From assembly GCA_946555345.1 (NCBI GenBank), contig CAMNSS010000002.1, positions 1 through 64,000 of the forward strand: 64,000 nt of DNA, read 5' to 3'. Source of the DNA: an uncultured Eubacterium sp. Its GTDB lineage: Bacteria > Bacillota > Clostridia > Peptostreptococcales > Anaerovoracaceae. The notes below the pieces were generated by a model. It saw only the letters and a list, made by a program, of their open reading frames with translations, made no database searches and had not been told where the DNA came from. Both the position numbers and the translations under genes were made by a program. Positions 1-64,000 of the stretch are shown here, one piece after another. The first letter of the stretch is position 1. Each line of letters starts with the position of its first letter.

Positions 1-167
1 CTTCTGTCAAGAGATAAGGGGTGGAGATTTACGAAGTAAATACTACCCGCCTCTTAATCGAGAAGATTATTGCGGGGTTAGGCTTGCGCCAAGCCCGCAT
101 CAATCTTCTGTCAAGAGATAAGGGGTGGAGATTTACGAAGTAAATACTACCCGCCTCTTGACAGAAG
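1..167. repeat. Two 55-bp direct repeats with nested palindromes, downstream of rpsD
   Basis: The 55 bases at 1-55 recur at 105-159. The second copy is closed by a perfect inverted pair, CTTCTGTCAAGAG (105-117) and CTCTTGACAGAAG (155-167). Inside each copy is a second near-palindrome, GGTGGAGATTTAC against GTAAATACTACC. Between the copies another inverted pair, AGAAGATT (61-68) and AATCTTCT (102-109), surrounds GGCTTGCGCCAAGCC. In the direction of ribosomal transcription this is a chain of stable hairpins straight after the rpsD stop. It could attenuate or process the transcript ahead of the next gene, which lies outside the window, or it could be a palindromic repeat element. Confidence 0.85.
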
Positions 168-168
168 A

Positions 169-789
169 TTACTTGGAATACAATTCGACGATAAGATGCT
201 CTGCTACAGGAGTATCTATTTCCTCTCTTGTCGGCACAGAAAGAACTTTTCCTTCGAGCTTTTCTACATCTACAGCTACCCATGCAGGAACTGTAATTGA
301 CATTTCTTTTACTTCCTTAAATTTCGGCGAGTTTGTGCTCTTTTCCTTAACCTTGATAATATCCCCCGGCTTAACGGTATAGGACGGAATATCGACCTTC
401 CTGCCGTTTACCTGGAAATGTCCATGATTAACGAGCTGTCTTGCTTCTTTTCTGGATGAAGCGAATCCCAGCCTGAATACCACGTTATCCAATCGTGTTT
501 CTAATAAGATCAGCAGGTTTTCACCTGTAATGCCTGCTTTTCGTTCTGCTTTATCGAAGAGATTCCTAAACTGCGTTTCCTGCAAGCCGTAAAACCTCTT
601 TGCCTTCTGCTTTTCCCTAAGCTGCAATCCATAGTCCGAAACCTTTGACCTGCCCTGTCCATGCTGTCCGGGAGCATAAGCTCTTCGATCGATCGCACAT
701 TTGCTGCTATAGCATCTGTCTCCCTTTAAAAAGAGCTTCTGACCTTCTCTTCTGCATAATCTGCAATTAGCGTCTGTATATCTTGCCAT
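169..789 (-). CDS. rpsD: 30S ribosomal protein S4
   Basis: This 206-residue protein is a primary 16S rRNA-binding assembly protein of the small subunit body and, in relatives, an autogenous translational repressor. The start [12 protein letters not shown] and the cysteines at about 9, 12, 26 and 31 make it the zinc-binding form. The S4 RNA-binding domain follows in the middle ([20 protein letters not shown]). Length is normal for Firmicutes. It lies 21 bp after rpsK and is the last gene of the operon visible here. The stop codon abuts a hairpin-rich repeat at 1-167. Confidence 0.98.
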
Positions 790-810
790 TTGAATGTTTC
801 CTCCCTTCTA

Positions 811-1209
811 TTAGACTCTTCTTCGTTTCGGCGGTCTGCATCCGTTATGTGGAATCGGCGTAATGTCTTTGATCATCGTGATTTCAAGACCTGCTGTCTG
901 AAGCGCCCTGATAGCGGCTTCCCTTCCGGATCCCGGACCCTTCACGTAAACTTCAACTGTTTTTAAGCCGTGTTCCATCGCTGCCTTGGCAGCCTCTTCA
1001 GCCGCCGACTGTGCGGCATACGGCGTGGATTTTCTGGAACCCTTGAAGCCCAGGGAGCCAGCGCTTGACCATGATAAGGCGTTTCCTGCCATATCGGTCA
1101 GCGTTACCAATGTATTATTAAAGGTAGCCTGAATATGAGCCTGGCCTTTTTCAACATTTTTACGTTCTCTTTTCTTCTTTCTGACAGCCTTTTTTACAGC
1201 TTTAGCCAT
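811..1209 (-). CDS. rpsK: 30S ribosomal protein S11
   Basis: This 132-residue protein is a platform protein of the small subunit near the mRNA exit and Shine-Dalgarno helix. It carries the family sequence [15 protein letters not shown] near the N-terminus and the C-terminal [15 protein letters not shown]. The basic N-terminal extension ([12 protein letters not shown]) is typical of Firmicutes. It sits between rpsM and rpsD as in the alpha operon. An AGGAGG-type ribosome site lies just upstream of the ATG. Confidence 0.98.
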
Positions 1210-1224
1210 ATTGTCCTACCTCCT

Positions 1225-1593
1225 TTACTTCTTCTTTCTTCCTACGGTCTTTTTCGGACCTTTGCGAGTTCTAGCGTTTGTCTTGGTCTTCTGTCCTCTT
1301 ACTGGCAGGCCTCTTCTGTGCCTGATTCCCCTGTAGCATCCGATTTCCATCAGGCGCTTGATGTTCAGGTTCACATCTCTTCGCAGGTCGCCTTCCACCA
1401 TGTAATCCGCTTCGATTACTTTTCTGATCTTACCTGCTTCTTCCTCTGTCAGATCCTTGACCCTCGTGTCAGGATTGATTCCGGTTTTCTTCAAGATTTC
1501 TCTTGAGGTCGGCCAACCTATTCCGTAGATGTAGGTCAGGCCAGCTTCGATTCTTTTTTCATTTGGTAAGTCTACACCGGCTATACGAGCCAT
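1225..1593 (-). CDS. rpsM: 30S ribosomal protein S13
   Basis: This 122-residue protein sits in the small subunit head and contacts the large subunit and P-site tRNA. It starts [14 protein letters not shown] and ends in the basic tail [13 protein letters not shown]. The reading frame is open 33 bases further upstream, but the ATG at 1593 is preceded by GGAGGAAAAT and matches the family N-terminus, so that start is chosen. An unusually long spacer of about 530 bp separates it from rpmJ, its usual close neighbour. Confidence 0.97.
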
Positions 1594-2121
1594 ATTTTCC
1601 TCCTGTTCCCATCTTCCGTCACGCATCCTGCCTTACCAAAACAGGCAGGCCGTAATATAAACGGGATGTTCTTTGTTTGTTACAACTAATTCATATAAAT
1701 AAATTTATTTATATCACTTGCTTTTGCCGCCGAGGACAATCAGTATGAAAAATCTGATTGCTGCCTGAACGTGCTTACAAGCCACTTTTCTGCTAGCAGG
1801 AAAGGAATCTTATTTTGCAATTGGTCCACCATAACCTTTGGTTGCTCCAACGGGCGTTCCGCACTCGTTGCTATCCGTTTTGTCAACGAACCGCTAAGGC
1901 TCTTCGGACAAAAAGGTTCGGTGTTCGCACTGACACAATGTAGCGCACACCTGCGGAGATTGCCTCCATAAGATTTCTCTGATTGCTAATTCAATGACCT
2001 TGCAATCAAGTCACTTCTTCCCCCAGCGGGAAAATCTTTTGCGGAGATGACCTCCGCAGGCACGGCCGCCACGTAGCTTTAAGCGCCGAGGACAGTCATC
2101 GGAGCAAACGATTTTTCCCAT
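1594..2121. other. 528-bp non-coding spacer inside the ribosomal operon (rpmJ-rpsM)
   Basis: No gene is recognisable. The spacer holds a perfect 22-bp AT-rich palindrome at 1693-1714. The hairpin motif GCGGAGATNNCCTCC occurs twice, 88 bp apart, at 1953-1967 and 2041-2055 (the second copy imperfect by one inserted base). The decamer GCCGAGGACA occurs at 1729-1738 and 2085-2094. These suggest duplicated material and RNA structure within the long ribosomal transcript. It could host an internal promoter or a structured leader for rpsM, but no convincing promoter hexamers were found. Confidence 0.6.
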
Positions 2122-2235
2122 TTAGCCCTGCTTCTGCTTATGCTTCGGGTTTTCGCAGATCACCATTACCCTGCCTTTTCTTTTAATGACCTTGCATTTT
2201 TCACACATCGGCTTTACGGAAGCTCTAACCTTCAT
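2122..2235 (-). CDS. rpmJ: 50S ribosomal protein L36
   Basis: A 37-codon gene reading [20 protein letters not shown] and ending NPKHKQKQG. This is the smallest large-subunit protein. It is the zinc-ribbon type, with ligands C11, C14, C27 and H32. The ATG at 2235 is preceded by GGAGGAATTCAA. It lies 14 bp after infA in the canonical infA-rpmJ-rpsM order. Confidence 0.97.
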
Positions 2236-2249
2236 TTGAATTCCTCCTT

Positions 2250-2471
2250 TTATGCCTTTCCTCTCCAGGTGATGCGGCCTCTGGTAAGGTCGTAAGGCGA
2301 TAATTCCACCTTTACTTTATCCCCCGGAATAATTCTGATATAGTTTGTTCTGATCTTCCCGGAAACGTGCGCAAGCACCTTGTGTCCGGTTTCAAGTTCT
2401 ACAATAAACATTGCGTTAGGCTGCGCCTCAATTACTTTGCCTTCCGCTTCTATGACATCTTTCTTTGCCAT
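2250..2471 (-). CDS. infA: Translation initiation factor IF-1
   Basis: This 73-residue single S1/OB-fold protein binds the ribosomal A site and assists IF-2 and IF-3 in start-site selection. The family sequence is complete, from [20 protein letters not shown] to the C-terminal GRITWRGKA. It follows map by 15 bp. Many relatives have a short KOW-domain gene between map and infA; there is no room for it here. Confidence 0.98.
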
Positions 2472-2486
2472 TTCAACACCTCGCTA

Positions 2487-3239
2487 CTATTCAGCTAATG
2501 TGAGCAGCTCCGGCTCACCGTCTGTTATAACGACCGTATTCTCATAATGTGCCGATAGCTTCCCGTCGAGGGTAACTACAGTCCAATCATTTGAGAGCGT
2601 CTGCACATCATATCCGCCTTCACAGATCATCGGCTCTATCGCAAAGGTCATTCCCTTGGCAAGCCGCGGTCCCCTGCCTGCCTTGCCATAATTGGGGATC
2701 TGTGGTTCTTCATGCATCTTCTGGCCAACGCCATGGCCCACAAAATCCCTGATGACCGAAAATCCTTCGCTTTCCACCTTCGTCTGCACCGCATGGGATA
2801 TGTCAGACAGCCGGCATCCTGCCCGGCAGAATTCCATTCCCGCAAAGAAACTGTCCTTTGCCGCCGCAATGAGCCGCGCCGCCGTATCGCTGATCTTTCC
2901 TACCGGATAAGTCCTCGCAGCGTCGCTTACATAGCCTTGATAAGTTGCCCCGATGTCCACGCTGACGATGTCGCCTTCCTTTAGCTTTCGTTTTTTATGC
3001 GGGATGCCATGGACAACCTCTTCGTTAACGGATACGCATGCGCTGGCCGGAAATCCATATAAACCTTTAAAGGATGGAACCATGCCCTGCTTTCTGATCG
3101 CATCCTCAACGAACCTGTCGATATCCATCGTCGAAATGCCAGGCTTTACAAAATCCTCCAAATCTTTAAGGATAAGGCCTGTCACCCTGCCCGCTTCTCT
3201 CATCAGCTCTATTTCCTGATCGGATTTGACAATGATCAT
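2487..3239 (-). CDS. map: Methionine aminopeptidase, type I
   Basis: This cytosolic metalloenzyme removes the initiator methionine from new proteins. The dinuclear metal site is readable: D in VSVDIGATYQGY, D in VSDAARTYPVG, H in IRDFVGHGVGQKMHEEPQIP, E in FAIEPMICEG and E in HYENTVVIT. At 250 residues it has no N-terminal zinc extension. Two starts are possible: GTG at 3245, overlapping the adk stop as GTGA, or ATG at 3239. The AGGTGA ribosome site inside adk is six bases from the ATG, which is preferred. Confidence 0.96.
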   Translation of the reverse strand: MIIVKSDQEIELMREAGRVTGLILKDLEDFVKPGISTMDIDRFVEDAIRKQGMVPSFKGLYGFPASACVSVNEEVVHGIPHKKRKLKEGDIVSVDIGATYQGYVSDAARTYPVGKISDTAARLIAAAKDSFFAGMEFCRAGCRLSDISHAVQTKVESEGFSVIRDFVGHGVGQKMHEEPQIPNYGKAGRGPRLAKGMTFAIEPMICEGGYDVQTLSNDWTVVTLDGKLSAHYENTVVITDGEPELLTLAE

Positions 3240-3241
3240 CG

Positions 3242-3886
3242 TCACTCACCTAATACGTCTGCGATTGCATTGAATACGTTTTCCAGCCCGATCGCGCCAT
3301 CGATGTGGGCGATGTTCCCGGCTTTTTCATAGTAGTCGACGAGCGGTTTTGTTTCGTTATTGTATACTTCGATTCGATTGGCTGCCGTTTCTTCGTTATC
3401 GTCCTTCCTCTGCTCCAGTTCTGCGCCACAGATATCGCAGATTCCCTCTTTTTTCGGCGGGATATTCACGACGTGGAAAGATGCGCCGCACTTTTTGCAG
3501 ACTCTCCTGCCCGTCAGCCTGATCATCAGTTCCTCTTTTTCCACCTCGATGTCGAGGACATGATCGATCTTCTTCCCCTGTGCGGCAAGAAACTCATCCA
3601 GCTTTTCTGCCTGGAAAACGGTTCTTGGGAATCCGTCCAGCAGGAATCCGTCTTTGCAATCATCAGCCTTGAGCCTGTCTGTCGCAATTTCCACAACCAG
3701 TTCATTCGGAACGAGCTGCCCTTTGTTCATATATTCTTGCGCCTTCTTGCCCAGTTCAGTGCCTTGTTTGATGTTCGCCCTGAATATATCGCCTGTTGAG
3801 ATATGCGGAATCTTGTATTTCTCGACAATTTTAACTGCCTGGGTGCCTTTGCCTGCTCCCGGAGGGCCTAATAAAATTAAATTCAT
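3242..3886 (-). CDS. adk: Adenylate kinase, zinc-binding long form
   Basis: This enzyme catalyses ATP + AMP = 2 ADP in the cytosol. It has 214 residues, with the P-loop GPPGAGKGTQ at residues 7-16, the AMP-binding segment STGDIFRANI and a LID domain holding four cysteines (CKKC and CDIC) typical of the zinc-stabilised Gram-positive form. It lies between secY and map in the spc operon and overlaps the map start region. An AGGAGGTAGGAT-type ribosome site precedes the ATG. Confidence 0.98.
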   Translation of the reverse strand: MNLILLGPPGAGKGTQAVKIVEKYKIPHISTGDIFRANIKQGTELGKKAQEYMNKGQLVPNELVVEIATDRLKADDCKDGFLLDGFPRTVFQAEKLDEFLAAQGKKIDHVLDIEVEKEELMIRLTGRRVCKKCGASFHVVNIPPKKEGICDICGAELEQRKDDNEETAANRIEVYNNETKPLVDYYEKAGNIAHIDGAIGLENVFNAIADVLGE

Positions 3887-3899
3887 ATCCTACCTCCTG

Positions 3900-5183
3900 T
3901 TACTTAAGGAAACCTGAATAGTTTCGCATTACCATCTGTTGTTCGAGCTGCTTCATGGTATCCAGCGCAACGCCCACCGCAATCAGCAGCGACGTACCGC
4001 CGAAGTGGAAGTTAAGCCCGCCAAGCTGGCTGACAACCGTTGGCAAAATAGCGACAGCTGCCAAGAAAATTGCCCCTACAAAGGTAATTCTTGTCATTAC
4101 TCTGTTTAAGTATTCAACAGTTGCCCTTCCCGGCCTGATTCCCGGAATAAATCCGCCGTTTGCCTTCATATTCTGCGCAACCTCCATCGGGTTGAAGGTT
4201 ACCGAAGTATAAAAATACGTGAAGAATATGATCAGCAATACGTTAAACGCAGCATATACCCATACGCCCGGCGTTCCCATCGGTGACAGCCACTTTTCGA
4301 TCCATGCAGCAACACCGCTTTCCGTATCCATAAAATAAGTGATTGTAAGCGGGAACTGCAAGAACGACATCGCAAAGATTACTGGAATTACGCCTGCCTG
4401 GTTGACCTTGAGCGGAATATGCGTCGCCTGGCCGCCGTACATCTTCCTGCCGACTACCCTCTTGGCATACTGCACCGGGATTCTTCTCTGGCCCTGCTGC
4501 ACATAGATGATTCCCACGATTACCAGCACGCAGAAAATCAGGAAAATAATCAGCGTAACGATGCTCATGCTTCCATCCTGGAGCTTCACCCAAATCTGCT
4601 GAATCGCAGAAGGCAGCCTCGATACGATCCCTGCGAAGATAATCAAGGAGATGCCGTTGCCGATCCCATGTTCATTGATCTGCTCGCCAAGCCACATCAG
4701 GAACGCCGTGCCTGCTGTGAGAACCAGAACAATTACAGCAATGGAGAAGAAATCGGTACTGATCAATGCCTGCCGGAAAAGTCCTACCGACACGCCGATC
4801 GCCTGAATGACAGCCAATACGACTGTCAGGTATCTCGTGTACTGGGCGATCTTCTTCCTTCCTTCATTGCCTTCTCTCGCCAGCCGCTCCAAGGAAGGAA
4901 TTGCGATCGTCAAGAGCTGGATGATGATGGAAGCTGTAATATATGGCGTAATGCTCAGCGCAAATATCGTAAATTGGCTGAATGCACCTCCGGAGAACAG
5001 ATTGAACAGAGCAAAAAGTCCTGTTTCGCTGTCAAAAGTCTGAGTAAGAATGTCCCTGTCGATCCCCGGAACCGGGATCTGCGAGCCCACTCTGAAGATC
5101 AGCAGCATAAGCAGCGTAAATATGATCTTCTTCCTGATATCAGGAATGTTCCAAGCCTTTGCAACTGTTCTGATCATCTCCAT
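3900..5183 (-). CDS. secY: Protein translocase channel subunit SecY
   Basis: This 427-residue membrane protein forms the protein-conducting channel of the Sec translocon with SecE and SecG. Ten membrane segments are expected. The plug and gate signatures are visible (GSQIPVPGID near residue 35, FALSITPYITASIIIQLL near 75), as is the C-terminal EQQMVMRNYSGFLK. The ATG overlaps the rplO stop by one base (TGATG), indicating translational coupling. Confidence 0.98.
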   Translation of the reverse strand: MEMIRTVAKAWNIPDIRKKIIFTLLMLLIFRVGSQIPVPGIDRDILTQTFDSETGLFALFNLFSGGAFSQFTIFALSITPYITASIIIQLLTIAIPSLERLAREGNEGRKKIAQYTRYLTVVLAVIQAIGVSVGLFRQALISTDFFSIAVIVLVLTAGTAFLMWLGEQINEHGIGNGISLIIFAGIVSRLPSAIQQIWVKLQDGSMSIVTLIIFLIFCVLVIVGIIYVQQGQRRIPVQYAKRVVGRKMYGGQATHIPLKVNQAGVIPVIFAMSFLQFPLTITYFMDTESGVAAWIEKWLSPMGTPGVWVYAAFNVLLIIFFTYFYTSVTFNPMEVAQNMKANGGFIPGIRPGRATVEYLNRVMTRITFVGAIFLAAVAILPTVVSQLGGLNFHFGGTSLLIAVGVALDTMKQLEQQMVMRNYSGFLK

Positions 5184-5626
5184 CAGATCACCTCTGCCTT
5201 CCCTCCGGCAGACTCAATTTTTTCTACCGCAGTCTTGCTGAACTTATTAGCCTGGACAGTCAGATTCTTCTCCAGCGTTCCATCGCCTAAGATCTTGATG
5301 CCGCCGTTCTTAACCTGCTTAACAAGCCCGCGTTCCTTCAAAAGCTGCGGGGTAACTACAGTGCCTGCGTCAAATCTGTCCAGATCCCTTACGTTTAAAA
5401 TGGTATATTCCGTCCTCCAAATGTTGGTGAATCCCCTCTTCGGAATTCGTCTGTAAAGAGGCATCTGTCCGCCTTCAAATCCAGGCCTTACGCCGCCGCC
5501 GCTTCTTGATTTCTGTCCATTCATGCCTCTTCCGGCAGTTGTTCCTTGTCCAGATGCCGTTCCGCGGCCCTTTCTCTTTCGCGCTTTTGTTGCGCCTTTG
5601 ACCGCTCTCAATTCATGCAGTTTCAT
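5183..5626 (-). CDS. rplO: 50S ribosomal protein L15
   Basis: This 147-residue protein is a late-assembly component of the large subunit that binds 23S rRNA. The glycine- and arginine-rich N-terminus ([20 protein letters not shown]) is the family hallmark, followed by the [15 protein letters not shown] segment. It is translationally coupled to secY through a one-base overlap and follows rpmD by 18 bp. Confidence 0.98.
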
Positions 5627-5644
5627 TTCCTTGCACCTCCTATC

Positions 5645-5827
5645 CTATAGTTCTTCTACAGTCAAAAGATGCGATACCTTGTTTACTGCGCCTCTTGTTA
5701 CAGGGGAGTCAACAAGCTCAACCGACTGGTGCATCTTCCTAAGTCCTAACGCTTCTACAACTTTTCTCTGCTTCGGGGAAGCGCCAATAACACTTTTTGT
5801 CAATGTGATTTTAATCATTTTTGCCAT
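5645..5827 (-). CDS. rpmD: 50S ribosomal protein L30
   Basis: This 60-residue protein has the short bacterial L30 fold ([20 protein letters not shown] then [13 protein letters not shown]). Position and spacing between rpsE and rplO are canonical. The ATG is preceded by GGAGGAAGAAAC. Confidence 0.97.
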
Positions 5828-5840
5828 TGTTTCTTCCTCC

Positions 5841-6344
5841 TTATCCTAAGATTTCTTCTTTCGTCTTTCCTCTTCTGGCCGCAACCTGTTCCACCGTCAT
5901 CAGGCCTTTCAGTCCTGCAATCGTCGCATAAGCCATGTTTCCGGTATTGTTTGAGCCGATGGACTTCGCCCTGATATCCTTCACACCTGCCGCTTCAAGA
6001 ACGGTACGGACAGAGGAACCTGCGATAACGCCAGTACCTGGGGCGGCTGGCATCAGGAGAACCCTTCCTGCGCCGAAAATTCCCAGGTTTCTATGCGGAA
6101 TCGTCGACCCTACCGTAGGAACATAAATGAGATTCTTCTTCGCATCTTCTGTCGCTTTTCGGACGGCTTCAGGAATTTCCTGCGCTTTGCCAAGGCCTAC
6201 GCCGACATGCCCATTGCCATCGCCAACGACTACCGTGACGCTGAATCTCATGTTTCTTCCGCCTTTAACGGTCTTCGCAACACGCCTGATATTGACGATC
6301 GTTTCGTTTAATTCCAGCTTTGATGCATCTATAGTATTTCGCAT
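5841..6344 (-). CDS. rpsE: 30S ribosomal protein S5
   Basis: This 167-residue protein contributes to mRNA helicase activity and decoding fidelity of the small subunit. The N-terminal double-stranded RNA-binding domain contains [17 protein letters not shown] and [17 protein letters not shown], and the C-terminal domain contains [20 protein letters not shown]. It lies between rplR and rpmD. Length is normal. Confidence 0.98.
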
Positions 6345-6359
6345 TCAACTTACCTCCTG

Positions 6360-6725
6360 TTAGAATTTCAACCCTGCTTCACGAGCACCGTCGGCAAGTT
6401 CTTTCACTCTCCCGTGATAGAGGAATCCGCCTCTGTCAAAGGTAACCTCTTCGATTCCCTTGGCAAGTGCTCTCTTCGCGATAGCTTCTCCTACTGTCTT
6501 GGCAGCCGCTTTATTGCCGCCATATGCAACCTGTGACTTCAATTCTTTGTCAATGGTCGATGCGGAAGCAAGTGTAACGCCGTTAACATCATCGATAATC
6601 TGAGCCGAAATGTTTTTATTGCTTCTGAAAACGCAAAGTCTTGGCTTCTCAGGAGTGCCGGAAAGATTTTTTCTAATTCTCTGGTGTCTGGCAACACGTC
6701 TATCGTTTCTGCTTTCTCTAGCCAT
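6360..6725 (-). CDS. rplR: 50S ribosomal protein L18
   Basis: This 121-residue protein binds 5S rRNA and helps dock it in the central protuberance. Signatures are the basic N-terminus ([19 protein letters not shown]), the [18 protein letters not shown] strand and the C-terminal [20 protein letters not shown]. The gene order rplF-rplR-rpsE is canonical. Confidence 0.98.
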
Positions 6726-6743
6726 TTTACATTACTCCTTTCC

Positions 6744-7286
6744 TTACTGGGCTCCGGTTTTGCCTTCTTTTCTGCGGATATATTCGCCTTCGTAACGAAT
6801 GCCCTTGCCCTTATATGGCTCCGGCTTTCTCCAGGCCCTGATATTCGCAGAATAGTTTCCAACCTGCGCTTTACTGATTCCTTTAACGATTATTGTGGTG
6901 GCATCCGGCACTTCCGTTTCGATCCCCTCAGGATCAGCAAGCTCAACCGGATGGGAATATCCCAGGTTCATTACCAAGGTCTTGCCCTTTTTCTCAGCTT
7001 TGTAACCAACGCCTACCAGTTGAAGCTTCTTGGAGTAGCCTTCCGTTACGCCGATGACCATGTTGTTAATCAAGGACCTTGCCAGCCCGTGCTGCGCCCT
7101 CTTTGCCGCTTCGTCGCCATCCCTTGATACGGTGACAACGCCATCCTTGTTTTCGATCGTTAACAAAGTGCTTATCTGTTCCTGCAGTTCGCCCTTCGGT
7201 CCTTTCACGGTAACGAGGTTCTTATCGTCTACCTTGACCTCCACGCCGGCAGGAAGAGTGATCGGTTTAATCCCTATTCTTGACAT
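6744..7286 (-). CDS. rplF: 50S ribosomal protein L6
   Basis: This 180-residue protein is built of two repeated L6 domains and sits near the factor-binding centre. It starts [17 protein letters not shown] and carries the C-terminal signature [20 protein letters not shown]. It lies 13 bp after rpsH. No unusual feature is seen. Confidence 0.98.
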
Positions 7287-7299
7287 TTTCTATTTCCTC

Positions 7300-7698
7300 C
7301 TACCATACATAACAAATTACTTCGCCGCCGATTCCCAGTTTCCTGGCTTCCTTATCGCTGATTACCCCCTTTGATGTGGAGATAACTGCGATTCCCAGTC
7401 CGCCTAATACCCTTGGGATTTCATTTGCTTTCGCATAGGATTTCAATCCCGGCTTTGAAATTTTTCTGATTCCGCTAATAACTCTTTCTTTGTCAGGGCC
7501 ATACTTCATCGTAACTGTGATGATTCCTTGTTTATTATCCTCTGTTACTTTAAAGTCTTCGATATAGCCCTCTTCTTTCAAGATTCCCGCAATGGATTTC
7601 TTCATCTTGGATGCAGGAATATCAACTGTCGGATGTCCTGCAGTATTCGCATTTCTGATTCTTGTCAGCATATCCGCAATTGGATCTGTCATTGTCAT
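7300..7698 (-). CDS. rpsH: 30S ribosomal protein S8
   Basis: This 132-residue protein binds the central domain of 16S rRNA and in other bacteria represses the spc operon by binding its mRNA. It starts [18 protein letters not shown] and ends with [13 protein letters not shown]. The C-terminal signature [16 protein letters not shown] is intact. A 306-bp spacer separates it from rpsN, longer than usual. Confidence 0.98.
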
Positions 7699-8004
7699 TG
7701 TTTCTTACTCCTCTCCCCGTTAGTTTTGCAGCGCCTGTCCCCACGATTTCCCTTGGGAATGGTGCGGGATGCGCGCCGCCACTTGTACCCTTTCAGGTAT
7801 ATATCGCAATGCTTTCGCATCTGGCGGCAAGCGGCGTTTCCGCTACAACTTTACGGTTAGTCGTGTTAACTTATTTTTTAAATCGCTCCGAAAAACCATG
7901 TGCGGCAAGAAATGAAACAAGCCAAGCCCGCAAGCCCGCTTTTCCAGGCAAAAGGGCATGAAATGCGCCTGCGCCGCCACGATGGTTCTGTCAGGCAATC
8001 AATC
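7699..8004. other. 306-bp spacer between rpsN and rpsH
   Basis: No coding sequence is supported. The open frames crossing it have no recognisable family and run into flanking ribosomal genes. The sequence is rich in GCAAGC and GCCGCC-type short words, in keeping with the degenerate repeats seen elsewhere in the window, but no clean repeat unit could be defined. No promoter is evident. Confidence 0.5.
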
Positions 8005-8190
8005 CTACCAGGAAGCTTTCTTGACGCCCGGAATCTCACCCTTGTAAGCAAGTTCCCTGAAGCAAATACGGCAGATTCCATACTTTCTCAGCACCGAATG
8101 CGGTCTTCCGCAAATCCTGCATCTTGTATATGCGCGCGTTGAAAATTTAGGTTTTCTCTGCTGCTTTACTTTGAGAGATGTCTTTGCCAT
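8005..8190 (-). CDS. rpsN: 30S ribosomal protein S14, zinc type
   Basis: This 61-residue protein is the short zinc-binding S14 (often called rpsZ) of the small subunit head. Its four cysteines are seen as [20 protein letters not shown], and it ends [16 protein letters not shown]. It lies between rplE and rpsH, the canonical place. An AGGAGGAGAATA ribosome site precedes the ATG. Confidence 0.98.
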
Positions 8191-8205
8191 TATTCTCCTC
8201 CTCTG

Positions 8206-8748
8206 CTATTTTTCAAACGGCAGACCAAGCCCTGCGAGCAATGCCGCTGCTTCTTCGTCTGTTTGCGCCGTCGTGGTAAATACGATATTCATGCCTTTGA
8301 TAGTATCAACTTTATCGTAGTTGATTTCAGGGAAGATAAGCTGCTCTTTGATCCCCATTGAGTAATTTCCCCTGCCGTCAAAAGAATTCTTGCTAACGCC
8401 TTTGAAGTCTCTCACACGCGGAAGAGCGATGTTGAAAAGCTTATCGATGAATTCGTACATATTGTCGCCTCGCAGCGTAACCTTTGCGCCTACAGGCATT
8501 CCCTGTCTGACTTTAAAGTTTGCGATCGATTTCCTTGCCTTCGTCACGATCGGCCGCTGTCCCGTAATCAGGCTGATTTCCTCTACAGCGCTTTCCAGGA
8601 TTTTTGCATTTTCCTTCGCTTCCCCAAGGCCCATGTTAAGGGTGACCTTTTCGAGCTTTGGCACTTCCATCACGTTCTCATATTTAAACTGATCCATTAA
8701 CGCAGGAAATACGTCATTTTTATAAGTTTCTCTTAATCTTGCTGTCAA
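8206..8748 (-). CDS. rplE: 50S ribosomal protein L5
   Basis: This 180-residue protein binds 5S rRNA and contacts P-site tRNA. Signatures are the N-terminal [20 protein letters not shown], the segment [13 protein letters not shown] and the C-terminal [19 protein letters not shown]. It lies 15 bp upstream of rpsN and follows rplX by 17 bp. Confidence 0.98.
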
Positions 8749-8765
8749 AATCGTCTCCTCCTTTC

Positions 8766-9071
8766 CTAGTCTATTACGGTCCCGGTCTTCTTCGCTACCC
8801 TGACCTTCTTGCCGTTTTCTACTTTATACCCGATTCGGCTCGCCTGCTTTGCTTTCGTATCGTAGTACATAACATTTGAAACGCTGATCGGACCTTCCTG
8901 GTGCTTGATTTCAGCAGCTTCCTTCTGGGTCTGCTTCTGATGCCTGGTTTGAATGTTAACGCCTTCTACGATCACTCGGTTTTCTTTTGGCATTGCCTTT
9001 AATACTTTACCGGTCTTTCCCTTGTCCTTACCGGTAAGTATGATTACTGTATCATCTTTTTTAATACGCAT
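8766..9071 (-). CDS. rplX: 50S ribosomal protein L24
   Basis: This 101-residue protein is an assembly initiator of the large subunit that contains a KOW motif ([20 protein letters not shown]) near its N-terminus. It lies between rplN and rplE. Length and sequence are ordinary for Firmicutes. Confidence 0.98.
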
Positions 9072-9082
9072 CTCGTAACCTC

Positions 9083-9451
9083 CTATAATACTTCCGGCGC
9101 CAGGGATACGATTTTCATGAAGCCCTTATCTCGCAATTCTCTTGCCACAGGCCCGAAAATACGGGTTCCAACCGGCTGTAAATCTTCCTTTATAATAACC
9201 GCTGCGTTCTGGTCAAACTTCACGTAACTGCCGTCTGCCCTTCTGGCACCATGCTTTGACCGGACTACAACAGCCCTGACTACTTCGCTTTTCTTTACAA
9301 CTCCGCCGGGAGCCGCATCCTTTACCGCACAAACGATTACATCGCCGATATTGGCATACTGGCGGCTCGTTCCACCCAGAATACGGATGCACAAAAGCTC
9401 TTTCGCACCAGAGTTGTCAGCTACCTTTAATCTTGTTTCAGTCTGAATCAT
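9083..9451 (-). CDS. rplN: 50S ribosomal protein L14
   Basis: This 122-residue protein forms an intersubunit bridge and the binding site for the silencing factor RsfS. The start [20 protein letters not shown] and the end [12 protein letters not shown] are diagnostic. It follows rpsQ by 15 bp and precedes rplX by 11 bp. Confidence 0.98.
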
Positions 9452-9466
9452 TGTCAGGTGCCTCCT

Positions 9467-9727
9467 TTACTTAACTTTCTCAACGATGTTCACAAGTCTC
9501 CATCTCTTGTCCTTGGACAGGGGCCTTGTTTCCATAATTCTAACTTTATCACCGATCTGGCATTCATTGTTTTCGTCGTGAGCCTTGACTTTCTTCGTCC
9601 TCTTTACAGCTTTTCCGTAAAGGGAATGTCTTACGAAGTCTTCAACTGCTACGACAATTGTCTTATCCATCTTATCGCTGGTTACCATACCGACTCTTGT
9701 CTTTCTTCTGTTTCTTTCAACTGCCAT
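9467..9727 (-). CDS. rpsQ: 30S ribosomal protein S17
   Basis: This 86-residue OB-fold protein is a primary 16S rRNA binder. Signatures are the N-terminal [20 protein letters not shown] and the central [20 protein letters not shown]. It lies 18 bp after rpmC and 15 bp before rplN, the canonical order. Confidence 0.98.
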
Positions 9728-9745
9728 AATCCATCCTCCTTTCCG

Positions 9746-9949
9746 TTAGCCGTTCGTCTTGGCCAGTTCCTTTTCCCTGATAATGGTTTTCACCCTGGCG
9801 ATATTCTTCTTCGTTTCACGCATTTTCATCGGGTTTTCAAGCTGTCCTGTAACATGCTGGAACCTGAAATTAAAAAGTTCTTTTTTCATCTTCAACAATT
9901 CCACATTCAGTTCGTCTTCTGACATTTCTCTCATTTTCTTCAATTCCAT
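9746..9949 (-). CDS. rpmC: 50S ribosomal protein L29
   Basis: This 67-residue helical-hairpin protein lies at the nascent-chain exit and, with L23, forms the docking site for SRP and trigger factor. Its sequence runs from [20 protein letters not shown] to [12 protein letters not shown]. The ATG overlaps the last base of the rplP stop (TAATG), so the two are likely translationally coupled. Confidence 0.97.
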
Positions 9950-10383
9950 TATGCTTCACCACCCTTTGCTATTTCCGTTTTCTTGATGGCAAATTTACTC
10001 TTGATTGGCAGTTTATGCCCGGCAAGCCGCATCGCTTCCCTTGCCTGTTCTTCCGTAACGCCTTCTATTTCAAACATGACCCTGCCCGGCTTTACGACTG
10101 CTACCCAGTACTCCGGAGCGCCTTTACCGGAACCCATACGTACTTCAGCCGGCTTCTTCGTTACTGATTTATGAGGGAAGATTTTAATATAAACCTTACC
10201 ACCTCTCTTAACAGATCTGGTCATTGCAATTCTGGCTGCTTCAATCTGATTTGAAGTTATCCATCCACATTCGGTTGCTACCAGGCCGTATTCACCGTAG
10301 GTGATCGTGTTTCCCTTCGTAGCCTTGCCCTTCATTCTGCCTCTGTGGACTCTTCTGCGTTTAACGCGCTTTGGCATTAACAT
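9949..10383 (-). CDS. rplP: 50S ribosomal protein L16
   Basis: This 144-residue protein binds near the A site and the 5S rRNA region. The start [19 protein letters not shown] is the family N-terminus and is preceded by AAAGGAGGACACG. The C-terminal half has [20 protein letters not shown] and [13 protein letters not shown]. Upstream, between it and rpsC, lies a three-copy 50-bp repeat, a very unusual insertion at a junction that is normally a few bases long. Confidence 0.98.
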
Positions 10384-10400
10384 GACGCGTGTCCTCCTTT

Positions 10401-10548
10401 CATTACTCTGTCGCCCCCGCGCGACATAAAGGTATCCCCGCAGGGGGTTTCATTACTCTGTCGCCCCCATGCGGCATAAAGGTATCCCCGCAGGGGGTTT
10501 CATTACTCTGTCGCCCCCGCGCGGCATAAAGGTTTCCGCAGGGGGTTT
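10401..10548. repeat. Three tandem ~50-bp repeats between rpsC and rplP
   Basis: Copies are 10401-10450, 10451-10500 and 10501-10548; the first two differ at only three positions and the third lacks about two bases. Each begins CATTACTCTGTCGCCCCC and ends CAGGGGGTTT. In the direction of transcription each copy can fold with CCCCC(T)GCG pairing with CGC(GC)GGGGG, giving three identical hairpins in a row. The array sits between the rpsC stop and the rplP ribosome site, so it may alter stability or the relative translation of the two cistrons. Confidence 0.93.
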
Positions 10549-10557
10549 TATCAATGT

Positions 10558-11448
10558 CTATTCTGTAGCAGAGCTTTCAGCAACTGCTTCCGTTACTGTT
10601 TCAACCTGTGCTTCTTCCGCCTGCTTTACGGCTTCGGCCGGATCTGGCTTAGGTGTTTTTCTTACCCTTGGATTGACAGCCTTAGGCATTTCCGCCCTTT
10701 CATTCCTTCTGTCGTCTCTCCTCGGCCTTCTGTCCCCATCCCTTCTCGGCCTCCGCTCGCCTTTCTTGCGGTCTCTCCTGCCGGTCTTTTCTTCAGGAAC
10801 AGCGCTTTTCAGGCCTTTATCGAGAATCTCGCCATGATTGATCCAAACTTTAACGCCGATTTTGCCATAAGTGGTATCTGCTTCTGCAAAACCATAGTCG
10901 ATATCAGCTCTCAGAGTATGAAGGGGAACATTTCCTTCGCTGTACTTTTCAGACCTCGCAATTTCCGCTCCGCCAAGCCTGCCGGATGTAAGAACCTTGA
11001 TGCCCTTTGCACCGGCCTTCATCGTCCTGCCAATCGCCTGCTTCATCGCTCTTCTGAAAGAAACCCTGCGCTCCAGGGCCTGGGCAATGCTTTCCGCCGT
11101 TAGCTGCGCGTCTAATTCCGACCGCCTTACTTCTTTAATATCGATTAAAATCGTCTTGCCCGTCATCTTCTCCAGGTCTGCTTTCAGGTCGTCGATTCCC
11201 GTTCCGGATCTTCCGATTACCATACCCGGTTTCGCAGTCAGCACGATGACTTTCAGCTTGTTTTCTGCCGCTCTTTCCAATAAAACCTTGGACACGCCCG
11301 CTGCATACAGCTTCTTCTTTACGAATTCCCTTACTTCATTGTCTTCGATCAGGTAATCTGCAAATTTCGATTTGTCAGCATACCATTTTGAATCCCAATC
11401 TTTTATTATGCCTACTCTCAGTCCATGAGGACTTACTTTCTGACCCAT
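10558..11448 (-). CDS. rpsC: 30S ribosomal protein S3, C-terminally extended
   Basis: This 296-residue protein lines the mRNA entry tunnel. The start [20 protein letters not shown], the KH domain ([19 protein letters not shown]) and the segment [11 protein letters not shown] at about 205-215 are normal. The usual length is near 220. The extra ~75 residues form a basic tail with repeated [17 protein letters not shown]-like elements, ending in an acidic, alanine- and glutamate-rich stretch. Similar tails occur in some Firmicutes; a disordered RNA-binding extension is the likely role. Confidence 0.97.
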
Positions 11449-11466
11449 TCGTTGAACCTCCTATCC

Positions 11467-11799
11467 TTAATTCTTTTCCTTGAGCGTAACGCCTACGTGG
11501 CTGCTTCTCTTTAAGATTATCGATGCTCTACCTTGCGATCCTGCTCTCCATCTCTTCATAGTCGGTCCCTGATTCGCGTAAACTTCGGCAATATAAAGAT
11601 TGTCCGTGTTCATTTCTTTCACGTCTGCATTGGCCGCTGCGGATTTTACAACCTTCTCTACAATCTCAGCGCCCTTGCCGGGAGTGAACTTCAAAATATT
11701 CAACGCCTCAGTTAAGTCTTTTCCTCTTACCAGGTCGGCAACAGGCTTCAGCTTAATAGGAGACATTCTTACGTATTTTGCAATTGCTTTTGCTTCCAT
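11467..11799 (-). CDS. rplV: 50S ribosomal protein L22
   Basis: This 110-residue protein extends a hairpin into the nascent-chain tunnel. The start MEAKAIAKYVRMSPIKLKPV is typical. A GTG two codons upstream (11805) is also open, but AAGGAG is nine bases from the ATG and only three from the GTG, so the ATG at 11799 is preferred. The C-terminal hairpin shows GPTMKRWRAGSQGRASIILK. Confidence 0.96.
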   Translation of the reverse strand: MEAKAIAKYVRMSPIKLKPVADLVRGKDLTEALNILKFTPGKGAEIVEKVVKSAAANADVKEMNTDNLYIAEVYANQGPTMKRWRAGSQGRASIILKRSSHVGVTLKEKN

Positions 11800-11817
11800 T
11801 TTCACTATCTCCTTTTC

Positions 11818-12093
11818 TTACTTTACTACTTTCTTATCTGCGGCATGGCCTCTATAGGTCCTTGTAGGAGCAAATTCTCCCAGTCTATGTCCTACCATAT
11901 CCTCAGTGATATATACAGGCACATGTTTTCTTCCATCATGCACAGCGATTGTGTGTCCCACCATCTGCGGGAATATTGTGGAAGCCCTGGACCATGTTTT
12001 AATAACCTTCTTATCGCCTCCTGCATTCATCTCTTCGATGACTTTCAGCAGCTTAGCGTTGACGAAAGGTCCCTTTTTAAGTGATCTTCCCAT
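11818..12093 (-). CDS. rpsS: 30S ribosomal protein S19
   Basis: This 91-residue protein pairs with S13 in the small subunit head. It starts [20 protein letters not shown]; the signature [20 protein letters not shown] leads to [12 protein letters not shown]. It lies 18 bp before rplV and 18 bp after rplB. Confidence 0.98.
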
Positions 12094-12111
12094 TATCCTT
12101 GCTCCTTTCTG

Positions 12112-12945
12112 TTATTTTTCATTTCTTCTCTTTACGATATATTTGTCAGATGCTTTCTTTTTCTTTCTTGTCTTATAGCCAAGCGCCGGCTTGCCCCAAG
12201 GTGTAACAGGGCTGACTCTTCCGATTCCGGCCTTTCCTTCACCACCGCCGTGAGGGTGATCGTTCGGGTTCATGACAGAACCACGCACGGTAGGCCTGAT
12301 GCCCATGTGCCGTTTTCTTCCGGCTTTACCGAGCTGGATGTTCTGGTGGTCGAGGTTGCCGACCTCCCCGATCGTTGCCCTGCATTCGATCCTTACTTTC
12401 CTCACTTCACCGGAAGGAAGCCTTACCTGCGCATACTGGTCTTCCTTTGCCATGAGCTGTGCGCCGTTTCCGGCTGATCTTGCCAGTTGTCCGCCTTTTC
12501 CAGGCTTCAATTCAATGTTGTGAATGATCGTGCCGACAGGGATGTTTGCCAGCGGAAGCGCATTCCCGACCTTGATGTCAGCGTCCGCACCTGATACGAT
12601 CACATCGCCTACCGCAATCTTGTTCGGTGCGATGATATATCTTTTTTCGCCGTCCACATAGTGAATCAGGGCGATGTTTGCCGATCTGTTCGGGTCGTAT
12701 TCGATCGTAGCGACCTTGCCCGGAATCCCATCCTTGTTTCGCTTAAAATCTATAATTCTGTATTTCTTCCTGTATCCGCCGCCTCTGTGCCTTACAGTGA
12801 TCTTGCCTCTGGAGTTTCTTCCCGCATGTTTTTTAAGAGTTACTGTAAGTGACTTTTCCGGTGTTGTGCAAGTGATTTCTTCAAAAGTGGAAACCGTCAT
12901 TCCTCTTAAACCAGGAGTGGTCGGATTGTATTTTTTAATTCCCAT
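12112..12945 (-). CDS. rplB: 50S ribosomal protein L2
   Basis: This 277-residue protein is needed for subunit association and peptidyl-transferase activity. It starts [20 protein letters not shown]. The conserved C-terminal loop containing the functional histidine is present as [20 protein letters not shown], with the tail [19 protein letters not shown]. The ribosome site is GGAGGAGGTAGACG. Confidence 0.98.
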
Positions 12946-12965
12946 TTCGTCTACCTCCTCCTACA

Positions 12966-13256
12966 TTACAGACTCTGGAAGAATTCGATTTCCTTACTCT
13001 TTTCCGTAAGGGTTACGATTGCCTTCTTGCTGGCGGCAGTCATACCAACGTATCTTCCCATTCTCTTTTTCTTTCCTACAACGTTCATGATGTTGACCTT
13101 CTTAACTTCCACATCAAAGATTTCTTCAACAGCTTTCTTCACTTCTGTCTTGTTTGCATCTACTGCAACCTTGAATGTGTATTTCTTTGCCTGTGCCGCT
13201 TCCATGCTCTGTTCCGAAATGACAGGCTTTAATATTACATCGTAAGGCGTTTTCAT
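12966..13256 (-). CDS. rplW: 50S ribosomal protein L23
   Basis: This 96-residue protein lies at the exit tunnel and docks trigger factor and SRP. Signatures are [20 protein letters not shown] and [20 protein letters not shown]. The start overlaps the rplD stop by one base (TAATG), indicating coupled translation. Confidence 0.98.
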
Positions 13257-13879
13257 TATGAGTACACCTCCTCAATCTTTTCTAGTGCTTCCTTCGTTAC
13301 GATGAAGCTCGTATGGTTGATGATTTCGTATACATTCATCGTCGTAACCAGCGCGGTCCTTACCCCTGGAATGTTCGCTGCGGATTTAACGATATTGTAA
13401 TCCTTCTCCGCAGTGACGATTAATGCTTTCTTTTCTGCTTTGACATTTGCAAGCATCTGCACCATTTCTTTTGTTTTAGGCGCTTCAAACTTGATTTCAT
13501 CGATTACGATGAGCTCATTTTCCTGTGCTTTCGAGGAAAGCATCGATAACATTGCCAGCCTTCTGAGCTTCTTCGGCAGCGTGTATCGGTAGCTTCTTGG
13601 CTTCGGTGCGAATACTACACCGCCTCCGATCTGTGAAGGGTCTGTTGAGCTTCCCTGTCTGTGCCTGCCTGTTCCCTTCTGCCTGAAAGGCTTTCTGCCT
13701 CCCCCTCTGACTTCAGCTCTGGTCTTTGCAGACTGTGTTCCCTGTCTCCTGTTGGCTAAAATGTTTTTAACGACTGCATGAACTGCATTCTGGTTCGGTT
13801 CGATTCCGAAAATCTCGTCTTTCAATTCGATCGTTCCGGCTTCCTGCCCTGCCATGTTTAGCATTGTCACTTTTGACAT
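13256..13879 (-). CDS. rplD: 50S ribosomal protein L4
   Basis: This 207-residue protein has a tunnel-lining loop ([20 protein letters not shown]) at about residues 50-75 and a globular domain behind it. L4 represses the S10 operon in enterobacteria; no such control can be read here. It overlaps rplW by one base and follows rplC. Confidence 0.98.
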
Positions 13880-13907
13880 ATTACTTCCTCCTTTCTGAAG
13901 TCATCCT

Positions 13908-14543
13908 CTATTTTCCCTGGCCTTTAACTGCATACTGGATGCGGATGATCCCGCCTTTGTTTCCCGGAACTGCACCCTTGATCAGCATCAGGTTCTTTTC
14001 TTCAATAACTTTCACCAGTTCTACGTTCTGGACTGTCACGGTTTCGTGGCCCATTCTTCCCGGGCCTGCGTTCCCTTTAAATACTCTCGATGGATAAGTA
14101 CCCGCAGCCAGCGCGCCGGCAAGCCTCTTGTGCTTGGAACCGTGCGTCATCGGGCCTCGGTGGTGTCCATGCCTCTTGATATTTCCCTGCGTTCCTTTTC
14201 CCTTGGAAGTGCCGGTCACATCCATCTTCTTGCCTTCTTCGAAATCGGCTACCGTGATCTGCTGTCCGACTTCGTATTTTTCTCCATCTTCCACCCGGAA
14301 CTCTGCCAGGTGCTTTTTCGGCGTAACGCCTGCCTTTTCAAAGTGGCCCATCATCGGCTTGTTCACCCTCTGCGGCTTTGCATCCTCAAATCCGACCTGA
14401 ACCGCATTGTAGCCGTCGGTCTCGACGGTCTTGACCTGTGTTACGGTCACCGGGCCGGCTTCGACTACAGTCACGGGAACGACTGCGCCTGTTTCGGTAA
14501 AAATCTGCGTCATGCCCATTTTCTTACCCAAAATAGTTTTCAT
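13908..14543 (-). CDS. rplC: 50S ribosomal protein L3
   Basis: This 211-residue protein is an early assembly protein near the peptidyl-transferase centre. It starts [20 protein letters not shown] and carries the signature [20 protein letters not shown] with the methylatable glutamine loop behind it. The frame is open 11 codons further upstream, but the ATG at 14543 with AAGGAGGAAAAATT before it matches the family start. Confidence 0.98.
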
Positions 14544-14738
14544 AATTTTTCCTCCTTGTTTCTTACAGCGGAACAAGACCTGTCCTGTCCGGCCGGATAT
14601 GGTTCATGCGGATTGTTCCGGCACCATCCGGCGGCTGGCCGCAAAAGCCGTACCAAAGCCCAGCTCAATCCTAGCCTGCGTGGGCAGCGGTCTCATTCAT
14701 TCTAAGGGAGTTCCCTTCGCCATGTGTTTATTTATTCG

Positions 14739-15050
14739 CTACAGCTTGATTTCGATATCGACGCCTGCAGGCAAGTCCAGCTTCGTAAGCGCATCCGTCG
14801 TCTTTGCCGTCGCACTTGTGATATCGATTAACCTCTTATGCGTCCTCTGTTCAAACTGTTCCCTGGAATCCTTGTATTTGTGGACAGCTCTCAGGATTGT
14901 AACAACTTCCTTCTCCGTCGGAAGCGGAATAGGACCGGAAACTTCGGCGCCTGTTTTTTTGGCAGTCTCAACGATTTTCGCTGCAGACTGGTCAAGAAGT
15001 GCGTGATCATAAGCTTTAAGCTTGATTCTGATTTTCTGTAATTCGCTCAT
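14739..15050 (-). CDS. rpsJ: 30S ribosomal protein S10
   Basis: This 103-residue protein (NusE) also joins NusB in transcription antitermination. It starts [20 protein letters not shown] and ends [20 protein letters not shown]. It is the first gene of the operon here; fusA and tuf, often just upstream in Clostridia, are absent. A 195-bp spacer separates it from rplC, and the ATG follows TTAGGAGGAGAAA. Confidence 0.98.
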
Positions 15051-16014
15051 TTTCTCCTCCTAATTTTTTGTACTGTTTTCGCTATGCTCGTACAAGGGGT
15101 CCTAAATGTTGAATTTTTAACCTGTACAGTGGTTTGCCTGCGTCGTACACGGTTTTGTGTGTTTCTTATGTTTGACACGCAATAAAAACGCAACGAATCC
15201 CTTCGCCCCCATCTTCTGTGGGAACAATTCTCAGTGGAAATTCTCCTATAGCAAGGTAACTTCCCACCTCATCGCCTTACACAAGCTTTTGTAGTATATC
15301 CTATTTGGCGAAATTATGCAAGAGGTTTTATCAAAGTTTTTCGTGTTTTTTTTGCGGTAAGAATGCTGTATTTCCAAGCGGTTCAGTGATTGTATCTCAC
15401 ACACGCATTCAGGTGTTTCTATTTTTATGCTATTTGCGGGTGGTTTCAGCGGTTTCAGCCTGTCCGGCGCATACAAAAAAGCAGGGCAGCGGGCAACGGC
15501 CATGCCGCTCAGCGCTCCGGAACAAATGGCGGCTTCGACAGGTTTATTTCATCAGGCCGCTGGCGAGAACAGCGAAATGACTGAGGCTGACAGCGGGTGG
15601 CGGAATTTACATTTCGCATATAAGCAAAACTCTGTATAAATGCATAATTTCGCTGCATTTATACAGAGTTTCCCTTTTTACATTGCCACTCATCCGCATT
15701 TATATAATCCAAGCTCATAAAACGATCCGTTTTTCCAAAGAGAACGCTGTATCAAGCGGGATCAGGCCAGTGTTTGCGTGTTTTGAAAAGCGATGAGACG
15801 GGCAATACACTCTCCTTTTCTGCACACGAATAACGATATCGGTACAGCTAATGGTATTCGATATACAAAAAAGCGCAACAAATACAACATCTGCTTCACA
15901 ATAACGCCCTGTCGTTTTTGCCAAAATAATGATGCGGCTTTCAAAACAGCGGCCGAGGTTTCCGCATCAAGCGCTACCGCCCCCAACGCCGCCCATGATT
16001 CAAAGCTTTTACGA
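15051..16014. other. 964-bp spacer upstream of the ribosomal operon
   Basis: No gene is recognised. The segment nearest rpsJ should hold the operon promoter and leader, but no unambiguous pair of hexamers was found on the minus strand. The middle has a strong hairpin at 15627-15671 (listed separately). The part nearest 16014 contains open frames on both strands without family resemblance or ribosome sites. One of them (15762-16034, minus) overlaps the end of the LUD gene. Confidence 0.5.
15627..15671. terminator. Perfect 18-bp-stem hairpin, probable terminator or palindromic element
   Basis: Arms AAACTCTGTATAAATGCA (15627-15644) and its exact complement at 15654-15671 flank a nine-base loop. 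The plus side is followed by TCCCTTTTTA. The first 12 arm bases recur in the hairpin at 38662-38706 and, with one change, at 53641-53685, so this is a member of a dispersed family. It lies between the LUD gene and the ribosomal operon, both on the minus strand. Confidence 0.7.
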
Positions 16015-16656
16015 TTAAAATCCAAGCGCCTCATTCACCAGCACTATGTGCATCCTGCCTTCCGCCATCGAAAACCGCGTTGTAACGATATGGCTGCAAA
16101 TCGTATTGCCTTTGAGCAAGCATTCCTTGCACACGCCAGTCAAAGCGCATGGCGTTTGCAATCCCAAACGGAGCGCATTCGGCGGACACGCATCGCTCCT
16201 GATTCGATCGACAGCATCCTTCTCATCCAATACGATTTTATTCGCACCTGCGATCAAGACCACCTTATCCGGGCCAAACAAGATCGCAGCAACCCGGTTG
16301 CCCCTCCCATCGATATTCACAATTTCGCCATCCATGGTTACAGCATTAAGCCCGGAAAGAAATACATCTGCCTGCAATGCAGCCTTCCGTGCTTTCAATC
16401 CTTCCGCAGGATCTGTCGCTTTCATCGGATCATTTAAGCTGTAATTTCCCTCCGCCAATGCTGTTTTGATTCCGATCTCATCCAAGGTGGCCGAGCCGCC
16501 CCATGAAACCGCAGAGCCTTCCGGGATCAGGGATTTTATCACGTCTACAGCTTCCGCCTTCGTTTCACAATAATGCCCTATCATATTCCGCTTTTCCAGG
16601 TTTTTAATTACCGTTTTGATTTTAATCTCATTTGCCTTTTTTACATTTTCATTCAT
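16015..16656 (-). CDS. LUD-domain protein (lactate-utilisation family)
   Basis: This 213-residue cytosolic protein belongs to the LUD family (LutC/YkgG-like). The N-terminal half has IPEGSAVSWGGSATLDEIG and the middle DVFLSGLNAVTMDGEIVNID. The C-terminal part carries cysteines (CALTGVCKEC, then C in GNTICSHIV) seen in single-domain LUD proteins of Clostridia. In Lut systems such proteins take part in lactate oxidation, but partners LutA and LutB are not here and the substrate is unknown. The start is supported by AAGGAGAAAAGC. It is downstream of the PfkB gene on the same strand. Confidence 0.85.
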   Translation of the reverse strand: MNENVKKANEIKIKTVIKNLEKRNMIGHYCETKAEAVDVIKSLIPEGSAVSWGGSATLDEIGIKTALAEGNYSLNDPMKATDPAEGLKARKAALQADVFLSGLNAVTMDGEIVNIDGRGNRVAAILFGPDKVVLIAGANKIVLDEKDAVDRIRSDACPPNALRLGLQTPCALTGVCKECLLKGNTICSHIVTTRFSMAEGRMHIVLVNEALGF

Positions 16657-16749
16657 GCGGCGCTTTTCTCCTTATATCCTTATATAACGTATTTGGTTGC
16701 CAACGGTGGTCTATGTCCTTTCTCAAATCATTACTGCGAACGTCATGAT

Positions 16750-17090
16750 TACACGCATTGTTTTTCCAAATTAACAACACCCGCAAACGACCCGCCATTC
16801 CGCTCCGTTTCAAATTCAAATCATTATCGCTATCGTATTCCCGCATGGATAATGTTACAGCCCGCCGGCTTTTTGTTTCGCCTTCCAGCCGCAACGCTTT
16901 GCGGGTCTTTTCATCATAGCTCGCAAGACTTTTTGTTGCGCTTCACCAGTTTTTTTCAAATTAGCAACATTCAAAAACAATCCATTATTCTGCTCCATTA
17001 TGATTCCTGCTCACTGTGCTGCTCACTGTGCTTCACCAGTTTTTTTCGCATTGACGATATCCACAAACCGCTCGTCGCTCCGCTCCGCCA
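16750..17090. repeat. Degenerate copies of the pfkB 3' end in the downstream spacer
   Basis: The last codons of the PfkB gene (17031-17090, starting CTTCACCAGTTTTTTTC) resemble 16941-16997 and, more weakly, 16755-16803. All three align over about 50 bases and end in the same CTCC. Spacing is 90 bp and then about twice that. The short word TGCTCACTGTGC is also duplicated at 17008-17031. The 366-bp spacer 16657-17022 therefore seems built largely from decayed duplicates of the gene end and has no other recognisable content. Confidence 0.6.
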
Positions 17091-17997
17091 AAAATGCCGC
17101 CGCTTTTGCCATAGCGTCATGCGCCATGCCCTCGATATCCTTGCCCGTCAGATCCGCCGCTATGATTGCAGCCGAAGCCGCGTCCCCCGCGCCTGATGTC
17201 CCTGCAAAAGACAAGATCCGTTCCGGCCGCAGCACGCCTTCCCGCATTCCATCTTTATAGTAAAGGCCGCCGCCTTTGATGGTAATAATCGTTTTCGAAA
17301 CGCCGCTGTCTGCAAACAACTGCCCCGCCTCCATAAGCTGTTCTTCGCTCAAGACGGTGCGGCCCGCCATTACTTCTGCTTCGACTCTCCCCGGCATGAT
17401 GCAGTAAAGCTGATTCATCACATTTTTCACTTTGGCTGCGCCCAGGTAATCAGCAGGATCAAAGAAAATCTTCACACCCTTCTTGCCGCCATACTTGCGT
17501 ACAATATATTCGAGAGTATCCTGCGGCAGATTTCCATCCAGCACGATCGCAGAAGCCGAATCCAAAATCCCTTCCCATCCAGCAGCCGCTTCCAGATCCA
17601 TTTTTTCATACAGTTTATCATTGCCAAATGCCATCTGCGGGTCGTTCAACATATTCAAAAGTTCTACCTTTACCGGGGTCGGTCCCGCCACGGTCTGGAC
17701 ATACGATGCATCGACGCCAAGATGCGCAAGCTGGGAAAGAACGCCGAGACCGGGCGCATCATCGCCTACGACAGAAGCAAACGCTACCTGCTGGCCCATT
17801 TTCGCCAAATGAGAGGCGATATTGAATCCGCACCCGCTTCCTTCCATCGTAATATCATCGCTGCCCGGCGTTTTTACCGCCACATTCAGCGTACTGTAAT
17901 CAAAAGAATCCCCTACAAGAGGCCTATGCTCCGGCTCTTCCTGCGGCGTTATCTTAATCCTTACCGCCATGCTTGCGCCGCCTATCACTGCAATCAT
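17023..17997 (-). CDS. PfkB-family sugar or nucleoside kinase
   Basis: This 324-residue kinase of the ribokinase/PfkB superfamily phosphorylates a sugar or nucleoside with ATP. It begins MIAVIGGASMAV; the N-terminal signature GGxxxN is seen as GSGCGFNIASHLAKMG and the C-terminal catalytic motif as GTSGAGDAASAA, holding the catalytic Asp. The substrate cannot be told; pseudouridine or fructose-type sugars are possible given the adjacent nucleoside kinase. An AAAGGAGATTTACAAG ribosome site precedes the ATG. The 3' end is echoed by degenerate repeats downstream. Confidence 0.85.
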   Translation of the reverse strand: MIAVIGGASMAVRIKITPQEEPEHRPLVGDSFDYSTLNVAVKTPGSDDITMEGSGCGFNIASHLAKMGQQVAFASVVGDDAPGLGVLSQLAHLGVDASYVQTVAGPTPVKVELLNMLNDPQMAFGNDKLYEKMDLEAAAGWEGILDSASAIVLDGNLPQDTLEYIVRKYGGKKGVKIFFDPADYLGAAKVKNVMNQLYCIMPGRVEAEVMAGRTVLSEEQLMEAGQLFADSGVSKTIITIKGGGLYYKDGMREGVLRPERILSFAGTSGAGDAASAAIIAADLTGKDIEGMAHDAMAKAAAFLAERSDERFVDIVNAKKTGEAQ

Positions 17998-18440
17998 CTT
18001 GTAAATCTCCTTTCATCATGCCGCCAGATGCCGCTGGCAAATTTCCAATCATTCTGCTGCGCACTTTGCGGTCCTCTATCTCGAGGCAATCCGCCGTATG
18101 CATTTCGAGCCTCCGTCTTGGGGCAATCTGCCGCACACATTTCGGCTCTCCGCTTTGGGTTCATTCGCTCCAATCCCCCTGATTCATATCAATTCCATCT
18201 CCCTGCTCATACGTTACAAAGTTTCCCGCACCGCTTTTCCGTGCCACCGTACTTTTTGCGGACGTTTCAACGAACGGGATTCTCCGGCATACCGAAACAA
18301 CGCAGCATTTTTGCACCCCTTTTTGAATCCTGCCGCCCTACGTCCGGCTCGCATTTTTCAAAAGTCTCCCGCACCACACCAAGCCCGCATTTCATTCTCT
18401 CATTTGATTTCGCCTGAAGCCTTCCATTTCCCGCCCCTCA
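17998..18440. repeat. 443-bp spacer with a 37-bp degenerate tandem repeat
   Basis: No gene is supported. A 37-bp unit beginning GGCAAT occurs at 18085-18121 and 18122-18158 with roughly three quarters identity. Both copies read GGCAATCYGCCG, then CATTTCG, then CTCCG. The remaining sequence is rich in TTTCCCGCACC and CGCATTT-like words that may be older copies. The bases next to 17997 carry the ribosome site of the PfkB gene. Confidence 0.6.
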
Positions 18441-20105
18441 TCATTCCACAAATATGCTTCCGCCGATAAATTCACGGATGATAGAATTGTTCGGAATCGC
18501 CTTTTCATTCTCAATCACGTCGAAAAATCTGAGGAATTTCAAAAGCCTGACCGCCTCGCTGTATTCCGCTTCATGCGGCTGGATCTCCTCCAAAAGCGGC
18601 TCTGCGTATTTTTTCAACACCGACAACTCATACACCAGCGCAGTATTGAACACTACATCCGCCGCCCCATTATACGGGAAAATATTCTTGTCTTCCCCTG
18701 CCCGCACCTTAGCCCATTGGGAAATCGTTCCGGCTGCGGAATGCCCCCTGTACTTATAGTCCCTGACCATTCTCCGCAGCATCCGGGCATCTGTAGTCGG
18801 CACTCTGTTATGCATATCGATATTGAGCTGCGTAAACGGGCTGATATATATCTTAAATTTCTCATCATCATCAATAAATTCCGTCAATTTGCCGTTTAGC
18901 GCATGAATTCCCTCGATCACGATCGGCTGATTGGATTGAATGGAGGTAAACCGCTTCCCGAAATGCTTCGTCCCGGTCATAAAATCAAATTCCGGCAAAT
19001 CCACTACCTTTCCTGCCAGTAAATCGTTCATATTGCGGTTAAACAATTCAATATCCAAAGCTTCCAAGTCCTCATAATTCCGCTCGCCATCCGGTCCAAG
19101 CGGCGTTTCAGCCCTTTCGACAAAATAGTCGTCCGTCCCCATGTAAAGAGGTTCCAGGCCGTTCACGCGCAACTGGACGCAAAGGCGTTTCGCTGTAGTG
19201 GTTTTCCCCGAAGAGGACGGTCCTGCAATCAAGATGATCCGCTTCTTTCCATCTGTAATCATATCCGCCATTTCAGCAATTTTCTTTTCGTGCAGCGCTT
19301 CAGACAACAAAATCAAATCCTTCGCCGCACCCTCAGCGATTTTCTGGTTTAAGTCCGGCAAATAGGTTACGTCCAAAAGCCGATGCCACTTTTTCGCCTC
19401 GCTAAAGGCAATATGTAAATTCTTATCATCGACATACCGCGGCACTTCATCGGGCTTGGTCGGATATGGAAAGCGCAGGAGAACGCCATCGCCATATTTT
19501 TTCAATTCAAAAAGCTCCACATATCCCGTAGACGGCGTCATCAAGCCATAGAAGAAGTCGCTATAATCGTCGATCCTGTAAAATTTCGCCTTTTGGACGT
19601 GCCTGGCATTGGCTAAAAGGCGTTCTCTTGCAGGGAAATGATTTGCCCTGCAAAATTCTACAGCATCCAGCCGATTGTATTCTTCCTTTTCGATTGGCAA
19701 ATCAGCCGCCACGAGTTCCCGCATCCTTGCCTCGATTTCTTTCACCTGCTGCTCTGTAACAGGCTCTGCCGTATTGATGATCGTATACAGTCCCTTGTTA
19801 AGGGAATTTCCAATTTCCACAATGACATCGCCCATTACGTCCCTGACCGCTTTCAGGTATACGAGGGAAACCGTGCGCTGGTATACCAGATAAGCGCTGT
19901 TTCTCCTCATATCCAAAAATTCCACTTGCGAATCTTCCTGGAGTGTGAATGCCAGCTCCTCTTCTATGCCGTTTACTTTGGCAATCAAAATTCTGTAGGG
20001 CAGCTGGCTCTCGTACTCTTTCACCAAAGCCTCCAATGTAATAGGTGATTCACGGATGATTTCCATGTATTCTGCGTCAGGCTTGATCTTCAAACTTATT
20101 TTCAT
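18441..20105 (-). CDS. Nucleoside kinase, uridine-kinase-like, with N-terminal TGS/ThrRS-like region
   Basis: This 554-residue protein joins an N-terminal region resembling the TGS and second additional domains of threonyl-tRNA synthetase (residues 1-230) to a phosphoribulokinase/uridine-kinase domain. The P-loop is GPSSSGKTTTAKRL near residue 294. FVIEGIHALNGKL and the DGR-type lid (RMLRRMVRDYKYRGHSA) support phosphoryl transfer to a nucleoside. The fusion is a known family in Clostridia and Thermotoga. An extended minus-10 promoter at 20146-20154 and the site AAAGGAAGC lie upstream. Confidence 0.88.
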   Translation of the reverse strand: MKISLKIKPDAEYMEIIRESPITLEALVKEYESQLPYRILIAKVNGIEEELAFTLQEDSQVEFLDMRRNSAYLVYQRTVSLVYLKAVRDVMGDVIVEIGNSLNKGLYTIINTAEPVTEQQVKEIEARMRELVAADLPIEKEEYNRLDAVEFCRANHFPARERLLANARHVQKAKFYRIDDYSDFFYGLMTPSTGYVELFELKKYGDGVLLRFPYPTKPDEVPRYVDDKNLHIAFSEAKKWHRLLDVTYLPDLNQKIAEGAAKDLILLSEALHEKKIAEMADMITDGKKRIILIAGPSSSGKTTTAKRLCVQLRVNGLEPLYMGTDDYFVERAETPLGPDGERNYEDLEALDIELFNRNMNDLLAGKVVDLPEFDFMTGTKHFGKRFTSIQSNQPIVIEGIHALNGKLTEFIDDDEKFKIYISPFTQLNIDMHNRVPTTDARMLRRMVRDYKYRGHSAAGTISQWAKVRAGEDKNIFPYNGAADVVFNTALVYELSVLKKYAEPLLEEIQPHEAEYSEAVRLLKFLRFFDVIENEKAIPNNSIIREFIGGSIFVE

Positions 20106-20145
20106 GATTTGCTTCCTTTCACATTACATTTAATCTGTATGAATC

Positions 20146-20174
20146 AGTATACCATAGAAATACTCATATTGACA
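20146..20174 (-). promoter_or_regulatory. Probable extended minus-10 promoter of the nucleoside kinase gene
   Basis: On the minus strand TGG-TATACT (20154-20146) fits an extended minus-10 element, placing transcription start about 34 bases before the ATG at 20105. The minus-35 region 17 bases further up (TGTCAA) is poor, which an extended minus-10 element would tolerate. Confidence 0.45.
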
Positions 20175-20363
20175 CGCTGGAATCACCAGAATGTGAAAAC
20201 GCTCCCCATTATTATTGTATCATGCAAATTTCTGTCCGAATTTGGCACGCTTCATCCCCCCCGCACCGCAAAACGCAAACCATCAAAAATATGGCGTAAG
20301 GCTTGCGGGGCTTTGCTTTGCCAAAAAACGTCCAACAACGCACCCCGTAAAAATATGGTACTG

Positions 20364-20402
20364 CAAAACAGCCGCAAACGCCGAACGCATACGGCTGTTT
20401 TG
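20364..20402 (-). terminator. Hairpin terminator downstream of the YdbC-like gene
   Basis: CAAAACAGCCG (20364-20374) and CGGCTGTTTTG (20392-20402) are exact complements with a 17-base loop. It lies about 205 bases past the YdbC stop and before the nucleoside kinase promoter. There is no long U-run, so efficiency is uncertain. The rest of the 503-bp spacer 20106-20608 shows no gene. Confidence 0.55.
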
Positions 20403-20608
20403 TAAACACCAGAAAACCTGTCATCAACAAAGCCTTAACGCCGCGAACATAACATGAACAAAATATGTACAGGCGATTTCCCTTGCTGCCCATTGTCCCG
20501 ATTCGCTCATCGTTCATGCTGGACAAAATCAAATGCTTCATTGTAACGGGCAGGTCCAGCCGACATACTGATTGCGGGAGGTATGCCAGGCAAAATCAAA
20601 TCTTCCCA

Positions 20609-21247
20609 TTACATTCCTGGATTTTGGCCATACCCATCGATTTCCATGCTGTCAAACTCGCAATCCAATGATGCCAACGGCGGATCGCAATCCGATAAAA
20701 TCCCCGCTGATTCAAGCGCTTCACCCGTTCCGCTTTCTTCCTGCGCCCCATTTCGTTGATTTGATTCGCTTGGCCATTCATCTGATTCATGCGTTCCAAG
20801 CGCTTCACTTGCCCCGCCTGCTTCGCTTGACGCATTTGATTCAGCCGCCTGGTTTGATGCACATCTTCCACATCGCCCACAGATTGCACTTGCTTCACTT
20901 GGTTCATCCGTTCCATTTGATATAATGGATTCATCTGCGTCCCAAAAAGACACATCATCCGCCGGTAACGGTGAGTTTCCAGGGTCTTTTCGCCTACTCG
21001 TTCTCTTCGTCCGCCGCTTTTTCATCAGGTCAAAAATATGCCGCATCTCATTTTCATGCAAGGTAACGCCGCGCGACATCCGTTCATGATCCGGCGACCA
21101 ATCCCTGATATCGTATTTCGGCAAACCACCGTTCCAGCAGACAAGGTTCAGCTCCTTCCGCCAGCCGGTGGAATGAACCGTTATGACGCCTATTTCCTCC
21201 ACGATTTCAAAACGGATTTCCCTGTCAAAATCATTATTCATTGCCAT
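20609..21247 (-). CDS. YdbC/PC4-like ssDNA-binding protein with a long low-complexity tail
   Basis: Residues 1-75 match the YdbC family (PC4-like fold binding single-stranded DNA): FEIVEEIGVITVHSTGWRKE, WNGGLPKYDIRDWSPDHERM and a GVTLHENEM helix. Characterised YdbC is only about 75 residues. Here some 135 more follow: a basic KKRRTKRTSRRK link, then a Ser/Glu/Ala/Gly-rich acidic tail with loosely repeating ESNASSEAGG-type blocks and several cysteines. The frame is open upstream of 21247, but that ATG follows AAAGGAGATTAATT and matches the family start. The tail is inferred to be disordered. Confidence 0.82.
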   Translation of the reverse strand: MAMNNDFDREIRFEIVEEIGVITVHSTGWRKELNLVCWNGGLPKYDIRDWSPDHERMSRGVTLHENEMRHIFDLMKKRRTKRTSRRKDPGNSPLPADDVSFWDADESIISNGTDEPSEASAICGRCGRCASNQAAESNASSEAGGASEALGTHESDEWPSESNQRNGAQEESGTGEALESAGILSDCDPPLASLDCEFDSMEIDGYGQNPGM

Positions 21248-21620
21248 AATTAATCTCCTTTCGCTTGTTTGAATCAATACCTCTTTTATAAATGGTAAAC
21301 TCATTTTAGCGCATCAGGAAAATTTTGTCAACTATTTTATTCTATTTCTTCCATATTTTTCTTATTTTTATCTCCTGCTATTTGCCATTTCTATGAACCT
21401 GGGCTTTATTTTTAGGCGCAAAAGAAGGGAAAGCGTTCTGCCCCTAACCGTAACTCTCTCAAAAATACTTTTTTCAAAAAATCAAGAGCATCCATGCCGG
21501 AAAAGGAAAAATGATTTTCTCAGAGGAACAGGCGCAGCACATTATGCCCTGGCTAACGAATATAAAAGTTTCCTTGTCATAATCCACCCCTGCCCGCAAA
21601 GCAGATTTTGCAGGCATAAA

Positions 21621-21658
21621 AAAATCTCCATTGCATCATCTTGCAAAACAGAGATTTT
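21621..21658 (-). terminator. Rho-independent terminator downstream of the aminotransferase/GNAT remnant
   Basis: AAAATCTC (21621-21628) pairs with GAGATTTT (21651-21658); inside it TTGCA pairs with TGCAA. On the minus strand the stem runs into a continuous T-run (TTTTTTTATG), a good intrinsic terminator. The rest of 21248-21715 shows no gene. Confidence 0.7.
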
Positions 21659-21715
21659 CTTATTGCCCGCCGTTTATTCATTTAAGAGGGATTTCCGATA
21701 TTGCCTGCTGTCTGT

Positions 21716-21964
21716 TCATGCGCCTGTAATCGGCAATTTGCAGCCCTGCCGTTGACGATTCACAGCCTTTTCTTCAAATATAAGCAAGCGAATCAATTCA
21801 TCCGATTTTAAAGTCCTTGCAAACGTATCATAAAACGTCTTGTCATCTTGATGATTTGTATGATTCCAAAATCCATCGTCTTGGATTTCTTCATCCATGA
21901 AGGCGTTATTGCGTTCTGTCCATATTTTGCGATCGCCTTCCTCGCATAATCTCCAGGTAAACAT
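21716..21964 (-). pseudogene. GNAT acetyltransferase remnant (N-terminal part only)
   Basis: The 82-residue frame begins MFTWRLCEEGDRKIWTERNN and continues FMDEEIQDDGFWNHT and DTFARTLKSDELIRLLIFEE. This resembles the first 65-70 residues of clostridial GNAT N-acetyltransferases. The acetyl-CoA-binding motif (R/QxxGxG/A) and everything after it are missing: the frame runs into a short unrelated tail and stops. A weak ribosome site, GAGGCAAAAT, is present. Likely a truncated relic. Confidence 0.5.
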
Positions 21965-22015
21965 ATTTTGCCTCGCAAGCGATTAAATTTGCCTCGCAAA
22001 CCCCGCCCCAAAGCT

Positions 22016-23251
22016 TTATGCCATCGCCGCCTTAATCAGCGCTGGCAGCCTCCTGCACTTTTCCTCCGAAATCGATGCGACCGACACCCGCAGGCCCTTT
22101 GCAAGCGGCACAATGAACACGTCCTGCTGTTCCAGCTTCGCGCTGATCTCATCGGGGTTATCACACGGAATGGAAAGGAAAAACCCAGCGTCAAACGGAA
22201 CTGTCTCAAGCCCCACGAGCCTAGCTTCCTCCTCAAACGCACGGCTCCTGGCAAGCAGCATATCCCGATAATGCGCCCGCTCCTTACCGACCTTCCCTAA
22301 AAGCTCCGGATCACTGTAAATCTTCGACAGAATCACTTGCGCCACCTTTGCACTATTCGACCAGGAACCGCGCGAGGAATATTCGCAAACCCGCCTGAAC
22401 TCATCGGCAATCGCTTTGGTTTTGGCGATGCATATCATCGCGCCGCACCTCGTGCCATAAAGCGTAAACGTCTTGGAAAGGCTGTAAGCCATGATCGGAA
22501 GGACATTTTCAGGAAGCTTTGACAGCTTCGGCAGAAACCTTCTATATTCCTCCTCGTCCCCCGCAAAATCAATATAAGCAGCGTCGATGACCAGGGCGAT
22601 CGCTTTGCCGCACTTTGCCGCCCCGCAGAGCGCATCCACCACCTGATCCCAATCCGAAAGCGTCAGCGAATAGCCCGTAGGATTGTGCGCCGGCGTATTC
22701 AGGATAACGACCAAACTCTCCTGCACATCCAGAAGCTGCGAAACCTTTGCATGAAAAGCCGCCGCATTAAAAGTCCTCTGTGCTGTAAAAAATTCAAACG
22801 TATCGACAGAACGCCCGAGCTCCCCTGCGATCGTATTGTATGGCGCCCAGTGCCAATCGCTCGTCAGCACTTTGTCCCCGAAAACGGAATAATTTGAAAT
22901 CACGTTCCGGAGAGAACCCGTCCCGCCCGGTGTTGCTACGGCCTCGACAAAACCATCCGGCCGGTGCGCGCCAAAAGCAGACTTTTGCACAGCCTCTTTA
23001 AAGGAAGCAATTCCGCCAATCGGCGCATAATCTGCATAATCCTTCGGGCTTAACTGCTTAAAAACCGCCGCTACCGAAGAAAGCACCACCAGTTCGCCAT
23101 TATCGTCCAAAAGCGAGCCGATCGTCGCATTGATGACCCGGCCTGCTCCTTTTTCGGCAATCGCCTTTTTCGCCCTGTTGCTGATTCCAAAAATTTTATC
23201 TTCCTGCGGAATATTCCTTCCATTTTCTTTTGCTAAAATATACTCTGCCAT
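22016..23251 (-). CDS. Class I/II PLP-dependent aminotransferase
   Basis: This 411-residue fold-type I aminotransferase resembles clostridial aspartate/aromatic aminotransferase-like enzymes. Seen are the substrate and cofactor elements TPGGTGSLRNVI, ILNTPAHNPTGYS, VIDAAYIDFAG (cofactor Asp) and the Schiff-base lysine in YSLSKTFTLYGTRCG. A C-terminal arginine in KGLRVSVASI would bind the substrate carboxylate. The substrate cannot be specified. The ATG follows GAGGTAGGGTAAA. It is divergent from the M23 peptidase gene. Confidence 0.87.
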   Translation of the reverse strand: MAEYILAKENGRNIPQEDKIFGISNRAKKAIAEKGAGRVINATIGSLLDDNGELVVLSSVAAVFKQLSPKDYADYAPIGGIASFKEAVQKSAFGAHRPDGFVEAVATPGGTGSLRNVISNYSVFGDKVLTSDWHWAPYNTIAGELGRSVDTFEFFTAQRTFNAAAFHAKVSQLLDVQESLVVILNTPAHNPTGYSLTLSDWDQVVDALCGAAKCGKAIALVIDAAYIDFAGDEEEYRRFLPKLSKLPENVLPIMAYSLSKTFTLYGTRCGAMICIAKTKAIADEFRRVCEYSSRGSWSNSAKVAQVILSKIYSDPELLGKVGKERAHYRDMLLARSRAFEEEARLVGLETVPFDAGFFLSIPCDNPDEISAKLEQQDVFIVPLAKGLRVSVASISEEKCRRLPALIKAAMA

Positions 23252-23375
23252 TTTACCCTACCTCGCTCATTAAAATCCCATCCATCATACCACGCTGCAA
23301 ATTTTATTACAAGTAATTAGCAGTATTAAATTCACTTTATATGTCGATACTAAACCCATGGGAGGTGAGACGTAC

Positions 23376-24038
23376 ATGAGACAGGAAAAACATCAACGAA
23401 AAGATAAACCTGCCGTCGCTTTAGTCCTGTGCTTCTGCCTGATGGCCCTCGTTTCAATTTTTGTCGTAAAGGCCAATATCGACAAGGTCAAGGACAATAT
23501 GGGAGTCGGGGAAACGGCCGATGTCATAAAGGAACAGGCGGTAGATGAACCCCAAAAAAGCGATGCTGCCAATGCCGAAGTGATCGACAGCCGGGAAAAC
23601 GAGCCGGCAGAACCAGACGAGCCAGAACCTGCTTCTGATTATATTGTTCCCGTCACAGGGGAAATTATCATGGAGCATTCGGTTGATATGCCGATCTACT
23701 GGAAAACGCTGGATCAATACATGACCCACAACGGCATCGACATAGCCTCACCGCTGGGTACACCGGTACAGGCGTGTGCTGACGGAACCGTAACAAAAAT
23801 CGAAGAAAACGACAAGATGGGCGTAACGGTAGAAATCAACCATGGGGATAATTTGATTTCTGTATACAGTAATCTGGCCAGCGACGGCTTAATTGAACTG
23901 GGCGAAGTGGTCGTGCAGGGAACAGTCATCGGCAAAGTCGGCCACAGCGCGATGTTTGAATTTGAAAATCCGGATCATCTGCATTTTGAAATGCACCAAG
24001 GCGATGAGCCGATCGATCCGCGGAATTATATCAAATAA
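23376..24038 (+). CDS. Membrane-anchored M23 (LytM) endopeptidase, SpoIIQ-like
   Basis: A 220-residue protein with one N-terminal membrane segment (VALVLCFCLMALVSIFVV), an acidic extracytoplasmic linker of about 60 residues and a C-terminal LytM domain. Metal ligands are readable as H and D in THNGIDIASP and HxH in HLHFEMHQGD, so it may be an active peptidoglycan endopeptidase. Size and layout resemble SpoIIQ, which links forespore and mother cell. No spoIIID is adjacent, so the sporulation role is only a suggestion. The start is chosen because GGAGGTG lies before this ATG. Confidence 0.8.
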   Translation: MRQEKHQRKDKPAVALVLCFCLMALVSIFVVKANIDKVKDNMGVGETADVIKEQAVDEPQKSDAANAEVIDSRENEPAEPDEPEPASDYIVPVTGEIIMEHSVDMPIYWKTLDQYMTHNGIDIASPLGTPVQACADGTVTKIEENDKMGVTVEINHGDNLISVYSNLASDGLIELGEVVVQGTVIGKVGHSAMFEFENPDHLHFEMHQGDEPIDPRNYIK

Positions 24039-25023
24039 GGCTTTCAGGCGTCCGCGTGTTGATATGGAAAGGCGCGCTTTGCTGCATTGATGCGGATTCA
24101 CTGGATACTCATTACAAGCCCTGAATATCCGCCAGGTGTTCAGAACAGTTCCCAGATGTTCAGGGAACATCTGGGGCAAGCTGGAAATATCGAAAACGAT
24201 ATTTCCTACATAAAGAGCAAAGCGGGCTTCACCGATTCTTTTTCAACGGCAGACCTCGTTATATCCCCTGGGTACCCACTGGATGCTCAGGGAAAGCTCC
24301 GAAGATTCTCTGGATATCCGGGTCAGCTTCCAGGATATCCAGAGAACATCTGCGGCAGTCCGCTATATCTCTCATGGCAATATTTTCTATATGATGAAAA
24401 ATGCGGCTGCGCTACGTTCGTGCAGCCTTGATTTCTAGTTAAGACCCATACTTTTTCTTTGTAAACGAAAATCCCTTTTGGGGCAAAGGGTTCAGAAATA
24501 ACCATTTCCAGCATAATCCAAATCATGGATATTCGTTGAAGCTTCAAAATAAAGGCGTCCTTTCAATAGGACGATAAAGGGCCCTCATATCAGGCCGATG
24601 GCGGTAAGCGGACAGATGCCATTTGTGCCGCCAATATGAGGTTTCACCGTTTTGCAATTCAATACCGCCCGAAATGGTGAACGGAAAGCAAAAAAACAGC
24701 ATTGCAGCACCAAATCCACCAGCCGCAGAACCCTGCACCAATCCTTTCTGCGTCCTTAACAGGGAAATTTCACCGCTTGCACGGTCATTAGAGGCGAAAA
24801 CGGTGAAAATAGCATAATGGAAAGCACGGAACTAATTTCGGCCATATGAGGGCAATGCTAGGTTTCACCGTTTTGCGGTCCAAAAACCAACCGAAACGGT
24901 GAAATAACCAAAAAATTAAAAAAGGCGGAATGACAAAACCAGCTAGCCCGCCCCGCCATACTTTCCATGCCAGCGCCATCAGCCAGAAACCCGCCCGTAC
25001 CGCCAGATAACACACAAAACCAT
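24039..25023. other. 985-bp gene-free region dense in hairpins and TTTCACCGTTTT repeats
   Basis: No gene is supported. Perfect inverted repeats occur at 24151-24161/24165-24175 (CCCAGATGTTC, 3-base loop), 24183-24192/24197-24206 (GGAAATATCG, loop AAAA) and 24306-24319/24333-24346 (TTCTCTGGATATCC). Around 24580-24640 CCTCATAT and GGCGG pair with CCGCC and ATATGAGG. The string TTTCACCGTTTTGC appears near 24650 and 24872 and in inverted form (AAACGGTGAAA) near 24795 and 24895. This could be a structured RNA, a cluster of palindromic elements, or a decayed mobile remnant. Confidence 0.6.
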
Positions 25024-25959
25024 TCACGGCGCCACAAACTTTACATAATTGATATTCTTTCCCGCCGCTTTAAATTTTTCCTCATACTCCGTAGTGGTAA
25101 AACGGGATTCATAACCGCTCCCATGCAAATCCGCCGTCTGCTCCGTGATTTCATATCCAACTGCGGCGATTTCCGCAAGCGTGAACTGGTACAAATCCTC
25201 GTTATCGGTTTTAAACGCTACAAACCCGCCGCTTTTCAACGCCCATGCATAATCCTGCAAATGCTTCCTATAAGTAAGCCGCCGCTTTGCATGCCTTGCT
25301 TTCGGCCATGGATCGCTGAAATTGAGATAAATGCCGGAGAGCTGCCCTTCCGCAAAAAATTCTTCCATGCGATGCACGAAGACCAGCATAAATTTCAAGT
25401 TGGAAAGCTTTGCACCATTCGTCTTGCAAAGGCCCGCAGATTCCGCCTTGCAAAGATTTGCAGAACCTGCTTCGCAATCATTTGCTGAACCTGCCCTGCA
25501 AACGCCCGCCGTTTCCGCTCCAGGAAGCCCCGCTTCTTCCGCTCGTATATAATGTTTTACGCTATCTGCCCTGCAAGCGTCCGCAGAGCCTGCTTCGCAA
25601 TCATTTGCTTCTCCCGCCGTATAACGACCGACACCTTGCGCCCCGCAAAACGATCCTCCTGCTCCAAGGAGATTCGCTTTGCCGGCCTGTATGCCGGGAT
25701 CTTTTGCGCCAAGCTGTGCCGCTTTTTCCAGAGCCCGCAGGATTACCGTTTCCTGCCCTTCTATGGCGATAAAATTTTTGTCTGGATTATCCAGCGCTTT
25801 TTGGATAATAAAATTCCCTTTCCCGCACCCGATCTCAAGATAAAGCTCTTTATCATCGTTAAAAAAACTGCCCTTAGCATGATCTGCCGAGCAGTCGGTC
25901 AAATATCCACTGCAAGCCTGTAGCCGTTTTTCCAAATCCTTCGCTTTTCGTTGCCGCAT
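25024..25959 (-). CDS. trmB: tRNA (guanine-N7-)-methyltransferase with a large repeat insertion
   Basis: This SAM-dependent enzyme makes m7G46 in tRNA. Motifs are LYLEIGCGKGNFIIQKALDN (SAM site), the catalytic region YLNFSDPWPKARHAKRRL and the C-terminal SRFTTTEYEEKFKAAGK. The family is usually near 215 residues; this one is 311. The excess is an insertion at about 86-182, dominated by an octapeptide repeat of the form AGSANDCE. The reading frame extends 48 codons further up, but the ATG at 25959 follows GTGGAGGAACG and begins the family sequence. Confidence 0.92.
   Translation of the reverse strand: MRQRKAKDLEKRLQACSGYLTDCSADHAKGSFFNDDKELYLEIGCGKGNFIIQKALDNPDKNFIAIEGQETVILRALEKAAQLGAKDPGIQAGKANLLGAGGSFCGAQGVGRYTAGEANDCEAGSADACRADSVKHYIRAEEAGLPGAETAGVCRAGSANDCEAGSANLCKAESAGLCKTNGAKLSNLKFMLVFVHRMEEFFAEGQLSGIYLNFSDPWPKARHAKRRLTYRKHLQDYAWALKSGGFVAFKTDNEDLYQFTLAEIAAVGYEITEQTADLHGSGYESRFTTTEYEEKFKAAGKNINYVKFVAP
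25423..25617 (-). repeat. 24-bp (8-codon) degenerate tandem repeat inside trmB
   Basis: About eight units encode octapeptides such as AGEANDCE, AGSADACR, AETAGVCR, AGSANDCE, AGSANLCK and AESAGLCK. One unit is nine codons long, so all units stay in frame. Two 15-base blocks (TTCGCAATCATTTGC) are identical 123 bp apart. Nearly every unit ends in a cysteine plus a charged residue. Confidence 0.88.
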
Positions 25960-26197
25960 CGTTCCTCCACTTTCCCCGTATCTGCTAATGATATCCGCCC
26001 TTATCCACCGTGCCAGCTCGTCTGCATCCGCCCTTGTCCGTCCTCCGCCAGCAATCCACGCCCGCATCACATCAGCGAACCCGCATTTTCCTTCATTTTT
26101 CACGCATCTTCTAGCCGCATCAGTTCATCCGGGCCTGCCTTTTCCCGCCCTCCGCCATCTCATCCAAATCCGCTCTCATTTCCCCGTATCGGCTCAC

Positions 26198-26998
26198 CTA
26201 CATCAAAATCCGCTGGGCAACGATCAGCCCAAGAAATAGCAAAAACAGGATAGACGCCGCCAAATCGCGGCTTTTCAGCTTCATGCCGTTCATCCGGGTA
26301 CGCTTGATATTGCCGCCGTAACACCTGGCCTCCATTGCCATCGCCAGATCCTGTGCAATCCGGAATGCGCTGATAAAAAGCGGCACCAAAATCGGAATCA
26401 ACGCTTTCGCCCGGCGCATGAGATTACCGCTTTCAAAGTCTGCGCCCCTCGCCTGCTGCGCTTTCATGATTTTATCGGTTTCCTCCAGCAATGTAGGAAT
26501 AAAGCGCAAGGCGATGGTCATCATCATCGCCAGCTCGTGCGCTGGAAGCCCCAGCTTCTTAAACGGCGACAGCAACGCTTCGATCCCATCCGTCAGGCTG
26601 ATCGGCTTCGTCGTTAAAGTCAAAAGTGATGAACCGATAATCAAAAGCACCAGCCGCACCGCCATGAATACCGCTGTCCGTACGCCCTCTTTCGTAATTT
26701 CAAGCACCCAGAACGATACCAAAACTTCGCCCTTGATCATGAAAAGGTTGATGATAAAAGTAAATGCAATGATCAAAAACACAGGCTTTAGCCCCCGCAG
26801 GATAAAACGGAACGGAACTTTCGAGATCAGGACGACACCGGCAAGCCCAACAAAAGCAATGGCAAAGCCGATAAAATCATCCACCACAAAAAGGGCGACG
26901 ACATATAAAATCGTTGCCATAATCTTAATCCGTGGATCTAATTTATGAATCCACGAATTGCCCGGATAGTATTGTCCCAGCGTGATATCCCTAATCAT
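26198..26998 (-). CDS. ecfT: Energy-coupling factor transporter transmembrane protein EcfT
   Basis: This 266-residue membrane protein is the scaffold that couples the EcfA ATPases to interchangeable substrate-binding S components in vitamin and metal uptake. It begins MIRDITLGQYYPGNSWIHKLDPRIK-like as in the family. The coupling helices are seen with ARG motifs (KAQQARGADFESG and AMEARCYGGNIKR). It is on the same strand as ecfA1 and ecfA2 but 423 bp downstream of them, where relatives are contiguous. Confidence 0.95.
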   Translation of the reverse strand: MIRDITLGQYYPGNSWIHKLDPRIKIMATILYVVALFVVDDFIGFAIAFVGLAGVVLISKVPFRFILRGLKPVFLIIAFTFIINLFMIKGEVLVSFWVLEITKEGVRTAVFMAVRLVLLIIGSSLLTLTTKPISLTDGIEALLSPFKKLGLPAHELAMMMTIALRFIPTLLEETDKIMKAQQARGADFESGNLMRRAKALIPILVPLFISAFRIAQDLAMAMEARCYGGNIKRTRMNGMKLKSRDLAASILFLLFLGLIVAQRILM

Positions 26999-27421
26999 TC
27001 AATTTAATCCTTATCCTGTAAAGTTTTTTGCGCGCCAATTTATTTTACACGCTAATCTATCTTTTGCAAGCTTATTGCAGCTTATTTTTCTTCCTAATTC
27101 TTACGGCGGCCTGCACTCCAGACAGGCGCTGCCCATGCGCCTATAAATGGCAGGGTCTTAAGCAAACAGCGTTCCAAACTTCGATTCATTTACGGCAAAC
27201 TCCCATGGGGCGCTGCCCGTGCGCTGTTGGTTTTCCATTGATTTGCCGCCTGTTCGCGATTGGCCTCCCCATCATTTTTTGCCAAGCCCCGCCGCATACA
27301 GCACAGCGAGTAATTGCCGAAAGCGGATTGTTGCCTGCGGCCGGTTTGCGATTGGCTCCCTTTGCTTTTGCCAGTCGTCCTCCGCATACAGCACAGCAAA
27401 CCATTGCCTTCGGCTCGTTAT
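26999..27421. repeat. 423-bp spacer with a ~90-bp degenerate duplication between ecfA2 and ecfT
   Basis: The block running from GCGATTGG (27256) to CCGCATACAGCACAGC (27292-27307) recurs from 27348 to 27397, an offset of 90-92 bp. GGCGCTGCCCRTGCGC also occurs twice (near 27124 and 27206). No gene is supported. The insertion splits the usually compact ecf operon. Confidence 0.65.
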
Positions 27422-28273
27422 CTATTTTCCCATCGCCTTCGCGATTTCATCCGCCGCCTCATCGAGCGTCAAACAGCTTCCCTCTATAGGAAGCCCCGCC
27501 GCCGAAAGCTGTGAGACGATTTCCATCGAATCGGGAAGCGCCAGCCCCATCGCCTTGAGCTTCCCTTCCTGTGAAAACACCTCGGCAGGCGTTCCATTCA
27601 GCGCAACCTTTCCATGATCCATCACCAGCACCTGGTCGGACATACGGGCGATATCATTCATATTATGGGATACCAAAAATACGATATTTCCCTCCCTGTC
27701 ATGGATCGCCTGCACCATCTGGAGAATATCCGCATGCGCCTTGGGATTCAATCCCGCAGTCGGCTCATCCAAAATCAAAACCTCCGGCTTCATGGCAATC
27801 ACGCCCGCTATCGCCACACGGCGTTTCTGCCCGCCGGACAAATCAAACGGGGAAATATTTTTAACCGCATGGTAATCAAGCCCCACGAGTTCGATCGCTT
27901 CCTGTACCCGCACATCGATTTCCTCCTCGGAAAGCCCTAGGTTCGCAGGCCCAAAGGCCACGTCCTTTGCAACAGTCTCTTCAAAAAGCTGATATTCGGG
28001 ATACTGAAACACGAGGCCGATCTTGCGCCTGATATCCCGCATCACCACGCCATCGGCAGTAATATCCGTGCCACTGACGATAATCTGCCCGCTCTTAGGC
28101 TTTAACAGCCCGTTCAAATGCTGTACCAGCGTCGATTTGCCAGAACCGGTATGGCCGATGATCCCGACGAGCTGGCCATCTTCCGCCTTGAAACTGACGT
28201 CTGCAAGCGCAATCGATTCATGCGGAAGCCCTTCGCTGTATATATGCGTTAACCCTTTTACTTCTATCGACAT
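27422..28273 (-). CDS. ecfA2: Energy-coupling factor ATPase EcfA2
   Basis: This 283-residue cytosolic ABC ATPase pairs with EcfA1 to drive ECF vitamin import. It shows Walker [10 protein letters not shown], the Q-loop [14 protein letters not shown] typical of EcfA2, the signature [13 protein letters not shown] and Walker [14 protein letters not shown]. It overlaps the end of ecfA1 by 10 bp, which points to translational coupling. Confidence 0.95.
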
Positions 28274-29097
28274 AAGTGTTTCACCATCTCATCTATCGTC
28301 AGGAGGCCTTCCGGGATTTCCATTCCCCGCTCCCGCAATTTCATTCCCAGCTCCACCGCTGGCGGCACGCCGAGGTTCAACTCTTTCAGCTCCTGCGCCC
28401 GCAGGAAAATTTCACGTGGCGCGCCTTTCATCTTCACTACACCGTCATGCATGACGACGATCTGATCCGCCTGCGCCGCTTCTTCCATGAAATGCGTAAT
28501 CAGAAGCACGGTGATGCCCTTCGCATTGAGCTTTTTGATCACGGAAAGGACTTCGCCCCGCCCCTTCGGGTCTAACATGGCCGTCGGCTCGTCAAAGACG
28601 ATGCATTCCGGTTCCATCGCCACAGCCCCTGCGATCGCGATCCGCTGCTTCTGCCCGCCCGACAAAAGATGGGGCGCTTTTTTCCTGTAATCGTACATTT
28701 CCACGCCTGTCAGCGCACTGTCCACCCGCTTTCTGATTTCAGCGGGATCAATCCCCAGGTTTTCTGGCCCGAACGCCACATCATCTTCCACGATGGACGA
28801 TACAATTTGGTTATCCGGATTTTGGAACACCATCGCAACACGCTGCCGCACCTCCCAGATATTCTCCGGCAGGGAAGTATCCAAACCATCCACGAAAACC
28901 TTGCCGGATGTCGGGACAAGAAGACAATTTATGTTCTTCGCCAGCGTCGATTTGCCAGAACCGTTCTGTCCAATGACCGCTGTAAAGCTACCCTTAGGCA
29001 CACGAAAACTAACGTCATCGATCGCCCGCAGCGGCTGCCCGCCCTCACTCTTTACGTATTCAAATACCAGATTTTCAATCCTGATAAAATCTGCCAT
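28264..29097 (-). CDS. ecfA1: Energy-coupling factor ATPase EcfA1
   Basis: This 277-residue ABC ATPase carries Walker [11 protein letters not shown]-loop [20 protein letters not shown] (the EcfA1 form), signature [13 protein letters not shown] and Walker [14 protein letters not shown]. Its ATG follows the aroD TAG with no gap, and its ribosome site (AGAGGA) lies inside aroD. In most Firmicutes ecfA1A2T sits right after rplQ; here it is some 11 kb from the other end of the ribosomal operon. Confidence 0.95.
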
Positions 29098-29907
29098 CTA
29101 CGATTCCTCTCCGTAATAATCATCCAGCCATTTCTTCATGGTATATACATCTACCTGGCCAGGCGCCGACGCTTCTGTCCCCGCCGCAAACGTAATGCAA
29201 GAGCCATACCTTCCACCGGCGACCCTGCTGCTCTTCCCAGCGTCTCCCATTGCCAGCATGATCAACGGTCCGATATTATTCTTACTCAAAAATGCCGTGG
29301 CTTTGAGGAGCATTTTCGCATCCTCGCTGTCATACGCCATGGCCGCTACTTTACACACATCGCCGCCCAAGCGGTACATAGTCTTTACGATATCCACAAT
29401 TTCGGCAGGGTCCGGCATACAGTCAAAATCATGATGGGATAAAATGACCTTCGCATGATGACGGTGCATTGCATCGATCTGCCCGCGGGTCCAGTCCCCG
29501 TCAAGTTCTTTTCGCCTGCCGTAAAGTTCGATATCGACGAAATCAGCCAGTCCTGACTGTGCGATCAGCCCATATATGCTCGCAAGCTGCTCCTTCGTAA
29601 GCTGAACCTGCCCGCCTTGCCGCCTTGATCTTATCGTGAAAATAATCGGTTTCCCAGCGGCGATGTAATTGAGGTCGTCGAGGATCTTCACCATATCCAG
29701 ATACGTATTCTTGTCCGCTAAATGCTCGTCCAAATTTCCGATCTGGGAAAGGTAATAATCCGCACGCCACTCGATCAGATCGCACGGAAGCGCTTGAATC
29801 CTTTCGCATTCCGCTACGATTTCCGCTGGCATCTGCGCTACGATCGGCACGGCCACCTTCGGCCTTCCCGGCTGCAAAACGAGATCCCTGATTTTCAATG
29901 TGTTCAT
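29098..29907 (-). CDS. aroD: 3-dehydroquinate dehydratase, type I
   Basis: This 269-residue class I enzyme of the shikimate pathway converts 3-dehydroquinate to 3-dehydroshikimate through a Schiff base. The catalytic histidine is in VILSHHDFD and the Schiff-base lysine in GGDVCKVAAMA. The substrate arginine lies in GKSSRVAGGRYGSCITF. It abuts ecfA1 head to tail, an uncommon pairing; a shared transcript with vitamin transport genes is likely. Confidence 0.94.
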   Translation of the reverse strand: MNTLKIRDLVLQPGRPKVAVPIVAQMPAEIVAECERIQALPCDLIEWRADYYLSQIGNLDEHLADKNTYLDMVKILDDLNYIAAGKPIIFTIRSRRQGGQVQLTKEQLASIYGLIAQSGLADFVDIELYGRRKELDGDWTRGQIDAMHRHHAKVILSHHDFDCMPDPAEIVDIVKTMYRLGGDVCKVAAMAYDSEDAKMLLKATAFLSKNNIGPLIMLAMGDAGKSSRVAGGRYGSCITFAAGTEASAPGQVDVYTMKKWLDDYYGEES

Positions 29908-30015
29908 GTCAGCACCCCTTCGTGTTCCGCCTTCTTCTCCGCTGATTCATTTTATCACGGGTATTCCCATGGAACAAGTGCTTTTTCCGTTTTCAGGGTT
30001 TCGCCATATGCAAAA

Positions 30016-30579
30016 TCACGCCTGCTTTTTCTCCGGCATCCTGCAAGCAAAAAACGTCTTCGCTGGCGTCTTGCAAAGCGCTTCGGCTAGCACGACGGCA
30101 ATCACCATGCCCGCCGCAAACTGCCCGATATTCCACGGAATCCCCATGACCGGTGCGATCCAGTTTCCATACATAATGCCTTCCGCCAGGTAATACCCGA
30201 TGACCATGACGATTCCGGCTGCAATCATCCCTGCGATTTCACCTGCGAGGTACTTTGCCCTGGTGATGTTTTCGTTTTTTGAAAGAGCGGCAATCGCAAG
30301 CCCCAAGATCAGCGCCATAATGCCTTTTAGGGCAAAGGACCACGGCGCCCACATGGCAAACCCGCCGACCAGATCCCCAAGCATACCGCCAAGCGCAGAA
30401 GCGAGCGCGCCGTATTTCCACCCTAAAAGCAGTACCGAAAGGAAAACCATCGCATCGCCCAGATGCACGTAACCTTGCGTAAACGGAATCGGTATCCTGA
30501 TAAACAGAATGGATATCATAATGAGACACATCATCAAAGCTGTCAGTACGATTTTGTAAGTGTTTGTCCTGGTCTGCAT
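30016..30579 (-). CDS. ECF transporter substrate-binding (S) component, possibly for vitamin B6
   Basis: This 187-residue membrane protein has about six segments and looks like the riboflavin-type S-component family (HLGDAMVFLSVLLLGWKYGA, then GGMLGDLVGGFAMWAPWSFA). S components bind a vitamin and dock on EcfAAT. The family alone does not give the substrate. A divergent MocR gene 114 bp away suggests a pyridoxal-phosphate-sensing regulator and hence vitamin B6 (PdxU-like), an inference only. The start at 30579 fits AAGAGGTTTTATT. Confidence 0.8.
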   Translation of the reverse strand: MQTRTNTYKIVLTALMMCLIMISILFIRIPIPFTQGYVHLGDAMVFLSVLLLGWKYGALASALGGMLGDLVGGFAMWAPWSFALKGIMALILGLAIAALSKNENITRAKYLAGEIAGMIAAGIVMVIGYYLAEGIMYGNWIAPVMGIPWNIGQFAAGMVIAVVLAEALCKTPAKTFFACRMPEKKQA

Positions 30580-30611
30580 AATAAAACCTCTTTTCTTTTC
30601 CAAATGTTCGT

Positions 30612-30640
30612 TGTATACTATGATACACAATAAGTGTATG
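30612..30640. promoter_or_regulatory. Candidate MocR operator between the divergent S-component and regulator genes
   Basis: TGTATAC (30612-30618), GATACAC (30622-30628) and GTGTAT (30634-30639) form overlapping inverted pairs, the best being ATACAC-AATAA-GTGTAT. They lie in the 114-bp divergent region, as MocR operators usually do. A TATAAT at 30669-30674 could be the minus-10 of the regulator gene, with a weak minus-35. Confidence 0.5.
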
Positions 30641-30693
30641 CAGATAAATATACAGATAAAATTATTTTTATAATAACAGTTAGGAGTTCTGCC

Positions 30694-32370
30694 ATGAGAG
30701 CAATTCTTCCAATATTAGACGAAAACGGAAACCGTCCATACTATTTACAGCTCTACGATTATATCCGGGATGCGATTCTAGCAGGTGATATCATGGAAGG
30801 GGAAAAACTGCCATCCCTGCGCTCCCTTGCCAAATCAACGGGATTATCCATCACCACCATCAAGCAGGCATACGACCAGCTCCTGGTGGAAGGTTATGTA
30901 TACAGCAAAGCCCAGTCCGGGTACTATGCAGCCGAGGTCTTTTCCCATTCCCGAAAAACTGTATCCCCTGAAAAATCGATTTTCTCTCTACAAATGTTTT
31001 CCATGGAAAAGGAACTTTCGGCTGGGTGCGGGATGCTGAAATACGACCCAGCCTGTTTTGACTTCAACAAATGGAAAAAATGCATGAACAAGATCCTTAC
31101 CGAATACCCGTCCGCCCTCTTTTTTGAAAGCGACCCGCAAGGGGAAGCCGTGCTAAGGGCGCAGATCGCCAAATACCTGTATTTATCACGAGGTGTTTCC
31201 TGCCAGCCTTCGCAGATCATCATCGGCGCAGGAACACAGCAGATCACCAACCAGCTCGCTACCATCCTCCGGCGGCTTGGCATCGAGCATGTGGCGCTGG
31301 AAACGCCCGGTTACATTCCCGTAAAGAATATTTTCCGGGACAGAGGATTCGCCATCACCCCCGTCGGGCTTGACAAAGAAGGCCTGATGATCGAAAAACT
31401 GCCCGCCAACATCAGGACTGCCGCCTATGTCAGTCCGTCAAACCACGTATTGACCGGGGAAGTCATGCCCGTAGGCAAACGGTATGAGCTGCTCAACTGG
31501 GCGTCCCGCAACGACAGCTACATCATCGAAGACGACTATGACAGCGAGCTGCGCTATTTCGGAAGGCCAGTGCCTGCACTCAAAAGCCTGGAAAGCAATG
31601 ACAGGGTTATCTACCTGGGTTCTTTTTCCAGCACCCTTTTTACAGCAGTGAAAATCAGTTACATGGTTCTTCCGATTGAAATGGCAGAGCTGTTTTCTTC
31701 CATGGCGCAGGATTATACGCAGACTTGTTCCAAGCTGGAACAACTGACCCTTGCCATGTTCATGGAAACGGGAAACTACCAGACGCATATCAAGAAGCTA
31801 CGGAAGCTCTATGCGCAGAAGCTGGCGGCAGTTACTGATATTTTTGCTGCAAAGGCGGCAGGCTTCATCCGCATGCGCAACACGGCGTCGGGCATCAGCG
31901 TCATCTTGCAAATCATCGAAACCGGACACGGCAGCATAGCGGCGCTTGCGGAAAACAAACACGACGACGCAGCAACTTCCGCCAGGGATGCAGGCGGCGC
32001 AATGGCAAGCCCTACAAGCGCCGAAGACAGCGGCGGCGATGCCTGTGCCGCTGGCAACACCGCAAGCCGAATAAAGCCCGCACGCACGGCCGCAAGTCCC
32101 GAAAGCCAAGCAAGCCCCGCCCGTGCCGCCGACGCTCCCATGCAGGCAAAACCCGGCGGCAATCCAGCACAAGCGCCGCACGCCCCGGATCTTGTCCGCA
32201 AATTAAAACAGGAGGCCGACGCTGCCGGCCTCCCCGTTACCATACTGGATGAAGATCTCCTCATGTTTTATTACAATCACATCCCGCTATCGGAAATCTC
32301 ACCGCTATTATCATCGCTCATCGATTCCTGGGCAGCAATCGCAGCATCCTCCGCCTTACGCACCTCATAA
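30694..32370 (+). CDS. MocR-type (GntR + aminotransferase-like) transcriptional regulator lacking the PLP lysine
   Basis: A 558-residue regulator: winged helix at 1-80 (KLPSLRSLAKSTGLSITTIK), then a fold-type I aminotransferase-like domain (SPSNHVLTGEVMP, IIEDDYDSELRYFG). Where most MocR proteins have the cofactor lysine in GTFSK, this one reads GSFSS (Ser313, AGC at 31630). PLP could still bind non-covalently, or another ligand is sensed. Residues ~419-498 are an Ala/Ser/Pro/Gly-rich insertion that splits the C-terminal subdomain. The ATG follows TAGGAGTTCTGCC. The 3' end overlaps yfhO by 94 bp, tail to tail. Confidence 0.88.
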   Translation: MRAILPILDENGNRPYYLQLYDYIRDAILAGDIMEGEKLPSLRSLAKSTGLSITTIKQAYDQLLVEGYVYSKAQSGYYAAEVFSHSRKTVSPEKSIFSLQMFSMEKELSAGCGMLKYDPACFDFNKWKKCMNKILTEYPSALFFESDPQGEAVLRAQIAKYLYLSRGVSCQPSQIIIGAGTQQITNQLATILRRLGIEHVALETPGYIPVKNIFRDRGFAITPVGLDKEGLMIEKLPANIRTAAYVSPSNHVLTGEVMPVGKRYELLNWASRNDSYIIEDDYDSELRYFGRPVPALKSLESNDRVIYLGSFSSTLFTAVKISYMVLPIEMAELFSSMAQDYTQTCSKLEQLTLAMFMETGNYQTHIKKLRKLYAQKLAAVTDIFAAKAAGFIRMRNTASGISVILQIIETGHGSIAALAENKHDDAATSARDAGGAMASPTSAEDSGGDACAAGNTASRIKPARTAASPESQASPARAADAPMQAKPGGNPAQAPHAPDLVRKLKQEADAAGLPVTILDEDLLMFYYNHIPLSEISPLLSSLIDSWAAIAASSALRTS

Positions 32371-35354
32371 AGAAGCTTGCGGCGGTGTCTTTCGATCAAC
32401 TGGAATATAGCCAAAAGCACGATAGCGATCCCGCTTACCGCTGCCCCGGCCGCAATGCCAGGCGGCCTGAAATCCAGACGGATATGATGCTCGCCTGCTT
32501 TGAGCGGCACGGAAATCAGCACGCCGCCCGTAAGCTCATGGATCTTCTGCTCCGTGCCATCCACCGTAAGGCGCCAGCCTTCTTCATACGGCACTGACGT
32601 TACCAGGACCCCATCCTGCTCTGCCTCTACCATGCCTTCCAGGAAAGTATCGCCGCTCTTTGTCACCCGCATCAGGTTCTGCGAGAGAATGCCATACGCA
32701 CCGTCCCACGCCTCCTGCTCCAGATAGCACACATAGCCAGTTATCGTGCTGTCCTTGCCCTTTTCATAATCGATCGTGACCGTAAAGGATCTTCCTTCCT
32801 CTATGCTGCCGATATTTACGACAGAGCCGCAATCATTCCTAATCTCGATATCGTCGATCTTGTTGCCATTGCTGACATTGATGCGCTTTGCACTTGCCGT
32901 CTCAAAGAACACATAGTATTTCTGCGTTTTATCAGAGGTATATGTCAGTGTCACGCGCGCAGATTTATTGGAATCGCTGGACTTGACCGAAAACGTCCCG
33001 TCCGCTGTCATTTCCACCTTCGCATTTTTCGCGCTTATAGCCGGGGCTGCAACGCTATAAAACACCTTGCGGTACGTATTGGAGGTCGCCGCCCGCACAT
33101 AATCGTTCAGCACGTCAAACGGATTAACGCTTTCCGTATCCCACGTCCTGATCTCATTTCCCGCCATATACCCGATCGAAAGCGGGTATTTGCTTTCATA
33201 AAGCCTGGAATGCCCCGATTTTTCTACCTGCGTAAAATCAGGGTCTTTCACCTCCAAATTTTTGGCGATGATGTATTTCACATTGAGCATCGCATTCGTG
33301 ACCGGGCTGGTCTGGTTATAGTTAAAGCGGTTTCTGCCCGGAGAACCGTCCAGCCCTACTTTTTCCATCAGCCGCGTCATGTTGGCATTGATGGATGAGG
33401 AAAACTGCGACATCCCTTTATAATGGTACATGGCCGGATCGTTTAATGTATACAGCTCGTCCATTTCCGTCCGTGCAAATTCTTCGTTCGTTTCCTCTGC
33501 CAGCTTGCGGATATCCCGATTGTTTTCAAAATACGAAGTCCTGTACGTATTGCCGATCCTTTCAAATGATTCGCACGTATTCGCGCCCATTTCTGCCGCG
33601 ACCAGGACGACGACCAGAAGCAGGAAAGAACTTTTCATGATAATGCCTTTCCTATAAAGGATCAGAACGATACCATACAGAGCCAGCCACGCCACGCCGC
33701 CATAAAAGAACAGGTTCATGTCATCGACCTGCTCGTCCATCAGCTTCTGCGCCAGGAGATAATAGCCAATTCCCGCCGCTAGCACAGCCCACAGGTGCTT
33801 CACCCGGACGGTATCCATCCGCAGGAAAACCCGGTATGCCATCCCAATCAAAAGAAAACATATGGCGAAGGTATAGCGGTACGGCAGTTGGTTTGGGAAG
33901 TGAAACCCGTGCCAGATAAAGTCCAGCTTATTGATGTTAAGGCTGAGCAGCAAAAATGCCAGAAATCCCAGATTGAGCAGCTTTTCCCGCAGGGCGATGC
34001 TCTTATTGCATACATAAAGCACGGCCAGTATGACGGCCAGCATCCCGCAGTAAAGATTCGGCAAGCCCTCCCTGTAGGTCAGCTCCGCATATGGCAAAAG
34101 CTGGTTGAGAATATCCAGCACATCATTATAAAAGCTCCAGTCCGCTGGCATATCCGAGGAAAAATAGTAGGCATTGCGCATACTGATATAAGTTGGGAGC
34201 AACATCACCGCCCCCATCGCTACACCCAAAAACGAATACCCCGCCGCCTTTGCCGCCGTAACGAAGAAGACCCGCGCGCCGCCGTTTTTCACCTTCAAAA
34301 AATACAACACAGGGTAGTAGCAGAGGATGAAGATGCACACCATGATCGCCATGTAATAATTCGTAAACACCGTAAGCCCCAGCGCCACCGTGTACATGAC
34401 CGCCCTGCCGTCGCCGATGATACGGTTAAGCCCTAATATGCAAAGGGGCAGGAGCACGACAGCGTCGAGCCACATGATGCACCAGTAGTATGCCATGACG
34501 TAAGAACAGAGCGCATAGAGCGTTGCAAAAGCCACGATTCCCGCATCGCTGGCTTTTTTCTGTCCGCTGGCATTTTTCCGGCTGGCGCCACCAGCTTTTC
34601 GCTGGATGCCGCCGGCGCTTATTTTCCCTTGATTGAGGGCATTCCCTTGACCGTTAACGTTTCCTTGGTTTCCAATATTTACCTGACCGTTAAAATCCTC
34701 TCGGGCATCGCTTTTTTCCCGATTGCCAGCAGCTTCCTGGCCGCCAGGTTCTTCTCGCTTGCAGATTACCCCTTGGCCGCCATCATTCCCCACGCCGTCA
34801 AATCCTTCATAAGCATTGCAGTTTCCCCGATTTCCATCATCTTCCTGGCCTGCGTTTCCTTGATTACTGATTTCCCCTTGGCTGTTGGCAATTCCTTGGT
34901 TGTTGGCATCCTCTTGGGCACTGCCCTTTCGCTGGCTGTTGGCGTCCTCTTGGCCGCCGCCCCTTCGCTGGCTGCGCAGGAAGACGGCCATCGTGCTTGC
35001 CGCCAGCCCTATTTTAATTAGCAGGATGACGGTAACGCCCTCCATAATATATCGTTGCGGGAAGATTGCCAAAAGCAGGTTGAGCGGGCTTGCGCCATAG
35101 TAAGCAAGCAGTGTCCAGAAATTGCTGCCGCCCGCGCCATGCCAGGTATAAAAAAGGCTGCCGCCCTCTTGCAGCTTGTATTGCAGCTCGCTGAGAAACG
35201 GTACATACTGATGGTACATATCGATGACCGCAATTTGTTTTTCACCGAAAGGATACACGCCCGTTACCGCAAGCGCCAAAGCCACGATCGTTACCGCTAA
35301 GAAAAATGAGACCACGACGGATCTGCTATTTGTCAGAAACCCTTTGATTTTCAT
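32277..35354 (-). CDS. yfhO: YfhO-family membrane glycosyltransferase with a Gly/Asn/Gln repeat insertion
   Basis: This 1025-residue multi-pass protein of the YfhO family (GT-C-like fold) begins with a membrane segment, then QIAVIDMYHQYVPFLSELQY and FYTWHGAGGSNFW, the conserved acceptor-site region. In Bacillus subtilis YfhO works with CsbB to add GlcNAc to lipoteichoic acid; the CsbB/GtrB-like gene is immediately upstream here. Residues ~129-271 are an insertion of loose QGN/NQG/GQED repeats in the loop after the second or third membrane segment. It overlaps the glycosyltransferase stop by 29 bp and mocR by 94 bp. Confidence 0.9.
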   Translation of the reverse strand: MKIKGFLTNSRSVVVSFFLAVTIVALALAVTGVYPFGEKQIAVIDMYHQYVPFLSELQYKLQEGGSLFYTWHGAGGSNFWTLLAYYGASPLNLLLAIFPQRYIMEGVTVILLIKIGLAASTMAVFLRSQRRGGGQEDANSQRKGSAQEDANNQGIANSQGEISNQGNAGQEDDGNRGNCNAYEGFDGVGNDGGQGVICKREEPGGQEAAGNREKSDAREDFNGQVNIGNQGNVNGQGNALNQGKISAGGIQRKAGGASRKNASGQKKASDAGIVAFATLYALCSYVMAYYWCIMWLDAVVLLPLCILGLNRIIGDGRAVMYTVALGLTVFTNYYMAIMVCIFILCYYPVLYFLKVKNGGARVFFVTAAKAAGYSFLGVAMGAVMLLPTYISMRNAYYFSSDMPADWSFYNDVLDILNQLLPYAELTYREGLPNLYCGMLAVILAVLYVCNKSIALREKLLNLGFLAFLLLSLNINKLDFIWHGFHFPNQLPYRYTFAICFLLIGMAYRVFLRMDTVRVKHLWAVLAAGIGYYLLAQKLMDEQVDDMNLFFYGGVAWLALYGIVLILYRKGIIMKSSFLLLVVVLVAAEMGANTCESFERIGNTYRTSYFENNRDIRKLAEETNEEFARTEMDELYTLNDPAMYHYKGMSQFSSSINANMTRLMEKVGLDGSPGRNRFNYNQTSPVTNAMLNVKYIIAKNLEVKDPDFTQVEKSGHSRLYESKYPLSIGYMAGNEIRTWDTESVNPFDVLNDYVRAATSNTYRKVFYSVAAPAISAKNAKVEMTADGTFSVKSSDSNKSARVTLTYTSDKTQKYYVFFETASAKRINVSNGNKIDDIEIRNDCGSVVNIGSIEEGRSFTVTIDYEKGKDSTITGYVCYLEQEAWDGAYGILSQNLMRVTKSGDTFLEGMVEAEQDGVLVTSVPYEEGWRLTVDGTEQKIHELTGGVLISVPLKAGEHHIRLDFRPPGIAAGAAVSGIAIVLLAIFQLIERHRRKLLYEVRKAEDAAIAAQESMSDDNSGEISDSGM

Positions 35355-36408
35355 CTATGTTGCTTTCCTTTTCTATATAAATTGGCCTGTGTTTGGTTTC
35401 CATGTACATTCTGCCGATGTATTCGCCCATGATGCTCAAAACTGCTGTGATCAGTCCGCCAAAGAACAAAATCAGGCAGATGATCGACGCATAGCCGGGA
35501 ACGTCCTTGCCCAAAATCAACGTTTTGAGGATTTCGGCAATCAGGTATACGGCAGCGCCTACCGTGGTAATGCCGCCAAAGACGCCGATGGCTTTCAACG
35601 GGGAAGCGGCAAAATCAATAAAACCTGCGATAGCATACCGCAGAAGCCCCCAGACGGACCACTTGCTTTCTCCGCAAATGCGCCTGACGTTTTCAAATTC
35701 GATCCACCGGGTGTCGAATCCCACCCAGGCAAAAATGCCTTTGGAAAAACGCTGGCTTTCAGGCATACTGACGATGGCCTTCACCATCTTCTTGTTCATC
35801 AGGCGGAAGTCTACCGCCCCGTCGAGGATCTCGATATCGCTGTAACGGTTCATGATTTTGTAAAAAGCTCTTGCAAAGGCGCTCCGTATCCGCGGTTCGC
35901 CTTTGCGGCTCACCCGCCTTGCCGCACAGCTATCGCACCCCGTTTCTTCCATCGTGCGGATCATTTCACAAATGAGCTGCGGCGGATGCTGCAAATCCGC
36001 ATCCATGATAATGGCATAATCCGCCCCGCCCCGTTCCGCCGCCTTAAGCCCCGCATACATGGCTGCTTCTTTTCCGAAGTTGCGGCTAAAAGAGATGTAT
36101 TTGACCGAATCGCCATCTTTTACAAACCCAATCCCTTTATGGACCGCAGTCCCTGCATTCTCCCTGGCGCCATTCCTTTTCGTATGCTTCGCAAAGTTCT
36201 CGTTTGCGCCGCCCACCATTTCCTTAATCTTCTCCAGCGTGCTGTCCGTACTTCCATCATCCACGAAAATATAAGAAAACCGATAGCCATCTATTTCCGC
36301 TACCATGCGCTGAACCTCATCGAAAAAAAGATCGATGCTTTTTCCCTCGTTATAGCAAGGAACGATGATGTCCACCATTTTCAGTTGTCGGCGTTCCTCT
36401 TCCCTCAT
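35326..36408 (-). CDS. GtrB/CsbB-like polyprenyl-phosphate glycosyltransferase (family 2)
   Basis: This 360-residue protein has a cytosolic GT-A domain (VDIIVPCYNEGKSIDLF, VDDGSTDST, and the metal-binding IIMDADLQHPP) and two C-terminal membrane helices (LKAIGVFGGITTVGAAVYL; YASIICLILFFGGLITAVL). It probably loads a sugar onto undecaprenyl phosphate, which YfhO then uses outside the cell. A short Asn/Lys/Gly-rich stretch lies between the first motifs. The ATG at 36408 is preferred because AAAGGA is seven bases upstream; 36414 is also open. Confidence 0.9.
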   Translation of the reverse strand: MREEERRQLKMVDIIVPCYNEGKSIDLFFDEVQRMVAEIDGYRFSYIFVDDGSTDSTLEKIKEMVGGANENFAKHTKRNGARENAGTAVHKGIGFVKDGDSVKYISFSRNFGKEAAMYAGLKAAERGGADYAIIMDADLQHPPQLICEMIRTMEETGCDSCAARRVSRKGEPRIRSAFARAFYKIMNRYSDIEILDGAVDFRLMNKKMVKAIVSMPESQRFSKGIFAWVGFDTRWIEFENVRRICGESKWSVWGLLRYAIAGFIDFAASPLKAIGVFGGITTVGAAVYLIAEILKTLILGKDVPGYASIICLILFFGGLITAVLSIMGEYIGRMYMETKHRPIYIEKESNIDENQRVSDK

Positions 36409-36714
36409 TCGCATTTCCTTTGATAATTAACAGCTCGGCCACCCTCCGAAGCAACAGCCTGATAGCAGTCCGCTGTTACGGCTCATCCTATCATAGCATC
36501 TATTTCGCTGACCTGCCGCATCCGATTGCACATCCTTGCGTCGCCGTGCGCTTCAAAACACTTACGATATCTTTTGGTGATTCCCATGGCGGGCTTTCAC
36601 AACGCCCCGCCGCACGTCAAAACGATTACGGCCTTCCATGGCAAATATTCACACCGGGCTGCTACAAAACCCGATTGCCCTTTCCAAAAAACAACGCTTC
36701 TTTTCAAAAAAAGA
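36409..36714. other. 306-bp spacer between apbE and the glycosyltransferase
   Basis: No gene is supported. The sequence near 36640-36740 contains several AAAAAACAACG/CCTTTCC words and lacks a clear terminator. A promoter for the glycosyltransferase-yfhO pair is expected here but no clear hexamers were found. Confidence 0.4.
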
Positions 36715-38067
36715 CTACTCTTTCCCAGAAAATTGAATATGCATACCCTTAGTTTGCACGATATCATCATTCTTGTCAATAAGCGCCGCTTCCAAACCGA
36801 TATCGGGATACTCGCGCTGTATCTGCTCGATGAATTGCAACGCCCGCTCCTTTCCCAAAAGCAGGCAAGCGGTTGATACCGCATCGCAAAATCCCGACTG
36901 CCCTTTTTTCGCTGTAATCGTCACAGCCTCCAGATCGGTTTCCACCGGATAGCCTGTCTTCGGGTCAAGGATGTGATGGTATAATACGCCATTTTCCTCG
37001 AAATTTCTCTCATAAATGCCGGAGGTTACGACCGTAGCATCCGACACTTCGATCGTTCCGATAATCTCCGTCCTGTCGGTGAATGGCCGTTCAATGCCGA
37101 TAACCCACGGCGTTTTCTCATCCTTTTCCCCGAGGACGACTACATTTCCGCCCAGGTTTATAACCGCCCTGTCAACGCCCCTTTCTTCCTCCAGAAATTC
37201 CGCCGCCCTATCCGCAATATATCCCTTGGCAACGCCGCCTAAATCCAGCTGGGCAGACGGGTTTTCCAAAAGCACCCCGCCCTCCTCAACCTTAATCCTC
37301 CGATAGTCCACGCTTGGAAGCGCTTTCGCAATAACGGCCGAATCCGGCGCTTTCGGATTTTCGCCTTTAAAATCCCACAGATCGTTGACTGCGCCGATGG
37401 TGACATCAAAAACGCCGCCGGATTTTTCAGATATCTCATTTGCCATGTTAATCACCGCAATCGTTTCCTCCGAAACATCCGTCCATGTGCCTCCGCTCTG
37501 GTTGATGCGATCGACATCACTGCCGCTCACCGTCTTGCTGAGCAGCTTTTCATGCTTGTGAATTTCCTGGAAAGCATCCTGCGCAATCCCCTCCGCCGTG
37601 CCTTCCCCCACATCATCATAAATCGTAATCTGGCAGGAAGTATCGAGACAAAAATCGATTTGCGAAGGCGGCTCTTTCTTCCCACAAGCGGTATGTGTTA
37701 TAATAATGGCAGCCATGAGCATTATCATGAGAAAAAGCTTTAACGCAAACGGCTTATTAAATGGATGAGAAGGGGCGAAAGAGCCGAACGCTTTAAAAGA
37801 GGCGGAATGATTGAAATCCCTGAAAGAGCCGAACGCTTTAAAAGAGGCGGCATGATTGAAACCCCCAAAAGAGCCGAAAGCCCTGAAATGGGCAAATGGC
37901 TTGCTGGAAAGTGCAAAACACTTGTTGAAAGGGGAAGGCAGTTTGCTGAAAAGAGCAGAAACCTCGCCCCTCCGGTTTTTTTCGGCGTTTTTTTCCCGTG
38001 CGGTGGGCTTTTTCCATTCGGCGGACTTTTTCCGTGCGGCGGGCTTTTGACGAACGATGTATCTCAT
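36715..38067 (-). CDS. apbE: FAD:protein FMN transferase (ApbE), lipoprotein with a repeated N-terminal extension
   Basis: This 450-residue enzyme transfers FMN from FAD to Thr in target flavoproteins such as RnfG and RnfD, both encoded in this window. The core has LSKTVSGSDVDRINQSGG, the LDLGGVAKGYIADRA motif, VINLGGNVVVLG and HHILDPKTGYPVETDL. A lipobox (ITHTAC, Cys128) follows a hydrophobic run at 111-126. Unusually, about 108 residues precede it, including two to three 16-residue repeats built on FKAFGSFRDFNHSAS. The ATG has GGAGGA upstream; an internal start near 114 would give a normal signal peptide but has no ribosome site. Confidence 0.88.
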   Translation of the reverse strand: MRYIVRQKPAARKKSAEWKKPTAREKNAEKNRRGEVSALFSKLPSPFNKCFALSSKPFAHFRAFGSFGGFNHAASFKAFGSFRDFNHSASFKAFGSFAPSHPFNKPFALKLFLMIMLMAAIIITHTACGKKEPPSQIDFCLDTSCQITIYDDVGEGTAEGIAQDAFQEIHKHEKLLSKTVSGSDVDRINQSGGTWTDVSEETIAVINMANEISEKSGGVFDVTIGAVNDLWDFKGENPKAPDSAVIAKALPSVDYRRIKVEEGGVLLENPSAQLDLGGVAKGYIADRAAEFLEEERGVDRAVINLGGNVVVLGEKDEKTPWVIGIERPFTDRTEIIGTIEVSDATVVTSGIYERNFEENGVLYHHILDPKTGYPVETDLEAVTITAKKGQSGFCDAVSTACLLLGKERALQFIEQIQREYPDIGLEAALIDKNDDIVQTKGMHIQFSGKE

Positions 38068-38075
38068 GCTATCTT

Positions 38076-38085
38076 CCTCCGGAGG
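38076..38085. promoter_or_regulatory. Palindromic CCTCCGGAGG serving as ribosome site for two divergent genes
   Basis: The self-complementary decamer supplies GGAGG eight bases before the apbE ATG (38067, minus) and five bases before the NusG-II ATG (38091, plus). Only 23 bp separate the two start codons, too little for any promoter, so each gene's promoter must lie inside the other gene. Confidence 0.8.
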
Positions 38086-38090
38086 TTTTG

Positions 38091-38453
38091 ATGATAAAAA
38101 AAGCTGATATCATACTAGCGGCCACCCTGATCATCATCGGGTTTGCCATGTCATATTTCCTTTCGTCCGGCACATCCCCCGGGCAAGAGCTTCTGGTGAG
38201 CTGCGGCGGGGAACGATTCGGCACTTACTCCCTGCTCGAAGAGCGGGAAATCGTAGTCGAACGAAATAATCATATAAATAAGATTACCATAAAGAATGGG
38301 ATTGTTTCAATGAGTTTTTCTGATTGCCGGGGGCAGGATTGCGTAAAGCAAGCCGCCATTTCGAAGACCGGGGAAAGCATTGTCTGCCTGCCTAACCAGG
38401 TCGTGTTGGAAATCGCAGGCGGCAGCACAGAATATGATTCGATCGCAAGATAA
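38091..38453 (+). CDS. NusG domain II-containing small membrane-anchored protein
   Basis: This 120-residue protein has one N-terminal membrane segment (ADIILAATLIIIGFAMSYFL) and an extracytoplasmic domain resembling NusG domain II (NKITIKNGIVSMSFSDCRGQDC, then ESIVCLPNQVVLEI). Such proteins are common in Firmicutes beside Rnf, ApbE and Gx-transporter genes; the role is unknown. The cysteine pair in DCRGQDC and the third cysteine in IVCLPN are conserved features of this group. The ATG follows GGAGGTTTTG. Confidence 0.85.
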   Translation: MIKKADIILAATLIIIGFAMSYFLSSGTSPGQELLVSCGGERFGTYSLLEEREIVVERNNHINKITIKNGIVSMSFSDCRGQDCVKQAAISKTGESIVCLPNQVVLEIAGGSTEYDSIAR

Positions 38454-38661
38454 GGCGGGATTTAGGCGTTTGAAAACATATGAAGGCGTATAGGGCAGCA
38501 AATTTATATGCAACCAGCGCAGCAACGTCTATCTGCGAATGCTGCGGTTTCATCCGAATGCGCAAATGTTGCAACGGCTTATGCAAAATGGCACAGCGCC
38601 GTTTGAAAGCTGATGATGCAGTTCCATCCAAATACAAATATTGCGGCAGCCTTCATATACA

Positions 38662-38706
38662 AAACTCTGTATAATCGCCAAGAAAAGCGCCGATTATACA
38701 GAGTTT
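38662..38706. terminator. Perfect 16-bp-stem hairpin between convergent genes
   Basis: AAACTCTGTATAATCG (38662-38677) and its exact complement (38691-38706) enclose a 13-base loop. It lies between the NusG-II stop (38453) and the ABC ATPase stop (38828), which converge, so it can terminate both. Arm sequence is shared with the hairpins at 15627-15671 and 53641-53685. The remainder of 38454-38827 shows no gene. Confidence 0.72.
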
Positions 38707-38827
38707 ACAAATTTCCATCCTATCATTGCCAGGCATTCTCAGCAAATGCAAGCGCAAACCAGCCATCACAAGAGCCATTCCGCCTAACCCACCTGCACAC
38801 CTTTCCATATCATCCCGCACACCCCAT

Positions 38828-40984
38828 TTAAGACATCCAAATCACCCGATCGCTGATATGGTTTACCATCGGCAAATCATGTGCGATGAATAAAAGCGTA
38901 AGATCATTTTCGACTGCCAGCTTCTTGAAAAGATGCACGATCTGTGCCTGCGCCGATACATCCAGCCCGGTCAGCGGTTCGTCCGCTATAATAAAATCCG
39001 GCCTGGTGATGAGCGTCCTTGCGATCGCCGCTCTTTGCCGCTGTCCACCCGACAGTTCATAGGGCTTACGGCTTGCCATATGGGCAGGAAGCTCAACAGC
39101 CTGCATCACTTGCGCCACCATGGCTTTATGAAATTCAGGGAGACGCATTACCTGCCCCGCATCCTGGCGAATCCCAGCAGCATCTCTTGCTTGCGCCGCC
39201 ACATCCTGGCAAAGCCCAACAGTACGCATCACCTGTGCGGCTGCGTCCTCGTCCTCCATTGCCGCATCCTTCCTAATCAGCTTCCTCATCATGCGTCCCA
39301 GCCAGTTACGCTTTCCCGCCGCAATCCGCAAAGGCTCAGCGATGATTTCACCGATTGTCATCCTATCATTAAAAGCCGACTGCGAATCCTGAAAAATCAT
39401 CTGAATATTAATACCCGCAACAGGCTTCATGCCAGCATGGAAAGACGCTCCCATAGCGCCGTTCGTTTTGGGTACGCCCGCCAAACGGCCAGCCTGCAAA
39501 TTTCCACTAACATCAAACACTTTCCTCCCATTAGAATCCCCACCATGAAAACCAATCCCATCGACCACTTTCGCCCTATCAAAATCCCCGCCATGAAAAC
39601 CAATCCTATTAATCACTTCCGCCCTATCAAAACCCTCGCCATGAGAAACAGCCCCTGAACCTTTTCCCACACCGCCGATCTCGATAATTCCCGATTCAAA
39701 CGGTTCGATTCCCATGATGCATCTTGCCAGCGTGGACTTTCCGCACCCGGATCTGCCGACAAGCCCGACGATTTCCCCGCGGTAAATATCCATATTAAAA
39801 TCGTCGAACACAATATTTCGGTAAGACTTGCCCACCTTAAAGGATTTGCACAGATGCTGTACCGAAAGCAGCGGCTTTTCCGTCAAGGCTCGCTCCGTTG
39901 GCAGCGGGAATTCCCGCAGTTGATCGCTTTGGGATGATTTTTTCGCCAGGCGATTTGAACAGTCGATTCCAGCCATGCAATCGGATCGTTCAATTTGCTC
40001 CAAGCAAACGGATCGATCATTCTCCTGGGAATCTTTCCCCCGGCAGTTTAAACGATTTATCTCCACTGGCTGGCAGTTTTGGCGATTCATCTCCACTGGC
40101 TGGCAGTCCGAACGATTCATCTCTGCCGAGCGGTCCAACCGGCCAGCTTTCGCCTGGACATCTCCCGTCCGATGCGCCCCGTGGCGGTGTCCCCTGCCCT
40201 TTTTATAGTCGAGAAAGCCCAACAGCTTACGTGTGTAATCATGGGACGGCGCAGCGAAAACATCTGCGACAGTTCCTTCCTCCACGATAACGCCATCCCG
40301 CATAATCGCAACCCGGTCAGCGACATCCTCTACCAAACTCAAATCATGGGTGATAAACAAAATCGCAACGCCCGTCTCCCGCTGAATCTGTTTCAAAAGC
40401 CGCAAAACCGCCTCCTGCGCTTCCTCATCCAACGCCGTAGTCGGTTCGTCCGCCAGCAACAGCTTCGGCTCTCCCGCCAAGGCAACCGCAATGGCAATCC
40501 GCTGGCGCATCCCGCCCGAAAACTCACTGGGACGCTGGCCATACCGTTTCCCTGCTTCCGGAATCTGCACCATTTGCATCAGCTCTAATGCCCTGCGCCT
40601 GGCATCCCTTTTGTCAAGCCCTTGATGAATTTGCAAAACCTCGGCGATCTGCGCGCCGACAGAGAAAGCAGGATCAAGGGACATCATCGGATCTTGAAAC
40701 ACCATGGCAATTTCCCCGCCCCGATACCTTTGCATCTGCGCCTCGCCCGCCTGCACCAAATCCCTTCCTCCCAGCATGATTTCCCCTTGGCGGATTCGTC
40801 CTTTTTCACAGAGAATTTTCAGCATACTCTTGCAAAGGACCGTTTTGCCGCATCCCGACTCTCCCACCAGCGCCAGCGTTTCATGCGCATCCAGGGAAAG
40901 CGAAACGCCTTTTACGGCGGTCAGGTCTCCGCCAGGGTTTTCAAAGGCTACAATTAAGTTATTAATTTCTAGCAAATTCTCCAT
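38828..40984 (-). CDS. Fused dipeptide/nickel-type ABC importer ATPases (DppD-DppF-like) with repeat insertions
   Basis: A 718-residue protein with two complete ABC ATPase domains. Domain 1 (1-265): Walker A GESGCGKT, signature FSGGMRQRIAIA, Walker B LLLADEPTTALDE. Domain 2 (370-718): Walker A GRSGCGKST, signature LSGGQRQRAAIA, Walker B FIIADEPLTGLD. The linker holds three ten-residue repeats (EMNRSDCQPV, EMNRQNCQPV, EINRLNCRGK; 288-317) and domain 2 is broken between Walker A and the Q-loop by 16-residue repeats at ~450-487 (FDRAKVVDGIGFHGG type) and by another insertion before the signature. It powers the permeases encoded upstream. Confidence 0.9.
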   Translation of the reverse strand: MENLLEINNLIVAFENPGGDLTAVKGVSLSLDAHETLALVGESGCGKTVLCKSMLKILCEKGRIRQGEIMLGGRDLVQAGEAQMQRYRGGEIAMVFQDPMMSLDPAFSVGAQIAEVLQIHQGLDKRDARRRALELMQMVQIPEAGKRYGQRPSEFSGGMRQRIAIAVALAGEPKLLLADEPTTALDEEAQEAVLRLLKQIQRETGVAILFITHDLSLVEDVADRVAIMRDGVIVEEGTVADVFAAPSHDYTRKLLGFLDYKKGRGHRHGAHRTGDVQAKAGRLDRSAEMNRSDCQPVEMNRQNCQPVEINRLNCRGKDSQENDRSVCLEQIERSDCMAGIDCSNRLAKKSSQSDQLREFPLPTERALTEKPLLSVQHLCKSFKVGKSYRNIVFDDFNMDIYRGEIVGLVGRSGCGKSTLARCIMGIEPFESGIIEIGGVGKGSGAVSHGEGFDRAEVINRIGFHGGDFDRAKVVDGIGFHGGDSNGRKVFDVSGNLQAGRLAGVPKTNGAMGASFHAGMKPVAGINIQMIFQDSQSAFNDRMTIGEIIAEPLRIAAGKRNWLGRMMRKLIRKDAAMEDEDAAAQVMRTVGLCQDVAAQARDAAGIRQDAGQVMRLPEFHKAMVAQVMQAVELPAHMASRKPYELSGGQRQRAAIARTLITRPDFIIADEPLTGLDVSAQAQIVHLFKKLAVENDLTLLFIAHDLPMVNHISDRVIWMS

Positions 40985-41411
40985 TTTTGCCTCCGGGTTT
41001 TCCCGTCTCTTGTCTCTGTTATTTCCATCGCAGTGCGCCTATTTCATGACTGCCCCCGTTTTTAGCGGCGGAATCACGGCTGCGCCATAATCACATCACG
41101 GCTACATTACGAATAGAATCCCGTTTTCTTTCGGGCTTGCAGCTCCATGCAGCCCCGATCGCCATTTCAGCTTCGCATCCTCGCAACGCTTGCGCCTTAT
41201 CACGGCGCTTATTATTCCTGATGCGCTTACGCTTTATCACGCCGATCGCATTTCAGCTTCTTATTCTTAGCGATTTCAGCCTTCATCACGGAAGTCTTCT
41301 TCCAAGGCCTCGTTTCCGCTCTTTATCGCGGTTTCCTTGTTTCACTTTCTTGCCTCTGCGCTTTCCGCTTTTTATCACGACGCCCCTGCTGCTCCGCTTC
41401 CTTTTCGTTCT
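40985..41411. repeat. 427-bp spacer with phased TTATCAC repeats
   Basis: The word TTATCAC or a one-base variant occurs at 41197, 41234, 41284, 41334 and 41372, that is with spacings of 37, 50, 50 and 38 bp, each followed by G and a pyrimidine-rich stretch. The flanks also align loosely (GCTTGCGCC with GCTTACGCT). No gene is supported. Confidence 0.6.
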
Positions 41412-43052
41412 TTATTCCTGCTCCGCGATTTCCCACTCGTGAATATTCCAGAAAATTCCTACCCCGTGATGCCCTAACACGGTATCGGCCGTAATGCCAG
41501 TAATGTCCGCACTCCCTGCATAAATTGCATCGATATAGGCGATAAAGGTGTACGCAGGATCAGCCGCCAACGCTTCCTGGAAATCTGCATAGAGCGGCTT
41601 GCGGGCTTCGTGGTTGTCTGCCTGCCGTGCTTCCGTCAAAAGCCGATCCACCTCCGCATTGGAATACCCGTTGTAGTTTGCGCCTTTGCCCGTGCCAAAA
41701 ACCTTGTATGTGTGATCGTCCGGGTCAAACGGGCTTCCCCAGCCGATGAGGAATGCGTCCTGCCCCTTCCAGTCAATCTCGGCAGGCGTTGCCACCGCCA
41801 CATCGACGCCAATATCCCCCAGATTCTGGGCGCAAATATTCGCCATATCGGCACGCACCTGATCGCCCTGGCTGCAATTTATGGTAAAAGCGAGCTTCGT
41901 TCCATCCTTCTCGTAAATCCCATCTGCACCTTTTTCCCATCCCGCCTCTTGCAAAAGGCGCTCCGCTTTCTGCGGATCATAATCATACCGCTCGATCGCA
42001 TCATTTCCATAAGCGCCCATCTGCAATGGCGAATATGCCGCCTTTCCATGCCCTAGCAAAACGCTATCGATGATGGACTGCCTGTCAATGGCATAGCTCA
42101 AAATAGCAGGCAATTCACGATTTTCCTTCCACAGCGCATTATTAAAATTGTACATGATGCCCCTGTAGTCAGCAGTGGCCATCGGATATACGCGAACCGC
42201 CTCACTGTTAGCGAAAGTTTTCTCTGCCTTCGGCGTGATCTGTGCAAAATTCAGCTCGCCGAATTCCAGCTGCAACGCCCTCGCATCGGTGTCTTCCACG
42301 ATCTTGAATACAACCGTATCGATTTTCGGAACGCCCTGGTAATAATCGTCGAATTTTTCCATGGTAATGCTCTGCCCCATGTCCCATGCGGTAAGCTTGT
42401 ATGGACCTGCCCCGATCGGATTCTGGTTAAACGCCGCCGTCGTCATATCCTCGCCTTCCAAAATATGCTTCGGCAAAATCCCGATCGACAGATAATCCGG
42501 CATGGCTGCATTCGGCGCCGCCAGCTTGATGTTGATATGGGTATCGTCGATCACTTCTACGCTTTCTACATCTTCAAAATTGGATGCGTTTTCCGAACCA
42601 TTATCCGGATTCATCACCGCTTCGATGGTGAATTTAACATCCTCGGCGGTTAATGGCTCTCCATCGTGAAAGGTAAGCCCTTCCCGTAGCTTAAACTGGT
42701 ACGTGTTGCTCTCATCATCAAAGCTCCAACTCTCTGCCAGCCCTGGCACAACATTGTTTTCCGCATCATGGGCGGTCAGCCCCGCAAAAAGCAAGAGGTT
42801 GATTTCCCCGTGTTCATAGAGGGCGGGATTAATCGCAGTATAATCGCCGCTGCCGTAAACCAGGGCATTGCCTGTATTTGCATCTCCGTTTCCGCCCCCG
42901 CAGCCGCCCAAAAGCATGACTGCCGCCATTGCAAGGATTATCGCTGATAGGAATCCCCGCTTTGCCCTTCTCCTATTTGTCCCGCACGCTCTCTTGATTG
43001 TTTTCCTTCCCATTTTCCCTATCACGTCACTTATCATTTTCATGTTAGCCAT
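41412..43052 (-). CDS. Extracellular solute-binding lipoprotein, family 5 (peptide/nickel type)
   Basis: This 546-residue lipoprotein has a signal peptide ending in the lipobox LLGGC (about residue 51) after a long basic n-region. The mature part shows the SBP family 5 pattern: GLAESWSFDDESNTYQFKLR, EGLTFHDGEPLTAEDVKFTI and NPIGAGPYKLTAWD. It captures oligopeptides, or possibly a metal chelate, for the permeases upstream. The substrate is not predictable. It lies between the permease genes and the ATPase gene on the same strand. Confidence 0.9.
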   Translation of the reverse strand: MANMKMISDVIGKMGRKTIKRACGTNRRRAKRGFLSAIILAMAAVMLLGGCGGGNGDANTGNALVYGSGDYTAINPALYEHGEINLLLFAGLTAHDAENNVVPGLAESWSFDDESNTYQFKLREGLTFHDGEPLTAEDVKFTIEAVMNPDNGSENASNFEDVESVEVIDDTHINIKLAAPNAAMPDYLSIGILPKHILEGEDMTTAAFNQNPIGAGPYKLTAWDMGQSITMEKFDDYYQGVPKIDTVVFKIVEDTDARALQLEFGELNFAQITPKAEKTFANSEAVRVYPMATADYRGIMYNFNNALWKENRELPAILSYAIDRQSIIDSVLLGHGKAAYSPLQMGAYGNDAIERYDYDPQKAERLLQEAGWEKGADGIYEKDGTKLAFTINCSQGDQVRADMANICAQNLGDIGVDVAVATPAEIDWKGQDAFLIGWGSPFDPDDHTYKVFGTGKGANYNGYSNAEVDRLLTEARQADNHEARKPLYADFQEALAADPAYTFIAYIDAIYAGSADITGITADTVLGHHGVGIFWNIHEWEIAEQE

Positions 43053-43294
43053 ACATTCCTTTCATCCTGAACTGTGCCGCCTTTTCATTTTAAACTGCAC
43101 AGCCCTTACGTTTGATTACCATACGGACAGCGAAAAGCTGGTTTTCTCACCGCTTGAGCGTTTGCGCCGCCCGCATTTATCCAACCCGCACCGGCATACC
43201 CTAATCCTGTCCGTTTACGCCTGCTTTCATCCATTTTTCCCATGGTTGGCACGCCACAGCGTTGCGTTCCTGCGGAACATTCGCCCATAATGCG

Positions 43295-44242
43295 CTAGAG
43301 CAATCGCCCTCTCCTGCCATAAGTCCGCAAATACTCGCCGATCTGCGTAATGCAAAGCAATGTTACCACCAGGAAAACACCCGGAATCACCAGCATCCAC
43401 CAAGCGCCCGTCAACATAGCCTTTTGCGAAAGCGACAAGAGGCTTCCCCATGAAATAACCGCAGGCGGCAGTCCCAGCCCCATGAAACTGAGCGTCGCTT
43501 CCATCGCAATGGCGCTGCCGATATTCGTCACCACCATAAACATGATTGCCGATAGAAAGCTGGGCATCAAATGCTTTCTCATGATGTAAAAGAATCCTGC
43601 GCCCATCGTCCGCGCCGCCAGGACAAACCCTGCATTCCGAAGCTGCCTCACTTCGCCGCGAACCATCTTAGCGATTGGCATCCAGCCAGTAATTCCTATG
43701 ACGACCGATATGGAAAAAACCGTGGCTTTGCCCCAGATCGCCTGCAGGAACAAAACCAGCAGGATTTGCGGTATGCTCATGAGGATTTCAGAAAGCCGCA
43801 TCAGCACATCATCGAGCCGATTTGACGCAAGCCCCGATGCAGTCCCGTATATGACAGCAATAACAGTGGAGACAGCAGTTGCCAAAAGCCCTACGGTGAT
43901 GGAAATCCTGCCGCCATGCCAGATCACCGAAAACAGATCCCTGCCCAGTGCATCCGTGCCGAATAAATGCGCCGCCGACGGTGCGGCGCTGATCTGATCC
44001 AGCATCATGCGAGCTGGGTCATAGGGGACAAACAACCCGCAAAACAAACATCCGGCGATAATGACTGCCAAAATGGAAATGGAAATGTACGGCCGCTTTT
44101 CATGCGGCACAACATACGGCCCGCCTGACAACCTGCGGCGAAAACGGCCATGCGGAACACTGTGCCGATTTCCACGCTGACCGTCCGCCCCGTTTTCTGC
44201 CCCAATAACCGCACTTTTGCGATCCGTGCCTTTTCGCATCAC
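43295..44242 (-). CDS. ABC importer permease, DppC/NikC-like
   Basis: This 315-residue permease has an N-terminal cytoplasmic tail of about 45 residues, the OppC N-terminal region (LFGTDALGRDLFSVIWHGG) and the EAA loop for ATPase contact (AARTMGAGFFYIMRKHLMPS). The gene overlaps the dppB-like stop (GTGATG); GTG at 44242 or ATG at 44239 may start it. The 242 bp between it and the binding-protein gene show no gene. Confidence 0.9.
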   Translation of the reverse strand: MMRKGTDRKSAVIGAENGADGQRGNRHSVPHGRFRRRLSGGPYVVPHEKRPYISISILAVIIAGCLFCGLFVPYDPARMMLDQISAAPSAAHLFGTDALGRDLFSVIWHGGRISITVGLLATAVSTVIAVIYGTASGLASNRLDDVLMRLSEILMSIPQILLVLFLQAIWGKATVFSISVVIGITGWMPIAKMVRGEVRQLRNAGFVLAARTMGAGFFYIMRKHLMPSFLSAIMFMVVTNIGSAIAMEATLSFMGLGLPPAVISWGSLLSLSQKAMLTGAWWMLVIPGVFLVVTLLCITQIGEYLRTYGRRGRLL

Positions 44243-45273
44243 AGCATCCGCCCCCTTTCCAGGCTTATAGCGGGATCCAGCCTTTCGTTGACGATCTGCG
44301 CCGCCATATTCGCCATGATAACGGCAGCGCCTGTAATCAGGCAGACCAGCATCAGCAAATTGTAATCATGATACTGTGCGCTTTCCACGCCGAGCCTGCC
44401 CAGCCCCGGATAAGAGAAGACCAGCTCCACCACATAAGCGCCGCCCAGAAGATGCGGCAAAAATATGGCCATGATGCTGATCACCGACGGCATGATGTTT
44501 TTCAAGCAATGCTTGTAAATAATCTGCCGCTGGCTGAGGCCTTTTACCTTGCAAAGCAGCACGTATTCCTTGCTGATTTCATCCGACAATTTGTTTCGCA
44601 TCATGTAAGCGCAGTACCAAAGATGCGAAATGACGATGGCGCTTACAGGCAGGACGAGATGCAGCGCCCAGTCTCCCAGAAGATGCAATGCGCCCGCCTG
44701 TGTCCCGCCAACTGTGGCTATGCCGATGGAATGCGCCCCGCTCTGCGGAAGCAGATTGAGGTTGACGGAGAAAATCAAGATGAGGATGAGGGCGGCAAAA
44801 AACTCCGGAATGCTGTTTGCCGCTACGCCTGCTTTGCAGATCAATCGGTCGATCGGCCTTCCTTCATGCCTGACGCAAAAAACCGCTAGCAACAGGCCAA
44901 GTGCGAAAATCAGAAAAAATGATACCCCCGCCAATGCCAGCGTGTTGCCGCAAACCTGTTTAATCACATCCAAAGCAGGCTGTTTATACTGGTAGGAAAT
45001 GCCGAAATCCCCGCAAAGGGCGCGGCCCGCCCAATCCACATACTGGGCGATAAGGTTGTCGTTAAGCCCCAGGCGTTCTTCTGCCGCCACAAGCTGCTGC
45101 GGCGACATCCGTTCTACTGCTTCGCCATAATAGGCGCGGAGCGGATCGCCCGGCGCAAGCCGTGAAATGAAAAACACCAGCAGGGACAATACAAGGAGGG
45201 ACAAAACCAGTTGCCCCAGCTTTTTCGCAATATAAATGATTGTTTCCCGATGTTTCGTTTTTTTCTGATCCAT
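44239..45273 (-). CDS. ABC importer permease, DppB/NikB-like
   Basis: This 344-residue permease has the typical first helix and LAPGDPLRAYYGE motif, a WAGRALCGDFGISYQYKQP segment and the EAA loop (LLCKVKGLSQRQIIYKHCLK). The frame is open 29 codons further upstream through a repeat tract, but AAGGAAACACAT precedes the ATG at 45273 and the family sequence starts there. It is the first gene of the importer operon (permease, permease, binding protein, fused ATPase). Confidence 0.9.
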   Translation of the reverse strand: MDQKKTKHRETIIYIAKKLGQLVLSLLVLSLLVFFISRLAPGDPLRAYYGEAVERMSPQQLVAAEERLGLNDNLIAQYVDWAGRALCGDFGISYQYKQPALDVIKQVCGNTLALAGVSFFLIFALGLLLAVFCVRHEGRPIDRLICKAGVAANSIPEFFAALILILIFSVNLNLLPQSGAHSIGIATVGGTQAGALHLLGDWALHLVLPVSAIVISHLWYCAYMMRNKLSDEISKEYVLLCKVKGLSQRQIIYKHCLKNIMPSVISIMAIFLPHLLGGAYVVELVFSYPGLGRLGVESAQYHDYNLLMLVCLITGAAVIMANMAAQIVNERLDPAISLERGRML

Positions 45274-45316
45274 ATGTGTTTCCTTAAGAGTATTCCGCAT
45301 TTGCGGCGAGGCGGCA

Positions 45317-45530
45317 TTTTGCGAACCCTGCGCTAAATGCGGCCGCCTGTGGCGCTCCACAAACGCTTCACGAAATACACCGCCCGCAATGCTTCACAAA
45401 CCCTGAGCCAAATGCACCGTCTGTGATGCTTTACGAACCCTGAGCCAAATGCACCGTCTGTGATGCTTTACGAACCCTGCGCTAAATGCAGCCGCCTGCA
45501 TCGCTGCGAGACTTCGCAAAACCCATCCTG
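45317..45530. repeat. 37-bp degenerate tandem repeat upstream of the importer operon
   Basis: Units containing CCCTGAGCCAAATGCACCGT begin at 45401 and 45438, and a variant (CCCTGCGCTAAATGCAGCCG) at 45475, exactly 37 bp apart; the first two are almost identical. Another variant lies at 45326, about two units earlier. The tract sits where the importer promoter and leader should be. The rest of 45531-45970 shows no gene. Confidence 0.85.
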
Positions 45531-45983
45531 AATGTGGCCCGCCTGCGAAACAGAACTTGCAAAATTTTCAACGAGGCGGCAATATCCTCCCGCCACGATA
45601 TTTCGATCCGTTGCCAGAACCAGAGCCGATCGAAACAGCGGCAGCACACGCCCGCCTATAACGATATTTCCCGCATAATAAAAATCCACGAAAAACAATA
45701 CCTCTTACCGACAATGTCTTTAAAATACGGAGACATCGCCTTGCGGGCATTCACCTTCGTGGTTTATATCCGTGCTTCCTGCACCATTTCTTCTATATAT
45801 TGTACAGGAAGGGCAGTCATCTGTAAAGATTTTTTTGCTTATTGCCCTAATCCCGCCAATCCTAAAACGTAGATCTAATTTAGCTCCCGCATTTTTCCCT
45901 TTTCATCTATTTTCAGGCTTCCCCTGCCCTCTTCCGCCAAACGCAAAATTTCACCTGATTTTCTACTCTGATGCGTTAAGATA

Positions 45984-46000
45984 TGCTAAAATAGTGACTA
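45984..46000 (+). promoter_or_regulatory. Extended minus-10 promoter that would give a leaderless mRNA
   Basis: TGC-TAAAAT (45984-45992) fits an extended minus-10 element. Transcription would begin about seven bases later, at or just before the A of the ATG at 46000. No Shine-Dalgarno sequence is present before that ATG, consistent with leaderless translation. The minus-35 region is poor. Confidence 0.4.
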
Positions 46001-46524
46001 TGGACACGAACAGCAGTACAAAAAAATTAACCATTGCCGCCCTGATGGCGGCTCTAGCGCTCATATTTTCTTATATTGAAGTGCTAATCCCATTTCACCC
46101 CGCAATTCCGGGAATCAAGCTGGGGATTGCCAATTTGGTGATTCTGGTTTCGCTTTACTTTTTAGGTGCAAAGTATGCGCTGATCGTTAATTTGGTCAGG
46201 GTTCTTGTCGCCGGGCTTTTGTTCAACGGACTATTTGGCGCAGCATATTCCCTGGCTGGTGCGCTCGCTAGCTTTCTCGTAATGGTTTTGCTGAAAAAGA
46301 CAAATATCTTTTCCGTGACAGGCATTTCAATGGCGGGCGGCGTTGCCCACAACTTGGGACAGATCTTGGTTGCAGCAGCCCTCGTCTCAAACATTAAAAT
46401 TTTCGTCTATTTTCCAGCGCTCATCATTTCCGGCGTAATCAGCGGCGCAGTGATTGGAATTGTAGCGTACTTCGTCCTTAAAAAGCTGCCGCAAAGCGCC
46501 GCATTCGAGTCGCCGGCAGCTTAA
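46000..46524 (+). CDS. Gx transporter family protein (heptaprenyl diphosphate synthase component I-like)
   Basis: This 174-residue membrane protein has about six segments. It shows the family sequence LTIAALMAALALIFSYIEVL, then PGIKLGIANLVILVSLYFLG and a GVAHNLGQILVAA segment. Despite the old name (Hpre_diP_synt_I), it looks like a small-molecule transporter subunit; its function is unproven. In many Firmicutes it neighbours NusG-II, ApbE and Rnf genes, as here. The ATG has no ribosome site. Confidence 0.85.
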   Translation: MDTNSSTKKLTIAALMAALALIFSYIEVLIPFHPAIPGIKLGIANLVILVSLYFLGAKYALIVNLVRVLVAGLLFNGLFGAAYSLAGALASFLVMVLLKKTNIFSVTGISMAGGVAHNLGQILVAAALVSNIKIFVYFPALIISGVISGAVIGIVAYFVLKKLPQSAAFESPAA

Positions 46525-46822
46525 TGAAGCGAAATGTGTTGCACATCTTTTCAGGGTGTGCGGACAGCCAAGGAACATTCAGGGGAATTTTAATCGAGCT
46601 GGATTAACGCCGGATTGCCATCGAGTTTCATATGCAAAATGGCGGTTATGCATGGTTGGCGATGTCAAATAAACCATGACATATTTGAGCCGAAAAAATA
46701 GATTTTTAGTTTAAAGCTATGCAAATATTTAGGCATATTGGGGAATATTGGGGAATGTTTAGAATATTTTATGTAAATCAAACTGCAACAACTTTTATAT
46801 AAAATTGACGGAGGAATTGAAA

Positions 46823-47377
46823 ATGAGCAAATTATTAGAACAGATGAAAACCAGAAGAAGCATCCGCAAGTATAAGCAGGAGCTAATCCCGCAAGAAATC
46901 ATCGACCAGATTATCGAAGCGGGACTTTATGCGGCAAGCGGCAAGGGCGGGCAAAACACGATCATTATTCAAGTCACAAACAAAGAACTCCGGGACAAAA
47001 TCTCAGAAATGAACCGCCAGATTGGCGGATGGGAGGACGGGTTCGACCCGTTTTACGGAGCGCCCGCAATGCTGATCGTCCTTGCCAAAAAGGATTGGCC
47101 AACCCACGTGTACGACGGCAGCCTGGTCATGGGGAACCTCATGCTCGCCGCCCACGAACTTGGGGTTGGCAGTTGTTGGATTCACCGGGCGAAGGAAGAA
47201 TTTGAAACAGAATGGGGCAAAAATTTATTACAATCCCTTGGAATTGAAGACGAGTATGAAGGGATCGGGCATTGCGCGCTCGGCTATATCGACGGGGAAT
47301 ATCCCGAGACGCCTGCCAGAAAAGAAAACCGGGTTTTTTACATCAAACAGGAGGATGAAAAAGAAGGCATAAAATGA
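46823..47377 (+). CDS. Nitroreductase family FMN oxidoreductase
   Basis: This 184-residue flavoprotein begins MSKLLEQMKTRRSIRKYKQE, the nitroreductase FMN-binding N-terminus (RRSIRKY). It continues with AGLYAASGKGGQNTIII and the C-terminal GSCWIHRAKEEFE and HCALGYIDGEYPE. The physiological substrate is unknown. TTG at 46805 would also be in frame, but GGAGGAATTGAAA lies before the ATG at 46823. The 298-bp spacer upstream contains two tandem ATTGGGGAAT words and no gene. Confidence 0.9.
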   Translation: MSKLLEQMKTRRSIRKYKQELIPQEIIDQIIEAGLYAASGKGGQNTIIIQVTNKELRDKISEMNRQIGGWEDGFDPFYGAPAMLIVLAKKDWPTHVYDGSLVMGNLMLAAHELGVGSCWIHRAKEEFETEWGKNLLQSLGIEDEYEGIGHCALGYIDGEYPETPARKENRVFYIKQEDEKEGIK

Positions 47378-47572
47378 AAAGGATTAGGCAGGATAGCACA
47401 AAGCAAAACAAGACGGTGTGAAGGGCAAAGGAAAAAGGAAAGCTTTGCCCCATTTTAAAAAACGGTACTGATTGGATCAAAAAACCTGCCAATAGGTATA
47501 TCTGCTACTTTCCCGCCCTGACAGGCTGAAAACCGCCGCTTCATTCCACTTAATCCATCTACATCACGCACA

Positions 47573-47604
47573 AAAGCCGGCGAGACTTCCGTCACGCCGG
47601 CTTT
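47573..47604. terminator. Bidirectional intrinsic terminator between nitroreductase and rnf operon
   Basis: AAAGCCGGCG (47573-47582) pairs with CGCCGGCTTT (47595-47604), followed by CTTTTA on the plus strand and by TTGTG on the minus strand. The genes on both sides converge on it. It is 195 bp past the nitroreductase stop and 151 bp past the rnfB stop; the rest of 47378-47755 shows no gene. Confidence 0.8.
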
Positions 47605-47755
47605 CTTTTAAACGAATTGCGCCGCAGATTTATAGAGCTTGCGCTTTGCACTGACAAAGCGACCTCCGCCTCGACTGCCGCTCCGCCCATCTGCCGAATC
47701 TACAAACTGCACCACTTTTGCCGCTTGCGCTTCGCCTCATCTCTGCTAAAACGCT

Positions 47756-48607
47756 CTATGCGCCAGCCGCCGCTTTCTCCGCCTGTTCTGGCTTCTTGGC
47801 GGCCGCCGCTTTCTTCCTGTAATTCACGATCGCGCCAGTCGGGCATTCCTTCGCACAAAGCCCGCAATTCTTGCACGCATCCAAATCGACGGACGCTAAA
47901 TTGTTCTCAACTTTAATCGCTTCAAACTTACATGCTTTCTGGCACTTCATGCAGCCGATACAGCCGTTCTCACAGGTTTTTCGCGTCACAGCGCCTTTAT
48001 CAACAGACTTGCAGGCAACGAAAACCATCTTCTTTTTCGGCACGAGATCAATTAGATCATGCGGGCAGACCTTTGCACACGCACCGCATCCAACGCAAAG
48101 ATCCCGATTTACCATCGCCACGCCGTTCACGATCCTAATCGCATCATAATTGCACATTCTCTGGCAGTCTCCCAGGCCGAGACAGCCATGCGGACACGCC
48201 CAATGGCCGCCGTAAAACGCAGCGGCAGTCCTGCATGAATAAATCCTGTCCGCATCCATAATCTGCTGGGTAACGCCGAAGTTTCCCTGGCACATCACCA
48301 TTGCAACTTCTTCTTCTATATCTCCGGCCTCCACGCCGAGAATCCCGGCAATCTCTATCGCCACATCAGCTCCGCCGACCGGGCATAAATTCGGGCTCAT
48401 ATCCGGATCATCACCGAATGCGTTCGCATAATCATCGCATCCGGCAAATCCGCATCCGCCGCAGTTCGCACCCGGAAGTACATCCCGGATTGCGGCGACC
48501 TTTTCATCTACAGGTACATACATAAGCTTAGATGCAATGGTAAGGATGATACCAAAGATTAAGCCTACTACTGCTACGATAATAGCAGGTAATACGATTG
48601 TTCCCAT
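47756..48607 (-). CDS. rnfB: Rnf complex subunit B (ferredoxin-like electron input subunit)
   Basis: This 283-residue protein has one N-terminal membrane helix, the CGGCGFAGCDDY [4Fe-4S] motif and several ferredoxin-type clusters (CVGCGACAKVCP, CIGCMKCQKACK, CKNCGLCAKECP). It takes electrons from reduced ferredoxin into the Rnf complex, which reduces NAD+ and pumps Na+ or H+. A short Ala/Lys tail ends the protein. Last gene of the operon. Confidence 0.96.
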   Translation of the reverse strand: MGTIVLPAIIVAVVGLIFGIILTIASKLMYVPVDEKVAAIRDVLPGANCGGCGFAGCDDYANAFGDDPDMSPNLCPVGGADVAIEIAGILGVEAGDIEEEVAMVMCQGNFGVTQQIMDADRIYSCRTAAAFYGGHWACPHGCLGLGDCQRMCNYDAIRIVNGVAMVNRDLCVGCGACAKVCPHDLIDLVPKKKMVFVACKSVDKGAVTRKTCENGCIGCMKCQKACKFEAIKVENNLASVDLDACKNCGLCAKECPTGAIVNYRKKAAAAKKPEQAEKAAAGA

Positions 48608-48622
48608 ATGTATCCCTCCTCC

Positions 48623-49216
48623 TTAACCAAATATACCGTCAACGACACCGGAAAATGCCATGAAGGACATCGAAAGAATCGCTGCCGTTACAAGCGTAAT
48701 CGGGATTCCTTGCCAGCACTGCGGGATTCCCTTGCAGTTTTCCAGCTTTTCCCGAAGCCCTGCGAACAGCACCATGGCAAGCAAGAATCCGATCCCTGCG
48801 CCCAGTGCGCAAACGATGGATTCAATATAGTTATAGCCATCTGTAATATTCATGAGCGTAACGCCCAATACTGCACAGTTTGTCGTAATCAGCGGCAGGA
48901 ATACGCCGAGCGACTTATAAAGCGGCGGCATATACTTCTTCAGCGTCATTTCCACAAGCTGTACCAAAGAAGCGATTACCAGAATGAATACAACCGTCTG
49001 CAAATATCCGATGTTCAATGTATCCAAAATGAATTTCTGGATCGGCCATGTTGCCAGCGTTGCCAATACCATTACGAACGTTACCGCAACGCCCATGCCG
49101 ACTGCTGAATCCAATTTCTTAGAAACGCCCAGGAATGGGCAAATTCCCAGGAACTGCGATAATACAAAGTTATTTGTCAGGATAACCGACATCATGATGA
49201 TCAATATTTCAGTCAT
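48623..49216 (-). CDS. rnfA: Rnf complex subunit A
   Basis: This 197-residue integral membrane subunit has six helices and begins MTEILIIMMSVILTNNFVLS, with LGICPFLGVSKK near residue 25 and a second half inverted relative to the first. The conserved cysteines in GICPF and TTNCAVLG coordinate the membrane iron-sulfur centre shared with RnfE. The start overlaps the rnfE stop by one base. Confidence 0.96.
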   Translation of the reverse strand: MTEILIIMMSVILTNNFVLSQFLGICPFLGVSKKLDSAVGMGVAVTFVMVLATLATWPIQKFILDTLNIGYLQTVVFILVIASLVQLVEMTLKKYMPPLYKSLGVFLPLITTNCAVLGVTLMNITDGYNYIESIVCALGAGIGFLLAMVLFAGLREKLENCKGIPQCWQGIPITLVTAAILSMSFMAFSGVVDGIFG

Positions 49217-49896
49217 TATGCATCAGCCTCCTTCCTATCGCACGTTCCGCCGCACATATCGGCCATCATGCAGCCTTCACAGCCGAATTCTTTTTTCTTA
49301 ATTGCCTTGCCCTTGCTGAAATAATTCACGGCGGCAATCAGGCAAGCGAAAACGAAGAACCCGCCGGGAGCCAGCATGAAGATGCCAGCAGGCGTAAGCG
49401 CAGTATCCGCATAGATCGGAATATCAAATGCAGTCCCCGATCCGAAAAATTCCCTGATCAGTCCCATCACTCCTAGCGCAAGCGTAAAACCAAGCCCCAT
49501 GCCCAGTCCGTCAAGCGCAGAATCCAGCACGCCATTCTTGGAAGCGAACATCTCCGCCCTTCCCAAAATGATGCAGTTTACTACGATCAGCGGGATGAAC
49601 AGCCCCAGCGCCGCATCCAGCGCAGGCAAATAAGCCTTCAACATTAACTGTACGATCGTTACAAAGCCTGCAATCACTACGATGTAGCAAGGGATTCTCA
49701 CCTTCGCAGGAATGATATTTTTTAACAGGGCGATTACGATATTGGAGCAGATCAGAACCGCCATCGTGGAAATGCCCATACCCAGTCCGTTTATGGCGCT
49801 TGTCGTAGTAGCCAATGTCGGACATGTTCCAAGCAACAGAACCAGTACGGGGTTTTCCTTAATAATGCCTTTCGTTACAATGCTAAGTTTACTCAT
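49216..49896 (-). CDS. rnfE: Rnf complex subunit E with a cysteine-rich C-terminal tail
   Basis: This 226-residue integral membrane subunit is homologous to RnfA: ENPVLVLLLGTCPTLATTTS and VNCIILGRAEMFASKNG hold the paired cysteines of the intramembrane cluster. Beyond the usual end the protein adds GCEGCMMADMCGGTC, four cysteines in about 15 residues, on the side after the last helix. A metal-binding or redox role is possible but unproven. The frame is open six codons further up; ATG 49896 follows GGAGGTGTGAAATA and overlaps the rnfG stop. Confidence 0.94.
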   Translation of the reverse strand: MSKLSIVTKGIIKENPVLVLLLGTCPTLATTTSAINGLGMGISTMAVLICSNIVIALLKNIIPAKVRIPCYIVVIAGFVTIVQLMLKAYLPALDAALGLFIPLIVVNCIILGRAEMFASKNGVLDSALDGLGMGLGFTLALGVMGLIREFFGSGTAFDIPIYADTALTPAGIFMLAPGGFFVFACLIAAVNYFSKGKAIKKKEFGCEGCMMADMCGGTCDRKEADA

Positions 49897-50453
49897 TATT
49901 TCACACCTCCGCATTTCTCAAATTGCTTCAAGGCTTCCTCTATAGAACAGTATATAGCATTGGAAGAAATCGTTGCACCCGTGATCGCATCTATATTAGC
50001 ATCGCTCTTGATGTGTCCGCCTACAACCTCGCTGACGCCCTGATACTGCGCCAGGTATTCTTCCGTCATGGCCTTCGTGCCAAGCCCCGGGGTTTCGCCA
50101 TGCTCCGTTATGGTAACGCCTGTAATATTGCCGCCCGCATCGATTCCGACCATCACCTTGACATCTCCGCCAAAGCCTTTGTACTTCGCAGTAACCGCCA
50201 TGCCAGCTTTGTTATCAGCAATATAGCAATCCACAACGCCATCCGCCAGCTCGCCATCATAAGCCGTAAACGCATCGCCCTCAGGCAGTACCTGCATTCT
50301 GGCTTCATCAGCAGCCTTCATCTGGTTTTCGATAATCTTCGGATTGGCTACGCTGTAAGTTCCCGCCAAGGCAAGCGTCACCACCAGACAGATACATACC
50401 AAAACGAGAGCAGGGAAGATGTTTTCTTTAAAGCTGCTATTTTTCATTTCCAT
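49896..50453 (-). CDS. rnfG: Rnf complex subunit G, covalent flavoprotein
   Basis: This 185-residue subunit has one membrane helix and an extracytoplasmic FMN-binding domain. The covalent FMN site is the threonine in ITGATISSNA, the sequence recognised by ApbE. It overlaps rnfD by 17 bp at its start and rnfE by one base at its stop. Confidence 0.95.
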   Translation of the reverse strand: MEMKNSSFKENIFPALVLVCICLVVTLALAGTYSVANPKIIENQMKAADEARMQVLPEGDAFTAYDGELADGVVDCYIADNKAGMAVTAKYKGFGGDVKVMVGIDAGGNITGVTITEHGETPGLGTKAMTEEYLAQYQGVSEVVGGHIKSDANIDAITGATISSNAIYCSIEEALKQFEKCGGVK

Positions 50454-51426
50454 CTCCTCCTTTCGCCTTCTTCGCTACCGGGAACATCCGGCCTTCACAA
50501 ATCCTGTCTATGTAAGGCGTCAAAATGTTCATCAAAAGGATCGCAAACGATACGCCCTCCGGATACGATGCAAACAGCCTGATCAGCATCGTGAAAAGGC
50601 CGCAACCGATTCCGAATATGATCTTGCCTGCCGGAAGTGTCGGCGAGGTCACATAATCGGTCGCACAGAAGAACGCACCCAGCATCACGCCGCCTGCACA
50701 CAGATGGAAGATCGCACCGTCAATGCCGCCCCAGATCAGTCCCAGCACAGCAACCGTCGCCAGGAAGCTGACAGGAATATGCCAAGTGATAATCCTGCTG
50801 CAAATGAGGAAAATTCCGCCGATTAACAGAGCCAGCGTACTCACTTCCCCGATACAGCCGCCGATATTGCCCAGAAACAGGTCTGCGTTAGAAGCGCTTA
50901 CTGCATCGAGGCTCATATCGTTCATGGAAAGCTCACCCAGCGGCGTCGCCGAGGTCACTGCATCGACGCCGGTTCCCCTCGCCGTCGGCCACGTCGTCAT
51001 TTCCGTCGCAAAGGCGATAAAAAGGAAAATTCTCGCCGTTACCGCCGGATTAACCAAGTTCTGCCCGATCCCGCCAAAGAGCTGCTTCACGACAACGATT
51101 GCCGCAAAACTTCCCACAACGGCAATCCAATACGGAAGCCCCGCAGGCAGGTTAAACGCCAGCAACACGCCCGTAAGGACAGCGCTCAAATCGCCGACCG
51201 TTTGTTTTTTCTTCAATATTACGTTCATCAAGTATTCGAAAACCACGCAGGCAACCACGCATACAATAGTCAGCACAGCCGCGCGGTATCCGAACTGGTA
51301 AATTCCGGCTGCAAACGCCGGGATCAGGGCTATGAGTACAAAGCCCATGATTCTCTGTGTGCTGATCGGGCCTACCGCATGAGGCGCCGATGACACGATC
51401 AATTTTTCATGATATTTGTTATCCAT
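50437..51426 (-). CDS. rnfD: Rnf complex subunit D, covalent flavoprotein
   Basis: This 329-residue integral membrane subunit belongs to the NqrB/RnfD family. FMN is expected on the threonine of the SATPLGELS segment. Conserved features include FNLPAGLPYWIAVVGS and FGGIGQNLVNPAVTARIFLF. It overlaps rnfC by one base and rnfG by 17 bp, which points to tight translational coupling. Confidence 0.95.
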   Translation of the reverse strand: MDNKYHEKLIVSSAPHAVGPISTQRIMGFVLIALIPAFAAGIYQFGYRAAVLTIVCVVACVVFEYLMNVILKKKQTVGDLSAVLTGVLLAFNLPAGLPYWIAVVGSFAAIVVVKQLFGGIGQNLVNPAVTARIFLFIAFATEMTTWPTARGTGVDAVTSATPLGELSMNDMSLDAVSASNADLFLGNIGGCIGEVSTLALLIGGIFLICSRIITWHIPVSFLATVAVLGLIWGGIDGAIFHLCAGGVMLGAFFCATDYVTSPTLPAGKIIFGIGCGLFTMLIRLFASYPEGVSFAILLMNILTPYIDRICEGRMFPVAKKAKGGDGNEK

Positions 51427-52745
51427 TATTTACTCGTCGCCTCCTTTAAAAATGCTTTCGCCATTTTATGTGTAAAACTGAGCGGCCTCTTCGCAGGACA
51501 GGCGTACGAACAACTTCCGCATTCCATGCACTGCATCACTTGAAGCTGGTTCAATTTATCGATATTCTTCTGCTCATAAGCTGCGACCATGGAAACCGGC
51601 AGCAGGTTAAACGGACACGCCCTTGTGCAAATCCCGCATTTGATACAGCCTGTCTCTTCCGGAATCAGCGTCTGCGGCCCGTCAAATATCAAAATGGCGT
51701 TATTGTTTTTCACGATCGGGAACGCATCTGAATAGACAGCGCGCCCCATCATCGGCCCGCCCATGATAATCTTCTTCGGCTCTGCCTTATATCCGCCGCA
51801 GGCAGCCGCTACATCGGCAATTCTTGCGCCGATCGGCACGATGATGTTCTTTGGCTCTGCCACGGCGTTTCCATCCACCGTAATCCGCTTCGTGGTAAGC
51901 GGCCGGCCCGTTTTCAGGTACTGCCCAATAAAAGCGATGGTCGTCACATTGGAAAGCACGATCCCCAGCTGTGCTGGCAATTCCCCTGCTTTCAAAGTTT
52001 TTCCAGTGATTTCATAAACCATGACCCGCTCTGCGCCCTGTGGGTATCTTGCCCGCAGCACTTCCACCTTAATATCGTCCGCATGGCCTTTTTCTTTGAT
52101 CACTTCGTTGAGCCTGCTGATCGCATCGGGCTTGTTTTCTTCAACGCCGATATACGCCTTGCTGATCGTCAGGTATTTCATCACGGCCAAAATGCCCTCG
52201 ATGATATACGGTGCATTTTCAAGCATCAGCCTGTGGTCTGAGGTGATGAACGGCTCGCACTCCGCCGCATTTACGATCAAAGTGTCCACTTCATCCAGAT
52301 TTTTTGGATTCAATTTGATGTGCGTCGGAAACGATGCGCCCCCAAGGCCAACCAGCCCGCTCGCCTTAACCGCCGCAATAAAATCATTCATGTCGTTTAT
52401 GACAGGCGGCTTTACGCCCTCCCAAACTTCCTGCTTGCCGTCGGTTTCAATCACAATCGCCTGATCCTGTCCGCCTGCGACGGATCGTATCGTTGTGATC
52501 TCTTTTACCGTGCCTGACACGCTGGAATGTATCGGAGCGCTTACAAATGCATCTGTATCCCCGATCACCTGTCCAACCTTGACCGAATCGCCTTTTGCCA
52601 CCAGCGGCTTGCACGGCGCTCCGATGTGCTGTGACATGGAAATACAAACAGCTTCCGGAATAGCCATAATTTCAGTTTCACAAGCAGCAGTATGCTTCTC
52701 ATGGCTGACATGAATGCTATTCAGGTGTTTCCCTTGCTGTCCCAT
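51426..52745 (-). CDS. rnfC: Rnf complex subunit C, NADH-binding subunit
   Basis: This 439-residue peripheral subunit has the barrel-sandwich N-terminal region (IGAPCKPLVAKGDSVKVGQV), the NADH/FMN-binding segment GLVGLGGASFPTHIKL, the SLBB-like domain and two [4Fe-4S] motifs (CIKCGICTRACP and CMECGSCSYACP). It exchanges electrons with NAD(H). First gene of rnfCDGEAB. A TATAAT at 52928-52923 could be its minus-10 element, with a weak minus-35 and a leader near 170 bases. Confidence 0.96.
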   Translation of the reverse strand: MGQQGKHLNSIHVSHEKHTAACETEIMAIPEAVCISMSQHIGAPCKPLVAKGDSVKVGQVIGDTDAFVSAPIHSSVSGTVKEITTIRSVAGGQDQAIVIETDGKQEVWEGVKPPVINDMNDFIAAVKASGLVGLGGASFPTHIKLNPKNLDEVDTLIVNAAECEPFITSDHRLMLENAPYIIEGILAVMKYLTISKAYIGVEENKPDAISRLNEVIKEKGHADDIKVEVLRARYPQGAERVMVYEITGKTLKAGELPAQLGIVLSNVTTIAFIGQYLKTGRPLTTKRITVDGNAVAEPKNIIVPIGARIADVAAACGGYKAEPKKIIMGGPMMGRAVYSDAFPIVKNNNAILIFDGPQTLIPEETGCIKCGICTRACPFNLLPVSMVAAYEQKNIDKLNQLQVMQCMECGSCSYACPAKRPLSFTHKMAKAFLKEATSK

Positions 52746-53741
52746 TTTAAAAACCTTCCTTCCTCCCCATTTGTGCTTCTGGCATTTCGTGCCATTGGCA
52801 TTCCATGCGCCAAAAGCATGATTCGTGGGTATTTTTGTTAATTTTTGATTTGCTTTTTACAATAAAATCAGCATATATCCAGTCGGTTTTCTACAATGAC
52901 TGTTTTTTTTCGTATGTTGAGAATTATAACATAGATCGACATAAAATGCTATCCATTTATCAATCAAATCTTTGAAATTACGATTCATTTACCAATCCAT
53001 GGCATCACTATAAAATAAGAAGAAACTTGCGCAGCCGCCTCCAAAAAAACAAGGATAAAGACATAATATATAGCGTTCAATTCAATTTCCCCGCAACAGA
53101 ATCCTTGGCTGTCCCCAGATCAGAACCTTCAATCGATCCATCGGACACGGCTCCCTGGCCTGAGGAAATCCCGGCCGGCCACCGGACAGAACACCACCGT
53201 TTAACCGCAAAAAATGCAGTTGCATATTTATTTTACAAAACCATGCAGATCGCACCGCTTTGGCGCACATTCTAATTTTTTTCCAAAACCCGCACTTTAT
53301 TTTTGCAAACAGCAATCCTTGCCATGGCGAATGCGCAGATACCTGAAAATCGTGCAATCGAATGTCGCCCAAACACCAAACATCTGCCGGATATCCAAAG
53401 CAATCTGCCATATCGCCCCAACGCTGGCTATTCAATAGATTCGAGGCAAATTCATTCCCACATCACCGATCAAAAAATTTCCTATACGATAAAATTGCAT
53501 ATACGATTTATGCCCTAAGAGAAAGGTATGCTGTTTTCTGGGGAATTATTGCAGTCTTCTGGGGATTATTACGGTCCCTTTGATAGGAAATTTTGATCGA
53601 CTCTGTAGATTTACAGAAAAGCGAATTAGAAATTTATTCCAAACGCTGTATAGGCGAGAAGGTTCATCCGATTTATACAGCGTTTGCTTATCGCCTTTCA
53701 TCTCATCGTGCGGTCAACTTGACTGCCAACCCGCTTCAATG
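52746..53741. other. 996-bp spacer between rnfC and the molybdenum-cofactor cluster
   Basis: The part next to rnfC is AT-rich and likely carries the rnf promoter and leader. The middle (53027-53500) has open frames on both strands with no recognisable family and a tryptophan-rich minus-strand frame that looks non-coding. CTGGGGATTATT-like and CTGGGGAATTATT words repeat at 53537-53572. The segment next to 53741 has the hairpin at 53641-53685. Confidence 0.5.
53641..53685. terminator. Hairpin downstream of the molybdenum-cofactor cluster
   Basis: AAACGCTGTATA (53641-53652) pairs exactly with TATACAGCGTTT (53674-53685). It lies 57 bp past the last stop of the cluster, where a terminator is expected. 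The arm matches the hairpins at 15627 and 38662 with one base changed in each arm. Confidence 0.7.
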
Positions 53742-55718
53742 TTACAGGCTTATGACCCTAAAATCATTTTTCGCAAGCTGATCCCACGGATCGTCCACCC
53801 GCAATCCCTTTAAATTATTTTCTAATGCTCTGATGACCGTGCTATGCGTTACCAAAAGGATATCGCGCGACTGATCCTTCTGCAAAATTTCACGTAAAGC
53901 TTTCACCGCACGGTACTGCACGTCATAAAAGTTTTCCGCCCGGTTGCCGATTTTAAATGAAAAAATATCATCCCCCCTGCGTTCATAATCCAAAGGATAC
54001 TTTTTTTTGACCTCGCTGATTGGCATTCCGTCCCAGTTGCCTAAAGCGATTTCCTGCAAATCGGATACCTGTTGAAGCTCCCATTTGAAGCGGTTTTCTT
54101 TTTCCCCAGCGTTCAGCTCGTTCATCTGCTTTCCAGTATGCCGGTTTTCTTGCATATGCGCCTTTCTTTCTGCAAGGAGAATTTCTTCTGCCGCCGCTTT
54201 TTCCGCTATATTGCGGCCTTCTCCCCTGGCCCGCCACTGTCCCGCATCACAGCTTTCTTCCGCCTCTGCCCGCTTTCCAGTTCCCGCAAGCTCATTTGCC
54301 GCGCCTGCCTGCCCATTTGCTGCATTCACTCGCTTTCCGCCATCCACAGACCCATCTTCTGTGCCCGCAAACTCCTTGCCATCAGCCGCTTCCCGCATAA
54401 AAACATCCCGAATGATTTCCGCCGTCTGCTCCGCCCTTTTCAGCGGGCTCGTATAAATAATCCCGCTCCAGGAAACCAGGCTGCCGCCATATTTTTCTGG
54501 CCTCTGGCCGCTTGAACCGCTACAGCCCGAAACATTTCTGCCTCCTGCCGTTTCCATAAGATGCCCCGCAATCTCCTTCGCCATGGCTGCCACCTGCCCG
54601 TATGTACCCTCCTTTAACGGAACATCATACTGCCCGATAAACATTTTTTCCCTATGCTGTTTCGTCTGCCCATGGCGGATCAAAAAAATGCGCCTTCCAG
54701 CGGCTAGTTCCTGCAAGCTTTCCCGCCTGCCTCCCGTCTTTTGGAACGCCAGGATTTCTTCATATCCCTCTGGCGTATCCATGTCCAGGACACACCCCTC
54801 GTCCTCCACTGGAACACGCACCATCCTGTCCCAATGCCTGTCGGTAATCGCTTTTAGCCCGCCAGAACCATCATAACGGCATATTTCCCCGCTGTATACG
54901 GCGGGAATCAGCAAGGGGTGTCCTTTTTTTCCTTCAAAGACAGGCACATAAAAATTTTTTAATGTTTTCGCCCTGACAACGGAAGGCTCGAACGGTGCAA
55001 AGCTGGAGACTTCATCTGCAAACTCATGCAAAGCATCGTCCGCATCATTTTCACCTGCAAGCCCATGCACAATATCCTGCAAGCCCGTTACATCAAGTAT
55101 ATCAGAATCGTCATTCGCAGGCTTACCCGTTTCAGAACCCTCCAAAGGCTCGCACGATTCAACGTCCTTCAAGGACGCATATAATTCATCCGCCTCCGAA
55201 AGCCCACGCGATTCTGTGGATTCCGCTGTCTTATCCGTCTCACCGTTATTCAAAGTTCCGCACGATTCAATCCTTCCAGCGCCCCTGGACGCCGCCCCGC
55301 TGCCCTCCTCCACAGCAGCTTCCACCAGCCGCTTCAAAACCGCTTTACTGACAAGCGGGCAATCCACCGGAGCCAAAAGAAACCCCTGCGCCTGCCTGAA
55401 CGTGTCCTTTGCATATCCAATCCCTGCTTGGATAGATGAAAACATCCCCTCGGCATAATCCGCATTATAAACCTCGGCAACGCCTGCCTTTTCGATCACG
55501 GGCAGCAGCCTATCCCTGTTGTGTCCGCTCACCACTGCGATATCCACAATCCCAGCATCCCGGAAAGCGGCGATAAGCGTCTCAATGGCAGTACCGCTCC
55601 CCACCGGAAGCAACGGCTTAAACGCCTTCATCCGGGATGAATACCCGCCCGCCAAAATAACTGCACCGAATGAAACCGCATTCTTCATCCCCTGCACTTT
55701 CAATTTCACCGCCTTCAT
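53742..55718 (-). CDS. MobA/MocA-like NTP transferase fused to a histidine phosphatase, with repeat insertions
   Basis: A 658-residue fusion. Residues 1-340 form a nucleotidyltransferase like those charging molybdopterin with CMP or GMP (GAVILAGGYSSRMKAFKPLL, LLAPVDCPLVS). Residues ~355-658 form a histidine phosphatase (FLIRHGQTKQHREKMFIGQY, YTSPLKRAEQTAE, ILLVTHSTVIRAL). Both domains are interrupted: residues ~136-245 hold repeats (ESCGTLNNGETDKTA echoed by ESCEPLEGSETGKPA) and a second insertion of about 90 residues lies inside the phosphatase. It resembles the DVU_1551-type transferase and overlaps xdhC by four bases. Confidence 0.85.
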   Translation of the reverse strand: MKAVKLKVQGMKNAVSFGAVILAGGYSSRMKAFKPLLPVGSGTAIETLIAAFRDAGIVDIAVVSGHNRDRLLPVIEKAGVAEVYNADYAEGMFSSIQAGIGYAKDTFRQAQGFLLAPVDCPLVSKAVLKRLVEAAVEEGSGAASRGAGRIESCGTLNNGETDKTAESTESRGLSEADELYASLKDVESCEPLEGSETGKPANDDSDILDVTGLQDIVHGLAGENDADDALHEFADEVSSFAPFEPSVVRAKTLKNFYVPVFEGKKGHPLLIPAVYSGEICRYDGSGGLKAITDRHWDRMVRVPVEDEGCVLDMDTPEGYEEILAFQKTGGRRESLQELAAGRRIFLIRHGQTKQHREKMFIGQYDVPLKEGTYGQVAAMAKEIAGHLMETAGGRNVSGCSGSSGQRPEKYGGSLVSWSGIIYTSPLKRAEQTAEIIRDVFMREAADGKEFAGTEDGSVDGGKRVNAANGQAGAANELAGTGKRAEAEESCDAGQWRARGEGRNIAEKAAAEEILLAERKAHMQENRHTGKQMNELNAGEKENRFKWELQQVSDLQEIALGNWDGMPISEVKKKYPLDYERRGDDIFSFKIGNRAENFYDVQYRAVKALREILQKDQSRDILLVTHSTVIRALENNLKGLRVDDPWDQLAKNDFRVISL

Positions 55719-56560
55719 TCCGAATCGATCTGCGATCTTGTCTGCACGATTTCCGCCACGATGCTGACCGCAATCTCCTCGGGCGTCTCTGCGCCGATGG
55801 AAAGCCCGATCGGTGCGTGAACGCGCTTAAACGCCTCTTCTGAAAAGCCTTCCTCCAATAACGTATCGTAAAGCAAGCGGTTCTTGCGCCTGCTCCCGAT
55901 CATGCCAAGATAGGCACATGGCTTGCGCAGCGCCTGCCGCAGCACCTGTAAGTCGCCCCGGTGCCCTCGTGTCACAATGATGATATAACTGGATTCATCA
56001 ATCGCAATATGATCAAACGCATGGTCGAAGCTTTCCACCACGACGGTCTTTTCCGCCTGGGGATAACGCTCCGCATTGGCATATTCTTCCCGGTCGTCGA
56101 TAATGACGGTTTTAAAATCCACATGGCGCAAAACAGGCTCTAATGCATAGGCGACATGACCGCCGCCGAAAATGTATGCTGTATCAGCCAGCTTAAATTC
56201 CCGGATGAAATCCCCTGGGTCAGATGCGTCGATATAGTCAATTTGAACCGTTGCATCGCCGCCACAGCCCATATCCAGCGCATCTTTTTGCTTTTCATCC
56301 AGCACGAAATTGTATATATGGGTTTTCTCTTTTGTATCCAGGGTCTTCCTGCAAAGCTTCTCTGTTTCGGCTTCCAAGAGGCCGCCCCCTACCGTGCCAA
56401 CGGTCGTTCCGTCCTGCTTCATCAGCAAAACCGCGCCTTTTTTCCGCGGCGTTGAACCTTGCGTATCCACCACCTTGGCAATGACGAAATCCTTGCCCTG
56501 TTCCACCAAATCCCTCGCAAAATAAGATACCTTCTGTGCCATAATCATCTTGCGCAGCAT
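55715..56560 (-). CDS. xdhC: XdhC/CoxI-family molybdenum enzyme maturation protein
   Basis: This 281-residue protein has the N-terminal CoxI domain (GSTPRKKGAVLLMKQDGTTV, GTVGGGLLEAE, DMGCGGDATVQ) and a C-terminal Rossmann-type domain (AYIFGGGHVAYALEPVL, YLGMIGSRRKN). In xanthine dehydrogenase systems XdhC binds the molybdenum cofactor, promotes its sulfuration and hands it to the hydroxylase. The stop overlaps the next start (ATGA). ATG at 56560 is kept; 56542 is also possible. Confidence 0.92.
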   Translation of the reverse strand: MLRKMIMAQKVSYFARDLVEQGKDFVIAKVVDTQGSTPRKKGAVLLMKQDGTTVGTVGGGLLEAETEKLCRKTLDTKEKTHIYNFVLDEKQKDALDMGCGGDATVQIDYIDASDPGDFIREFKLADTAYIFGGGHVAYALEPVLRHVDFKTVIIDDREEYANAERYPQAEKTVVVESFDHAFDHIAIDESSYIIIVTRGHRGDLQVLRQALRKPCAYLGMIGSRRKNRLLYDTLLEEGFSEEAFKRVHAPIGLSIGAETPEEIAVSIVAEIVQTRSQIDSE

Positions 56561-56870
56561 CTTTTATCTTTCCATAATAAAACGAAGCTGCGCCCTCCTT
56601 TTTTTTCATATTGATTCCTCATGCTTATTTTATCGCATTGCGATCTCACGGATGGATCGCAAATAAGCTTTTGCCGCATCTTGCGGCTTGGCTTTTTCCA
56701 ATCATTTTTTACGGCGTTTTGTAGCCTTGCTTCCTGCAAATCGCTTCTTTGGTGTTTCGCAATTCTGCTTTTTTTAATCGCATTTTACGACCTTGTTTTT
56801 TCCAAGAGCCTTTTGCTAGCTCTTGTGGTCTCGCCGCTCTTCCAAAGTGCCTTTTGCCGCATCTTACGGC
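56561..56870. repeat. 310-bp spacer with ~40-bp degenerate copies of the ligase gene 3' end
   Basis: The last codons of the AMP-ligase gene (56882-56912: GCAAATAACCTTTTACCGC, then ATTTCTCGGCC) are echoed at 56851-56871 (CTTTTGCCGCATCTTACGGC), more weakly near 56770-56792, and at 56659-56688 (GCAAATAAGCTTTTGCCGC, then ATCTTGCGGC). The shared CGCAT lies at 56899, 56859, 56779 and 56675, the first three being 40 and 80 bp apart. No gene is supported. Confidence 0.6.
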
Positions 56871-58388
56871 TCACCTTTCCCGCAAATAACCTTTTACCGC
56901 ATTTCTCGGCCTTACCTTATCCAGCCGCTTGAGCAGGCTGCCACAGGGACACTTTTCCGTGATCCATCTGCTGTAATCGCCAGTCCGGTAGCGGATAAAG
57001 GGCATTCCTTTTCTGGTAAGCGTCGTGAACACGATTTCCCCAAGCTGTCCATCCCTGACAGGAGCTTGCGTGCCAGGATCGATGATCTCGAGGTACAGAT
57101 CCGCCTCCCGCACATGATAACCAGCGCCATGTCCACAGCTTACGGCACAGCCCAGCCCCATCTCCGTCATTCCATAATGCTCATAAACCTTGCAAGAAAA
57201 AACCTGCTCGATAAACTGCACGTCTTTTTCATCCACATACTCTGCGCTTAGCAAAACGCATTTTAACCGCAAATGATTTGCAGGAAAAAAGGGATTGCCC
57301 GAAGCTTCCATGCCCTTCAAACGACCGCACACATATGCCTGTGCTTCCGCATCCGTGCAAGCGAGGCGATCCGCCACGCTTTTCCCTATTGCATAGCTGT
57401 CCGATTGCCCGCTGCTTTTGCATCCCGCAAGAACCGCCGGTTTTTCCTCCTGCCCAGATCCTGCGGGCTTACCCGCTTCCCTGCTAAAACGGTTGCAAAT
57501 TCCATATTGGAACGCTTCCCCGCCGAAACCGCCCTTCCTTTTCACGGCGGTCTCTGCCAGCATCCGCATATGCGTTGGCAACGCCACCACAGCCGTAACT
57601 TGTTCCGTTTCAATAAGATCAAGCAACCGCTCCGCCTCCCTGCGGATTTCCGCTTCCGCCATTCCCGGGCGCATCTGCGGCAATCCGTATTCTACCGTTT
57701 TTGCGCCAAAACCGCCTAACCCTCTCGCAAGCAATTTGCCGATAGATCCTGGGATTTTCACAGGCATCAAAATGAGGACCGTATCGCAAGCCGACACCAA
57801 AAGCTGCATTCCATTTTGAAAATAGTCCACCGTCAGTTGCTGGTCTTCCTCCGTAAAATGAACCCGCTTCGGCGTTCCTGTGCTTCCTCCCGTATCCAAG
57901 GTAACGATGCGGCTGATCTCTCCTGGCCTCACACAGAGAAAATCCATGCCAGATTCCCGCAGCTCCGCTTGTGTTGTAAAAGGCAGGCTTTGGAAAAAGC
58001 GCAAAAAATCCGCATCTCCCACAGGGCTGCTAATGCACCCGCTTCTATCTGGGCGCATAAACCCACAATTTCCATCTTTTTCAATCCCATCACCGTCAGC
58101 CAGCACGAACCCGCTACAGCTTGCCCGCATAATTCCGCTGTATTTCCGTTTGTAAAAGGGGCTGCGGTTGGCAGCGTAAATCAAAGTTTCCCGCAGTTTC
58201 CCCATCGTATACCCATCAAGGATCTGGCGGGTCATCCCATCCTGCGCTGCACCAATCTTTTTCGCAGTCCAGATATCCAGGCATCGGCGTTTCCCGTCAC
58301 TTATTTTGAGATTTATCTTATCCGCTGTCTTTGATGTACCCATTTTTTCAGCCGTTTCCGTATCGCTCAGACGCTTCCGCTTTCGCAC
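56871..58388 (-). CDS. PaaK-like AMP-dependent ligase of the molybdenum cluster (DVU_1553-like)
   Basis: A 505-residue adenylate-forming enzyme related to phenylacetate-CoA ligase. Motifs: VTLDTGGSTGTPKRVHFTEE (phosphate loop), YEHYGMTEMGLGCAVSC, GYHVREADLYLEIIDP and FIRYRTGDYSRWITEKCPCG. Its substrate is unknown; such genes accompany molybdenum hydroxylase maturation genes. Low-complexity insertions lie near 88-120 and 300-365. The start is uncertain: GTG at 58388 lies inside a ~41-bp repeat tract (58356-58450), and ATG at 58343 is an alternative; conserved sequence begins only near residue 36. Confidence 0.82.
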   Translation of the reverse strand: MRKRKRLSDTETAEKMGTSKTADKINLKISDGKRRCLDIWTAKKIGAAQDGMTRQILDGYTMGKLRETLIYAANRSPFYKRKYSGIMRASCSGFVLADGDGIEKDGNCGFMRPDRSGCISSPVGDADFLRFFQSLPFTTQAELRESGMDFLCVRPGEISRIVTLDTGGSTGTPKRVHFTEEDQQLTVDYFQNGMQLLVSACDTVLILMPVKIPGSIGKLLARGLGGFGAKTVEYGLPQMRPGMAEAEIRREAERLLDLIETEQVTAVVALPTHMRMLAETAVKRKGGFGGEAFQYGICNRFSREAGKPAGSGQEEKPAVLAGCKSSGQSDSYAIGKSVADRLACTDAEAQAYVCGRLKGMEASGNPFFPANHLRLKCVLLSAEYVDEKDVQFIEQVFSCKVYEHYGMTEMGLGCAVSCGHGAGYHVREADLYLEIIDPGTQAPVRDGQLGEIVFTTLTRKGMPFIRYRTGDYSRWITEKCPCGSLLKRLDKVRPRNAVKGYLRER

Positions 58389-58450
58389 TTTAACGATTCC
58401 GTATCGCCCTGCCAGCTCCGCTTTCGTGCTTTATCCAGTTCCGTGTTTTC
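58356..58450. repeat. ~41-bp repeat tract spanning the ligase start region
   Basis: TTCCGTATCGC occurs at 58356 and 58397 and TTCCGTGTTTT at 58439; CTTCCGCTTTCGCACTTTA is echoed by CTCCGCTTTCGTGCTTTA about 41 bp on. The tract crosses from the upstream spacer into the putative first codons of the ligase gene. Further up, ATCCGCACATTTT is duplicated about 85 bp apart (near 58475 and 58560). Confidence 0.65.
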
Positions 58451-58633
58451 AGGCGTTTTCCCCTTCGCTTATCCATCCGCACATTTTCATTCCCCAATCG
58501 TTTCTGTCATGCCAGTCCATTTACGCTCGTTTTCCTGGCCGTGCCGACGGCTTCTATTCATCCGCACATTTTTATGTCTATGCGCTTTTATGCGCTGGCC
58601 GTACCCCGGATTTTCCAGCGATCTGCGCCTCCG

Positions 58634-59398
58634 CTATTCCGGTTTTTGCGCCACGAGGAGAAAATACCCGATTTTAGCATTTCCATCGCCGTCCTTATGC
58701 CCGCCAATTCGTCCGTTTCCATTCTCATTGCGTTTGCCGCCCTGTGCAAGCCCAGGCATCAAATCCTCCAGCTTGTCTCCGTCCATCAGCCGTTGCGCAA
58801 CATAATTATCCAAATCGGCAGACCTGTCCTCAAAGGCTACGATGCGATAGCCGATCTCTTCAAGCTGCGCTTTGAGCGGCTCTTCAAAGAACACCCCGTT
58901 TAAGCGAAAATCCACGAACCTTCCCGGATGCTCTTCACAATCGCCCTCCTTGCGCGGCTTCATCGCAAGGCGCGCCGCTTCTATCTTCACCGCCCGCATC
59001 TGTTTCGGGTCAGGGTCTTTATAATACAAATCGCTGAGAATCAGCTTTCCACCCTTCTTTAATACGCAATAGGCCTCATGAAGCGATTCGTCGGGAATAT
59101 TGATCAGGCTCAGCACGCATTCCATCATCACCGCATCAAACGTATAAGAGGAGTAATCGTCCAGAAACTCCCCGTCGCCGAATTTCACGCATACGCCCGG
59201 GTGTTTTTCCTTCGCCGCACTGACCATCGCCAGGTTCATGTCGATTCCTTCCGCATCCATGCCTTTTTCTTTGCAAAGGTGCGCCACTGCGTCGCCCTCG
59301 CCGCATCCGATATCCAGCACCTTCGCGCCCTTTTGCAGTTTTGCAAGCGCAAGCCCCCGGTCTGTTAATGCAAAGCTTCCCGGCCTCATAATCGTCAT
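58634..59398 (-). CDS. SAM-dependent methyltransferase of the molybdenum cluster (DVU_1556-like)
   Basis: This 254-residue class I methyltransferase has motif I in VLDIGCGEGDAVAHL, the acidic residue in AEGIDMNLAMV, and DAVMMECVLSLINIPDESLH, then GGKLILSDLYYKD. The conserved ECVLSL and the N-terminal RPGSFALTDRGLALA match the methyltransferases found with XdhC and the PaaK-like ligase in DVU_1551-1556 clusters. The substrate is unknown. A short Gly/Asn/Asp-rich insertion sits near the C-terminus. GGGAGGAATACAG precedes the ATG. Confidence 0.83.
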   Translation of the reverse strand: MTIMRPGSFALTDRGLALAKLQKGAKVLDIGCGEGDAVAHLCKEKGMDAEGIDMNLAMVSAAKEKHPGVCVKFGDGEFLDDYSSYTFDAVMMECVLSLINIPDESLHEAYCVLKKGGKLILSDLYYKDPDPKQMRAVKIEAARLAMKPRKEGDCEEHPGRFVDFRLNGVFFEEPLKAQLEEIGYRIVAFEDRSADLDNYVAQRLMDGDKLEDLMPGLAQGGKRNENGNGRIGGHKDGDGNAKIGYFLLVAQKPE

Positions 59399-59775
59399 CT
59401 GTATTCCTCCCTGCTAAAATCATTCTCTGTTTTTTGATAAAAATATTTCTGCTTCGTTACCAGCATCCCACTCGTTTCGCTTTTGCCGAGACGAGCTGAT
59501 TCGATTCACACTTGCTCAGGCGAAGCCAATTCGTTTGTTTCCGGCGTTCCTTCTATCGAGACGAATCGATTCGTTTCACGCCAGCTAAACTTCTTTCAGG
59601 ATTTTCCTGTCATTCCTCATCTGCTAAAGCAGCCACATCCAATGAAACAATCCTATATTTCGTTTCCCGTCTGTCAAAGTCATCCGGCTTCTTTTTCCCA
59701 AATCATTCCGGTTTTCTGAAAATACGCCTATACTTTTTCCCGCTCAAACGGCCGCATTTGCTGAAATGATTGCAT
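59399..59775. repeat. 377-bp spacer with short degenerate repeats
   Basis: GAGACGAGCTGATTCGATTC (about 59490) is echoed by GAGACGAATCGATTCGTTTC (about 59558), roughly 68 bp apart, with a third partial form (GAAGCCAATTCGTTTG) between them. TTTCCCAAATCATTCC and similar pyrimidine-rich words fill the rest. No gene is supported; the ribosome site of the methyltransferase lies at the left edge. Confidence 0.55.
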
Positions 59776-61965
59776 TTACAACAATATCACTTCGCCGCTC
59801 CGCCCAGCATCATAGCCGCCGAGCTGCGCCAGCCTGTCGTGAAATTCTGCGCTTTGCAAAATCTGCAAAAATGCTTTGATGTGCGGAAGCTCCAAAAATT
59901 TGGCCGGGATTGCGAAATCGTATTCCTCCGGCGCAATTTCGATGAAATCCAGCCCCATCGCCTTAGCGGCTGAAAGCACGCCCATGCCCGCATCTGCACC
60001 GTCTCCTGCAACCGCTGCCGCAACCGCCATATGCGTTGCCATTTCCCGCTCGTATCCGTTGATTTCCGCCGGGTCAATTCCCGCCTGTTTCAGCTTGTAA
60101 TCAAAGAGCACCCTCGTGCCTGCGCCCCGCTGCCTGTTGACGTAACGAACCGGGACCGCATTTCCGCCAGCCGTTCCCATGCGGCCAGCTCTTTTTCCTT
60201 CTGCGTATTCGCCAGCCGCCGCCTTGCCATCTATTTTTTTGCCAGCCGCTCTTACGCCGCCAACATTCGCTCCTGCGTTGCCAGCATCCGCTCTTTCTGC
60301 GCCGCCAGCCATTTCTTTTGCATCCACCCTTACATCGCTGGCCGTTCCTGCATTTCCGGCGCTCATCCCTGCATCGCCAGCCGCCGCACCACTAGCTGAA
60401 TCTCCGCAATCCGCCTCTTTCCCAGCTATCTCCATTCCGCTGCGCAAATCCGCAAGCCCTTCGATCCGCAACGGATTGTCCTTTTTCACCATGATTCCCT
60501 GAATCCTGTGGACGCCCTTAATCAGCGCCATCGGCTCGCGGAACATTTTTTTCAGATAAGAAATATTATACTCGCCGCTTTCCTCGTCCAGCAAATGGAT
60601 CGGCGCGATATGCGCTTCTCCCCGGCGCAACGCCATCAGCCCGCCCATGCTGCCCACGTGCGTGCTGGAAACGAACATATCCTTATATGCGTTCGGCATG
60701 ATATCGGCGATGACGTCCAGGATCAAATCGTGGCTTCCGATCACCACCACGGTATTTTCAATTTCCCGCCTGCTCCTGTAAAGCGCAATCTCCGCCACAT
60801 CCCCCGCTTCGATGCCTTCACTGTTCTGCTCGATGATGCAAAACCCGTCTGCCCGCACGAGCGACATCGCTGCGCCTGCGCCCCTTGCCAGCGGCGCTGC
60901 GACGAATTTATCACCCACCTTGCCTACCTTGACACGCACGTATTCCTTGTGCTTCAGGCTCGACACCAGCCGCCTGGAAATGTGCGCCTGCACCGTTTCC
61001 GCAAGGCGTTCCGGCCGCCTTGCCATCATCTGGATGAGCGGTGTGACGAAATTTTCAAATCCGATATAAGCGGACACGGGATAACCTGGAAGCCCAATAA
61101 CTGGTTTTCCCGCTACCACCGCCAGAATCACCGGCTTTCCCGGTTTGACGGAAACGCCATGGACGATCACCTCGCCCAGCTCGCGAAGCACGTGAACGGT
61201 ATAGTCCTCCGTCCCTGCGCTTGAACCTGCATTGATGATCACCATGTCATAACGGCCAGCCGCCTGCGCCACCGCACCCCTGATCTTTGCATAATCATCG
61301 GCGATCGGCGCAAACCTATGCCCGATGCCGCCCGCCACCGTAACCATATTTTCAAACATCCGGGAATTGGATTCTATGATGCTGCCATCCTCCGGCTCTT
61401 CCTCCGGCTCGATGATTTCCGTGCCAGTCGGGAAAATCGCAACCTCCGGCCGCTTCACCGCTTCGATTTCCAAAATACCCGCAGACAAAAGCACCCCGAT
61501 GTCGATCGCCCGGATCTTGTGGTTGCCCGGCAAAATCATTTCCCCCGCGACGATATCCTCTCCGATCGGGCGGATGTGCTGCCAAGGATGCGCCGATGCG
61601 ATAATCCGCACCCCGTCTTCCGTCTCCACGATGTCCTCCGCCATAATCACCGCATCAAAAGGCGGATGAATCGGATCGCCCGTGTCCACCACCACATAAT
61701 CCGTTTCCTTTAAAACGACCGGGGACGTCTCGCTGGCATACGCCGTATCCGCCGCCCGCACCGCAATGCCGTCCATCGCAGAAGCATTATAAAGCGGCGA
61801 GCTGTATTTGGCGTAAATCGCGCTGCCCGTTATCCGGTCAAGGCTTTCCGTCACCTTGATCGTCTCGTGTTTCACCGTAATCAGATCTGCGATGGCAGAG
61901 AAATACTTTTCCCGCGCTTCCTCCACCGGGATCGTCTTTAAATATAAATTTCTTTTTCGTTGCAT
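59776..61965 (-). CDS. MoeA-type molybdopterin protein fused to a periplasmic-binding-like domain
   Basis: A 729-residue protein. Residues 1-400 are MoeA, which inserts molybdate into adenylylated molybdopterin (SPLYNASAMDGIAVRAADTA, IINAGSSAGTEDYT, VIGLPGYPVSAYIGFENFV). Residues ~410-729 form a substrate-binding-protein-like domain (VVIGSHDLILDVIADIM, YVNRQRGAGTRVLFDYKL, LDFIEIAPEEYDFAIP), a known fusion of about 640 residues that may sense or hold a ligand. An 85-residue Ala/Gly/Asp-rich repeat insertion (~521-605) splits the second domain just before YVNRQRGAGTR. Ribosome site AGAGGAAAATAGA. Confidence 0.9.
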   Translation of the reverse strand: MQRKRNLYLKTIPVEEAREKYFSAIADLITVKHETIKVTESLDRITGSAIYAKYSSPLYNASAMDGIAVRAADTAYASETSPVVLKETDYVVVDTGDPIHPPFDAVIMAEDIVETEDGVRIIASAHPWQHIRPIGEDIVAGEMILPGNHKIRAIDIGVLLSAGILEIEAVKRPEVAIFPTGTEIIEPEEEPEDGSIIESNSRMFENMVTVAGGIGHRFAPIADDYAKIRGAVAQAAGRYDMVIINAGSSAGTEDYTVHVLRELGEVIVHGVSVKPGKPVILAVVAGKPVIGLPGYPVSAYIGFENFVTPLIQMMARRPERLAETVQAHISRRLVSSLKHKEYVRVKVGKVGDKFVAAPLARGAGAAMSLVRADGFCIIEQNSEGIEAGDVAEIALYRSRREIENTVVVIGSHDLILDVIADIMPNAYKDMFVSSTHVGSMGGLMALRRGEAHIAPIHLLDEESGEYNISYLKKMFREPMALIKGVHRIQGIMVKKDNPLRIEGLADLRSGMEIAGKEADCGDSASGAAAGDAGMSAGNAGTASDVRVDAKEMAGGAERADAGNAGANVGGVRAAGKKIDGKAAAGEYAEGKRAGRMGTAGGNAVPVRYVNRQRGAGTRVLFDYKLKQAGIDPAEINGYEREMATHMAVAAAVAGDGADAGMGVLSAAKAMGLDFIEIAPEEYDFAIPAKFLELPHIKAFLQILQSAEFHDRLAQLGGYDAGRSGEVILL

Positions 61966-62357
61966 ATTCTATTTTCCTCTTCTTCCCATATTTTTACGTC
62001 TTTCCGCTTGTTTGCTTCTTCGTTATTTCGTCTATACAGGCTTTCGTGCGGCAGGCTTGCGATTTTAGGCGGTTTTTGCAGGTCCTTTGCGTTTTTTGGG
62101 AACGGTTTTTGGGCGGTTTTGCAGTTTTTTTGCGATTATTTTACAGTCTTTCAGGGTTCACTTCCTGCAAAGGCCACGTTCTCGCTTTCCTGCAAAAGCT
62201 GCGTTCACGCTTTTTTGCAAACGGCAGATCTGTTGTAATCTAATGTTTTCTATAGAGGCGCACCCGTGCCGATATCGCCCGCATATGGCTTCTATGATTC
62301 CGCCCGTGCAAAATCGCTATACAGCGGGCAGTCGTTTCCGCCCGTGCCAAAAGGCGT
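61966..62357. repeat. 392-bp spacer with short degenerate repeats between the two moeA genes
   Basis: TTCCTGCAAAGGCCACGTTC and TTCCTGCAAAAGCTGCGTTC lie about 28 bp apart near 62165-62212, followed by a third form (TTTTTTGCAAACGGCAG). GGCGGTTTTTGCAG/GGCGGTTTTGCAG also repeats near 62070 and 62112. CCCGTGC words recur at 62265-62350. No gene is supported. Confidence 0.6.
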
Positions 62358-63911
62358 TTAAAACAGCGTCACCAAAACCTGCTGCCCTGCTGCCAGCCCT
62401 TCTGCATCCATGTCGATCAATACATAGCCATCCGCCCTAGTCAGCGTGGTCATAAGGCCGGATTTGCCAAAGATCGGAACAGCCTGGTAAACACAAGGCA
62501 GATCGCCTCGGGATGCTGCGCCGTTTTGCAAATCTGCCGCGCGCTGATTTGATGCATTCCGGGACGCTACGCCACAAATGCCCGTACTATCTTTGGACGG
62601 CAAAGCGTTTGGAACGGCTGTATGATTATGCAACGCCACCACACCCTGAGTTTCCAAAACATTTTCAACGGCTGCACCGTGCAAAGCCCCCACTCTCTGG
62701 TTTGCCGAAGCATTTTGGAAACCCGCAACGCCCTGAACCGCTGGTGTGTTTGGAACGGCTGTATGATTGCGGGCTTCCAAGGCATTGCAAACAGACGCAT
62801 GATCCGCACAATCCCGCTTCCCGCACTGCTGAAGTTCAACCAAAAGACACGTTGTCTTGCCTCCGGCCGCCGCCACATTTTCCGTAATCTGCGCAGGAAC
62901 TGCCATAGGCTCGCCCTGCCCCGTCAGCTTTCGGAAAAGCCAGCCAATGACCAGCTCGAAAACCAAAAGCGCCGCCGCAGGATGCCCCGGAAGCCCCGCC
63001 AGAATCGTCTCCGTTTTCTCATCATATCCCAGGATTGTCGGTTTGCCTGGCTTTAATGCGATACCGTGCGTCAAGACGCCTGGCTCTGCCAGCTTGTCCA
63101 TCACATCCGCTGTATAATCCTTTTCCCCTTGGGAACTTCCACCGGATAGCACAACTAAATCACTGTCTGCCATCGCCTCGCGGACAGCCGATTCGATCAA
63201 GGAAGCATCGTCCCGCAAAACCTTCGTGCGAATTACCGCAAACCCTTGCCGCATCGCTGCCGCAGAAAGGGCATATGTGTTGATATCCCTGACCTGCCCG
63301 CTGGCTGGAACGGTCTGTGCATCTACCAGCTCATCGCCCGTGGAAACCACCGTGACCCGCCAAGGTTTAAAAACGAGCGGCTGGTGAACGCCCGCTGACG
63401 CCAAAACGCCGATTTCCCGCGGGCTTAACTTTCGCCCTTGCGGAAGGAACACCTGCCCAGCCGTAATATCTTCTCCTGCTATAATGATATTCCGCCCGGC
63501 GGATACCGGTTCATACACAGCGATGCTGCGTTCATCGAATTTCTCGCAATACTCCACCATCACCATCGCATCAGCGCCCTCCGGGATCATCCCGCCTGTC
63601 GGCACATACACCGCTTGGCCAGGCTTTATGGATTTTTGCGGGGCTGTCCCCATCGCGACTTCTTCTACCACGTCAAGAAATACGGGGATGCTATCGGTAA
63701 CGCCCTGCGTATCGGACGCCCTGACCGCATAACCGTCTACCGTAGATTTGCAAAAGCCAGGGATGTTTTCAGTTGACTGTAAATCCTCCGCCAGCACGCA
63801 TCCCAGGCTTTGCAAAAAATCTATCCTTTCCCGTTTGGCAAAGTTCTGCGGCACTGCTGCCAGCAGCTTTTCCCTTGCTTCCCCTAACGTATCAACTTTT
63901 AGTAATTTCAT
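62358..63911 (-). CDS. moeA: Molybdopterin molybdenumtransferase MoeA with a C-terminal repeat insertion
   Basis: A 517-residue MoeA; about 400 is usual. Motifs: VDGYAVRASDTQGVTDSIPV, GGMIPEGADAMVMVEY, LVVLSGGSSQGEKDYTADVM and AGLPGHPAAALLVFELVIGW. The C-terminal domain is interrupted at about 362-472 by a repeat region in which NHTAVPN occurs twice (RNHTAVPNTP, HNHTAVPNAL) with variants of QGVAGFQNAS. The domain then resumes at VPIFGKSGLMTTLTRADGYV. Ribosome site GAGGCAGGAT. It is the first gene of the cluster inside the window; nothing is seen in 63912-64000. Confidence 0.92.
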   Translation of the reverse strand: MKLLKVDTLGEAREKLLAAVPQNFAKRERIDFLQSLGCVLAEDLQSTENIPGFCKSTVDGYAVRASDTQGVTDSIPVFLDVVEEVAMGTAPQKSIKPGQAVYVPTGGMIPEGADAMVMVEYCEKFDERSIAVYEPVSAGRNIIIAGEDITAGQVFLPQGRKLSPREIGVLASAGVHQPLVFKPWRVTVVSTGDELVDAQTVPASGQVRDINTYALSAAAMRQGFAVIRTKVLRDDASLIESAVREAMADSDLVVLSGGSSQGEKDYTADVMDKLAEPGVLTHGIALKPGKPTILGYDEKTETILAGLPGHPAAALLVFELVIGWLFRKLTGQGEPMAVPAQITENVAAAGGKTTCLLVELQQCGKRDCADHASVCNALEARNHTAVPNTPAVQGVAGFQNASANQRVGALHGAAVENVLETQGVVALHNHTAVPNALPSKDSTGICGVASRNASNQRAADLQNGAASRGDLPCVYQAVPIFGKSGLMTTLTRADGYVLIDMDAEGLAAGQQVLVTLF

Positions 63912-64000
63912 ATCCTGCCTCTCGTCCTGCCTTTCACGTTTTGCGTTTTGGCGCGGTAAAAACCGTTCGTCAAATTTGTTTTATATTTTTATTCTGCAAA

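Follow-up and report, generated by a model that had tools for sequence, protein, structure and literature searches.

Why do unrelated conserved proteins, encoded close together in one bacterial genome, carry long additional segments? We analysed a window of 64,000 nucleotides from an uncultured Eubacterium sp. (contig CAMNSS010000002.1). A first-pass annotation had proposed that at least ten such proteins contain extra residues arranged as imperfect short repeats. We compared the window, and a larger sample of the same genome (the study genome), with relatives in the genus.

Conserved proteins carry extra in-frame segments

Extra in-frame stretches were present in all ten named proteins upon alignment with same-genus orthologues, as proposed. 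Eight have interior inserts, some with two or three. In the YdbC-like protein and ApbE the additions are at the C- and N-terminus, respectively. The alignments contained 26 relatives for YfhO, 25 for MocR, 16 for TrmB, 13 for YdbC, 8 for ApbE and 6 for the ABC protein. The NTP-transferase/phosphatase, PaaK-like ligase, MoeA-PBP fusion and MoeA were each aligned with a single relative, G026. Two further, smaller inserts were identified in a GT2 glycosyltransferase and a SAM methyltransferase. All coordinates are listed in Table 1. The first-pass annotation had raised the possibility that orthologues share such inserts by descent; the aligned congeners do not.

Several domain matches are interrupted. 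The TIGR00091 match of TrmB is split at the insert. The His_Phos_1 match of the NTP-transferase/phosphatase and the PBP_like match of the MoeA-PBP fusion each fall into two stretches, the former at the 107-residue insert. In MoeA, the MoeA_C match begins at profile position 29. The PC4 domain match of the YdbC-like protein is slightly below the Pfam cut-off. None of the Pfam matches in the ten proteins is to an intein or Hint family. In the 26 aligned relatives, the YfhO insertion site is a short linker of at most about 30 residues. The TrmB insert is predicted to be disordered, with pLDDT values of 22–28 across residues 141–230.

Table 1. Expanded spacers and protein inserts in the window
Feature	Positions	Strand	Comparison or basis
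Ribosomal-operon spacer, expanded, 3.1 copies of a 50-bp tandem repeat	10384..10557	.	174 bp vs 22 (G033) and 23 (G034)
Expanded spacer	16657..17022	.	366 bp vs 33 and 28 bp
Expanded spacer, 37-bp repeat	17998..18440	.	443 bp vs 40 and -4 bp
YdbC-like, C-terminal extension	20612..20959	-	231 aa vs 91-141 aa in four relatives
TrmB, 98-aa insert, 24-bp repeat units	25417..25710	-	Alignment, repeat score
Expanded spacer	26999..27421	.	423 bp vs 6, -4 and 24 bp
MocR-like regulator, 94-aa insert, no detectable repeats	31915..32196	+	Missing from 25 aligned relatives
YfhO, ~140-aa insert, 36-bp repeat units	34551..34970	-	Alignment with 26 relatives
GT2 glycosyltransferase, 35-aa insert	36112..36216	-	Orthologue alignment
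ApbE, N-terminal extension, 45-bp repeats	37756..38055	-	Alignment, repeat score
Fused ABC ATPase, third insert	39149..39304	-	Alignment, repeat score
Fused ABC ATPase, second insert, 48-bp repeats	39422..39676	-	Alignment, repeat score
Fused ABC ATPase, first insert, 30-bp repeats, separating the two ATPase halves	39875..40180	-	Alignment, repeat score
Expanded spacer	40985..41411	.	427 bp vs 26 and 9 bp
Spacer, 3.4 copies of a 37-bp repeat	45361..45771	.	411 bp vs 239 bp in G026
NTP-transferase/phosphatase, 107-aa insert in phosphatase half	54069..54389	-	G026 only
NTP-transferase/phosphatase, 34-aa insert	54459..54560	-	G026 only
NTP-transferase/phosphatase, repetitive 118-aa insert in NTP-transferase half	54957..55310	-	G026 only
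PaaK-like ligase, two adjoining inserts (aa 280-331, 342-373), counted as one span	57270..57551	-	G026 only
PaaK-like ligase, 35-aa insert	58029..58133	-	G026 only
SAM methyltransferase, 18-aa insert	58673..58726	-	G026 only
MoeA-PBP fusion, 98-aa insert within PBP-like domain	60151..60444	-	G026 only
Expanded spacer, 25-bp repeat	61966..62357	.	392 bp vs 13 bp in G026
MoeA, 100-aa repetitive insert	62487..62786	-	G026 only; repeat score

Expansion is lineage specific and includes spacers

Interior inserts of at least 20 residues were found in 11 of 57 window genes and in 10 of 117 genes sampled elsewhere. One window case (gene 18441-20105) is probably an artefact of a short G033 frame, and vanishes in comparisons with G027 and G034. 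Hence, the window count is 10. The insert of gene 41412-43052 sits near the N terminus. Insert-bearing genes in the study genome outnumber those in the relative 10:1, 13:2 and 8:2 (59, 126 and 76 orthologue pairs). Control comparisons between relatives gave 1:1, 0:1 and 2:2 (37, 32 and 51 pairs). The expansion is lineage specific within the genus and spread over the sampled genome. The process that the first-pass annotation saw acting across the region is in fact genome-wide. In other genera of the family the TrmB loop has different inserts, dissimilar in sequence. In G048, this loop carries a separate insert of about 60 residues, and 3 of 41 genes have inserts; this species shows the phenomenon at most in mild form.

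Inserts are unevenly placed in the window. None of 25 genes below position 18000 has one, compared with 11 of 32 above (10 of 32 without the doubtful gene; p 0.0016). Orthologue alignment revealed no insert in any of six rnf genes; gene names (rnf, rpsC, rplP and the like) were assigned from gene order and length. The earlier statement that ribosomal and rnf genes are spared thus applies to the proteins but not to the spacer in the ribosomal operon.

Spacers were compared using equal length limits on both sides. Their mean length is 129–144 bp in the study genome and 40–45 bp in relatives. Differences exceeding 100 bp favour the study genome 26:1, 12:1 and 12:1 (78, 38 and 51 pairs), with some of its spacers entering more than one of these comparisons. 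The corresponding controls, relative against relative, were 3:0, 0:2 and 0:0. Among spacers of at least 80 bp, 18 of 46 are repetitive in the study genome, compared with 1 of 36 in three relatives; the other 28 of the 46 lack repeats. The expansion is clearer in spacers than in proteins. Hence, the loops look like the frame-filtered coding share of a general DNA gain. The suggestion of a genome-wide loop expansion is therefore right about extent but too narrow, since spacers swelled too.

Inserts are open but lack codon-position bias

For repeat analysis we used a hand-picked set of 24 inserts, 17 in the window and seven elsewhere. Genes 18441-20105 and 41412-43052 and rows L045, L046:7966, L121:16601 and L121:6321 were left out. 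Repeat scores exceeded all 60 codon shuffles for 12 of 24 inserts; for the YdbC-like extension 0 of 60 shuffles reached the score. The other 12 did not beat the shuffles: MocR (score reached by 16 of 60), GT2, NTP2, NTP3, both PaaK spans, the methyltransferase, MoeP and four of the seven elsewhere. Imperfect short repeats, as initially described, thus account for about half of the set. The whole-codon units reported earlier were recovered (24, 30 and 48 bp; 8, 10 and 16 codons), together with units of 12, 18, 21, 36 and 45 bp. Because 12 inserts and 28 spacers lack repeats, some may have another origin. Inserts NTP2 and L044b resemble the rest of their host gene more than all 20 shuffles do, and ABCc, both PaaK spans, the methyltransferase and L044a were matched by 1 of 20. 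Neighbouring coding DNA may have contributed to some inserts.

The 1,868 codons of the 24 inserts contain no in-frame stop. Codon-position-preserving shuffles predict 48.7 ± 5.6 stops and mononucleotide shuffles 80.4 ± 8.3. The open frame is more than chance. Mismatches between repeat copies are even across codon positions 1, 2 and 3 (0.26, 0.31 and 0.28), whereas orthologous codons differ mostly at the third (0.23, 0.15 and 0.60). Hence, the inserts keep an open frame without codon-position bias. The repeat offset is divisible by three in all 12 repetitive inserts and in 5 of the 18 spacers with repeats. This contrast is partly built in, and the 12 of 12 weak on its own, because codon shuffles of the inserts already give such offsets in 360 of 480 cases (21 of 24 for the inserts themselves).

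It is very improbable that the inserts arose through selection for disorder with a role in regulation, crowding or condensates. In favour of such selection, the frame in use is the least hydrophobic of six (16.5%; others 19–34%; codon-position-preserving shuffles 18.5 ± 0.3%). However, repeat copies lack codon-position bias, no sequence is common to the inserts, and spacers grew likewise. The inserts probably encode disordered filler peptides rather than functional modules.

Exact tandem duplications of at least 11 bp number seven in 692 kb of the study genome; G048 has 1 (143 kb), G033 has 2 (468 kb), G026 has 0 (244 kb) and G034 has 1 (180 kb). With only seven, the process is slow, past or hidden by assembly. 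Assembly artefact is an unlikely source of degenerate, frame-keeping stretches. Crude measures of repetition tell the genomes apart only poorly: strong self-repeats occur in 6.9% of ORFs in the study genome, 7.8% in G026 and 7.0% in G034; low-threshold arrays outside validated genes number 24.5 per 100 kb in the study genome and 24.4 in G026.

Inserts do not derive from one mobile element

Rickettsia palindromic elements add in-frame peptides to unrelated metabolic genes, according to passages of PMC10969869. The inserts described here likewise lie in frame within unrelated genes, and a dispersed palindromic repeat family is present between genes of the study genome. Degenerate mobile elements of this type could thus be invoked. 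We consider them very improbable. The 24 inserts gave 8 weak matches elsewhere in the 692-kb genome sample and codon shuffles gave 5, so a shared element or sequence family was rejected. No insert exceeded all 40 shuffles for inverted repeats (fewest shuffles at or above the insert: TrmB, 2 of 40; first ABC insert, 3 of 40). Of 15 regions of dispersed repeat families, the 14 listed fall outside validated genes. These results agree with the first-pass view that the inserts are not one mobile element and fit Rickettsia elements poorly.

Repair genes and relaxed selection

Loss of a repair function (mismatch repair, RecJ, ExoVII, SbcCD or the Pol I flap nuclease) could drive repeat growth. SbcD is unmatched in the study genome. 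Furthermore, a MutL-like frame of 639 residues adjoining MutS, open throughout and named by eye rather than by family scan, carries a repetitive linker insert. Conversely, MutS (over cut-off), RecJ, XseA and the Pol I 5'-nuclease domain are all present, the last with Asp-rich motifs unchanged by eye. SbcD likewise lacks a match in G008, G037, G017 and G033, the last of which has few repeats. At otherwise invariant Pol I columns there are 31 changes unique to the study genome and 4 unique to G033, an unfair comparison because G008, near G033, lowers the number for the latter. Unique amino-acid changes number 727 in the study lineage and 592 in G033 with outgroup G034, and 709 and 656 with outgroup G026. 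The excess is slight (23% and 8%) and there is no strong mutator signal. Repair loss is thus improbable; no causal gene was found among MutS, RecJ, XseA, the Pol I nuclease domain and SbcD.

The same substitution counts bear on relaxed selection. A small effective population could let ordinary insertions persist without a raised duplication rate. The excess of unique changes and the lack of residue-level constraint in inserts are consistent with this. However, the excess is small, and drift combined with bacterial deletion bias, described as usual in PMC5447742, should shrink spacers that here have grown. We regard relaxed selection alone as unlikely.

Discussion

The best interpretation, to which we assign a probability of roughly 0.6, is a net DNA gain specific to this lineage, arising at least in part through short tandem duplication and filtered within genes for frame and tolerance. 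DNA would have been gained at many dispensable sites after the lineage split from its congeners. Short segments of about 12–90 bp would be duplicated in tandem, the copies would diverge by point mutation, and new duplications would arise on top. Between genes, additions of every length would be retained. Within genes, only stop-free additions of whole codons would survive, in tolerant loops, linkers and termini. Tight operon spacers, and ribosomal and rnf proteins, would remain clean. Tandem duplication would have made most of the gained DNA, and the cause would be an elevated rate of duplication or less efficient removal, not drift alone. Possibly, though we propose this only tentatively, the mutation spectrum has shifted away from deletion and towards insertion, with short tandem duplications inflating spacers and the loops of about one in ten conserved proteins.

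The genome of Ehrlichia ruminantium also has long intergenic regions, with tandem repeats that expand and contract. Enlarged spacers are a shared feature, as are tandem repeats in such regions, seen here in 18 of 46 spacers of at least 80 bp. Unlike in Ehrlichia, the repeats here are degenerate and conserved enzymes swell in frame too. Our comparison covers one genome per species. Moreover, the Ehrlichia genome is contracted, whereas, of the 49 assemblies in its genus, that of the study genome is longest. In Plasmodium falciparum, loops of conserved enzymes contain low-complexity insertions under low constraint, with homopolymer-rich runs. The inserts reported here have mixed composition and imperfect multi-codon units, without a homopolymer-rich pattern. 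Bacterial contingency loci also place simple tandem repeats in coding DNA. In contrast, the units here are 12–48 bp, in whole codons and in housekeeping genes. No frame switching was seen, and the inserts gave no sign of short, frame-shifting slippage units. For E. coli, passages of PMC10292909 report an insertion bias among large structural variants of wild-type lines, with few tandem duplications, and a deletion bias among small indels; one of them compares the insertion bias with earlier work on IS-mediated insertions. We found no account of a genome such as this among titles and abstract openings, a survey that mostly excludes subscription papers.

The extra DNA, much of it worn tandem duplications, sits where it does little harm, between and within genes. 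The general view is that deletion bias rids bacteria of superfluous DNA; this lineage would do the reverse. One relative has few repeats at a median protein identity of 80%, and comparison with it could map what sets the balance of gain and loss. Near-neutral DNA gain, filtered for frame and place, offers a route by which disordered insertions enter working enzymes. If the mutation spectrum has indeed shifted towards insertion, the lineage would give bacteria a counterpart to the malaria-parasite proteins that are laden with inserts, and new disordered segments of proteins would have a natural source in it.

Conserved proteins in the window carry extra residues

The genome totals 2.845 Mb in 36 contigs, with the window corresponding to bases 1-64000 of contig C2. 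It is the longest of 49 assemblies searched for the genus, several of the others being incomplete. We aligned window proteins with orthologues encoded by syntenic DNA of three congeners (G026, G033 and G034) and by shorter pieces from other genomes. The first-pass annotation had named ten proteins with in-frame repeat inserts and proposed alignment with close relatives as a check. Extra residues are present in all ten; for four, G026 was the sole comparison relative. Inserts are interior in TrmB, MocR, the fused ABC ATPase, the NTP-transferase/phosphatase, the PaaK-like protein, MoeA-PBP and MoeA. In YfhO, approximately 140 residues separate two conserved parts, a site that is a short linker of at most about 30 residues in 26 aligned relatives. 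The extension is C-terminal in the YdbC-like protein and N-terminal in ApbE. Alignment also identified inserts in two unlisted proteins, GT2 (35 aa) and a methyltransferase (18 aa). A long antisense open frame (241 aa) runs across from the inserts of the ABC ATPase and is probably a side effect of stop-poor repeats.

An AlphaFold2 model of TrmB, built from four sequences, had low overall confidence (mean pLDDT 53.4). A low-pLDDT stretch at residues 133-231 matches the insert. Blocks across 141-230 scored 22-28 and flanking blocks of ten (81-130 and 231-359) scored 55-89; residues 1-79 were also mostly low. TrmB proteins from other genera of the family show a TIGR00091 match interrupted at or close to the insert position, and aligned examples have dissimilar inserts. 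The congener G048 has a separate loop insert of about 60 aa. The TrmB loop is a permissive site. The loop inserts of G167 and G100 (stretches L143 and L146) resemble each other, which points to an inherited insert at that site in another genus or genera.

Inserts are found genome-wide

Across 692 kb sampled from this genome, genes with an interior insert of at least 20 aa outnumbered those of the relative by 10:1 for G026 (59 orthologue pairs), 13:2 for G033 (126 pairs) and 8:2 for G034 (76 pairs). Control pairs among relatives gave 1:1 (37 pairs), 0:1 (32) and 2:2 (51). Pooled, 18 of 184 genes have an insert in this genome, compared with 5 in the relative. Combined counts were 11/57 in the window and 10/117 elsewhere. 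A short G033 frame probably accounts for the apparent insert in one gene, counted both in the window 11 and in the 13 for G033. With this gene removed, enrichment of the window over the rest of the sample was not significant (10/57 versus 10/117, p 0.13). By these ratios, the process first described across the region extends genome-wide.

Spacers between genes are also longer

We compared adjacent orthologue pairs with both spacers no longer than 900 bp, some spacers of this genome entering more than one comparison. Mean spacers were 129.5 versus 40.4 bp for G033 (78 pairs), 144.3 versus 40.7 bp for G026 (38 pairs) and 129.3 versus 45.3 bp for G034 (51 pairs). Medians were closer (18.5 versus 15.5, 36 versus 8.5 and 18 versus 18, respectively) because tight operon spacers remain short. 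Differences above 100 bp favoured this genome 26:1, 12:1 and 12:1 in the same order. Among relatives they numbered 3:0 (G033 longer than G034), 0:2 (G033 longer than G026) and 0:0. Of spacers of at least 80 bp, 18/46 were repetitive beyond 20 shuffles, compared with 1/18, 0/8 and 0/10 in the three relatives; an alternative shuffle type gave 20/46 versus 5, 1 and 0. The ribosomal operon contains one expanded spacer, and the majority of its remaining short spacers are in line with those of relatives. Hence, the proposed loop expansion is genome-wide but not confined to loops. With spacers growing as well, the observation becomes one of DNA gain wherever tolerated, not of protein loops alone. Separately, a 985-bp spacer holds several TTTCACCGTTTTGC-like motif copies in both orientations, apparently an additional local repeat.

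The case for DNA gain rests on orthologue comparison, not repeat density. Simple repeat scores did not distinguish this genome (6.9% of ORFs, versus 7.8% in G026 and 7.0% in G034); to us, the listed G026 and G034 high scorers look to include repeat-domain and Glu/Ala-rich proteins. At score 50, tandem arrays per 100 kb numbered 25.0 in the window, 12.6 and 9.1 in other samples of the genome, and 0.7, 7.5, 9.3 and 9.1 in G033, G034, G026 and G048. At score 40, density in unvalidated parts was equal (24.5 versus 24.4 in G026).

Coordinates of individual features (L-numbers are fetched stretches with local coordinates)
Feature	Stretch	Position	Detail
Expanded ribosomal-operon spacer	window	10384-10557	174 vs 22-23 bp in relatives; three copies of 50-bp unit
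Gene with doubtful insert	window	18441-20105	
Spacer with TTTCACCGTTTTGC-like motif	window	24039-25023	
Antisense frame	window	38933-39658	+ strand
MutL-like protein	L121	4405-6324	
Palindromic repeat copies	L057	14266-14547	intergenic
Palindromic repeat copies	L129	15400-15630	intergenic
Palindromic repeat copies	L172	4550-4881	intergenic

Coding inserts maintain the reading frame

Twenty-four hand-picked inserts (17 from the window, 7 from elsewhere) comprise 1,868 codons with no stops; shuffles predict 49 to 80. Twelve are more repetitive than every one of 60 codon-shuffled versions. The best repeat offset is a multiple of three bp in 12/12 repetitive inserts versus 5/18 repetitive spacers (Fisher p 9e-5). 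This contrast is weakened because codon structure alone yields such offsets in 360 of 480 codon-shuffled inserts, and is only suggestive of a coding filter. Twenty tandem arrays in the window were sorted by hand. Periods were multiples of three in 0/6 intergenic arrays (50, 37, 37, 17, 25, 10) and 10/10 coding arrays scoring at least 46 (24, 24, 18, 36, 45, 18, 48, 30, 21, 12); four (12, 12, 13, 41) were set aside as lying at gene edges, scoring 40-41 or crossing a start. At score 40, such periods made up 28/38 arrays inside validated genes and 33/92 outside across the whole sample. The share differs between relatives, with 15/16 and 19/30 in G033 versus 5/11 and 12/24 in G026. Mismatches between insert repeat copies were 0.261, 0.314 and 0.284 at codon positions 1, 2 and 3 (about 695 sites each), unlike the 0.233, 0.146 and 0.600 for codons of insert-bearing genes against G033. 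The frame is thus maintained, but the residues are not.

Possible origin of the repeats

Tandem duplication with subsequent drift of the copies would account for the repeats. Half of the 24 inserts and 28 of 46 spacers lack detectable repeats, which would either have eroded or never existed. Only 7 exact tandem duplications of at least 11 bp occur in the 692 kb; therefore, either the process is not fast now or assembly loses perfect copies. The end of one contig interrupts a near-perfect array.

No cause of DNA gain was found among the repair genes examined. The genome encodes MutS, RecJ, XseA and the 5'-nuclease domain of Pol I. SbcD is patchy within the genus: the 17 genomes searched include one with only a weak match (G034) and five with none (this genome, G033, G008, G037 and G017). 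Since four further genomes also lack a match, SbcD loss alone was rejected as a sufficient cause. A MutL-like repair protein has a repetitive 45-aa linker insert. The substitution count of this genome is 23% or 8% higher than that of G033, depending on outgroup.

Comparison with known systems

A dispersed, often tandem palindromic repeat, TGAACGCTTCC..GCGTTCATTATA (unit about 67-91 bp), lies between genes. Its exact pattern matched 21 times here, twice each in G015 and G026, once in G027 and never in the other 45 genomes searched. Rfam gave no match to the L057 copy.

Rickettsia palindromic elements, as described in PMC10969869, share the in-frame position of the inserts. They form sequence families with palindromes, neither of which was found in the 24 inserts compared, so the poor match noted initially stands. 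Of known processes, the closest is seen in Ehrlichia ruminantium, whose genome has long intergenic regions together with expanding and contracting repeats. Unlike that process, the genome studied here combines in-frame growth inside conserved enzymes with degenerate repeats.
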